DNA of 34,497 bases, taken from positions 1 to 34,497 of the forward strand of contig DWWN01000008.1 of NCBI GenBank assembly GCA_019119685.1, in the 5' to 3' direction. The notes under the pieces are model-generated. The model saw nothing but the letters and a program-made list of their open reading frames with translations, had not been told where the DNA came from and did not search any database. Of the stretch, positions 1-34,497 are shown in pieces. Position 1 is the first letter of the stretch. Every line of letters begins with the position of its first letter. This DNA is from Candidatus Faecalibacterium faecigallinarum (GTDB lineage: Bacteria; Bacillota; Clostridia; Oscillospirales; Ruminococcaceae). Both the position numbers and the translations under genes were made by a program.

Positions 1-260
1 CCCCCGGGTTGCGGTGCCCTGCTTTTGCTTCGGGCGTCGCTGCGCCCTCGCAAAAGACAGACCGCTGCCCCTGCTCCGCTTCGGCTGTTTCTGCCGCAGG
101 CAGCGCCTCAGCTGCGCAGCCCGCCGCCCATTTAATGTATCCCCCGGCCTGCGGGCGCGCCCCTTCGGGGCTCTAAACCAGAAACGGCTCCTTCCGTTGT
201 AACCGTACAGCAAAAAGAGGCCGTTTTTCTAGTTTGCCTTACCACTGCTTAACCACTACC
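1..260. other. Non-coding, hairpin-rich left edge
   Basis: No open frame here has a ribosome binding site or recognisable product. Several GC-rich hairpins are visible: 22-28 with 50-56 (CTTTTGC/GCAAAAG, with an inner GGGCG/CGCCC stem), 63-69 with 99-105 (CGCTGCC/GGCAGCG), and 159-163 with 167-171 (a CCC-TTCG-GGG tetraloop hairpin). It may be the end of another structured element cut by the window edge, or degenerate intergenic repeats. Function unknown. Confidence 0.4.
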
Positions 261-272
261 CATGGGCGTACA

Positions 273-318
273 CTTGGCTCTCCCCGGGGGAGAGCTGGCG
301 CGAAGCGCCTGAGAGGGG
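273..318 (+). repeat. Short palindromic intergenic repeat, family B copy 1
   Basis: The order is CTTGG, then a hairpin GCTCTCCCC/GGGGAGAGC, then a hairpin GGCGC-GAA-GCGCC, then TGAGAGGGG. The same order with changed but still paired stem bases occurs at 29952-29999. This resembles the short multi-hairpin repeats commonly scattered between genes in gut Firmicutes (from memory, no search run). Confidence 0.6.
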
Positions 319-405
319 AGGCTCCCCCGCGTGCGGGGGCACGAACAGCGACCGCGTCCAGCGGACGAAATAGGGAGCTGTGAGTGGCTGCGTAAGCGAG
401 GCGCA

Positions 406-486
406 GTCATGCCGCTGTACGGCATGACTGAGAGGGCTATTGGGCGGCGAGACTGAGAGGGGGTGAGCGCGGCAAAACTGAGAGGG
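406..486 (+). repeat. TGAGAGGG direct repeats with 25-nt period
   Basis: A 9-bp hairpin GTCATGCCG/CGGCATGAC (406-414 with 420-428) is followed at once by TGAGAGGG at 429, and the octamer recurs at 454 and 479, exactly 25 nt apart. The residues before each octamer are also similar (GCGGCGAGAC, GCGGCAAAAC). The octamer is also the 3' end of the family B repeat at 310-318, so this looks like a decayed or expanded tail of that family. Confidence 0.5.
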
Positions 487-608
487 CTAAACAAGATTTC
501 ACCCACAAATCCCCATCTGTCAAGTAGGATTGTTCCGGTGATTCTGCCCAAGAATTTTGCTGAAATTTGGTCGATACGCCAATTTTGGGCTGGGATACAA
601 CTTTTCTC

Positions 609-636
609 TTGCAAATTCTGTCAAATGCTGTATGAT
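609..636 (+). promoter_or_regulatory. Putative promoter of the pectinase gene
   Basis: TTGCAA (609-614), a 16-nt spacer and TATGAT (631-636) fit a vegetative promoter. The predicted leader to the ATG at 780 is about 135 nt. It contains a hairpin CCGCACAG/CTGTGCGG (650-657 with 680-687) and a CTGAAAA/TTTTCAG pairing further on. Confidence 0.5.
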
Positions 637-779
637 GGATGTATACAACCCGCACAGTGGGTTTTCCGACGGGAAACGGCTGTGCGGCAGGGGGCTGTCT
701 GAAAAAGCAGACATGCGCTGCGTTTTCAGATGCACCCTATGGGCCTGCGCCCGGCGCAGGAGAGAGAAGGAGGAACACC

Positions 780-3700
780 ATGAGCCATTCACCCCAAAAA
801 CGCGGGCTGGCACGGCGGTTCGCCGCCGGCCTGCTCGCGGCAGCCATGACGGCCAGCTGCATCCCGACGGCCTTCGCGGCTGGCAATGACACCAGCAAAA
901 GCTGGACCTTTACCTGGTTTGGCCCGTCCACCAGCGAGACGACCAATACCGTCAGCGCCCCCGACGGCATCAACGGCAGCATCGTCATGACGTCCTGCAC
1001 CGCCAACGCCGACGGCACCATCGCCAAAAAGGGCGGCAAGTTCGTCTCGTCCGACCCCGCCGACGGCATCAGCTTCTACTACACCACCATCGACCCGTCC
1101 AAGGAGAATTTCTACCTGCAGGCCGACGTCACCATCGACTATATGAATCCCACCCCCGACGGTCAGGAGGGCTTTGCCCTGATGATCCGGGACGTCATCG
1201 GCACCACCGGCGAGAGCGCCAGCTTTGAGTCCAACCTGGTGTCCATCACTGGCACCCAGCTGCCCGGTGCAGGCCAGAGCAGCACCACCGGCGGCATCAA
1301 GGACATGGTGGGCGTCCGCAGCTACACCGGCATCACCGATCTGTCCACCGTGGACAGCGACACGCTGAAGGTCTACCGCCAGGGCTTTGACCCCGACAAC
1401 ACGACCATCAAGCAGGGGGATGTTTACCGCGTCAGCCTGGAAAAGGCAGACTACGCCTACATCGTCACCCAGTACGCCATCAATGCCGACGGCACCACCG
1501 GCGCTGTCCTGGGCCAGCACACCCTCTATATCCCGGCCAAGGACCCCAACGCCGAGAGCGTTTCCAGCTACGCTGAGCTGGATGACCCCATGCTGGTCCA
1601 GGACGATCTGGGCTATGTGGGGTTTGCGGCGGCCCGCGGCATGAACGTCACCTACTCCAACATTGTTTTCACCACCAGTGCCTGGAACGCCGCCGGCTGG
1701 CATCCCCAGGAGCCTGAGCAGGTGGCCGCCGACTACCAGATCACTAGCCCCGTCACCGCCGCCGAGAACAGCTATACCCTGGTGTTCAAGGCCAACGCCG
1801 ACGGCAGCGCCAACATTTACCAGAATGGCGCGCTGGTGGAGTCCGGGGTGGCCATCACTGCCAACGCCGAGTTCTCCAAGACTTATCCCATCGCGGGGGA
1901 CACCACCTTCCGGGTGGAGTTCACCCCGGACCCGGACTACAAGATTTCTACCTTTGAGATCTTGGACAGCTATGACACCGCCGTGGTGGAAAAAACGGTC
2001 ACGGTCCGCACCATCGGCAACGGCAGCACCATTTACGTTGCGCCCGCCGGTCAGAGCACCAACGGCGGCGCCAGCTATGACGACGCCGTCGATCTCCAGA
2101 CCGCCCTCAACTACGCCACCGCCGGCCAGACCATTCTGCTCCAGCCCGGCAGCTACGACATGAGCAACACGCTGCTCAAGGTCGCGCGCGGCCGCAACGG
2201 CACCGCGGACCAGCCCATCACCCTGCAGGGCGACGGCGGCTACGCCACGCTGGACTTTGGCCGCTCCGGCACCGGTTTCGAGCTGTGGGGCGACCACTGG
2301 CACGTCAGCTTCCTCAATGTCACCAACACCGCCGACGGCTGCAAGGGCATGCAAGTCTCGGGCAGCTGGAACCTGGTGGAGCGCTGCAATTTCTACAACA
2401 ACGGCACGACCGGTCTGCAGATCTCCGGCTCCTCGGCCGAGACCATCGAGAAGTGGCCCAGCTACAACACCATTCTGAACTGCAACTCCATCAACAACGC
2501 CGACTCCGAAATGGAGGACGCCGACGGCTTTGCCGCCAAGATCACGGCTAGCGTGGGCAACGTCTTTGACGGCTGTATCGCCGCCTACAACGCCGACGAC
2601 GGCTGGGACTTCTTCGCCAAGGTGGCCACCGGCTCCATCGGCAACACCACCATCCGCAACTCGGTGGCCTACCGCAACGGCTGGATCAAGGTCACGCCGG
2701 GCAGCACCGCCAAGGATTGGTCCTTTGCCGCCGTCTCCTGCGACGAAAACGGCACCCTGACCGTGGACCCCGCCGCCGAGATGCTGGACGCGGGCAACGG
2801 CAACGGCTTCAAGATGGGCGGCTCCAATATGCCCGGCGCCCATGTGCTGGAAAACTCCATCTCCTACGAGAACAAGGCCAAGGGCATCGACTCCAACTCG
2901 GGCCAGGACATCAAGGTCTACAACTCCACCAGCTTCAACAACGGCGGCTCGAATGTGGCCCTGTACACCAGCGATAAGAAAGCGGTCACCGGTTATGAGG
3001 CCGAGGGCGTCCTCTCCTTCCGCACCGACGGCAAGGACACCGCCGAGCAGATCAACCTGCAGTCCCAGTCCAGCACCGACGTCTACGGCAAGACCAACTA
3101 TTACTGGGATACCGAGGCCCAGTCCAGCCACAACACTTCCTCCCGCCAGACCGCGGTCTCCCGCTTCTGGTTCTGGAACCTGAACACCGACCGTGAGCCC
3201 ACCCGCAACGCCGACGGCTCCATCAATATGCACGGCCTGCTGCTCCTGAACCAGATCGGCCAGGCGTTCACCGGCGGCAACGCCGGCGCCCACGGCGAGG
3301 CCTGGGGCCAGCACGAGCCCGAAAAGGCCACCATCTGGGTGGTGGGCGACTCCACCGTCTCCGGTTTTGACGACGACTACTATCTGCCCCGGGAGGGCTA
3401 CGGCGAAGAGCTGGCCAACTACCTCAACGCCGACGTCTATAACCTGGCTGTCTCGGGCGCGTCCAGCAAGGACTTTTTGACCATGGACAGCTACACCGCC
3501 CTCCGGGAGGGCAGCGACACCGTCCCGGCCATGGGCAGCGCGCCTGAGACCGAGCAGTTCCTCCTGATCGGCTTCGGCCACAACGACGAAAAGACCGAGG
3601 AGGCCCGCTACACCGACCCCAACGGCGACTACAACACCCCCGGCAGCTTTGCCAACAGCCTGTATGTGAACTACATCCAGCCCGCCCTGGCGGCCGGCGT

Positions 3701-4922
3701 CACCCCCATCGTCTGCACCCCCATTGTCCGCCTGACCGACGACAACACCCACGCCAGCTATGACGGCGAGTCCGGTCACATCACCGAGACGGTGGAGGCC
3801 TACGGCAACACCTTCCCCGGCGGCGACTACGCCCAGGCCATCCGGGATATGTGCGCCGCGCTGAATATCCAGTGCATCGACCTGACCCAGCTCACCGAGG
3901 ACCTGAACGTCCGCATGGGCCAGCACGCCCAGTGGATGCACGCCTTCACCGGCGCCAAGTACGCCGCCGACGGCGTGACCCTGATCCCCACCGGCCTGGA
4001 CAAGACCCATACCAACAGCTACGGCGCCAAGATGAACGCCTGGCTGATCGCCAACGCCGACACCTCCCTCAAGAAGTACAGCCGACACAAGGTGCAGCCC
4101 ACCTACAACGCCGACTTTGCCGACGCCGCCAACCCCGACTACGAGGTCAGCAGCTACGCGGCTCCCACCGGCGCCAGCGCCCTCTGGCCCGCTTACACCG
4201 ACGCCAGCGGCCAGGTCTGGAACGGCACCGTCTTTGGCGACGTGGGCGGCCAGGACAAGATCACGGCTGAAAACTTCACCGCCCAGCCCAACGCCGACGG
4301 CTCCATCACCCTGGGCGTGGCCAACAACCGCGGCAAGATCGCGGGCAGCTCGGACGGCCTGATGATGTACTACGTCCAGCTGCCGGCGGGTACTACCTTC
4401 AAGCTGAAGGCCACCGCCACCGTCAACAGCATGGCCGCCAACAACCAGGTCTCCTTCGGCCTGATGGCCCGCGACGACCTCTACATCGACACCTATGTGG
4501 CCGAGACCATGGGCGACTACGTGGCGGCCGGCACCCGCAACCAGGGCGCATTTGCTGGCTTTGGCCGCAAGAGCGGCGAGCTGTACAACGGCCCCGCCGC
4601 CACCCACGTCTACGCCGCGGGCGACACCTTGGATCTGGAGATCGCAGGTTCCGCCGATGGGTATACCGTCACCTACGGCGGCAACGCCCCTGTTTCGGCC
4701 GGGTTCGACTACCCCCTCACCGCCGTGGATTCCGACTATATCTACGTTGGGTTCTACGTCTCCCGCAACTGCAATGTGACCTTCAGCAACATCAGCCTGG
4801 AGATCACCGGTTCCGGCGCAGCCGGTTCGGCTGCCGGGACTGGCGCTGCTGCCGAAGCGCCCGCCGGCCCCTCGCTGGCGGAAGAAGCCTGGACTGCGGT
4901 CCGCGGCTGGATCGGCATCTGA
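780..4922 (+). CDS. Secreted PL9 pectate lyase - CE12-type esterase fusion (1380 aa)
   Basis: Predicted to cleave pectic galacturonan and remove acetyl groups outside the cell. The ATG at 780 follows AGAAGGAGG; an in-frame ATG at 639 lacks a ribosome binding site. Residues 1-33 form a signal peptide ending AFA. A beta-sandwich-like module spans about 36-310, a linker domain 318-415, and a right-handed beta-helix about 416-830. The helix carries the PL9 signatures DGFAAK (582-587) and DDGWD (606-610), family positions for calcium and catalysis. Residues 850-1100 are an SGNH/rhamnogalacturonan-acetylesterase-like domain with GDS (nucleophile Ser858), GHND (933-936) and DKTH (Asp1074, His1077). 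A C-terminal module (about 1105-1345) resembles the first one: LMxRD motifs near 134 and 1228, and YVGF...NVT.SNI near 279 and 1322. No LPXTG anchor is seen. The domain calls are strong; exact substrate is inferred. Confidence 0.88.
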   Translation: MSHSPQKRGLARRFAAGLLAAAMTASCIPTAFAAGNDTSKSWTFTWFGPSTSETTNTVSAPDGINGSIVMTSCTANADGTIAKKGGKFVSSDPADGISFYYTTIDPSKENFYLQADVTIDYMNPTPDGQEGFALMIRDVIGTTGESASFESNLVSITGTQLPGAGQSSTTGGIKDMVGVRSYTGITDLSTVDSDTLKVYRQGFDPDNTTIKQGDVYRVSLEKADYAYIVTQYAINADGTTGAVLGQHTLYIPAKDPNAESVSSYAELDDPMLVQDDLGYVGFAAARGMNVTYSNIVFTTSAWNAAGWHPQEPEQVAADYQITSPVTAAENSYTLVFKANADGSANIYQNGALVESGVAITANAEFSKTYPIAGDTTFRVEFTPDPDYKISTFEILDSYDTAVVEKTVTVRTIGNGSTIYVAPAGQSTNGGASYDDAVDLQTALNYATAGQTILLQPGSYDMSNTLLKVARGRNGTADQPITLQGDGGYATLDFGRSGTGFELWGDHWHVSFLNVTNTADGCKGMQVSGSWNLVERCNFYNNGTTGLQISGSSAETIEKWPSYNTILNCNSINNADSEMEDADGFAAKITASVGNVFDGCIAAYNADDGWDFFAKVATGSIGNTTIRNSVAYRNGWIKVTPGSTAKDWSFAAVSCDENGTLTVDPAAEMLDAGNGNGFKMGGSNMPGAHVLENSISYENKAKGIDSNSGQDIKVYNSTSFNNGGSNVALYTSDKKAVTGYEAEGVLSFRTDGKDTAEQINLQSQSSTDVYGKTNYYWDTEAQSSHNTSSRQTAVSRFWFWNLNTDREPTRNADGSINMHGLLLLNQIGQAFTGGNAGAHGEAWGQHEPEKATIWVVGDSTVSGFDDDYYLPREGYGEELANYLNADVYNLAVSGASSKDFLTMDSYTALREGSDTVPAMGSAPETEQFLLIGFGHNDEKTEEARYTDPNGDYNTPGSFANSLYVNYIQPALAAGVTPIVCTPIVRLTDDNTHASYDGESGHITETVEAYGNTFPGGDYAQAIRDMCAALNIQCIDLTQLTEDLNVRMGQHAQWMHAFTGAKYAADGVTLIPTGLDKTHTNSYGAKMNAWLIANADTSLKKYSRHKVQPTYNADFADAANPDYEVSSYAAPTGASALWPAYTDASGQVWNGTVFGDVGGQDKITAENFTAQPNADGSITLGVANNRGKIAGSSDGLMMYYVQLPAGTTFKLKATATVNSMAANNQVSFGLMARDDLYIDTYVAETMGDYVAAGTRNQGAFAGFGRKSGELYNGPAATHVYAAGDTLDLEIAGSADGYTVTYGGNAPVSAGFDYPLTAVDSDYIYVGFYVSRNCNVTFSNISLEITGSGAAGSAAGTGAAAEAPAGPSLAEEAWTAVRGWIGI

Positions 4923-4955
4923 TCGTTTTGCCCATCTCCTCCTGAGATAACACAG

Positions 4956-5004
4956 AAACACCCCGCCGGCTCACTGTGCGCAGCACAGGGCAGGCGGGGT
5001 GTTT
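4956..5004. terminator. Terminator-like hairpin after the pectinase gene
   Basis: A perfect 12-bp stem AAACACCCCGCC (4956-4967) pairs with GGCGGGGTGTTT (4993-5004) around a 25-nt loop. The T-run is short, but the AAA/TTT ends make it usable from either strand, between the pectinase gene and the oppositely oriented small gene. Confidence 0.7.
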
Positions 5005-5147
5005 CGTATTTCACAGCGCGGCGCGGCAGGAGACTGTGACGGAGAAGCAGCAGGGCCTTGTGTAAGGCAGAGGGACGGCCGGCTCGGAGTTGGGACAGCG
5101 GCGGTCCGGCAGGGCCCTGACTTGGGGCGCAGCGCAGAGAAACCCAT

Positions 5148-5417
5148 TCAGGCGGCCCGGAGGGACTCGGGGCGCCGGGCCTTGGAGGCGTCCGGGCGGC
5201 GGGAACCGGCTGCGGCTGTGCGGCGGGCGCGGCGCATGGCGGCGCGGCTTTCTGCGCGCTGTTCCGCGGCCCAGGCGGCCCGCATACTGTGATAGCCTGC
5301 CAGACAGCAGGCGGCGGTCAGGGGCAGGCCAAAGGTCCCCTCTGCAAAGGCGCCCAGCGCCAGCAGCAGGGCCAGAGCGATGAACAGGATGCAGCACTTC
5401 CAAAACAGACACTTCAT
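5148..5417 (-). CDS. Small membrane protein of unknown function (89 aa)
   Basis: I do not recognise this family. The start at 5417 is chosen because GAGGAGGTC lies 7-10 nt upstream; a longer frame to 5495 would run through the promoter at 5484-5512. Residues 1-27 are a Cys-containing hydrophobic helix (MKCLFWKCCILF then Leu/Ala-rich). A second hydrophobic stretch follows at about 29-45, then a very basic Arg/Ala-rich tail likely to be cytoplasmic. It stands alone, convergent with the pectinase gene and divergent from the repressor gene. The strong promoter and ribosome binding site support a real gene; the function is unknown. Confidence 0.6.
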   Translation of the reverse strand: MKCLFWKCCILFIALALLLALGAFAEGTFGLPLTAACCLAGYHSMRAAWAAEQRAESRAAMRRARRTAAAGSRRPDASKARRPESLRAA

Positions 5418-5483
5418 GGAACGGGACCTCCTCAGCACAGCTTTACAACCGGATGAACAACTGAAAGTTGTTTTAACGCCTTT

Positions 5484-5512
5484 ATCATAAACCAAAATCG
5501 GGTCTGTGTCAA
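5484..5512 (-). promoter_or_regulatory. Promoter of the small membrane protein gene
   Basis: On the minus strand, TTGACA (5507-5512), a 17-nt spacer and TATGAT (5484-5489): near-consensus vegetative promoter. Confidence 0.75.
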
Positions 5513-5553
5513 GAGCTAATACAACTTTTCTTCACTTTTTTGCAAATTTGCAC

Positions 5554-5582
5554 TTTACAGGGACACTTTTTGGTTGTATAAT
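5554..5582 (+). promoter_or_regulatory. Promoter of the XRE-S24 repressor gene
   Basis: TTTACA (5554-5559), 17-nt spacer and a perfect TATAAT (5577-5582). The -35 box is embedded in TTTACAGG, which recurs in the palindrome at 5607-5620, suggesting overlap with an operator half-site. Confidence 0.75.
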
Positions 5583-5606
5583 AAAAACAAGAAATAACCA
5601 GTAGTA

Positions 5607-5620
5607 TCCTGTTTACAGGA
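5607..5620. promoter_or_regulatory. Candidate operator, inverted repeat TCCTGT-TT-ACAGGA
   Basis: A perfect 6+6 inverted repeat lies about 15-30 nt downstream of the predicted start point of the repressor gene. Its right half extends to TTTACAGGA, matching TTTACAGGG over the -35 box at 5554-5562. This layout is typical of an autoregulating Cro/CI-type repressor; binding is inferred. A GC hairpin (CGGGCCGG 5625-5632 with CCGGCCCG 5643-5650) follows in the leader. Confidence 0.45.
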
Positions 5621-5695
5621 AAAACGGGCCGGGCGGCGCGCGCCGGCCCGACCGAACCAACCGGCAGTATGCCGTTTTGCAAAGGGGCGTTTTCG

Positions 5696-6328
5696 ATGTC
5701 ATTTTCCGAGCTGCTCAAACAGTGCCGCAAAAAGCAGGGCATCAGCCAGGCTGAGCTGGCCGCCCGTCTGGGCGTGACCCAGCAGGCCGTGGGCAAATGG
5801 GAGAGCGGCAAATCCTCTCCCGACCCTTCCACCGTGGCCCGGATCGCCGGCATCCTGGGCACCACCGCCGACTATCTGCTGGGGCTGTACCGCCCCGCCG
5901 CCGACCTGTCCGAGACCGAGAGCCGCTTTTTCGGCGGCTATGCCGAGAGCCTCATCCCGGTGATCGGCACCGTCAAGGCGGGGTATGGCGCCCTCGCCTT
6001 TGAGGAAGATTACGGCAAGGAGTACGCCCGCGTCAAAGACCCGGCCAACTACTTTTATCTGGTGGTCCGCGGGGACAGCATGGAGCCACGCATCCAGGAC
6101 GGCGACCTGGCCCTGGTCCACCGCCAGGACACTCTGGAAAGCGGGGACCTGGGGGTCATCATCTACGGCGACGAGGGCGAAGGTACTCTCAAGCGGTATA
6201 TCCAGCGGGGGAACAGCGTGGTCCTGCAGCCCTTCAACCCCAATTACAGCGAGCTGGTCATCAAGGGAGAGGACCTGAACCGGCTGCACATCGCCGGCCG
6301 CGTGGTGGAGACCAAGACCAAATGGTGA
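5696..6328 (+). CDS. Cro/CI-like repressor with S24 (LexA-type) self-cleavage domain (210 aa)
   Basis: Predicted DNA-binding repressor inactivated by autoproteolysis. The ATG at 5696 is preferred because AAAGGGG lies 8 nt upstream; the ATG at 5669 has no ribosome binding site. An N-terminal XRE helix-turn-helix covers about residues 3-60 (SQAELAARLGVTQQAVGKWE). The C-terminal S24 domain shows GDSMEP with Ser128, and TLKRY with Lys166, the expected catalytic dyad. A potential Ala95-Gly96 cleavage bond (VKAGYG) sits at the usual distance before Ser128. LexA itself has a winged helix instead of XRE, so this is a CI/ImmR-like chromosomal regulator, not LexA. No phage genes are adjacent. The flavoprotein gene follows after 55 nt and may be co-transcribed. 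Confidence 0.88.
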   Translation: MSFSELLKQCRKKQGISQAELAARLGVTQQAVGKWESGKSSPDPSTVARIAGILGTTADYLLGLYRPAADLSETESRFFGGYAESLIPVIGTVKAGYGALAFEEDYGKEYARVKDPANYFYLVVRGDSMEPRIQDGDLALVHRQDTLESGDLGVIIYGDEGEGTLKRYIQRGNSVVLQPFNPNYSELVIKGEDLNRLHIAGRVVETKTKW

Positions 6329-6383
6329 CGCCGGGCGATTCCATTTTGTATTGAAACGCCGCGATCCTACAGGAGGGCGTGCC

Positions 6384-7622
6384 ATGAAAGAGATTTTAGT
6401 CCTGGGCGGGGGCGCGTCGGGGCTGGCGGCGGCTATTGCGGCCGCCCAGGCCGGCGGCAGCCGGGTGCGTGTCACCCTGCTGGAACAGAACCCCGCGCCG
6501 GGCAAAAAGCTGCTGGCCACCGGCAACGGCCGCTGCAACTTCGACAATCTGGCCAGCGGGGAGCCGGAGCGGTATTTTACCGCCGCACCCCAGGCCCTGG
6601 CCAGTCTGCTGGCCGCCATCGACGCCGCGGGCCTGCCCGCCTGGTGGGAGGGACTGGGCCTTGTCCACCGGGCCGACGAGACCGGCCGGCTCTATCCTTA
6701 CTCCAACCAGGCTTCGGACCTGACCGGCCTGCTGGTGGGCTGGCTGGACGCGCTGGGCGTGTCCGTGCACACTGGCTGCCGCGTGATGGGAATGGGCCAA
6801 AAAGGACGCGGCTACGCCGTCCAGGTGGAGCAGGAGGACAGGCGCACCCTTCTGGTGGCCGACAAAGTAATCTGTGCTTTGGGGGGCAGCGCCGGGCCGC
6901 AGTTCGGCACCGGCGGCTTTGGCCCCGCCATGGCCCGGCGGGCCGGCGGCAGGGTAGAGCCGCTGTACCCCTGTCTGACCCCGCTGCGCTGCAAAGAAGC
7001 CGAACAGCTGAAAGCCCTGGCCGGGCTGCGGGCCCGCGGAGCCGTCACCCTGTGGGAGGACGGCAGCGCCCTGGCCCGGGAGGAAGGGGAGATCCAATTC
7101 ACCGATTACGGCCTGTCCGGCATCTGCGTCATGCAGCTGTCGGGGCTGCTGGCCCCTGGCCGTGGCCCGCAGGAGCCTGCCGTCACAGTGGACCTTTTCC
7201 CCGTATGGACGGAAGCGGACCTTGCCGCCCTGCTGGAACAGCGGGCAAAGCGGCTGGCCGCATTCCCCGGCTGCTGGCAGGGGATGCTGGACCGCCGCCT
7301 GGGGGACGCCCTCTGGGCTGCGGCGGGCCTTTCCGGCCGCAAACCCGCCCAGCTGGGGCCGGAGGACTGGCGCAGACTGGCCCACACCTGCAAGGCGTGG
7401 CGCTTCAGCGGCCTTAGCCTCTGCGGCTGGAAGCAGGCCCAGACCACCGGCGGCGGCCTCTCGCTGGAAGAAGTGGAACCAGACTTCCAGTTCAAGGGCT
7501 GCCGGGGGCTGTATTTTGTGGGCGAAACGCTGGACTGTGCCGGCAGCTGCGGCGGCTTCAACCTCCACTGGGCTTTTGGCTCGGGTGTGGTGGCCGGGCG
7601 CGCAGCCGCCACCACCCGCTGA
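6384..7622 (+). CDS. BaiN/HI0933-family FAD-dependent oxidoreductase (412 aa)
   Basis: A flavoprotein of the HI0933/YhiN/BaiN family (often annotated 'NAD(P)/FAD-dependent oxidoreductase' or 'aminoacetone oxidase family'). The ATG at 6384 has AGGAGG 7 nt upstream. The N-terminus is a dinucleotide-binding fold, LVLGGGASGLAAAIAAA (residues 5-21). It is followed by the family segment NPAPGKKLLATGNGRCN. The C-terminus carries GLYFVGETLDCAGSCGGFN, the conserved FAD-contacting end of this family. Length is normal (about 400 aa). One member (BaiN of Clostridium scindens) has been linked to bile-acid dehydroxylation, but most members have no proven substrate, so no pathway is assigned. The family A repeat begins 19 nt after its stop codon. 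Confidence 0.9.
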   Translation: MKEILVLGGGASGLAAAIAAAQAGGSRVRVTLLEQNPAPGKKLLATGNGRCNFDNLASGEPERYFTAAPQALASLLAAIDAAGLPAWWEGLGLVHRADETGRLYPYSNQASDLTGLLVGWLDALGVSVHTGCRVMGMGQKGRGYAVQVEQEDRRTLLVADKVICALGGSAGPQFGTGGFGPAMARRAGGRVEPLYPCLTPLRCKEAEQLKALAGLRARGAVTLWEDGSALAREEGEIQFTDYGLSGICVMQLSGLLAPGRGPQEPAVTVDLFPVWTEADLAALLEQRAKRLAAFPGCWQGMLDRRLGDALWAAAGLSGRKPAQLGPEDWRRLAHTCKAWRFSGLSLCGWKQAQTTGGGLSLEEVEPDFQFKGCRGLYFVGETLDCAGSCGGFNLHWAFGSGVVAGRAAATTR

Positions 7623-7641
7623 ACGATAGAATGTCAAAAAA

Positions 7642-7843
7642 GTCCCATCCAGCCGACATGTGCGGATGGATGGGACACATACAGGGAAATTTAGCGCAGA
7701 GAGTGTGCGAGGCCACAAGGCCGAGTGCGCGGTTCTGCGCTAAATTTTGTCTAAAAGGGGGATATTAGGGGGAAAGGATTTCTGACGCGCGGATGCGCGC
7801 AGAAATGGGTTCCCCCTAAAGCGTGGCGCTTTTGCGGCACGCT
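7642..7843 (+). repeat. Family A structured element, copy 1 (candidate RNA)
   Basis: Four stem-loops in order. P1: GTCCCATCCA/TGGATGGGAC (7642-7651 with 7667-7676), 15-nt loop containing GACATGTGCG. Then the unpaired ACATACAGGG. P2: AAATTTAGCGCAGA/TCTGCGCTAAATTT (7687-7700 with 7734-7747), enclosing GTGTGC-GA-GGCC-ACAA-GGCC-GA-GTGCGC. P3: TTAGGGGGAA/TTCCCCCTAA (7765-7774 with 7810-7819) around an ATTTCTG/CAGAAAT hairpin. P4: AGCGTGGCGC/GCGGCACGCT (7820-7829 with 7834-7843), TTTT loop. Copies 2 and 3 keep the plan with compensated stem changes. This copy lies 3' of the flavoprotein gene on the same strand and is followed by a terminator, so it may be its 3' UTR or be processed from it. Confidence 0.85.
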
Positions 7844-7846
7844 AAA

Positions 7847-7897
7847 GGACCCGGCTGGCTGACGGTGCAATACCGCCGGTCCAGCCGGGCCTTTTTA
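7847..7897 (+). terminator. Intrinsic terminator after family A copy 1
   Basis: CCCGGCTGG pairs with CCAGCCGGG (7850-7858 with 7881-7889), and a T5 tract follows at 7892-7896. It would end transcripts from the repressor-flavoprotein unit and the repeat; it lies just beyond the convergent tatC stop. Confidence 0.75.
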
Positions 7898-7922
7898 TAA
7901 CGTTTTGGAGAAGGCGGGAGGA

Positions 7923-8723
7923 TCAATCCTCATCGTCATCATCCTCATCGTCCTCGTCGTCTTCCGCTTCCTCGTGCTTTTTATAGAAAATCTTGCACAG
8001 GGCGGTACTGACCACGTACAAAATACACATGGGCAGGGCCACCATGGTCTGGGAAACGACGTCGGGCGGGGTGATGACGGCCGCCACAAAGAAGATCAGA
8101 ACGATCATGACGCCCCGGGCGCTCTTCATCAGGGCGGGGCTGACAATGCCCATCCGGGACAGCACCACCACGACCAGCGGCATCTCAAAGACGGCGCCGA
8201 AAATCAGGAAGATGGTGATGCAGAAACTGACGTAACTGGCGATACTGGTCGTCTGTACGATGTAATCTGCGCCTTCCAGGGTAGCCATGAAGTTGAGCAT
8301 GAAGGGCAGGGAGACGAAGTAGGCGAACAGCACACCCACCACGAACAGGCCCAGGCCCATCACCAGCACCAGGCCGAAGAAAAAGCTCTCGCTCTTTTTC
8401 AGGCCCGGCTTTGCAAAGGCGTAGATATTGTAGGCGATGAAAGGAATGTCCACGATCAGCGCGGCGATCAGGGCGACCCGGAAATACTGGATCAGTTTTT
8501 CCTGCGGGTCGATCGAGATGAACTCGAAGGACCCCGAGGCCATGGCCGTCAGGATATTGATGAGCTGGTCGGCAACGGCCAGGAACCCCAGGAAAGCCAC
8601 AGCATACAGCACCGCACAGAACACCACGCGGTTGCGCAGTTCTTTCAGGTGGCCGCCCAGGGTCATGCTGCCGTCGGGGCCCATCACCTCAGCGCCTTTT
8701 CTGTGCTTAAATAGTGTGGCCAC
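7923..8723 (-). CDS. Sec-independent protein translocase subunit TatC (266 aa)
   Basis: Core membrane subunit of the twin-arginine translocase, the receptor for Tat signal peptides. The N-terminal cytoplasmic motif HLKELRNR (residues 25-32) is the family signature with the conserved Glu28. Six hydrophobic segments follow, with the typical segment SFFFGLVLVMGLGLFVVGVL in the middle and a conserved proline-rich VITPPD near the last helices. The C-terminus is an unusually acidic tail of Asp/Glu. The start is GTG at 8723, with GAGGAG overlapping the end of tatA. Only 3 nt separate the tatA stop from the GTG, so translation is probably coupled. It is the last gene of a tatB-tatA-tatC operon. Confidence 0.95.
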   Translation of the reverse strand: MATLFKHRKGAEVMGPDGSMTLGGHLKELRNRVVFCAVLYAVAFLGFLAVADQLINILTAMASGSFEFISIDPQEKLIQYFRVALIAALIVDIPFIAYNIYAFAKPGLKKSESFFFGLVLVMGLGLFVVGVLFAYFVSLPFMLNFMATLEGADYIVQTTSIASYVSFCITIFLIFGAVFEMPLVVVVLSRMGIVSPALMKSARGVMIVLIFFVAAVITPPDVVSQTMVALPMCILYVVSTALCKIFYKKHEEAEDDEDDEDDDDED

Positions 8724-8726
8724 AAA

Positions 8727-8942
8727 TTACTCCTCGTCGCTCTTGTCGGTCTTTTCAGCCTTCTCGGTCTTGGCCTTCTTGGTGGTGGTATCATCGTCGT
8801 CATCGTCGTCGTCGTTGATGCCTTCCTGGAAGCCCTTCATGGTCTTGCCGAACATCTTGCCCAGCTTGGGCAGGTTCTTGGGTCCAAAAATGATGAGGAC
8901 GACGAGAAGGATCATCAATAATTCAGTAGGTCCGATACGCAT
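8727..8942 (-). CDS. Twin-arginine translocase subunit TatA (71 aa)
   Basis: Pore-forming Tat subunit. It has a single N-terminal membrane helix (MRIGPTELLMILLVVLIIFG), the hinge motif FGPKNLPKLGK typical of TatA, an amphipathic helix, and a low-complexity charged tail with eight consecutive Asp followed by Lys/Glu. AAAGGAG lies 9 nt before the ATG. It sits between a longer TatA/B-like protein and TatC, which gives this organism a three-gene Tat locus, while many Firmicutes have only TatA and TatC. Confidence 0.92.
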   Translation of the reverse strand: MRIGPTELLMILLVVLIIFGPKNLPKLGKMFGKTMKGFQEGINDDDDDDDDTTTKKAKTEKAEKTDKSDEE

Positions 8943-9040
8943 AATGTACTACTCCTTTTACTTTGCCGGGCAGACAGAAAGCCCGGGTCACTACTCTACA
9001 CAGCCGCTCAGCGCGGCTTGCTGCATGGTTTAGGGCGGCG

Positions 9041-9601
9041 TCAGACCGCTGCGGTCTTGCCGGCTTCGTCGGCGGCCTCGGCGGGTGCGGCGGCTGCCGG
9101 CGCTTCGGCTGCGGCCTGGGCGGCGGGGGCCGCTTCGGCTGCGGGCGCTGCGGCGGCTTCGGCGGGCTTTGCCTCAGCGGCCGCCTGGGGGGCTGCACCG
9201 GCGTCCGCGGCAGGTGCGCTCTCGGCGGTCCCGGCTGCAGGGGCAGCCTCCTCGGTCAGCTCCTCCAGCTCTTCCACAGGCTCTTCCGCGGCTTTGGCGG
9301 CGGCCTCTTCCTTGCTGGTCTTGCCGATGCCGGTAAAGCTCTTGGTCACGTCCTTGACGCTGTTGTCGATATCCTTCTTGATATCCGTCAGGGGAGAGAT
9401 GGCTTCTTTCAGGGGCTGCTGGATCTCATTCAGCGGCTCCACGATGTTCTCCTGGATATCCTTGGACGCCGTGCTGGTGTACTTGCGCAGTTCGCGCAGC
9501 ATCTTGCCCAGCTTGCGCGCGTACTCGGGCAGCTGGTTGGGCCCGATGAACACCAGCGCAACGATGACAACGACGAGCAGCTCGGTAAATCCGATCTTCA
9601 T
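9041..9601 (-). CDS. TatB-like twin-arginine translocase subunit (186 aa)
   Basis: A second TatA/B-family protein and the first gene of the operon. Residues 1-20 form the membrane helix (MKIGFTELLVVVIVALVFIG). It is followed by GPNQLPEYARKLGK and a long amphipathic region (about 35-90), then a 90-residue Ala/Glu/Pro-rich tail probably disordered. Lack of the FGP motif and the longer helical region favour TatB over TatA, but this distinction cannot be proven from sequence alone. Start at 9601 with AAAGGAA upstream; a longer frame to 9706 has no support. The gap of 98 nt to tatA contains only the tatA ribosome binding site. Confidence 0.85.
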   Translation of the reverse strand: MKIGFTELLVVVIVALVFIGPNQLPEYARKLGKMLRELRKYTSTASKDIQENIVEPLNEIQQPLKEAISPLTDIKKDIDNSVKDVTKSFTGIGKTSKEEAAAKAAEEPVEELEELTEEAAPAAGTAESAPAADAGAAPQAAAEAKPAEAAAAPAAEAAPAAQAAAEAPAAAAPAEAADEAGKTAAV

Positions 9602-9721
9602 GTATACACGATTCCTTTCCGTCTCCTGGCCGGCGCAGCGCCGGCTTCGTTGACTGCATTGATACGCCCTGCCTGGGCCGGACGGAGCTTCTCGGCCGCC
9701 GGCCAAATTGCGGACACAGCA

Positions 9722-9750
9722 AGTATAGCATAATCCGCGTGACTTGACCA
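9722..9750 (-). promoter_or_regulatory. Putative tatBAC promoter
   Basis: On the minus strand, TATACT (9722-9727) is preceded by 17 nt and a weak -35, TGGTCA (9745-9750). The leader to the tatB start would be about 115 nt. Confidence 0.35.
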
Positions 9751-9928
9751 GATGTTTTTAGCGCCTAACAGGTAAAATTTCTGTCATTTTGGGCCTGGAA
9801 AGCTGCTTTTTAGAGCGGGGGAACTCTGTCCTCTGCATTTGTACCAGAAAAATAGAGACGGAATATGAGGCGCTTATGAATTTTTTGTGAATAATCGGGA
9901 AAAACGGCGCGCTTGTGTCGAAAGTGTG

Positions 9929-9952
9929 AAAAAAGCCCGGCCGAAGCCGGGC
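9929..9952 (-). terminator. Terminator of the PTS IIC gene
   Basis: On the minus strand GCCCGGC-TTCG-GCCGGGC (9935-9952) is followed by a T6 run (9929-9934). Classical TTCG-loop intrinsic terminator 43 nt after the stop codon. Confidence 0.9.
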
Positions 9953-9994
9953 AGAAAACCGACGGACTGTCCGCACGGACAGGTTCCGGGAAGG

Positions 9995-11053
9995 TCAATC
10001 CAGTTTCAGATCGCCCTCTTTGATCCAGCCCAGACGGCGCTCGATCTCGCAGAAAAGGACGCTGAGCACCGCCGGCAGGACAAAGCACAGCAGGACCATG
10101 CCGGCCCAGTCCCAGGGGGTGACGGCGGCTTTCACGCCGGAGGACACGTCGCTCACCCAGCCGGTGTAGACCCCGATGGGGCCCACCATGCCGCAGGTGC
10201 CCATGCCGGAGGAGACAGCCGCGCCGTTCATTTCCAGGTGGAACAGGCAGGTGGCCATGGGGCCGGTGATGGCGCTGGCCAGGGTGGGAGCGATCCAGAT
10301 GCGGGGGTTGCGGACGATGTTGCCCATCTGCAGCATACTGGTGCCCAGGCCCTGGCTGACCAGGCCGCCCACGCCGTTTTCCTTATAACTCATCACGGCA
10401 AAGCCCACCATCTGGGCGCAGCAGCCGGCCACCGCCGCGCCGCCGGCCAGGCCGGTCAGGCCCAGCGCCGCGCAGATGGCCGCCGAGGAGATGGGCAGGG
10501 TGAGGGCCACCCCGACGATCACCGACACCAGCACGCCCATGACGAAGGGGGACTGCTCGGTGGCCCACATGATGAGGGCGCCCACCCGGCTGGCCGCCGC
10601 GCCGATGGGGGCGGCGATGAGCAGGGCCAGCCCTACCCCCGAAAAGATGGTCACCAGCGGGGTGACCAGCAGGTCGATCCTGGTCTCCTTGCTGACGGCT
10701 TTGCCCAGCTCGGCGGCCACGATGGCGATGAGCAGCACCGCCAGGGGCCCGCCCGCCCCGCCCAGCGAGTTGGAGGCCCAGCCCACCGTCACCAGGCTGA
10801 ACAGGACAAAGTTGGGGGCGTGGAGGGCGTAGCCGATGGCGCAGGCCATGGCCGGGCCGCTCATGGCCGAGGCGTACCCGCCGATGGTGGCCAGCAGCTC
10901 GATGCCCAGCTGCTGGCCCAGGGTGTTGAGGATGGTGCCGATCAGCAGGCTGGCGAACAGGCCCTGGGCCATAGCCCCCAGAGCGTCGATTAGGTACCGC
11001 TGGGGGGTGATGACGATGTCTTTGCGTTTTAAGAAATTTTTCACATTTTCCAT
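9995..11053 (-). CDS. PTS-type IIC membrane permease (PTS_EIIC_2 family, 352 aa)
   Basis: Polytopic membrane protein with about nine or ten hydrophobic segments. It begins with the family-typical LKRKDIVITPQRYLIDALGA and then AQGLFASLLIGTILNTLG (near residues 8-45), and has Gly-rich loops such as SSGMGTCGMVGPIGVYTGW. It matches the PTS_EIIC_2 group annotated as PTS sugar transporter subunit IIC. No IIA, IIB or HPr gene is adjacent, so the substrate and even true PTS coupling are unknown. The ATG at 11053 has AAAGGCGG upstream; the longer frame to 11134 begins in the promoter region. Single-gene unit with its own terminator. Confidence 0.8.
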   Translation of the reverse strand: MENVKNFLKRKDIVITPQRYLIDALGAMAQGLFASLLIGTILNTLGQQLGIELLATIGGYASAMSGPAMACAIGYALHAPNFVLFSLVTVGWASNSLGGAGGPLAVLLIAIVAAELGKAVSKETRIDLLVTPLVTIFSGVGLALLIAAPIGAAASRVGALIMWATEQSPFVMGVLVSVIVGVALTLPISSAAICAALGLTGLAGGAAVAGCCAQMVGFAVMSYKENGVGGLVSQGLGTSMLQMGNIVRNPRIWIAPTLASAITGPMATCLFHLEMNGAAVSSGMGTCGMVGPIGVYTGWVSDVSSGVKAAVTPWDWAGMVLLCFVLPAVLSVLFCEIERRLGWIKEGDLKLD

Positions 11054-11120
11054 TTTGGAACCGCCTTTCCGGTCGAAAAAGGGGGCCGCGCCCCCAAAAC
11101 AGGTTCTACAGACGGCACAC

Positions 11121-11149
11121 AGTATACCATACACCTGTCAAGACAGCAA
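11121..11149 (-). promoter_or_regulatory. Putative promoter of the PTS IIC gene
   Basis: On the minus strand TTGCTG (11144-11149), 17-nt spacer, TATACT (11121-11126). A TTGACA also lies inside the spacer but is only 9 nt from the -10, too close to serve. Confidence 0.45.
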
Positions 11150-11307
11150 GCCGCCGGGCAGATTTTAGGCGATTTGACAGGAATTGCCGCAAATCCGTGC
11201 AATGATTCTGGCGGCTGGGACGTATTACACACAGCAGTTCCCTGCCCGGGCCCCCGTCCGGCCTGGTGCGGGAACGCCTGAGCACGCCAGACAGACGCCT
11301 TTCAAGA

Positions 11308-11337
11308 TTGACGGCAGAGCGCATTCTGGTGTATACT
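11308..11337 (+). promoter_or_regulatory. Promoter of the GH25 lysozyme gene
   Basis: TTGACG (11308-11313), 18-nt spacer, TATACT (11332-11337), 43 nt before the ATG. Confidence 0.65.
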
Positions 11338-11379
11338 TAGAACACAAAATTTGGATGTACGGAGGCTGAGGGAGACGGA

Positions 11380-12849
11380 ATGAAACGGAAGATTTCGACC
11401 TTGTTTTCAAAAAGAACGGGAGGGGGCCGCGATCTGGGCCAATGCGTTGCAGCGGCAGTCATCGCCCTGACCCTCATGGTGACGGGGGCCGCGGGCTATG
11501 CGGCCGCCGCGTTTGAGCCGCAGGTCCTGCTGGTAGAACCGGGGGCCGTATACGACGAGGAAGCAGAGCTTGCCGGGACGCAGACCGCAGAGGCTGCGCC
11601 TGTCCAGGCAGAACCAGAGGCAGCGGAGCCGGAAGCACCGGTGCTCCGGTCTGCCCCTGTGCCCGCCGCTGAGACGGCCGAGCCCGCAGCGGAGGCCCAG
11701 CCTGAGGCAGCCCCTGCGGCAGAGGAAGCAGCAGAAGCCGCGCCCGCCCCGCAGGAGGCCGCGCCGGCACCGGCTGCCCCCGAGCATCCCGCCCAGGAAC
11801 CGGCGGCAGAGCCTGCCGGGACGCCTGCCCTGACTGAGGCGGAACTTGCAGAAGAAAACGGCCTGTCCGCCGCCCAGACGGCCCAGGCAGGCTTCCAGCA
11901 GATGACCGACGCCACCGCTGCCGAGGACCCGCTGGCCGCCCGCTATGAGGCCACCACCATCACCCCCGACGCCAGCGGCCGCATCACCATCACCCCGGAC
12001 GAGTTCAACGCCATGCTGGCGAACCAGAACATCGACTGGGACGAGGAGAACTGCCTGAGCTGGTTCTTCAACTGGTTGTTCAACTGGCTGTTCCCCGCCA
12101 AGGAGACCCCGGCCTATTCCGGCTGGCGGACCGAGAGCGGCAAGACCTACTACTACGACCCCTCGACCCATGAGCGGCTGACCGGCCTGCAGACCATCGA
12201 CGACAAGATCTATTATTTTGACGCCAACGGCGTCCGCCAGGACAACGTGACCTTCGGCATCGACGTGTCCCGCTACCAGCAGAAGGTGGACTGGAAGAAG
12301 GTCAAACAGGCCGGCGCGTCCTTTGTCATCATCCGCATCGGCTACCGCGGCTACGAGACCGGCGCCCTGGTGCTGGATTCCATGTTCGAGAGCCATCTGG
12401 CCGGGGCCAAGGCCGCAGGCCTCAAGACCGGTGTTTACATCTTCAGCCAGGCCATCAACGAGGACGAGGCCCGTGAGGAAGCCTTTGCCTGCGCCTACGT
12501 CCTCAACGGCCGCAGCCTGGACTACCCCGTCTACTTTGACAGCGAGTACAGCACCAGCGCCCACACCGGCCGCGCCGACAACCTGAGCAAGGCCGAGCGG
12601 ACCGCCTGCGCTGTGGCCTTCTGCGAGGAGCTGAAGAAGTACGGCTACGAGCCGGGCGTCTATGCGTCCACCAGCTGGTTCCAGAACCATCTGGACCTGT
12701 CGGCCCTGCAGGGCTACCGCATCTGGAACGCCCACTACGGCGTCAGCGCCCCCAGCATCGACTGCGATATGTGGCAGGGCAGCTGCACCGGCCAGCTGAG
12801 CGGCGTCAGCAGCAGCGGCGTCGATCTGAACATTAGCTACATGGGCTGA
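11380..12849 (+). CDS. Exported GH25 lysozyme with cell-wall-binding repeats (489 aa)
   Basis: Predicted N-acetylmuramidase acting on peptidoglycan outside the membrane. The ATG follows GAGGGAG. Residues 1-45 form a basic segment and hydrophobic signal/anchor (CVAAAVIALTLMVTGAAGYA). Residues about 55-165 are an Ala/Glu/Pro-rich linker. Residues 220-246 are Trp-rich (LSWFFNWLFNWLF). Residues 248-288 hold two aromatic choline-binding-type repeats (SGKTYYYDP...; DDKIYYFDANGVRQ). The GH25 barrel begins at FGIDVSRYQ with Asp295 and carries the acidic pair in YFDSEYS, Asp387 and Glu389, the expected catalytic residues. It could serve wall remodelling or killing of neighbours; nothing nearby (no holin, no phage genes) points to a phage endolysin. 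A HAD phosphatase gene follows after 81 nt. Confidence 0.92.
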   Translation: MKRKISTLFSKRTGGGRDLGQCVAAAVIALTLMVTGAAGYAAAAFEPQVLLVEPGAVYDEEAELAGTQTAEAAPVQAEPEAAEPEAPVLRSAPVPAAETAEPAAEAQPEAAPAAEEAAEAAPAPQEAAPAPAAPEHPAQEPAAEPAGTPALTEAELAEENGLSAAQTAQAGFQQMTDATAAEDPLAARYEATTITPDASGRITITPDEFNAMLANQNIDWDEENCLSWFFNWLFNWLFPAKETPAYSGWRTESGKTYYYDPSTHERLTGLQTIDDKIYYFDANGVRQDNVTFGIDVSRYQQKVDWKKVKQAGASFVIIRIGYRGYETGALVLDSMFESHLAGAKAAGLKTGVYIFSQAINEDEAREEAFACAYVLNGRSLDYPVYFDSEYSTSAHTGRADNLSKAERTACAVAFCEELKKYGYEPGVYASTSWFQNHLDLSALQGYRIWNAHYGVSAPSIDCDMWQGSCTGQLSGVSSSGVDLNISYMG

Positions 12850-12930
12850 GCCTTCCGCCCGCGCCCCGAACACCGGGGCCGCTGAAAACAAAAGACAAGC
12901 CCTTGCAAGGGCAAGGAGGGGGCTGCGCGT

Positions 12931-13764
12931 ATGGACCACATCGGCCTGATCGCCTCGGATATGGACTACACCCTGCTGGATGAAAACGGCCAGCTGCCCG
13001 GCGGCTTTGCCGAGCTGGTCCGGGCGCTGGAAGAAGAAGGCATCTACTTCGCGGCGGCCAGCGGGCGGCCCCTGTATACCCTCGAGGCCATGTTCCCCGA
13101 CCTGCGGCAGCATATTGCCCTGATCGGGGACAACGGCGGGGCCATCCGCTGGCGGGGCCGGGACATCTACCAGTCCCGGATGCCGGCCGCGGACTACCGC
13201 GAAATGGCCGCCGCCACCCGCGAAGCCGGCGACGTCGGCGTCCTGTGCGGGATGGAGAGCGCCTACGTCGAGCGCCAGTACGAGCGCTACGCCCGCGTGC
13301 TGGGCCAGTTTTACACCCGCGTCACCTATGTGGACGACCTGACCGCCCTGGATGTCCCCGCCGACAAATACACCATTTATCTGCCCCGTGGCGACTCCCA
13401 GGCCGCCTACGACAAGCGCTACGGCAAACTGTATGCCGGGCGGTTCTCGGTGGCGGTGGCGGGGCCGAACTGGGTGGACATCATGAACCGCGGCGTGGAC
13501 AAGGGCGCGGCGCTGCGCGCGCTGGGCCGCAGCCTGGGGCTGGAGCGCGCCAGCCTGATGGCCTTCGGCGACACCTACAACGACGCCGAAATGCTCTGCT
13601 GCGCCAAGTACGGCTTCCTGATGGCCAACGGCAGCCGGGACCTGCGGGCCCGGGTGGCCTTCCTGGCCCCGCCCCACTGGGACCAGGGCGTCATGCGGAT
13701 CATGCGCCAGGTGCTGGCCCAGAGCGGCTGGGTGGAACCTTCCGACTTTACGCCGGCGCATTAA
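12931..13764 (+). CDS. Cof-type HAD-superfamily phosphatase (277 aa)
   Basis: Phosphatase of the Cof/YidA group (HAD-IIB cap), probably acting on sugar phosphates or flavin/pyridoxal phosphates; the substrate cannot be told. All four HAD motifs are visible: SDMDYT with nucleophile Asp10 and Asp12, Ser44 in ASGRP, Lys191 in GVDKG, and GDTYND (213-218). The ATG has AAGGAGGGG 12 nt upstream. It lies 81 nt downstream of the lysozyme gene with only a weak hairpin between, so the two may share a transcript that ends at the terminator at 13798. Confidence 0.9.
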   Translation: MDHIGLIASDMDYTLLDENGQLPGGFAELVRALEEEGIYFAAASGRPLYTLEAMFPDLRQHIALIGDNGGAIRWRGRDIYQSRMPAADYREMAAATREAGDVGVLCGMESAYVERQYERYARVLGQFYTRVTYVDDLTALDVPADKYTIYLPRGDSQAAYDKRYGKLYAGRFSVAVAGPNWVDIMNRGVDKGAALRALGRSLGLERASLMAFGDTYNDAEMLCCAKYGFLMANGSRDLRARVAFLAPPHWDQGVMRIMRQVLAQSGWVEPSDFTPAH

Positions 13765-13797
13765 AACCTGGACTGTTTCTTTTCTAAACAATGTGAA

Positions 13798-13837
13798 AGC
13801 CCCTGCGGTTCCGCACTGGAACCGCAGGGGCTTTTTA
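13798..13837 (+). terminator. Strong terminator after the HAD phosphatase gene
   Basis: A 15-bp perfect stem AGCCCCTGCGGTTCC (13798-13812) with GGAACCGCAGGGGCT (13818-13832), then a T5 tail. The A-rich left side makes it partly usable for the convergent liv operon. Confidence 0.92.
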
Positions 13838-13919
13838 TACTGTGCGTTTTATTACTGCAAGGATAAGGGATTCTGGATAAAAGGCCTGCCGGGGAGACGG
13901 CGGCCGGAGGAAAGTGCGC

Positions 13920-14633
13920 TTACCCGCCCAGATAGGCGGTGCGGACCTTTTCGTTGGTCAGCAGCTCGGCGCCGGTGCCCTCCATGACGATGCGGCCGGT
14001 CTCCAGCACATAAGCGCGGTCGGCGATGGACAGGGCCATCTGGGCGTTCTGCTCCACCAGCAGGATGGTCATGCCCTCTTTGTGGACGTCCTGGATGATG
14101 TCGAAGATCTCCTGCACCAACAGAGGGGACAGGCCCATCGAGGGCTCGTCCAGCATCAGCATCTGGGCGTTGCTCATCAGGGCGCGGCCCATGGCCAGCA
14201 TCTGCTGCTCGCCGCCCGACAGGGTGCCGGCCATCTGGCGGCGACGCTCCTTCAGGCGGGGGAACAGCTTATACACCTTTTCCATGTTGGGGGCGATGGT
14301 GCTGCGGTCCTGGGTGTAGCCGCCCATCTCGAGGTTCTCCTCCACCGACATGTGCAGAAAGACGCGGCGGCCTTCCGGCACCTGGGCCAGGCCCGCCTGG
14401 ACGATCTTGTGGGCGCGCATCCCGGTGATGTTCTGGCCCTTATAGGTGATGGTGCCGGTCTTGGGGTGCAGCAGGCCCGAGATGGTCTTCAGATTGGTGG
14501 ATTTGCCGGCGCCGTTGGCGCCGATCAGGGTGACGATCTCCCCCTCGTTGACGTGGAAGGAGATGTCCTTGATGGCGTGGATGGCGCCGTAGTAGACGTT
14601 GACGCCCTCCACGTTCAGCATAGTCTCGGCCAT
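13920..14633 (-). CDS. Branched-chain amino-acid ABC transporter ATPase LivF (237 aa)
   Basis: One of the two cytoplasmic ATPases that power high-affinity Leu/Ile/Val import. Visible motifs are Walker A GANGAGKS, signature LSGGEQQ, Walker B MLMLDEPSMGL and the switch histidine region replaced by LLVEQNAQ, all as in LivF (HAAT) proteins. The segment PEGRRVF is typical of LivF. The ATG is 3 nt downstream of the livG stop codon. It is the last gene of the operon; no obvious minus-strand terminator was found beyond the bidirectional potential of the hairpin at 13798-13837. Confidence 0.93.
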   Translation of the reverse strand: MAETMLNVEGVNVYYGAIHAIKDISFHVNEGEIVTLIGANGAGKSTNLKTISGLLHPKTGTITYKGQNITGMRAHKIVQAGLAQVPEGRRVFLHMSVEENLEMGGYTQDRSTIAPNMEKVYKLFPRLKERRRQMAGTLSGGEQQMLAMGRALMSNAQMLMLDEPSMGLSPLLVQEIFDIIQDVHKEGMTILLVEQNAQMALSIADRAYVLETGRIVMEGTGAELLTNEKVRTAYLGG

Positions 14634-14636
14634 AAC

Positions 14637-15527
14637 TCAGCCCTCCTTCTTGCCCAGGTAGGCTTCGATGACCTGGGGATTGTTGCGGATCTCGTCGGGG
14701 GTGCCCTTGGCGATGACCCGGCCGAAGTTCAGCACCGCGATGCCCTCGCAGATGCCCATGACCAGGTTCATGTCGTGCTCGATCAGCAGGATGGCGATGT
14801 CGAACTCGTCGCGGATGCGGCGGATGACCTCCATCAGCTCAGCGGTCTCGGAGGGGTTCATGCCGGCGGCGGGCTCGTCCAGCAGCAGCAGCTTGGGACG
14901 GGTGGCCAGGGCGCGGATGATCTCCAGCCGGCGCTGTGCGCCGTAGGGCAAGCTGCCCGCCTGCTTGCCGGCCAGGTCGGACATATGGAAGATGTTCAGC
15001 AGCTCGATGGCCTCGTCGGTGGTCTTTTTCTCCTGCTTCCAGTAGCTGGGCAGGCGCAGCAGGGCCTCGGGCAGGTGGTAGTTCATGGACTGGTGCAGGC
15101 CCACCTTGACGTTGTCGATGACGGTCAGGTCCTTGAACAGGCGGATGTTCTGGAAGGTGCGGGCCACGCCCATCCGGTTGACCTGGTAGGTCTTTTTGCC
15201 GGCGGTGGGCACGCCGTCCAGCAGGATGGAGCCGCGGCTGGGCTGGTAGACGTTGGTCAGCAGGTTGAACACGGTGGTCTTACCCGCGCCGTTGGGGCCG
15301 ATCAGACCGGCGATCTCATTGCGGCCGATCATCAGGTTGAAGTTGTCCACCGCGGTCAGGCCGCCGAAGTCGATGCCAAGGCCGCGGACGTCCAGCACCG
15401 GGCGCTTGTCCATGTCCCGCTCGGTCAAAAAGCCGCCCGAGGGGATGCTGTGCAGGCTGGTGTCGAAGGTGGGGTTGCCGCCGGTGCCCGGTTTCTGGGC
15501 GGCGGTGTTCTTTTTGGGATCACTCAT
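14637..15527 (-). CDS. Branched-chain amino-acid ABC transporter ATPase LivG (296 aa)
   Basis: Second ATPase of the transporter. It has Walker A GPNGAGKT, signature LPYGAQRR (LivG-type in place of LSGGQ), Walker B LLLLDEPAAGM, and IEHDM. The start at 15527 has AGGAGG 9 nt upstream, and its first 8 nt overlap the end of livM (ATGAGTGA), indicating translational coupling. With this start the protein carries about 47 residues before the canonical LDVRGLGIDFGG, a Pro/Gly/Thr-rich extension not usual for LivG. An internal ATG before DKRPVLDV exists but has a poor ribosome binding site, so the extension is probably real. Confidence 0.92.
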   Translation of the reverse strand: MSDPKKNTAAQKPGTGGNPTFDTSLHSIPSGGFLTERDMDKRPVLDVRGLGIDFGGLTAVDNFNLMIGRNEIAGLIGPNGAGKTTVFNLLTNVYQPSRGSILLDGVPTAGKKTYQVNRMGVARTFQNIRLFKDLTVIDNVKVGLHQSMNYHLPEALLRLPSYWKQEKKTTDEAIELLNIFHMSDLAGKQAGSLPYGAQRRLEIIRALATRPKLLLLDEPAAGMNPSETAELMEVIRRIRDEFDIAILLIEHDMNLVMGICEGIAVLNFGRVIAKGTPDEIRNNPQVIEAYLGKKEG

Positions 15528-16539
15528 GGGTCGTTTCCTCCTTCCCGCCATGGCTGAGCACTTTGCTGATGATCCGGCTGAGGGAGAAGTCGTAGCTGCC
15601 CAGCAGTCCGCCCGGGCGGAAGATCATCATCAGCACCAGCACCACCGAGTACAGGACCATCCGGTAATCCGCCATGCTGCGCAAAGCCTCGGGCAGGATG
15701 GTCAGGACAGTGGCGGACAGGATGGAGCCCAGCATCGAGCCCATGCCGCCCAGCACCACCATGACCAGGATCTCGATGGACTTCATGAAGTCGAAGCTGG
15801 CCGGGTCCAGAACGCCCAGATAGCCGGCGTACAGGCCGCCCGCCAGCCCGGCGAAGGCCGCTGAGAAGGCGAAGGCCATGACCTTATAATAGGTGGTCTG
15901 GATGCCGCAGCTCTCGGCCGCGATCTCGTTGTCCCGGATGGCCAGGACGGCGCGGCCGTGCCGGCTCTTGATCATGGTGTGGATGAAAAAGCAGGTCAGC
16001 ACCACGCACAGGAACACCGACAGCAGGTCGGAGTACTTGGGGATGTTCTTCAGGCCCTTGGCGCCGTAGAAAAGGGAAAAGCCCAGGACGTTGTCGATGT
16101 TGTTCAGGGTGATGCGGATGATCTCGCCAAAGCCCAGCGTCAGGATGGCCAGATAGTCGCCGCTCAGGCGCAGGGCCGGGATGCCGATCAGCACGCCGAA
16201 CAGGCAGGCCATCAGCGCGCCCAGGGCCAGGCCCGCCGCAAAGGCGACCGGCTCCGGCCAGGTGCAGTATTTGGTGAACAGGGCGCTGGTGTAAGCGCCC
16301 ACCGCCATAAAGCCGGCGTGGCCCAGCGGCAGCTGGCCCAGGTAGCCGGTGGCCACGTTCAGGGAGACGGCCAGGATGATATTGATGCCCACCAGCAGCA
16401 GGACTTTATTCTGGTAGGTGCTCAGGACGCCGGCAGACAGGGCCTGCAGCGCGAAAAAGAGCAGGACCACCAGCACGGTATTGATGAGATAGCGCACCGG
16501 CATTTTCAGCGCGCGGTATTTCGCTTTTGCTTTGCTCAC
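15520..16539 (-). CDS. Branched-chain amino-acid ABC transporter permease LivM (339 aa)
   Basis: Membrane permease subunit that pairs with LivH. It has about eight to ten hydrophobic helices and family motifs such as GYLGQLPLGHAGFMAVGAY, RLSGDYLAILTLGFGEI and AFAGLAGGLYAG. The start is GTG at 16539 with AAGGGGGT 9 nt upstream, overlapping the end of livH, whose stop codon is 14 nt away. Its 3' end overlaps livG by 8 nt. Confidence 0.93.
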   Translation of the reverse strand: MSKAKAKYRALKMPVRYLINTVLVVLLFFALQALSAGVLSTYQNKVLLLVGINIILAVSLNVATGYLGQLPLGHAGFMAVGAYTSALFTKYCTWPEPVAFAAGLALGALMACLFGVLIGIPALRLSGDYLAILTLGFGEIIRITLNNIDNVLGFSLFYGAKGLKNIPKYSDLLSVFLCVVLTCFFIHTMIKSRHGRAVLAIRDNEIAAESCGIQTTYYKVMAFAFSAAFAGLAGGLYAGYLGVLDPASFDFMKSIEILVMVVLGGMGSMLGSILSATVLTILPEALRSMADYRMVLYSVVLVLMMIFRPGGLLGSYDFSLSRIISKVLSHGGKEETTHE

Positions 16540-16553
16540 AGTCAGATACCCCC

Positions 16554-17432
16554 TTAGACCTTTTCCTGCACCTTGCGGCCCAGGATGCCGGTAGGCTTGA
16601 CCAGCAGGACGATGATGAGGATGGCGAAGGTGGCGGCGTCACGCCAGGCCGACAGGCCCACCGCCGAGACAAGGCTCTCGCAGACGCCGATGGCCAGGCC
16701 GCCGATCATGGCGCCGGGGATGGAACCGATGCCGCCCAGAACGGCGGCCACGAAGGCTTTCAGGCCCAGCATCGAGCCCATGGTGGGGGTGGCCTGCGGA
16801 TAGCTGCAGCAGTACAGCACCGAGCCGATGCCGGCCAGGGCCGAGCCCACCGCAAAGGTGAAGGAAATGGTGCTGTTGACGTTGACGCCCATCAGGCGGG
16901 CGGCGTCCATGTCCTCCGAGACGGCCCGCATGGCCTTGCCCAGCTTGGTGCGCTGGACAAGCAGCGTCAGCACGATCATCGAGATGACCATGACCGCCAG
17001 GGTCAGGATGGTGGTCAGGCTGATGTTGACGGTGCCGATCTGGAACACCTGGTTGGTGAAATAGGAGGGGATCACCTTGGCGCCCGAGCCCAAAATCAGC
17101 TCGGCGGTGTACTCCAGGAAGAAGGAGACGCCGATGGCCGTGATCAGCAGGGACAGGCGGGGCGCATCGCGCAGGGGGGTGTAGGCGATCTTTTCGATCA
17201 CCACGCCCAGCACGGTGCAGGTGAGGATGGAGGCGCAGACCGCCGTCACCGGGCCGAGGCCCAGCTGGTTCATCACGAACCAGGACATATACGCGCCCAC
17301 CATGATGATGTCGCCGTGGGCAAAGTTCAGCAGCAGGATGATGCCGTACACCATGCTGTAGCCCAGAGCGATCAGCGCGTAGATGCTGCCCAGCGACAGG
17401 CCGTTGATCAGCTGGCTGAAAAATACTGTCAT
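16554..17432 (-). CDS. Branched-chain amino-acid ABC transporter permease LivH (292 aa)
   Basis: First permease gene after the binding-protein gene. It has eight hydrophobic segments, with family motifs NGLSLGSIYALIALGYSMVYG, LNFAHGDIIMVGAY and AAVLGGIGSIPGAMIGG. The ATG at 17432 has AAAGGAA upstream. An in-frame upstream extension reaching 17618 would cover the intercistronic hairpin and has no ribosome binding site. Confidence 0.93.
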   Translation of the reverse strand: MTVFFSQLINGLSLGSIYALIALGYSMVYGIILLLNFAHGDIIMVGAYMSWFVMNQLGLGPVTAVCASILTCTVLGVVIEKIAYTPLRDAPRLSLLITAIGVSFFLEYTAELILGSGAKVIPSYFTNQVFQIGTVNISLTTILTLAVMVISMIVLTLLVQRTKLGKAMRAVSEDMDAARLMGVNVNSTISFTFAVGSALAGIGSVLYCCSYPQATPTMGSMLGLKAFVAAVLGGIGSIPGAMIGGLAIGVCESLVSAVGLSAWRDAATFAILIIVLLVKPTGILGRKVQEKV

Positions 17433-17484
17433 GGTAGCAGTTCCTTTCTCTTTGACATTTTCTGCGGCGCTGTTTACGCGAAAA

Positions 17485-17527
17485 TGCGGAGACCATCCGA
17501 GCATTCCCTGTTCGAGCGGTCTCCGCA
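17485..17527 (-). terminator. Intercistronic hairpin between livK and livH
   Basis: GCGGAGACC (17486-17494) pairs with GGTCTCCGC (17518-17526); on the minus strand ATTTT follows. It is a weak terminator or a 3'-end stabiliser, a common way to make more binding protein than permease from one operon. There is no strong separate promoter for livH. Confidence 0.5.
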
Positions 17528-17627
17528 CTATCCGTTTGTTATTGCTCCGCAGTATTCCGCAATAAAAACTTGAAATCACACCCGGAAACACGCGCCGGCC
17601 CGGCGGAGGGTCCGGCACGCAGGCAGC

Positions 17628-18854
17628 TTAGTACTGCTCGACGAAGACGGCCTCGCCGTTCTCGAAGGTCAGGATGGCGGCAGTCTTGACGGGGTCGTTG
17701 TGGTCGTCAAAGGTGAAGCTGCCGGTGACGCCCTCAAAGCTGCCGTTCTTGATGCCGTCGATGACGGCCTGCTTGTACTCGTCGGAACCGGGCTCCAGGC
17801 CGGCCTCCTCGGCAGCCTGCAGGCCGCCGCAGACGGTCAGAGCGGCGTCGTAGCCCAGGGGCGAGAAGCCGTTGGGGTAGGGCTCGCCGTACTCGGCCTC
17901 GTAAGCGCTCTCAAAGTCGGGGTTGGAGCCGGTGGCGTAGTTGGCGCAGAAGTAGCAGCCGTCCAGCTGCTCCGCCGTAGCGTACTGGGTAACGCCGTCC
18001 CAGCCGTCGCCGCCCAGGAAGGGGACGTCCAGGCCCACGTCGGCGGCCTGGGTCAGGATCTGGCCCACGTCCTCGTAGTAGTTGGGGCAGTAGACCATCT
18101 CGGGGTTGGCGTTCAGGATGGTGGTCAGCTGGGTCTTGAAGTCCACGTCGCCGGCGGAGTAAGTCTCGGAGGCGACGATCTCGCCGCCGTTGGCCTCGAA
18201 CTCGGACATGAAGTTGGAAGCCAGGCCCTCGTTGTAGTCGGCGCCGGTCTGGTAGATCACAGCGGCCTTGGTGTAGCCCAGCTTGTCGGTGGCATAGTCG
18301 GCCATCTTGACGCCCTGGAACGGGTCGGTGAAGGTGGTGCGGAACACGTTGGAGTAGACGGTGTCGGTCTCGGCGTCGTAGGTGACGGCCTCGGCGGTAG
18401 CGGAGGCGGTGACCATAGGCATATTGTAGTCCTGGGTCTCAGCCACAACAGCCAGGGTGGGGGTGGTGGTGACGTCGCCGATCAGAGCGGTGATGCCCTG
18501 GTCCACCATCTGGGTAAAGCAGGTGACAGCCTGGGTGGCGTCGCCCTGCTCGTCCATCTCGACGACCTCGATCTGCTTGCCGTTGATGCCGCCGGCCTCG
18601 TTGATCTGCTTGATGTACAGGTTGGCGCCGTTGGCCACAGCGATGCCGTAGACCGACACATCACCGGTCAGGGGAGCCAGCAGGCCCACCTTGATGGTGT
18701 CGCCGGAGGCGGAGCCGGAAGCTGCGCCCGACGCGGCGGTGGAAGCGGCGGTGCTGGAGGAGCTGGACGAAGAACCGCAGGCGCTCAGTGCGCCCACAGC
18801 GGCGGCAGCGCCCACAACAGCCAGGAACTGACGGCGGGAAATGCTCTTTTTCAT
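17628..18854 (-). CDS. Branched-chain amino-acid binding lipoprotein LivK with twin-arginine signal (408 aa)
   Basis: Extracellular Leu/Ile/Val-type binding protein (Peripla_BP_6 fold). The N-terminus is MKKSISRRQFLAVVG followed by an Ala-rich core and lipobox LSAC. The twin-arginine motif SRRQFL and lipidation at Cys26 together predict Tat export followed by membrane anchoring. A Ser/Ala/Gly linker (27-48) precedes the mature domain, which starts DTIKVGLLAPLTGDVSVYG, the standard opening of this family. The ATG has GAGGG upstream. First gene of the operon livK-H-M-G-F. Substrate class is from family; the precise amino acid is not certain. Confidence 0.92.
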   Translation of the reverse strand: MKKSISRRQFLAVVGAAAAVGALSACGSSSSSSSTAASTAASGAASGSASGDTIKVGLLAPLTGDVSVYGIAVANGANLYIKQINEAGGINGKQIEVVEMDEQGDATQAVTCFTQMVDQGITALIGDVTTTPTLAVVAETQDYNMPMVTASATAEAVTYDAETDTVYSNVFRTTFTDPFQGVKMADYATDKLGYTKAAVIYQTGADYNEGLASNFMSEFEANGGEIVASETYSAGDVDFKTQLTTILNANPEMVYCPNYYEDVGQILTQAADVGLDVPFLGGDGWDGVTQYATAEQLDGCYFCANYATGSNPDFESAYEAEYGEPYPNGFSPLGYDAALTVCGGLQAAEEAGLEPGSDEYKQAVIDGIKNGSFEGVTGSFTFDDHNDPVKTAAILTFENGEAVFVEQY

Positions 18855-18911
18855 ACTAAAATCCCTCTTTCTTGCTTACTGCTTTAGAACAACAGAGTAA
18901 AATAGACAAGC

Positions 18912-18942
18912 AAGGGAGCCCCTTCTCCCTTGAAGCTCCCTT
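18912..18942 (-). promoter_or_regulatory. Hairpin in the livK leader
   Basis: AAGGGAGC (18912-18919) pairs with GCTCCCTT (18935-18942) just downstream of the predicted start point. No T-run follows, so it is more likely a 5' stabilising or regulatory hairpin than a terminator. Confidence 0.4.
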
Positions 18943-18954
18943 ACTTTGTACTAT

Positions 18955-18983
18955 AGTATAATCAACTGAAGCGCCAGCCGCAA
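18955..18983 (-). promoter_or_regulatory. Putative livKHMGF promoter
   Basis: On the minus strand TTGCGG (18978-18983), 17-nt spacer, TATACT (18955-18960). Leader about 95 nt. Confidence 0.5.
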
Positions 18984-19091
18984 GTCACAAACCAGCCATA
19001 GTTTTTTGATACATGAGACTTGTTTATTGTGAACTTTAACAAATTTCACTTATAAATTTCCTTGACAGGAAACTCCTGCCAGGCCGGCGGC

Positions 19092-20486
19092 TCAGGCTTC
19101 CTCGCCGGCAGCGGCGGGGCCGGCGGCGTTTTCCGCCGCCTCAGGGACGGCCGCAGCGCGCTTGGCCTGGCCGAGGGCACGCAGGCAGAAATACAGGGAA
19201 AGCCCGGTGCCGATGGCCCAGCCGATGGGCCAGGACAGCCAGATGCCGGTGGAGCCCAGCGCCGTGGCCGACAGCGCCACCGACAAAGCCACCCGCAGGA
19301 TCAGGTCGGCAAAGGTGGCAACCATGAACTGCACCATCAGCGAGCAGCCGCGCAGCACGCCGTCCGACACCAGCTTGAGGGACACCACAAAGTAGAAGGG
19401 GGCCACGATCCGCAAAAAGAGGATGCCGGTCTCGATGGCGGTGCCGGTGGGCTCGTTCATGAACAGGAACAGCAGCTGCCGCCCGGCGAAGAAGTAGGCC
19501 GTCGCCAGGGGCACGCAGATCAGCCACACCAGCTTGACGCCGGCGATGTAGCCCTGGCGCACCCGCTCGGGCTTGGCCGCGCCCAGGTTCTGGCTGGTGT
19601 AGTTGGAGATGCCGTTGGCCAGGGTGGTGAAAGAGGTGATGACCAGGTTGTTCAGCTTGACCGCCGCCGAATAGCCGGCGATGACGCTGGCGCCAAAGCT
19701 GTTGATGACGCTCTGGATGATGATGTTGCCCACCGACACCGAGCTCTGCTGCAGGATGCTGGGCACGGCGATGACCGCGATCTTGCCCAGCATCCGCCAG
19801 GAGAAGAGGGCGGGCTTTTCCGGGGTGGAGATGGCCTTCATCCGGCGGGCCACCGCCAGCAGGGCCAGCACGCAGCTGATGCCCTGGCAGAGGAAGGTGG
19901 CCCAGGCGACGCCCGCCACCCCCATGTCAAAGGCGGTGACAAAGAAGATATCCATAAAGATGTTGCCCACCGACGAAGCCGCCAGGAAGAAGAAGGGGGT
20001 GCGGCTGTCGCCCAGCGCCGAGAAAATGCCGGTGGCTACGTTGTAAAAGAACATGAAGGGCAGGCCCAGGACGTAGATGTCCAGGTACAGGGCCGAGTCG
20101 GCCAGGATCTCGGCCGGGGTGTTGATGAGCTCGAGCAGCGCGTCGCACCCCAAAAGGCCCACCAGCATCAGGGCGGCCACCAGCACCGCGCACCCGATCA
20201 GGGAGGTGGTGACGGCGGTCTTCATGTCGCGGTACTGCTTGGCCCCGAAAAACCGGGACACGATGACCGAACAGCCGATGTTGCACCCAAAGGCGAAGGC
20301 GATGAAGATCAAAGTGATCTCATAGCTGTTGCCCACGGCCGCCAGGGCCGCCTCGCCGACGAACTTGCCGGCCACCAAACTGTCCGCAATGTTGTACAGC
20401 TGCTGAAAGACCACGCTGCCGAACATGGGCAGGCAGAACTTCCACAGCACGGTAGACGGATTTCCCACCGTCAGATCCTTGTTCAC
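19092..20486 (-). CDS. MATE-family multidrug/cation exporter (464 aa)
   Basis: Twelve-helix MATE transporter. Features include LPMFGSVVFQQLYNIADSLVAG near the N-terminus, AFAFGCNIGCSVIVSRFFGAK, and the repeated half in the second bundle (ISNYTSQNLGAAKPERVRQG). This is the NorM/DinF-like 'MATE family efflux transporter' type common in Clostridia. The start is GTG at 20486 with a perfect AAGGAGG 7 nt upstream. It is divergent from a LysR regulator gene with a shared control region, suggesting that its expression is controlled by that regulator. Substrate unknown. Confidence 0.93.
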   Translation of the reverse strand: MNKDLTVGNPSTVLWKFCLPMFGSVVFQQLYNIADSLVAGKFVGEAALAAVGNSYEITLIFIAFAFGCNIGCSVIVSRFFGAKQYRDMKTAVTTSLIGCAVLVAALMLVGLLGCDALLELINTPAEILADSALYLDIYVLGLPFMFFYNVATGIFSALGDSRTPFFFLAASSVGNIFMDIFFVTAFDMGVAGVAWATFLCQGISCVLALLAVARRMKAISTPEKPALFSWRMLGKIAVIAVPSILQQSSVSVGNIIIQSVINSFGASVIAGYSAAVKLNNLVITSFTTLANGISNYTSQNLGAAKPERVRQGYIAGVKLVWLICVPLATAYFFAGRQLLFLFMNEPTGTAIETGILFLRIVAPFYFVVSLKLVSDGVLRGCSLMVQFMVATFADLILRVALSVALSATALGSTGIWLSWPIGWAIGTGLSLYFCLRALGQAKRAAAVPEAAENAAGPAAAGEEA

Positions 20487-20546
20487 AAAAATTCCTCCTT
20501 ACAGCTAGAAGAGCGGAAGCCGCCGTTGTAATTTGTACCAAAAGAT

Positions 20547-20575
20547 AGTATACTTTTTTGGATGGCATAAGTAAA
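20547..20575 (-). promoter_or_regulatory. MATE gene promoter
   Basis: On the minus strand TTTACT (20570-20575), 17-nt spacer, TATACT (20547-20552). The -35 box overlaps the palindrome at 20572-20587. Confidence 0.6.
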
Positions 20576-20587
20576 ATATATGTTTTA
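20572..20587. promoter_or_regulatory. Candidate LysR operator
   Basis: TAAAATATATGTTTTA is an AT-rich 16-nt imperfect inverted repeat (TAAAA/TTTTA arms) between the divergent MATE and LysR genes. LysR regulators usually bind T-N11-A palindromes in such regions and control themselves and the neighbour. Assignment is inferred. Confidence 0.4.
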
Positions 20588-20628
20588 TATAAAATCCATA
20601 TCAAAGTGAGATGAAGGAGGGCGCGCCT

Positions 20629-21528
20629 GTGCCGGTGCCATACGATTACTACCGCATTTTCTACTACGTTGCCAAATACCGCAGCTTTACCCAGGCGGCC
20701 GCGGCGCTGCACGGCAGCCAGCCCAACATCACCCGGACCATCAACCTGCTGGAACAGGAGCTGGGCTGCCGCCTGTTCGAGCGCAGCCACCGGGGGGTGG
20801 CCCTGACCCCCGAGGGGGAGCAGCTGTTTTCCCACGTCCAGATCATGCAGGAGCAGATGCAGGCCGCTGAATCCGAGCTGGCCAGCCGCCGCAGCCTGCA
20901 CAGCGGGCGGGTGGCCATCGGCGCCAGCGAGACGGCCCTGCACGGGCTGCTGCTGCCGGTGCTGCGGGACTTCAAGCGGCGGTATCCGGGGGTGCGACTC
21001 CAGATCACCAACCACTCCACCCCGCAGGCCATCGAGGCCCTGCGCACGGGGCTGGTGGAGCTGGCGGTGGTGGGCACCCCCTGCGGGGAGCTGGCCGCCC
21101 CGCTGGCCGAGCAGCGGCTACGCCCCTTTCAGGACTTGCTGGTGGGCGGGCCGGAATACGCCCATCTGGCTGGCCGGCCCCTGACCTATGGGGAACTGGC
21201 CCGGCTGCCCCTGATCTGCCTGGGACAGGACAGTTCCACCTTTGCCTTTTACGCCCGGCTCTTTGCGGAAAATGGCGCCGTGCTGGAGCCGGACGTCCAG
21301 ACCGCCACCACCGACCAGCTGGTGCCGCTGGTGCGGTACGGGCTGGGGCTGGCCTTCGTCCCCGAGGACTTTGCCGGGGACGCCCTGGCCAAAGGGGAAG
21401 TGGTCCGCCTGACGCTGGAAGCGCCCCCGCCCCTGCGCTATATCAGCCTGGTGAAAGACAAAAGCCGCCCGCTCAGCGTCGCTGCCATGGAACTGGAGCG
21501 GATGCTGCGGGCGGCCTCCCAAAGCTGA
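20629..21528 (+). CDS. LysR-family transcriptional regulator (299 aa)
   Basis: N-terminal winged helix-turn-helix (about residues 1-62): YYRIFYYVAKYRSFTQAAAA, then SQPNITRTINLLEQELGCRL and FERSHRGVALTPEG. A LysR substrate-binding domain follows (about 85-295). The GTG at 20629 is chosen because AAGGAGG lies 8 nt upstream; the ATG at 20611 lies directly before that ribosome binding site and is unlikely. Divergent from the MATE exporter gene and probably its regulator. It is convergent with, and 3 nt from, the next hypothetical gene, with no terminator visible between them. Confidence 0.92.
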   Translation: MPVPYDYYRIFYYVAKYRSFTQAAAALHGSQPNITRTINLLEQELGCRLFERSHRGVALTPEGEQLFSHVQIMQEQMQAAESELASRRSLHSGRVAIGASETALHGLLLPVLRDFKRRYPGVRLQITNHSTPQAIEALRTGLVELAVVGTPCGELAAPLAEQRLRPFQDLLVGGPEYAHLAGRPLTYGELARLPLICLGQDSSTFAFYARLFAENGAVLEPDVQTATTDQLVPLVRYGLGLAFVPEDFAGDALAKGEVVRLTLEAPPPLRYISLVKDKSRPLSVAAMELERMLRAASQS

Positions 21529-21531
21529 ATT

Positions 21532-22110
21532 TTACCGCCACAGCCGCTTCCAGCGGGCGGCCTGGGCGGCCAGCCAGCGGTCCAGCAGGGGGTGGCTGAC
21601 CCAGGCTTTGCCCGCGCCGCTCTCAATGAGGCGGCGGGCGAGCTGCCGGGGCGCGGCGTCGGCCAGGCCGGGCGCGTCGGGGCCGAGGGTCAACGTCAAA
21701 GCGCAGGAGGCGTCGGGCCAGGGCGGGGCCGCCTCGTCCGACGGCCAGAGGAAGGGCGGCAGCAGCCGCACCGCACAGGTGGCCCGGCGGCCCTCCTCGG
21801 TCAGCATCAGGGCGGCAGGGACCCCGGCGGGGGTGCACCGCAGTTCGGCGGCGAGCACCCGCAGCCGCCCCGGCGGCAAAATCTGGACGAAGCCCGCTTT
21901 GGGGGCGGGGGAGAGGGCGCACCAGTCCCGGGCCTCCTCCGGCTCGATGGGCCAGGCCGGCGGGTCAAATTTGGCGTACAGGCCCGGCAGGGCAAAGCTC
22001 TCGGCCCCGGCCAGCGCCTCCAAAAGCAGGGTGTAAAATTCGGTCATGGGGTGCCCCGGGTCGGGCTGGCCCAGCCCGAAGCCGGGGCGGGTCACTTTTC
22101 CGCCGCCCAT
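21532..22110 (-). CDS. Conserved-looking hypothetical protein (192 aa)
   Basis: I do not recognise a family. The ATG at 22110 has AAAAGGAG 8 nt upstream, which supports translation; codon use matches neighbours. The protein is soluble, rich in Ala, Pro, Leu and Trp, with no signal peptide, membrane helix or nucleotide-binding motif. The N-terminus MGGGKVTRPGFGLGQPDPGHP is Gly/Pro-rich and flexible. Its C-terminal part (RQLARRLIESGAGKAWVSHP...RWKRLW) is predicted helical and basic. It is divergent from bioY by 85 nt and convergent with lysR. Confidence 0.55.
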   Translation of the reverse strand: MGGGKVTRPGFGLGQPDPGHPMTEFYTLLLEALAGAESFALPGLYAKFDPPAWPIEPEEARDWCALSPAPKAGFVQILPPGRLRVLAAELRCTPAGVPAALMLTEEGRRATCAVRLLPPFLWPSDEAAPPWPDASCALTLTLGPDAPGLADAAPRQLARRLIESGAGKAWVSHPLLDRWLAAQAARWKRLWR

Positions 22111-22140
22111 AAACAACGCTCCTTTTCACAAAAATGGGGA

Positions 22141-22169
22141 TTGCTTTTTGAGGCTTTTTCCCTTATACT
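22141..22169 (+). promoter_or_regulatory. bioY promoter
   Basis: TTGCTT (22141-22146), 17-nt spacer, TATACT (22164-22169). The leader would be only about 20 nt. I see no clear BirA or BioR operator. Confidence 0.55.
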
Positions 22170-22195
22170 GGCCCCAGAAAGGCGATGATGAGAAG

Positions 22196-22753
22196 GTGTC
22201 GAGAGAGAAAAAACAGAGCACATCCGCCCTGACCGCCGCCGCGATGATGGCGGCCGTCCTGTGCGTGCTGGGGCCGCTGTCGGTGCCGGTGGGGCCGGTG
22301 CCGGTCGCCATGGCAAACTTTGCCGTCAGCCTGGCCGCCTGGCTGCTGGGGCCCCGCTATGGCGCGCTGAGCGTGGCGGCCTACCTGCTGCTGGGCGCGG
22401 TGGGCGCGCCGGTGTTCGCGGGGGCCGGCGCGGGCGCAGCCGTCCTGTTCGGGCCCACCGGCGGCTATTTGATCGGCTACCTGGCGCAGGCGCTGATCGG
22501 CGGCTGGGCCGTGGAGCGCTCGGGGGGCCGGGCGCTGTGGTCCGGGCTGGGCCTTGCGGCGGGCGTGGCGGTCAGCTACGCCTTCGGCACCGCCTGGTTC
22601 ATCCTGCAGATGGGCTGCACCCTGCCCTATGCGCTGACCGTCTGTGTGCTGCCCTTCATCCCGTTTGACGCGGCCAAAGTGGCGCTGGCGTCGGTGCTGG
22701 GCAGCATCCTGCGCCGCGCCCTGCACCGGGCCGGCCTGCTGCACCACAACTAA
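22196..22753 (+). CDS. Biotin transporter substrate-binding (S) component BioY (185 aa)
   Basis: Membrane S component that captures biotin, either alone or with the shared ECF energy-coupling module. Six hydrophobic segments are present. Family motifs are seen: SVPVGPVPVAMANFAVSLAAWLLG, GALSVAAYLLLGAVGAPVFAG, and the BioY signature GPTGGYLIGYLAQALI. The start is taken as GTG at 22196 since no ATG fits and AAAGG lies 13 nt upstream; this start is less sure than the gene. No EcfA/T or biotin-synthesis genes are nearby, consistent with a biotin auxotroph using a shared ECF module (inference). Confidence 0.9.
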   Translation: MSREKKQSTSALTAAAMMAAVLCVLGPLSVPVGPVPVAMANFAVSLAAWLLGPRYGALSVAAYLLLGAVGAPVFAGAGAGAAVLFGPTGGYLIGYLAQALIGGWAVERSGGRALWSGLGLAAGVAVSYAFGTAWFILQMGCTLPYALTVCVLPFIPFDAAKVALASVLGSILRRALHRAGLLHHN

Positions 22754-22764
22754 AAAACTAGAAG

Positions 22765-22801
22765 AAAAGGCCGCGGCATTCGGAACGCCGCGGCCCTTTT
22801 T
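22765..22801. terminator. Bidirectional terminator, bioY / argF
   Basis: GGCCGCGGC (22769-22777) pairs with GCCGCGGCC (22787-22795), with T5 on the plus side and TTTTCTTCT on the minus side. It lies 15 nt after the bioY stop and 2 nt after the argF stop, so it can serve both convergent genes. Confidence 0.88.
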
Positions 22802-22802
22802 G

Positions 22803-23801
22803 TCAGTTGCCGGTATAGCCCAGCGTGGCCGCCATGACGGACTTGATGGTGTGCATCCGGTTCTCGGCCTCGTCAAAGACGATGCTCTGGGGCCCCTCGA
22901 ACACCTCGTCGGTGACTTCCATGGCGTCCCGGCCAAACCGCTCGCCCATCTCCTTGCCGATGACGGTCTTGTGGTCGTGGAAGGCGGGCAGGCAGTGCAT
23001 AAACACGGCCTGCGGCCCGGCGGCCTCCATCAGGGCGGCGTTGATCTGGTAGGGGGCCAGGTCGGCGATCCGCTCGGCCCACACCTCTACCGGCTCGCCC
23101 ATCGAGACCCACACGTCGGTGTAGAGGACGTCCGCCCCTTTGGCGGCGGCGAGAGGGTCCTCCTCAAAGCGGAGGGTGGCCCCGGTCCCGGCGGCGATGG
23201 CCTGGCACTGGGCGATGAGAGCCGGGTCGGGCCAGTATTTTTTGGGGGCGCAGGCGGTGAAGTGCAGCCCCATCTTGGCGCAGCCCACCATCAGGCTGTT
23301 GCCCATGTTGTAGCGGGCGTCCCCGAAATAGACGAAGTTGATCCCTTCCAGTTTGCCGAAGTGCTCCCGGATGGTCAAAAAGTCGGCCAGGATCTGGGTG
23401 GGGTGGAACTCGTTGGTCAGGCCGTTCCAGACCGGCACGCCGGCGTAGTGGGCCAGCTCCTCTACGATCTCCTGGCCGTAGCCGCGGTACTCGATGCCGT
23501 CGAACATCCGGCCCAGCACCCGGGCGGTGTCGGCGATGGACTCCTTTTTGCCGATCTGGCTGCCCGAGGGGTCCAGATAGGTCACTTCCATGCCCAGGTC
23601 GTGGGCGGCCACCTCAAAGCTGCACCGGGTGCGGGTGGAGGTCTTTTCAAAAATGAGGGCGATGTTTTTGCCCCGCAGCCCGTCGTGGCGGACGCCGGCC
23701 TTTTTCTGGGCCTTGAAGGCGGCTGCCAGGTCGATGAGCGCGCCGATTTCGGCGGGGGTATAGTCGAGCAGCTTCAAAAAGCTGCGGCCTTTCAGATTCA
23801 C
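22803..23801 (-). CDS. Ornithine carbamoyltransferase (332 aa)
   Basis: Joins carbamoyl phosphate and ornithine to citrulline in arginine synthesis. Visible motifs are STRTR (55-59, carbamoyl-phosphate binding), HPTQ (133-136), SMG (233-235, ornithine binding, which separates it from aspartate carbamoyltransferase) and HCLP (269-272, ornithine site). The GTG start at 23801 is preferred: AAAGGGGAG lies 6 nt upstream and the protein then opens [15 protein letters not shown], as most ArgF proteins do. In-frame ATGs at 23831 and 23822 lack a ribosome binding site. It stands alone here; other arg genes must be elsewhere. A candidate ArgR box lies in its leader. Confidence 0.95.
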
Positions 23802-23837
23802 AGGAAACTCCCCTTTCTGCATATATACCATTTAACG

Positions 23838-23861
23838 TGTATAAATAACCGTAAATATGCA
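23838..23861. promoter_or_regulatory. Candidate ArgR box
   Basis: TGTATAAATA-N4-TAAATATGCA, an imperfect AT-rich palindrome, lies just downstream of the argF -10, over the predicted start point. The half sites resemble ARG-box arms. Binding is inferred. Confidence 0.4.
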
Positions 23862-23864
23862 ATC

Positions 23865-23893
23865 ATTATACGCCGCCCGGGCAAAACTGTCAA
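23865..23893 (-). promoter_or_regulatory. argF promoter
   Basis: On the minus strand TTGACA (23888-23893), 17-nt spacer, TATAAT (23865-23870): full consensus. Confidence 0.85.
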
Positions 23894-23908
23894 GATAGAC
23901 AGAATATC

Positions 23909-24110
23909 GTCCCGCCCGGACGACATGTGCGTACGGGTGGGACACATACAGGGAAATGCAGTGCAGAGAGTGTGCGAGGCCGCAAGGCCGAGTGCGCGGT
24001 TCTGTGCTGCATTTTGTCCAAAAGGGGGATATTAGGGGGAAAGAATTTCTGCCGCGCGACTGCGCGCAGAAATTGGTCCCCCCTAAAGCGTGGCGCTTTT
24101 GCGCCACGCT
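23909..24110 (+). repeat. Family A structured element, copy 2 (candidate RNA)
   Basis: Same plan and same length (202 bp) as copy 1. P1: GTCCCGCCCG/CGGGTGGGAC (23909-23918 with 23934-23943, one G-T wobble), loop with GACATGTGCG. ACATACAGGG follows. P2: AAATGCAGTGCAGA/TCTGTGCTGCATTT (23954-23967 with 24001-24014, two wobbles), enclosing GTGTGC-GA-GGCC-GCAA-GGCC-GA-GTGCGC; GCAA is a GNRA tetraloop. P3: TTAGGGGG with CCCCCCTAA around ATTTCTG/CAGAAAT. P4: AGCGTGGCGC/GCGCCACGCT. The wobbles pair only on the plus strand. It starts 16 nt from the argF -35, pointing away from argF, and its P4 ends 2 nt from the convergent dCMP deaminase stop codon, where it may also act as terminator. Confidence 0.85.
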
Positions 24111-24112
24111 GG

Positions 24113-24595
24113 TTATAGGGTGAATGTGACTTGCCGCCCGCTGGCGTGGTAGGGCGTCAGGCGGACGCCGGCCTTTTTCAGCATAAAGCGTGCCGCCACG
24201 CTGGAATCGCTGTCGTGGTACTTGTCGTCGTAGTAGACGATCTCCCCGATGCCCGACTGGATGATGGCCTTGGTGCACTCGTTGCAGGGGAACAGGGTGA
24301 CGTAGATCCGCGCCCCCTTGAGGTTGTTGTGGGCGCTGTTGAGGATGGCGTTCAGCTCGGCGTGGCAGACGTACATATATTTGGTGTCCAAAGGCTCGCC
24401 CTCGCGGCCCCAGGGCATGGCGTCGTCGTCGCAGCCCATGGGCATCCCGTTGTAGCCCAGGGAAAGGATCTTGTTTTCGGGGCTGACGATGCAGGCTCCC
24501 ACCTGGCTGTTGGGGTCCTTCGAGCGCATGGCGGAGAGCAGCGCGATGCCCATAAAGTATTCGTCCCAGTTGATGTAGTCGTTGCGTTGTTTCAT
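24113..24595 (-). CDS. dCMP deaminase family protein, ComEB type (160 aa)
   Basis: Zinc-dependent deaminase of the dCMP deaminase/ComEB family, converting dCMP to dUMP for dTTP synthesis. Zinc and catalytic residues are visible: HAE (78-80) with the proton-shuttling Glu80, and PCNEC (103-107) with Cys104 and Cys107. SQVGACIV and [11 protein letters not shown] are family signatures. The ATG has GGGAGG upstream. Single-gene unit; family A copy 2 lies immediately 3' of it. Confidence 0.93.
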
Positions 24596-24630
24596 AAAAG
24601 GCGCCTCCCTGCGCAGTTTGTTGTGCTGCT

Positions 24631-24659
24631 ATTATACCGTATCAGCGTACAAAACACAA
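24631..24659 (-). promoter_or_regulatory. Promoter of the dCMP deaminase gene
   Basis: On the minus strand TTGTGT (24654-24659), 17-nt spacer, perfect TATAAT (24631-24636), 36 nt before the ATG. Confidence 0.65.
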
Positions 24660-24733
24660 TGCAAAAGCGCCACCTGACAAAGTGCACAAAAGTAAGCTGC
24701 GAACTTTGGAAGGCTAAATTTGGCACAAATCAT

Positions 24734-24761
24734 TTGAAATTGGCTTTGATTGTGGTATTAT
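24734..24761 (+). promoter_or_regulatory. Promoter of the EF-G-like gene
   Basis: TTGAAA (24734-24739), 16-nt spacer, TATTAT (24756-24761); leader about 60 nt. Confidence 0.6.
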
Positions 24762-24827
24762 CTTTGTAAAATATGCCACAAAAGCGGAGAGAAGTCCCGC
24801 CAGGCGGAAAAGAGGGAAAAGACCGTT

Positions 24828-26912
24828 ATGAAATACGCAAGCAACAATATCCGCAATATCTTGATTGCAGGCCATGCCGGCAGCGGCAAGACGACGCTGA
24901 CCGAGGCATTGGTCTATTTCTCGGGCGCTTCCGAGCGGATGGGCCGCGTGGAAGACGGCACCACGATCTCTGACTTCGACCCGGAGGAGGCCAAACGGAA
25001 GGCCAGCCTTTCGGCTTCGGTGGTCCCGGTGGAGTACGGCGGGATCAAGTACAACCTGATCGACGCGCCGGGCCTGTTCGATTTTGAGGCCGGCGAGTAC
25101 GAGGGCATCCGCGCCGCCGAGAGCGTGCTGGTGTGCGTGTCGGGCCGCAGCGGCGTCACCGTGGGCGCCGAGAAGGCGTTCCAGCTGGCCCGCAAGAACG
25201 GCAAGGCCACCATGGTCTTTGTCACCAAGTCCGACCTGGAGCACTCCAACTACTTCCAGATCCTGGAGGACATGAAGATCAAGTTCGGCTCCAGCATCTG
25301 CCCCTGCGTGGTGCCTGCCCGCCTGGACGACGGCACCAGCGTCTACATCAACCTGTTCAGCCAGAAGGCGTTCAAATATGAGAGCGGCAAGCAGATCCAG
25401 GTGGACCTGCCCGACATCGGCCACCGCTTCCAGGGCCTGATCGAGGCCATGAGCGAGGCCATCGCCGAGACCGACGACGAGCTGATGGAAAAGTTCTTCG
25501 GCGGCGAGCCCTTCACCACCGAGGAGATCGTGGAAGGGATGCGCAAGGGCGTCAAGGACGGCCTGATCACCCCCGTGTTCTGCGGCAGCGCCGTCAACCT
25601 GCAGGCGCTGGATATGCTGTTGTACAATATGGACAAGCTGCTGCCCAGCCCGGCCCACGCCGCCGCCATCCCGGCGGAGAACGCCGGCGGCGATCTGGTG
25701 GAGCTGCACTGCGACGCCGCAGAGCCCACCGCCGCCTACGTCTTTAAGACGGTGGCCGATCCCTTCGTGGGCAAGATGAGCTACCTGCGGGTGCTCAGCG
25801 GCAAAGTGACCCCGGGCATGAGCCTGGTCAACGCCCGCACCGGCGACACCGAGAAACTGGGCAAGCCCATGTTCATCTGCGGCAAAAAGCAGACCGACGC
25901 CGACGAGATCACCGCCGGCGACATCGGCGCGGTGGCCAAGATGGTCAGCGCCCGCACCGGCGACACCCTCTGCGACGCCTCCCGCGTGGTCAAGCTGGAT
26001 GCGCCCGTGTTCCCCAGTCCCAGCTTCTTCATGGCCGTCACCGTGGCCAAGAAGGGCGACGAGGGCAAGATCAGCAGCGCGCTGGCCCGCCTGATGGAGG
26101 AGGACCCCACCCTCAGCTACGAGAACAACGCCGAGACCCATCAGCAGATCATCGGCGGCCTGGGCGAGCAGCACCTCGACGTGGTCAAGGCCAAGCTGAA
26201 GAACAAGTTCGGCGTTGAGATCGGGCTGGAAGCGCCCCGCATCGCCTACCGCGAGTCCATCCGCAAGCCGGTGCAGAAGCAGGGCCGCCACAAGAAGCAG
26301 ACCGGCGGCCACGGCCAGTTCGGCGACGTCGTCATCAAGTTCGAGCCCTGCGAGGGCGACGCCATCCAGTTCGAGGAGCAGGTCTTCGGCGGCTCGGTGC
26401 CCAAGAACTTCTTCCCCGCCGTGGAAAAGGGCGTCCGCCTGGCGGCCGAAAAGGGCGTGCTGGCCGGCTATCCCATGGTCGGCATGAAGGCCACCCTGCT
26501 GGACGGCAGCTACCACCCCGTCGATTCCTCCGAAATGGCCTTCATCATGGCGGCCAAGCTGGCCTATAAGGCGGCCATGCCCGAGGCGGGCCCCGTCATT
26601 CTGGAGCCCATCTACACCGTCCGCGCCCACATCCCCAGCGACAACACCGGCGACATCATGGGCGATGTGACCAAGCGCCGCGGCCGCGTGCTGGGCATGG
26701 AGCCCGACGAGGACGGCCTGCAGACCATCATCGCTGAGGTGCCTCTGGCTGAGCTGACCACCTTCACCACCTTCATCCGGCAGACCACCCAGGGCCGCGG
26801 CTGGTTCACCCGCGAGTTCGTCCGCTATGAGGTGCTGCCCGAGAACCTGGTACCCGCCGTGGTCGAACAGGCCCGCAAGCTGGGCAACCTGGACGAGGGT
26901 GCGGACGACTGA
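24828..26912 (+). CDS. EF-G-like translation-factor GTPase (FusA2/type II group, 694 aa)
   Basis: Full-length EF-G architecture: GTPase domain (about 1-275), domain II beta-barrel, and the C-terminal domains III-V (GGHGQFGDVVIKFEP; DNTGDIMGDVTKRRGRVLGM). The ATG at 24828 is preceded by GAGGG; the longer frame begins at the promoter. It differs from housekeeping EF-G in its G motifs: G1 is GHAGSGKT (15-22) where EF-G has AHIDAGKT; G3 is DAPGLFDF (79-86), replacing the catalytic histidine of PGH by Leu83; G4 is TKSD (133-136) where EF-G has NKMD. These traits mark the EF-G-like paralogue common in Clostridia, whose role is not settled; it is not a TetM-type resistance protein by its context. 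Single-gene unit with its own terminator. Confidence 0.9.
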   Translation: MKYASNNIRNILIAGHAGSGKTTLTEALVYFSGASERMGRVEDGTTISDFDPEEAKRKASLSASVVPVEYGGIKYNLIDAPGLFDFEAGEYEGIRAAESVLVCVSGRSGVTVGAEKAFQLARKNGKATMVFVTKSDLEHSNYFQILEDMKIKFGSSICPCVVPARLDDGTSVYINLFSQKAFKYESGKQIQVDLPDIGHRFQGLIEAMSEAIAETDDELMEKFFGGEPFTTEEIVEGMRKGVKDGLITPVFCGSAVNLQALDMLLYNMDKLLPSPAHAAAIPAENAGGDLVELHCDAAEPTAAYVFKTVADPFVGKMSYLRVLSGKVTPGMSLVNARTGDTEKLGKPMFICGKKQTDADEITAGDIGAVAKMVSARTGDTLCDASRVVKLDAPVFPSPSFFMAVTVAKKGDEGKISSALARLMEEDPTLSYENNAETHQQIIGGLGEQHLDVVKAKLKNKFGVEIGLEAPRIAYRESIRKPVQKQGRHKKQTGGHGQFGDVVIKFEPCEGDAIQFEEQVFGGSVPKNFFPAVEKGVRLAAEKGVLAGYPMVGMKATLLDGSYHPVDSSEMAFIMAAKLAYKAAMPEAGPVILEPIYTVRAHIPSDNTGDIMGDVTKRRGRVLGMEPDEDGLQTIIAEVPLAELTTFTTFIRQTTQGRGWFTREFVRYEVLPENLVPAVVEQARKLGNLDEGADD

Positions 26913-26951
26913 GCCGTGACCTTCCCGCGCACAAGTTAAAGACATCCACCC

Positions 26952-26992
26952 GGACCCTGTCGGCACTTCCCTCTGCCGGCGGGGTCCTTTTT
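26952..26992 (+). terminator. Terminator of the EF-G-like gene
   Basis: GGACCCTGTCGGCA (26952-26965) pairs with TGCCGGCGGGGTCC (26974-26987) with two wobbles, followed by T5. Family A copy 3 begins 3 nt further on, in the opposite orientation. Confidence 0.88.
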
Positions 26993-26994
26993 AT

Positions 26995-27187
26995 AGGGGG
27001 CAAGCCCCCTCCAGGGGGACCCATTTCTGCGCGCATTCGCGCGTCAGAAATTCTTCCCCCTGGTATCTCCCGGGGACAAAATTTTCCGGCGAACCGCGCA
27101 CTCGCCGCTGAGGGCGGCTCGCACACTCTCGCCGGAAAATTTCCCTGTATGTGTCCTGCCCGTCCGTACATGCCGGCCGGGCAGGAC
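26995..27187 (-). repeat. Family A structured element, copy 3 (candidate RNA)
   Basis: Read on the minus strand: P1 GTCCTGCCCG/CGGGCAGGAC (27187-27178 with 27162-27153), loop with GGCATGTACG; ACATACAGGG; P2 AAATTTTCCGGCGA/TCGCCGGAAAATTT (27142-27129 with 27092-27079), enclosing GTGTGC-GA-GCCGC-CCTCA-GCGGC-GA-GTGCGC; P3 CCAGGGGGAA opposite TCCCCCTGG, enclosing ATTTCTG/CAGAAAT; P4 replaced by AGGGGGC-TT-GCCCCCT. Every stem differs from copies 1 and 2 yet still pairs, while loops and linkers are kept. It starts 40 nt from the greA -35, pointing away from greA, and converges on the EF-G-like gene. Confidence 0.85.
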
Positions 27188-27226
27188 GGATGGGGATTAT
27201 TTGCACTTATCTGCGATGTGTTTTGG

Positions 27227-27255
27227 TTGACATCCCGGCGGGTTGCTATTATAAT
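27227..27255 (+). promoter_or_regulatory. greA-lysS promoter
   Basis: TTGACA (27227-27232), 17-nt spacer, TATAAT (27250-27255): full consensus. Leader to greA about 100 nt. Confidence 0.88.
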
Positions 27256-27362
27256 AGAGAGGTTAGGGTGGAGGGACAGCCCCTTTGCCCCGTAAAAACG
27301 CCGACCTGCGGCTTTGGGACCGCCCTGCCGCACATTTTGAACATAAGGAGAGATTCAGATCC

Positions 27363-27845
27363 ATGGCACAGGAAATCGTAATGTCTGCCGCCGGCCTTCA
27401 GGCCATCAAGGAAGAACTGGAATACCTCAAGACGGTCCGCCGCAAGGAGCTGGCCGAGGAGATCAAAGAGGCCCGCAGCCACGGCGACCTGTCCGAGAAC
27501 AGCGAGTACGATGAGGCCAAGAACACCCAGGGCCTGGTCGAGAACCGCATCACCGAGCTGGAGCAGATGATCAAGAACGTCCGGGTCATCGACGAGAGCG
27601 AACTGAGCGTGGACAGCGTCTCGGTGGGCACCCACGTCACCATCCAGATGGAGGACGAGGAGCCCGAGGAATACGACATCGTGGGCCGCACCGAGGCCGA
27701 CCCCTTCAAGGGCAAGATCAGCGACGAGAGCCCTGTGGGCCACGCCCTGCTGGGCAAGGCCGTGGGCGACGAGGCCGAGGTCCTGCTGCCCGCAGGCCAC
27801 ACCGTGGTGTACAAGGTGCTGGCCATCACCCACAGCAAGGTATAA
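27363..27845 (+). CDS. Transcription elongation factor GreA (160 aa)
   Basis: Rescues backtracked RNA polymerase by stimulating transcript cleavage. The N-terminal coiled coil carries the catalytic acidic tip, ARSHGDLSENSEYDEAKN (about residues 37-54). The C-terminal FKBP-like domain ends PAGHTVVYKVLAI. Length is standard for GreA. The ATG at 27363 (MAQEIVMS) follows AAGGAG; upstream in-frame codons to 27285 are leader. The lysS start is 12 nt downstream, so the two form an operon. Confidence 0.96.
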   Translation: MAQEIVMSAAGLQAIKEELEYLKTVRRKELAEEIKEARSHGDLSENSEYDEAKNTQGLVENRITELEQMIKNVRVIDESELSVDSVSVGTHVTIQMEDEEPEEYDIVGRTEADPFKGKISDESPVGHALLGKAVGDEAEVLLPAGHTVVYKVLAITHSKV

Positions 27846-27857
27846 CGGGAGGCGGGC

Positions 27858-29837
27858 ATGGAAGAGATCAAGAATACCGCAGCCCCTGCCGACAGCGAGC
27901 AGGTGCTGGTCCGCCGCCAGAAGCTGGCCGATCTGCGCGCCGCTGGCTGCGACCCCTTCACCATCACCAAGTTCCCCCAGGACGCCTACTCGGCGGACCT
28001 GAAGGCGGAGTATGCCAGCCTGCCCAACGAGGCGGACGCCGGCCGCACCGCCGCGCTGGCCGGCCGCATGATGTCCAAGCGGGTGATGGGCAAGGCCAGC
28101 TTTGCCCACCTGCGGGACGATAAGGGCGACATCCAGCTCTACGTCCGCCGCGACGAGTTGGGCGAGGAAGCCTACGCCGCCTTCAAAAAGCTGGATGTGG
28201 GCGATATCATCGGCGTCAAGGGCGAAGTGTTCCGCACCAAGACCGGCGAGCTGAGCCTCCGTGTGACCGAGCTGACCCTGCTGGCCAAGAGCCTGCGGCC
28301 CCTGCCCGAAAAGTTCCACGGCCTGACCGACACCGAGATGCGCTACCGCCAGCGCTATGTGGACCTGATCGCCAACCCCGAAGTCAAGGACACCTTTGTC
28401 AAGCGCAGCCGCATCCTGAAGGAGATCCGCGCCTATCTGGACGAGAAGGGCTTTTTGGAGGTGGACACCCCCATCCTGACCCCCTTTGAGATCGGCGCGT
28501 CGGCCCGGCCCTTCATCACCCACCACAACACCCTGAACATGGACATGGTGCTGCGCATCGAGACCGAGCTGTACCTCAAGCGGCTGGTGGTGGGCGGCAT
28601 GGACCGGGTCTACGAGGTGGGCCGCATCTTCCGCAACGAGGGCATGGACCCCAAGCACAACCCCGAGTTCACTTCCATCGAGCTGTACCAGGCGTTCACC
28701 GACTATCACGGCATGATGGATTTGGTGGAGGAGCTGTATAAGCGCCTGGCCGAGAAGATCTGCGGCAGCCTGGTCATCCCGTACCAGGGCAAGCAGATCG
28801 ACATGGGCCACTGGGAGCGCCTGACCATGGTGGAGGCGGTGAAAAAGTATTCCGGCGTGGATTACCATGACTGGAAGACCGACTCCGACGCCATCACCGC
28901 GGCCAAGGCCCACAACGTGGACCTGCCCGAGGTGCCCACCCGCGGCTCCATCCTGGCGGCCTTCTTCGACGCCTTTGTGGAAGACAAGCTGATCCAGCCC
29001 ACCTTCATCTACGATTACCCGGTGGAGATCAGCCCGCTGGCCAAGCGCAAGCCCGACGACCCCGCCTTCACCGAGCGGTTTGAATACTTCATCGACTGCA
29101 CCGAGTACGGCAACGCCTTCAGCGAGCTGAACGACCCCATCGACCAGAAGGACCGCTTCGAGCGCCAGGTGGCCGAGCGCAAGGCCCTGGAGCCCGGCTG
29201 CAAGGCCCAGGTCGATTACGACTATGTCAACGCGCTGGAATACGGCCTGCCCCCCACGGGCGGCCTGGGCTTCGGTGTGGACCGCCTGGTCATGCTGCTG
29301 ACCGACTCGGCTTCCATCCGGGACGTGCTGCTGTTCCCGACCATGAAGCCGCTGGACGGCCCCGCCGCCGCAAAGCAGGAGGAGGCCCCCGCGGCCGCCC
29401 CCGCCCAGCAGGACGCGCCGGCAGCCGAAGCTGCGCCGGCCCCCGCCGCTGTGGAGCCCATCGACTTCTCCAACGTCGAGATCGAGCCTTTGTTCGAGGA
29501 TATGGTGGACTTTGAGACCTTCTCCAAGTCCGATTTCCGCGCCGTCAAGATCAAGGCGTGCAGCGCGGTGCCCAAGTCGAAGAAGCTGCTGCAGTTCGTT
29601 CTGGACGACGGTTCCGGCACCGACCGGGTGATCCTCAGCGGCATCCACGCCTACTATGAGCCCGAGGAGCTGGTGGGCAAGACCGCCATCGCCATCGTCA
29701 ACCTGCCCCCGCGCAAGATGATGGGCATCGACTCCTGCGGGATGCTGATCTCGGCAGTCCACCACGAGCTGGGCGCAGAGAAGCTGCACCTGCTCATGGT
29801 CGACGACCACATCCCCGCCGGCGCAAAACTGTACTAA
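27858..29837 (+). CDS. Lysyl-tRNA synthetase (class II) with C-terminal Trbp111/EMAPII-like tRNA-binding domain (659 aa)
   Basis: Charges tRNA-Lys. The N-terminal OB-fold anticodon-binding domain lies at about 60-165 (GRMMSKRVMGKASFAHLRDD). The class II core has motif 1 (GFLEVDTPILTP), motif 2 (YEVGRIFRNEGMDPKHNPEF) and motif 3 (GLGFGVDRLVMLLTDS), ending near residue 500. An Ala/Pro-rich linker (about 501-535) then joins a second OB fold at about 550-659: FSKSDFRAVKIKACSAVPKS, LSGIHAYYEPEELVGK and NLPPRKMMGIDSCGML. This matches the tRNA-binding domain found at the C-terminus of many MetRS proteins. Typical bacterial LysRS is about 500 aa and lacks it. Reading frame is continuous, so this is a true fusion. 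GGGAGG precedes the ATG. Confidence 0.94.
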   Translation: MEEIKNTAAPADSEQVLVRRQKLADLRAAGCDPFTITKFPQDAYSADLKAEYASLPNEADAGRTAALAGRMMSKRVMGKASFAHLRDDKGDIQLYVRRDELGEEAYAAFKKLDVGDIIGVKGEVFRTKTGELSLRVTELTLLAKSLRPLPEKFHGLTDTEMRYRQRYVDLIANPEVKDTFVKRSRILKEIRAYLDEKGFLEVDTPILTPFEIGASARPFITHHNTLNMDMVLRIETELYLKRLVVGGMDRVYEVGRIFRNEGMDPKHNPEFTSIELYQAFTDYHGMMDLVEELYKRLAEKICGSLVIPYQGKQIDMGHWERLTMVEAVKKYSGVDYHDWKTDSDAITAAKAHNVDLPEVPTRGSILAAFFDAFVEDKLIQPTFIYDYPVEISPLAKRKPDDPAFTERFEYFIDCTEYGNAFSELNDPIDQKDRFERQVAERKALEPGCKAQVDYDYVNALEYGLPPTGGLGFGVDRLVMLLTDSASIRDVLLFPTMKPLDGPAAAKQEEAPAAAPAQQDAPAAEAAPAPAAVEPIDFSNVEIEPLFEDMVDFETFSKSDFRAVKIKACSAVPKSKKLLQFVLDDGSGTDRVILSGIHAYYEPEELVGKTAIAIVNLPPRKMMGIDSCGMLISAVHHELGAEKLHLLMVDDHIPAGAKLY

Positions 29838-29876
29838 GCAAGACGCCGCTGCCCGGCAAAAAGCCCTTATAGCGAT

Positions 29877-29917
29877 AAAAAAGTCCCCGCTGTTGAAAAA
29901 CAGCAGGGACTTTTTCT
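29877..29917. terminator. Bidirectional terminator after lysS
   Basis: AGTCCC-C-GCTGTT pairs with AACAGC-A-GGGACT across a GAAA-type loop (29882-29912), with A-run before and T-run after. Serves lysS and possibly the convergent amino-acid ABC operon. Confidence 0.85.
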
Positions 29918-29951
29918 TACCTGAAAGTGCGGTTGGAAAACGGCGCGCACA

Positions 29952-29999
29952 CTTGGCTCCCCCCGCGGGGGAGCTGCCGCCGCAGGCGGCTGAGAGGGG
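29952..29999 (+). repeat. Short palindromic intergenic repeat, family B copy 2
   Basis: CTTGG, hairpin GCTCCCCC-CGC-GGGGGAGC, hairpin GCCGCC-GCA-GGCGGC, then TGAGAGGGG. Same plan as 273-318, with stem bases changed in pairs. Lies between the lysS terminator and the end of the ABC ATPase gene. Confidence 0.6.
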
Positions 30000-30006
30000 A
30001 GAAGCG

Positions 30007-30747
30007 TTAGCGCTCCCGGAAACGGCTCAAAAATTCCACCGTCTTGGGGTTCTGCGGGTGGTCGAAGATGTCGGCGGGGGAGCCTTCCTCGGCGATGACG
30101 CCGTCGGCCATGTACACCACATGGGTGGACACGTCGCGGGCAAAGGCCATCTCGTGGGTCACCACGATCATGGTCAGGCCGCCGGCGGCCAGCTTGCGCA
30201 TGACCGAGAGCACCTCGCCCACCATCTGGGGGTCAAGGGCCGAGGTGGGCTCGTCGAACAGCAGCACTTCGGGCTGCATGGACAGGGCCCGGGCGATGGC
30301 CACCCGCTGCTTCTGGCCGCCGGACAGCTGCCGGGGCCGGGCGTGGATGTAGGGGGCCATGCCCACCTTTTCCAGGTTGGCCAGGGCGGTGGCCTTGGCG
30401 GCCTCCTTGTCCTGGTGCAGGACGTAGCGCAGGCCGGCGGTGCAGTTTTCCAGCACGGTCATGTTGTTGAACAGGTTGAAGGACTGAAACACCATCCCCA
30501 CTCGCGCGCGGTAGCTGGACGGGCTGAAGCCCTTGGCCATGATGTCCTGGCCGTGGAACAGGATGGAGCCCGCCGTGGGGGTCTCCAGCAGATTGATGCA
30601 GCGCAACAGGGTGGATTTGCCCGAGCCGGACGCGCCGATGACGCAGGTGACGTCCCCGGGCTTGACGGTAAAGTCCACATCCCGCAGCACCACGTGGGTG
30701 CCGAAGCTCTTGGAGAGGTGGCGCACTTCAATGATCGGTTCAGACAT
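30007..30747 (-). CDS. Polar amino-acid ABC transporter ATPase (GlnQ/HisP-like, 246 aa)
   Basis: ATPase of a polar amino-acid importer. Walker A GASGSGKS, the Q-loop VFQSFNLF typical of the PAAT family, signature LSGGQKQR, Walker [13 protein letters not shown], and switch motif VTHEM are all present. Its ATG overlaps the end of the permease gene by 8 nt, indicating coupled translation. Last gene of a binding protein-permease-ATPase operon. Confidence 0.94.
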
Positions 30748-31564
30748 GGCTGGCGCCCTCCTTCATGTCAAGATTCTGGGACTTGTGGTCCGGGTCCGGG
30801 GCGTTGTACATCCCGCTGGTGTAGGCCAGAGTGTCGGTGGTGTCCAGGTCGTAGTTCTGGGGGCCGTCCAGCTTTTTCTCCCACAGGCGCAGCAGATAGC
30901 TGGACAGCAGGGTCATGGTCAGGTAGATGAGCATGACGATGGTGGCGCTCTCAAAATAGGTGTACTGGGCGCCCACCACGCTCTTGTGGACGAAAAACAG
31001 GTCGGTGATGGAGATGACCGACAGCACCGAGGTGTCCTTGATGTTGATGATGAAGTTGTTGCCGATCTGAGGCACGATGTTCCGCAGCGCCTGGGGCATG
31101 ATGACGTGCAGCATGGTCTGCCAGTGGGTCATGCCGATGGACATGGCGCCCTCGGTCTGGCCGGGGTCGATGGAGACGATGCCGCCCCGGACCGTCTCGG
31201 CCATGTACGCGCCGGTGTTGATGGAGACGATCAGGAAGCCTGCCGTCCACATCTCCAGATGGATGTTGAACACCTGCATCAGGCCGTAGTAGATAAAGAC
31301 GGCCTGGATCATCATGGGGGTGCCGCGGAACAGTTCCACGTAGCACCGCAGCAGCACCCGCAGCGCCCGCAGGGGGATGCGCTTGTACAGGGGGTCGCGG
31401 TGGGGGTCGATGGGGATGGTCTGCAGCGTGCCCACCGCAAAGCCGATCAGGCAGCCCGCCAGGGTGCCGACCAGCGCCAGCAGCAGGGTGGTGCCAGCGC
31501 CCCGCAGGTAAGATACGCCGTACTTCTGCAGCAGGAAGGCGCACTCGTTCAAAAATGTGGTCAT
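30740..31564 (-). CDS. Polar amino-acid ABC transporter permease (274 aa)
   Basis: Inner-membrane permease of the HisM/GlnP family. The N-terminal helix region [19 protein letters not shown], the segment [19 protein letters not shown] and the coupling (EAA-type) loop [20 protein letters not shown]...[10 protein letters not shown] are family signatures. Five or six membrane helices. A hydrophilic C-terminal tail of about 45 residues is longer than usual. AAAGGAG precedes the ATG. Only one permease gene is present, so it probably acts as a homodimer. Confidence 0.93.
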
Positions 31565-31631
31565 GGGTACTCCTTTGGTACGTCCGTTGAAACGCTGCGT
31601 CCCGGCCGGATGCAGCAGCTTGGCAAAACAG

Positions 31632-31654
31632 GTCCCGCCCAGGGCGGGCGGGAC
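31632..31654 (-). promoter_or_regulatory. Intercistronic hairpin between binding-protein and permease genes
   Basis: A perfect 9-bp stem GTCCCGCCC/GGGCGGGAC around AGGGC, without a T-run. It probably stabilises the upstream mRNA for the binding protein. The stem and the ACxxACAGGG that follows on the plus strand faintly resemble the 5' part of family A. Confidence 0.45.
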
Positions 31655-31691
31655 ACGGACAGGGGCAAAACGGGGCTGCCCCCGCAGGGCG

Positions 31692-32555
31692 TCAGCCCTG
31701 GTTCAGGGGCTGGGCCTCGATGGCCTGGTCCATCATGGCGTTGTAGTCGTCGGTGGTCATGGTGGACAGCACTTCGTTGATGGCGTCCTTCAGGGCGGTG
31801 TTGCCCTTCTTCAGGGAGATGCCGATGTTGATCTCCTCCTCGCTGACCTCGAAGTCGCCCTCGCCGCCGCCAAAGTCCAGCAGCTGGAAGTCGGGGTAGG
31901 CCACCAGCGCCGCCTGGGCGGTGGGCCGGTCGGTGACGACGATGTCGCAGGCACCGCTGTCCAGGGCCACCAGCATGGCGGGGGCGGTCTCCTGGGCGGG
32001 CAGGATGTTGGCGTTTTCGATCTGGGGCAGGCAGATGTCATACCAGATGGTGCCCAGCTGGCTGGTGCAGGTGGCGCCGGCCAGGTCGGCCACGCTGGCG
32101 GCAGAGGCATAGGGGCTGTCCTTCTTCACCAGGGTGACGATGGAGGCGTAGTAGTAGGGGTCAGTGAAGTCCACCTGCTGGGCGCGCTCACTGGTGATGG
32201 ACTGGCCTGCGATGACGCAGTCCACATCACCGCTCATGACGGCGGGGACCAGGCTGTCCCAGTCCAGCTTGACGATCTGGACCTCCTGGCCCAGGGCCTC
32301 GGCGATCTTCTTGGCCATCATGACGTCGTAGCCGTAGGCGTAGTCGCTGGAATCACGGATCTGCACCGCGCCGTTGGAGTCGTCGGTCTGGGTCCAGTTG
32401 TAGGGGGCGTAGGCGCACTCCATGGCCACCGTCAGGGTGGAGGGGTCGCCGTCCCCGTCGGGGGCGTCCGAGGCGGCGCTGCTGCCGCCGCAGGCGGTCA
32501 GGCCGGCCAGCATGACAGCTGCCAGGCCAAGGGCCAATGCTTTCATTCTTTTCAT
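31692..32555 (-). CDS. Polar amino-acid binding lipoprotein (SBP_bac_3, 287 aa)
   Basis: Extracellular solute-binding protein delivering an amino acid to the permease encoded downstream. Signal peptide with basic start, hydrophobic core and lipobox LTAC (Cys22), then a Gly/Ser/Asp linker. The mature domain has SBP_bac_3 motifs: LTVAMECAYAPYNW, GYDVMMAKKIAEALGQ, VDCVIAGQSITSERAQQVDF and FTDPYYYA. The ATG at 32555 follows AAGGAG; the frame extends upstream to 32600 into the leader terminator zone and is not used. The Arg/amino-group pocket cannot be resolved to a single amino acid. Exported by Sec (no twin arginine), unlike LivK. Confidence 0.92.
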   Translation of the reverse strand: MKRMKALALGLAAVMLAGLTACGGSSAASDAPDGDGDPSTLTVAMECAYAPYNWTQTDDSNGAVQIRDSSDYAYGYDVMMAKKIAEALGQEVQIVKLDWDSLVPAVMSGDVDCVIAGQSITSERAQQVDFTDPYYYASIVTLVKKDSPYASAASVADLAGATCTSQLGTIWYDICLPQIENANILPAQETAPAMLVALDSGACDIVVTDRPTAQAALVAYPDFQLLDFGGGEGDFEVSEEEINIGISLKKGNTALKDAINEVLSTMTTDDYNAMMDQAIEAQPLNQG

Positions 32556-32600
32556 TTTGGATCGTTCTCCTTTTCCCAAAAACCCTTCTTGTCTTGCCAC

Positions 32601-32630
32601 AAAAAAACCGGCATCCGCACAGGATACCGG
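32601..32630 (-). terminator. Leader terminator (attenuator candidate) of the amino-acid ABC operon
   Basis: On the minus strand CCGGTATCC-TGTGC-GGATGCCGG (32630-32608) is followed by T7 (32607-32601). It lies inside the 5' leader, between the promoter at 32700-32728 and the ATG at 32555, so transcription must read through it to express the transporter. The 60 nt before it can also fold (GGCGC...GCGCC). No leader peptide or known riboswitch was recognised. Confidence 0.8.
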
Positions 32631-32699
32631 GTCTTGAGGCTGTGTAAAAAGCTGTCGTCCGGCGCAGGCCGCTGCCGCGCCGTCGCGGCTCCTTGTGCT

Positions 32700-32728
32700 A
32701 TTGTATTCATCTAGAGTGGATTTGTCAA
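32700..32728 (-). promoter_or_regulatory. Promoter of the polar amino-acid ABC operon
   Basis: On the minus strand TTGACA (32723-32728), 17-nt spacer, TACAAT (32700-32705). Leader about 135 nt. Confidence 0.8.
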
Positions 32729-32759
32729 GGGGAAACCGGCACTTGGGGCGGGGGAATGA

Positions 32760-32788
32760 TTGACAAACGCCCTCCGAGTGGGTAAACT
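32760..32788 (+). promoter_or_regulatory. gltX promoter
   Basis: TTGACA (32760-32765), 17-nt spacer, TAAACT (32783-32788); leader about 50 nt. Confidence 0.65.
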
Positions 32789-32846
32789 ATACCTGTCTTT
32801 GTGTGAGAACGCTGTTTTTACAGCCTGTTGATAGAGGAGAAAGACC

Positions 32847-34316
32847 ATGGAACAGAAAGTACGTACCCGCTTTGCCCCGTCCCCCACGGGGTATATGCAC
32901 GTGGGCAACCTGCGCACCGCCCTTTACGCCTACCTGACGGCCAAGCACGCCGGGGGCACCTTCATCCTGCGCATCGAGGACACCGACCAGGAGCGCTATG
33001 TGGAGGGCGCGGTGGACGTGATCTACGACACCTGCCGGGAGGCCGGCCTGCTGTGGGACGAGGGCCCCGATGTGGGCGGCCCGGTGGGCCCCTATGTCCA
33101 GAGCGAGCGGATGGGCCTGTTCAAGCAGTACGCCGAGCAGCTGGTGGCCGACGGCAAAGCCTACTACTGCTTTTGCACCAGCGAGCGGCTGGACGCCCTC
33201 CACGCCGAGCAGCGGGCCCGGGGCGAGATGACCCACTACGACGGCTGCTGCCGCGACCTGCCCGCCGAGGAGGTCCGCCGCCGCCTGGCCGCCGGCGAGC
33301 CCTACGTCATCCGGCAGAAGATCCCCCGCACCGGCGTGACCGGCTTCGACGATCTGGTCTACGGCCACATCGAGGTGAACAACAGCGAGATGGACGACCA
33401 GATCCTCATCAAGAGCGATGGGATGCCCACCTATAACTTTGCCAACGTGGTGGACGACCACCTGATGGGCATCACCCATGTGGTCCGGGGCAGCGAATAC
33501 CTGGCCTCCTCCCCCAAGTATAACCTGCTCTATGAGGCCTTCGGCTGGCCCATCCCCACCTACATCCACTGTTCCCCGGTGATGCGGGATGCCCAGCATA
33601 AGATGTCCAAGCGCCACGGCGACCCCTCCTACGAGGACTTGAAGGCCCAGGGGTATCTTACCCCCGCCATCCTCAACTATGTGGCCCTGCTGGGCTGGTC
33701 CCCCCGGGGGGAGCTGGCAGAGCGGGAGTTCTTCACCCTGGAGGAACTGGTCCAGGCCTTTGACATCGGGGGCATCTCCAAGTCCCCCGCCATCTTTGAT
33801 CTGGAGAAGCTGAAGTACTTCAACAGCGCCTATATCAAAGCCCTCTCCCCCGAGGCGTTCCTGGCTGTGGCGGAGCCTTACCTCAAGCAGGCCATCCACA
33901 CCCCCGCCATTGACCTGGGCCTGGTGGCCCCCCTGGTGCAGACCCGGTTGGATACCCTCACCGAGATCCCCCCCATGGTGGATTTCTTTGACCAGCTCCC
34001 CGCCTACTCCAACGATCTGTACACCCATAAGAAGATGAAGACCAACCCGGAAAACTCCCTGGAGGCCCTCCAACTGGTTGTGCCGGTGTTCGAAGGGATG
34101 ACCGACTGGTCCTACGATGCCGTGCACGACGCCCTCATCCACCTGGCCGAGGAACAGGGGCTGAAAAACGGGCGAATCATGTGGCCCGTCCGGGTGGCGG
34201 TCTCCGGCAAGCCCACCACCCCCGGCGGCGCCGTAGAACTGTGCCAGATCCTGGGGAAGGAGGAAACCCTCCGCCGGATCCAGCAGGGCATCCAGCAGCT
34301 GACGCCCCAGGCCTGA
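32847..34316 (+). CDS. Glutamyl-tRNA synthetase (489 aa)
   Basis: Charges tRNA-Glu (and possibly tRNA-Gln in organisms that use GatCAB). Class I motifs are present: the HIGH-type sequence APSPTGYMHVGN (10-21), and HKMSKRHG with the KMSKR loop at 252-256. The catalytic domain is followed by the helical anticodon-binding region of usual length. The ATG follows GAGGAG. Single-gene unit ending at a strong terminator. Confidence 0.96.
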   Translation: MEQKVRTRFAPSPTGYMHVGNLRTALYAYLTAKHAGGTFILRIEDTDQERYVEGAVDVIYDTCREAGLLWDEGPDVGGPVGPYVQSERMGLFKQYAEQLVADGKAYYCFCTSERLDALHAEQRARGEMTHYDGCCRDLPAEEVRRRLAAGEPYVIRQKIPRTGVTGFDDLVYGHIEVNNSEMDDQILIKSDGMPTYNFANVVDDHLMGITHVVRGSEYLASSPKYNLLYEAFGWPIPTYIHCSPVMRDAQHKMSKRHGDPSYEDLKAQGYLTPAILNYVALLGWSPRGELAEREFFTLEELVQAFDIGGISKSPAIFDLEKLKYFNSAYIKALSPEAFLAVAEPYLKQAIHTPAIDLGLVAPLVQTRLDTLTEIPPMVDFFDQLPAYSNDLYTHKKMKTNPENSLEALQLVVPVFEGMTDWSYDAVHDALIHLAEEQGLKNGRIMWPVRVAVSGKPTTPGGAVELCQILGKEETLRRIQQGIQQLTPQA

Positions 34317-34342
34317 AACCATCCCTTTTCCCGCCTTCTGCA

Positions 34343-34379
34343 AGCAGCGCTGTAGGAAGTTCCTACAGCGCTGCTTTTT
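34343..34379 (+). terminator. gltX terminator
   Basis: AGCAGCGCTGTAGG (34343-34356) pairs perfectly with CCTACAGCGCTGCT (34362-34375), 5-nt loop, T5 tail. Confidence 0.93.
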
Positions 34380-34431
34380 CACTCTCTGCCAACGAGTGCA
34401 AAATCACTTCCTGTCCAGCCTCTGATTTTTC

Positions 34432-34460
34432 TTGATTTTTTGAGAAAACTTTTGTAAAAT
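34432..34460 (+). promoter_or_regulatory. Putative promoter of the gene beyond the right edge
   Basis: TTGATT (34432-34437), 17-nt spacer, TAAAAT (34455-34460), immediately before the CIRCE element. A second -35, TTGACA (34474-34479), lies in the CIRCE; its -10 would fall at or beyond the window end. Confidence 0.5.
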
Positions 34461-34486
34461 TAGCACTCACCTCTTGACAGTGCTAA
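34460..34486. promoter_or_regulatory. CIRCE element (HrcA operator)
   Basis: TTAGCACTC-N9-CAGTGCTAA matches the consensus TTAGCACTC-N9-GAGTGCTAA with a single mismatch in the right arm. HrcA binds CIRCE to repress class I heat-shock genes, so the next gene to the right is expected to be groES/groEL, hrcA-grpE-dnaK or another chaperone gene. Confidence 0.9.
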
Positions 34487-34497
34487 TTTTTGTGCTA

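Follow-up and report, generated by a model that had tools for sequence, protein, structure and literature searches.

What are three similar intergenic repeats doing within a few tens of kilobases of one Faecalibacterium genome? The window, i.e. the whole stretch of 34,497 nt of Candidatus Faecalibacterium faecigallinarum that we analysed, holds three copies of about 200 nt, at positions 7642–7843 (+), 23909–24110 (+) and 26995–27187 (−). The initial annotation regarded them as an undescribed structured RNA, and we found all three again at its coordinates and on its strands. A covariance model, R1, retrieved every copy with E ≤ 9e-26; copies 1 and 2 are rows of its source alignment and copy 3 is independent of it. 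Beyond these copies, the R1 scan of the window gave nothing better than E = 0.023. We show below that all three belong to a non-autonomous, MITE-like transposable element, which carries an RNA fold, and are not a free-standing RNA gene.

The copies have the parts P1, P2/P3 and P4 in the same order, with stems that change in pairs and loops that stay fixed, as originally described. Copy 1 starts about 14 nt further upstream than first stated, with a degenerate left terminal repeat (AGAATGTC, seven of the nine letters of CAGACTGTC; locus L001) and an A-run at 7628–7641 (+). On the same strand follow the P1 hairpin with apex GACATGTGC (7642–7676) and the P2/P3 arm with its tandem GA loop and GTGTGC/GTGCGC helix (7683–7751), both supported by R1, folding and covariation, then the P4 hairpin (7765–7819; folding and covariation) and a right-terminal hairpin, AGCGTG..CACGCT, apparent from sequence and folding (7820–7843). 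A host terminator adjoins it (7847–7896, +), and a similar hairpin is found at the element-free orthologous site in L157. Copy 2 (+; L003) has an altered left end in its sequence (AAACTGTCAAGATAGACAGAATATC, 23884–23908), a P1 hairpin (23909–23943) and a P2/P3 arm with the apical loop GCAA (23950–24018), both seen with R1 and in the fold, a P4 hairpin recognised by folding (24032–24086) and a right-terminal hairpin recognised by sequence and folding (24087–24110). Copy 3 (−) has P1 at 27153–27187 and the P2/P3 arm at 27075–27146 (R1 and folding), and P4, folded with CCA/TGG closing pairs, at 27011–27063. Its terminal repeat is not recognisable, and its right-hand hairpin (AGGGGGCTTGCCCCCT, 26995–27010; sequence and folding) is unlike that of copies 1 and 2. 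It abuts a terminator-like hairpin (26945–26991, +), identified from sequence and gene calls, of an EF-G-like gene on the + strand that ends at 26912.

We then asked if the fold is maintained as RNA. Compared with 200 dinucleotide shuffles, the folding energies of copies 1 and 3 have z-scores of −10.85 and −11.20. For the antisense strand of copy 1 the z-score is also very low (−9.89), as expected of any array of hairpins; we counted this against our preferred model. The sense strand of this copy is the more stable of the two (−116.8 versus −97.8 kcal/mol), and the antisense fold lacks an intact P3 helix. Covariation was judged by pair counts against controls with slid partners and shuffles. 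An alignment of 48 5′ modules (A2), chosen for diversity from 158 after the exclusion of seven odd or truncated row names, has 97.1% of 1863 cells paired over 39 pairs, against 32–47% when partners are slid. Changes on both sides, the covariation claimed at the outset, affect 24 of the 39 pairs and 266 cells, versus 78.9 (sd 6.3) in shuffles. A separate alignment of P4 modules (A3) has 98.6% of cells paired; of 91 distinct modules 40 were chosen for it, and 38 rows remain after the omission of two with short or indel-bearing sequence. Pair counts across families also show covariation, in an alignment that was fitted to the model. Over 33 pairs, G·U outnumbers A·C by 68 to 13; therefore the RNA strand is the one that the initial annotation had chosen. 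At the family cut-offs of Rfam, nothing matches the element in the window, and only tRNAs match in 11 further loci covering short, long and distant forms. Matches below the cut-offs are at chance level: three lie on the right-hand hairpin of copy 2 (E = 0.96–7.1) and the others on L040. The internal module looks hammerhead-like, but it matched no Rfam family at cut-off in the 11 loci, and L040 gave chance-level matches alone. A group II-like retroelement, suggested by a partial resemblance of the 3′ strand of P3 to domain V, was considered and set aside, and a pseudoknot between the P1 loop and the ACAU linker was considered by eye. That the structured body is an RNA fold under selection on the sense strand is well supported.

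Such patterns might also arise in DNA alone, if template switching or gene conversion corrected palindromes and the RNA had no role. Several helices are exchanged as whole cassettes, as this explanation expects. At the three sites with both flanks matched, the body diverges as fast as the flanks, which is also in its favour; we looked for slower evolution of the body at orthologous sites and found none, which argues against strong conservation at the level of the host. Yet the correction of palindromes should erase wobble pairs, and those of P3 are retained (U·G in 48 of 48 rows, G·U in 45 of 48). The unpaired loops are conserved and the bias of G·U over A·C favours one strand, both of which speak against a DNA-only origin. 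We regard it as quite unlikely.

The distribution of the repeats indicates what carries this fold. The genome from which the window comes (2.06 Mb, 85% complete) has at least 45 copies, and BLAST gives 43 matches in it. Among the matches listed in a scan of genome contigs, the isolates Faecalibacterium sp. An121 and An122 also have many copies. The distribution across the genus is patchy (11 of 31 genomes have the element), and other families of the same order have weaker relatives. RNA-model searches scored nine candidates per genome under strict filters, and hence their counts are lower bounds and their misses weak evidence. The sole match in a viral contig (L163), which would have pointed to viral carriage, and a match in water deer (L074) are chance pattern matches without P1. 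The element has no transposase gene. Its consensus ends are CAGnCTGTC[A/G]AAAAA ... GACACGCTG, and its terminal inverted repeats are short and imperfect (CAGACTGTC versus CAGCGTGTC, seven of nine positions matching). The end pattern occurs in 52 of 297 genomes, 12 of which have four or more matches; the pattern read backward, as a control, gives single matches in about 17 genomes, so single matches may be due to chance. Terminal repeats go unrecognised at both ends in 14 of 39 copies of the same genome, some of which lie at contig ends or are long forms, and the RNA fold of these 14 is 98.7% paired. Conversely, a simple test detects no P1-type hairpin in 16 of 49 elements with such ends, including four that have direct repeats, and the ends and the RNA are therefore separable; this counts against our model. 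The body, of about 170–500 nt, is built of hairpins and is modular: P1, P2/P3, optional internal modules (zero to several, each about 110 nt), and P4. Among 155 spacings, which include overlapping loci, 138 are of 12–17 nt and 13 of 119–142 nt, with single values of 250, 301 and 488; the remaining one, of 3961 nt, links parts that do not belong together. No P4 is within reach of 30 of the 185 5′ modules (contig ends and altered copies).

The insertion sites are equally informative. Direct repeats flank 25 of the 49 elements with both ends recognisable, compared with 0.3% of 959 exchanged flanks. Most of these repeats fold as hairpins (22 of 25), ten are exact, and in 19 of 25 at least three T occur within 8 nt beyond the right hairpin copy. 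The other 24 elements have no such repeat, which counts against our model. A hairpin of −12 kcal/mol or lower lies beside the element end in 39 of 48 cases, versus 24 of 48 distant windows. All 36 copies of the same genome with both neighbours called are at the 3′ end of a gene; at other loci 7 of 97 copies lie between divergent genes, again a point against the model. Neighbours were called with a gene caller trained on nine genes of the window that had been scanned with Pfam. A comparison of filled and empty sites gave 31 candidates, in which empty orthologous sites in relatives support insertion; hairpin duplication was seen in only two of the ten pairs examined out of these 31, a further point against the model. 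The element is inserted at intrinsic terminators, often with the signal copied.

Hence, the mobility of the element is well supported. The initial annotation had overlooked it, along with the dispersal, patchiness, empty orthologous sites, terminal repeats, duplicated terminator hairpins and module insertions that reveal it. Its description as an undescribed structured RNA holds for the body, with its covariation and lack of an Rfam match, and fails for the whole unit, which is a mobile element. If the repeats were instead a host RNA standing alone at many loci, with a regulatory or trans-acting function and no connection to mobility, this would explain the covariation, the sense strand and the absence of an Rfam match. 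This view is contradicted by the copy number, the patchiness, the terminal repeats, the duplicated terminators and the empty sites; as a complete account it is unlikely, and we give it very little weight. A subset of copies may have been domesticated as host RNA.

Which enzyme moves the element? Judging from the partial resemblance of the ends, it is probably a transposase of the IS1182 family. Ends of the form CAGCCTGTCGAAAAAGG accompany an IS1182 ORF in L257, L261 and L282, and both ends are present in L258; these are in related genera and at hairpins, and the transposase behind them scores 389 bits against an IS1182 cut-off of 270. At its right end, a hairpin GCGTGTC..GACACGC, the RNA element differs in form from these IS1182 copies. 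In element-bearing genomes the IS1182 copies that we found carry other ends, and none has ends of the element type. The copy in the same genome as the window (L289) has one in-frame TAG and other ends, leaving the element without a matching autonomous partner in that 85% complete genome, and the genome of the IS1182 copy with CAGACTGTC ends (L290) lacks the element. Presence of IS1182 is associated with the element in a test devised after the IS1182 ends were known (Fisher p = 0.013). An IS30-type transposase might be the mobiliser instead: IS1630 of Mycoplasma fermentans, of the IS30 family, makes duplications of 16, 23, 25 and 26 bp (PMC3317919) and, in the cited excerpt, duplicates a hairpin upon insertion as our element does. 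Unlike the latter, it is autonomous and has a transposase of another family, and the excerpt mentions no structured RNA body. The IS30 model matches only two of 20 genomes, the flanks of these two matches have no CAGnCTGTC ends, and no IS30 element with such ends was found among the 20, whereas IS1182 genes do sit behind CAGnCTGTC-like ends. We consider IS30 highly improbable.

Taken as a whole, our model of a MITE-like element at terminators, moved by IS1182 and with a body that is RNA of the 3′ UTR, has a probability of roughly 55%. The family occurs in Faecalibacterium and in relatives within the order, and its ends resemble those of some IS1182-family insertion sequences, whose transposase probably supplies mobility. 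Insertion takes place at the base of an intrinsic terminator hairpin and often duplicates it entirely. The left copy of the hairpin is joined directly to the element and so lacks the remainder of its T-run; the right copy mostly retains one. Transcription coming from the left-hand gene would thus read past the first hairpin, through the element, and halt at the second, making the element a segment of the 3′ UTR. There, in the most speculative step, the RNA might act in cis after insertion, by providing a protein-binding site or a 3′ end that is stable and tolerated, which would aid persistence of the element. Our best guess is a cis-acting role that makes insertions tolerable.

The RNA could instead serve transposition, if a transcript or single-stranded DNA fold were bound by the transposase and assembled the reaction or aimed it at hairpins. 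Another family of the order (L320, L322–L327) has different stems and linkers, yet the P1 apex and the P3 helix recur there beside ends of the same kind and duplicated hairpins. Moreover, a P1-type hairpin is present in 21 of the 25 elements that have direct repeats, and the neighbourhoods gave no sign of a link with specific host genes. Against this reading, the 16 elements lacking that hairpin include four with direct repeats, IS1182 copies with such ends have no P1 in the stretches examined, and the fold is retained where terminal repeats go unrecognised. We see it as possible but unlikely. A stricter variant, which we find decidedly doubtful, would make the folded transcript (the GACAUGUGC hairpin and the GUGUGCGA/GAGUGCGC helix) a required cofactor: an IS1182-type transposase supplied in trans would bind it and, with its help, locate terminator hairpins and duplicate them, in an RNA-assisted DDE transposition, and the element would therefore spread through its transcription in 3′ UTRs.

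Our preferred model has partial precedents. According to the cited excerpt, the BOX repeats of Streptococcus pneumoniae are small, dispersed and MITE-like, with the arrangement boxA–boxB(n)–boxC, a strong fold if transcribed, and an insertion sequence with like ends as presumed mover (PMC3049150). The element shares this modularity, in an A–B(n)–C order whose internal modules vary in number; BOX is an analogue only, compared by architecture. Our element differs in host and order, in its target, since it enters terminator hairpins and often duplicates them in full, and in that pair-by-pair covariation and the sense strand are shown for it. IS1272/TnSha1 of staphylococci, in the IS1182 family, are reported in the excerpts cited to target hairpins, several of them terminators, with little sequence preference; IS1272 removes the stem-loop and makes no target duplication (PMC4923244, PMC5678879). 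Our element also targets hairpins. Unlike IS1272, it has no transposase gene and often duplicates the hairpin; the contrast between deletion and duplication counts against our model. For QMITE2, a MITE of Coxiella burnetii, the transcript is likewise predicted to fold strongly, and small RNAs are reported to arise from the element (PMC10969869); in contrast with ours, QMITE2 has direct repeats of 7–9 bp and terminal inverted repeats of 23–29 bp, and the excerpt of that work does not mention covariation.

These results call for caution, as a candidate regulatory RNA that covaries well and occurs in many copies can turn out to be a mobile element. The element combines a bacterial MITE, a way of inserting by which entire transcription terminators are duplicated, and an RNA fold that is conserved between genera. 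Since insertion can leave a terminator with a T-run at the far end, it suggests how an element may spread among gene ends, do little damage and be transcribed immediately. The fold, which has no Rfam match at cut-off, is a testable case of selection at the RNA level in a bacterial mobile element.

The three copies that the initial annotation had described at 7642-7843 (+), 23909-24110 (+) and 26995-27187 (-) were all read and aligned, and a covariance model retrieves the same three from the window, with no other match there better than E = 0.023. All lie at gene ends. Copy 1 is flanked by an HI0933-like flavoprotein gene (+, ending at 7622) and tatC (-, ending at 7923); the neighbours of copy 2 are a carbamoyltransferase gene (-, starting at 23831) and a dCMP-deaminase-like gene (-, ending at 24113); copy 3 follows an EF-G-like gene (+, ending at 26912) and precedes a greA-like gene (+) that begins near 27363. 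The Rfam scan, proposed earlier as a check of novelty, gave no match at family cut-offs anywhere in the window; with the threshold relaxed to E = 10, the right-hand hairpin of copy 2 drew three matches at chance level (E 0.96-7.1), and copies 1 and 3 drew none. We found no publication on the repeat or its RNA among the open-access papers searched. A further gene of the window, at 639-4922 (+), encodes a product of 1427 aa that combines a beta-helix region with a GDSL-like lipase domain.

The RNA fold is supported by covariation. RNAalifold recovered 38 pairs from 48 diverse 5' modules, 23 of them with double-sided changes. In the named 39-pair structure, 97.1% of 1863 cells are paired in this alignment, against 32-47% when the partners are slid, and double-sided changes affect 24 pairs and 266 cells (shuffle means 15.3 and 78.9). 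For P4 (38 modules), 98.6% of cells are paired and double-sided changes occur in 9 of 22 pairs and 86 cells (shuffle mean 32.9 cells); on one measure, further pair types, P4 shows no excess, since 379 of 500 shuffles equal or surpass the observed value. A cross-genus and cross-family set of 43 distinct rows is 96.2% paired, with double-sided change in 32 of 38 pairs, in an alignment fitted to the model. The sense strand is fixed because the P3 wobble pairs are retained (U.G in 48/48 modules, G.U in 45/48) and because G.U cells outnumber A.C cells by 68 to 13 across the 33 pairs whose consensus is Watson-Crick; this is the strand named originally. Conservation in the 48 modules extends to unpaired positions, namely the P1 apex GACATGTGC, the post-linker letters CAGGGAAA and the GA..GA loop. 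In another family of the order (L320, L322-L327), the P1 apex and GTGTGCGAG..CGAGTGCGC are present again and the other stem sequence differs.

The element is modular. Of 155 module pairs, 138 have a gap of 12-17 nt between the 5' module and P4, and 13 have one of 119-142 nt; gaps of 250, 301 and 488 nt occur once each (one value, 3961, is spurious). The extra DNA consists of modules of about 110 nt with two hairpins each, whose stems vary yet stay paired (12 distinct modules), and one orthologous site has the short form in the own genome (L035) and the long form in a relative (L141). Near an IS30 gene, the own genome has a detached fragment of internal module, GCGGCTAAGCGCAAGAG, that is not part of a recognised element (L232). 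Two copies at contig ends (L072, L137) are interrupted within P2 by identical foreign DNA (ATATAAGTCTTGCCTTTTTGCAC), which may be another insertion sequence, and one copy (L079, near 7178-7300) has its P1 region scrambled and partly repeated.

The left end of the element is CAGACTGTC[A/G]AAAAA; the right end is a hairpin ending in GACACGCTG, whose reverse complement starts CAGCGTGTC and shares 7 of 9 letters with the left end. Among 49 elements from several genera with both ends recognisable, 25 are flanked by direct repeats (score ≥12); of 959 exchanged flanks, 0.3% reach this score. Of the 25 repeats, 22 can fold into a hairpin, 10 are exact, and 21 surround elements that carry a P1-type hairpin. 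A simple test detects that hairpin in 33/49 elements and does not in 16/49; the same ends therefore also carry other bodies. A hairpin of -12 kcal/mol or lower adjoins at least one end in 39/48 elements, against 24/48 windows about 250-300 nt away. Insertion with duplication is visible in two of ten filled/empty pairs examined (L121 versus L098, about 29 bp; L160 versus L018 of the own genome, about 26 bp). No duplication was seen when copy 1 was compared with its matching empty sites, one with a similar terminator (L157) and one with a different hairpin (L090). Own-genome copies with both neighbours called lie between convergent (14) or tandem (22) genes and never between divergent ones (n = 36); other loci (n = 97) include 41 convergent, 49 tandem and 7 divergent sites. 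At tandem sites an orientation antisense to the neighbouring genes is commoner (12 versus 10 and 36 versus 13, respectively). In two genomes (G089, G182), six loci (L203, L211, L221, L225, L227, L230) combine the same left end with another repeat, CCCTCCCTTTGACAAGGGAGG, and conserved flanking sequence.

The end pattern was found in 52 of 297 family genomes, with at least four matches in 12 of these. In several genomes the matches often lie about 150 nt or less from a contig end, as expected from a longer repeated element. Behind such ends, which adjoin a terminator-like hairpin, L257, L261 and L282 have an IS1182-family transposase ORF (389 bits for the L257 ORF, cut-off 270), and L258 is an internally deleted copy with both inverted ends visible. 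Within the genus, 5/11 element-bearing and 1/20 element-free genomes have an IS1182 gene that scores above the cut-off (p = 0.013); of the genomes tested from other genera, 1/13 does. That an IS1182-type transposase moves the element is something we infer, because the IS1182 genes of element-bearing genus genomes have ends other than CAGACTGTC, and CAGACTGTC ends flank the gene of the element-free genome instead. Hairpins are reported as the targets of the IS1182-family elements IS1272 and TnSha1, which delete them (PMC4923244, PMC5678879); the element described here also inserts at hairpins, but often duplicates them. Inverted-repeat duplication is described for IS1630 of the IS30 family (PMC3317919). 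In the own genome the search yielded a single IS1182-family gene (L289, C50:25470-26915); it contains one in-frame TAG, and its ends are likewise different. At L256, a reverse-transcriptase-like ORF, by its look of group II intron type, lies behind an CAGCCTGTCGAAAAAGG end at a hairpin.

A BLAST search of the own genome with copy 1 gave 43 matches, including two trivial 24-nt ones and two halves of one copy, which resolve into 40 elements. Five more (copy 3, C27:19945, a long form on C67, C61:35301 and C65:27255) bring the total to at least 45 in 2.06 Mb (assembly 85% complete). Within the genus, 11/31 genomes have a match, and several of the 20 without one are single-contig genomes. Among the matches listed, named records are chiefly Faecalibacterium (Candidatus F. 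gallistercoris, F. intestinigallinarum, strains An121 and An122, and MAGs), with two Candidatus Gemmiger. Counts from the covariance models are lower bounds: the first matches at least 13/396 family genomes (5/126 genera) and 8/394 order genomes, three in the own genus and five, with much lower scores, in three other families; the broader one matches 2/391 class genomes, both inside the order, and 1/393 phylum genomes, the own genome. The L160 copy, in Candidatus Gemmiger excrementigallinarum, has flanks 96-99% identical to the own genome, and the copy in Candidatus Pullilachnospira (L084) is Faecalibacterium-like; both contigs may be mis-binned.

Where the hairpin is duplicated, its left copy abuts the element directly, and its right copy is followed by at least three T within 8 nt in 19/25 cases. 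Judging from this layout, a transcript of the left gene would pass the first hairpin, take in the element RNA and end at the second. On the opposite strand, a T-run after P1 gives the appearance of a terminator. Own-genome copies with unrecognised terminal repeats (n = 14, including a few contig-end or long-form cases such as L036 and L040) have 539/546 cells paired, and those with both ends kept (n = 9) 348/351. That the fold is intact without recognised terminal repeats suggests that the RNA is under selection after insertion. A counterpoint comes from three sites where both flanks could be matched: there the body evolves no slower than the flanks. An intact fold in an unslowed body would suit a selected fold whose letters change freely in pairs.
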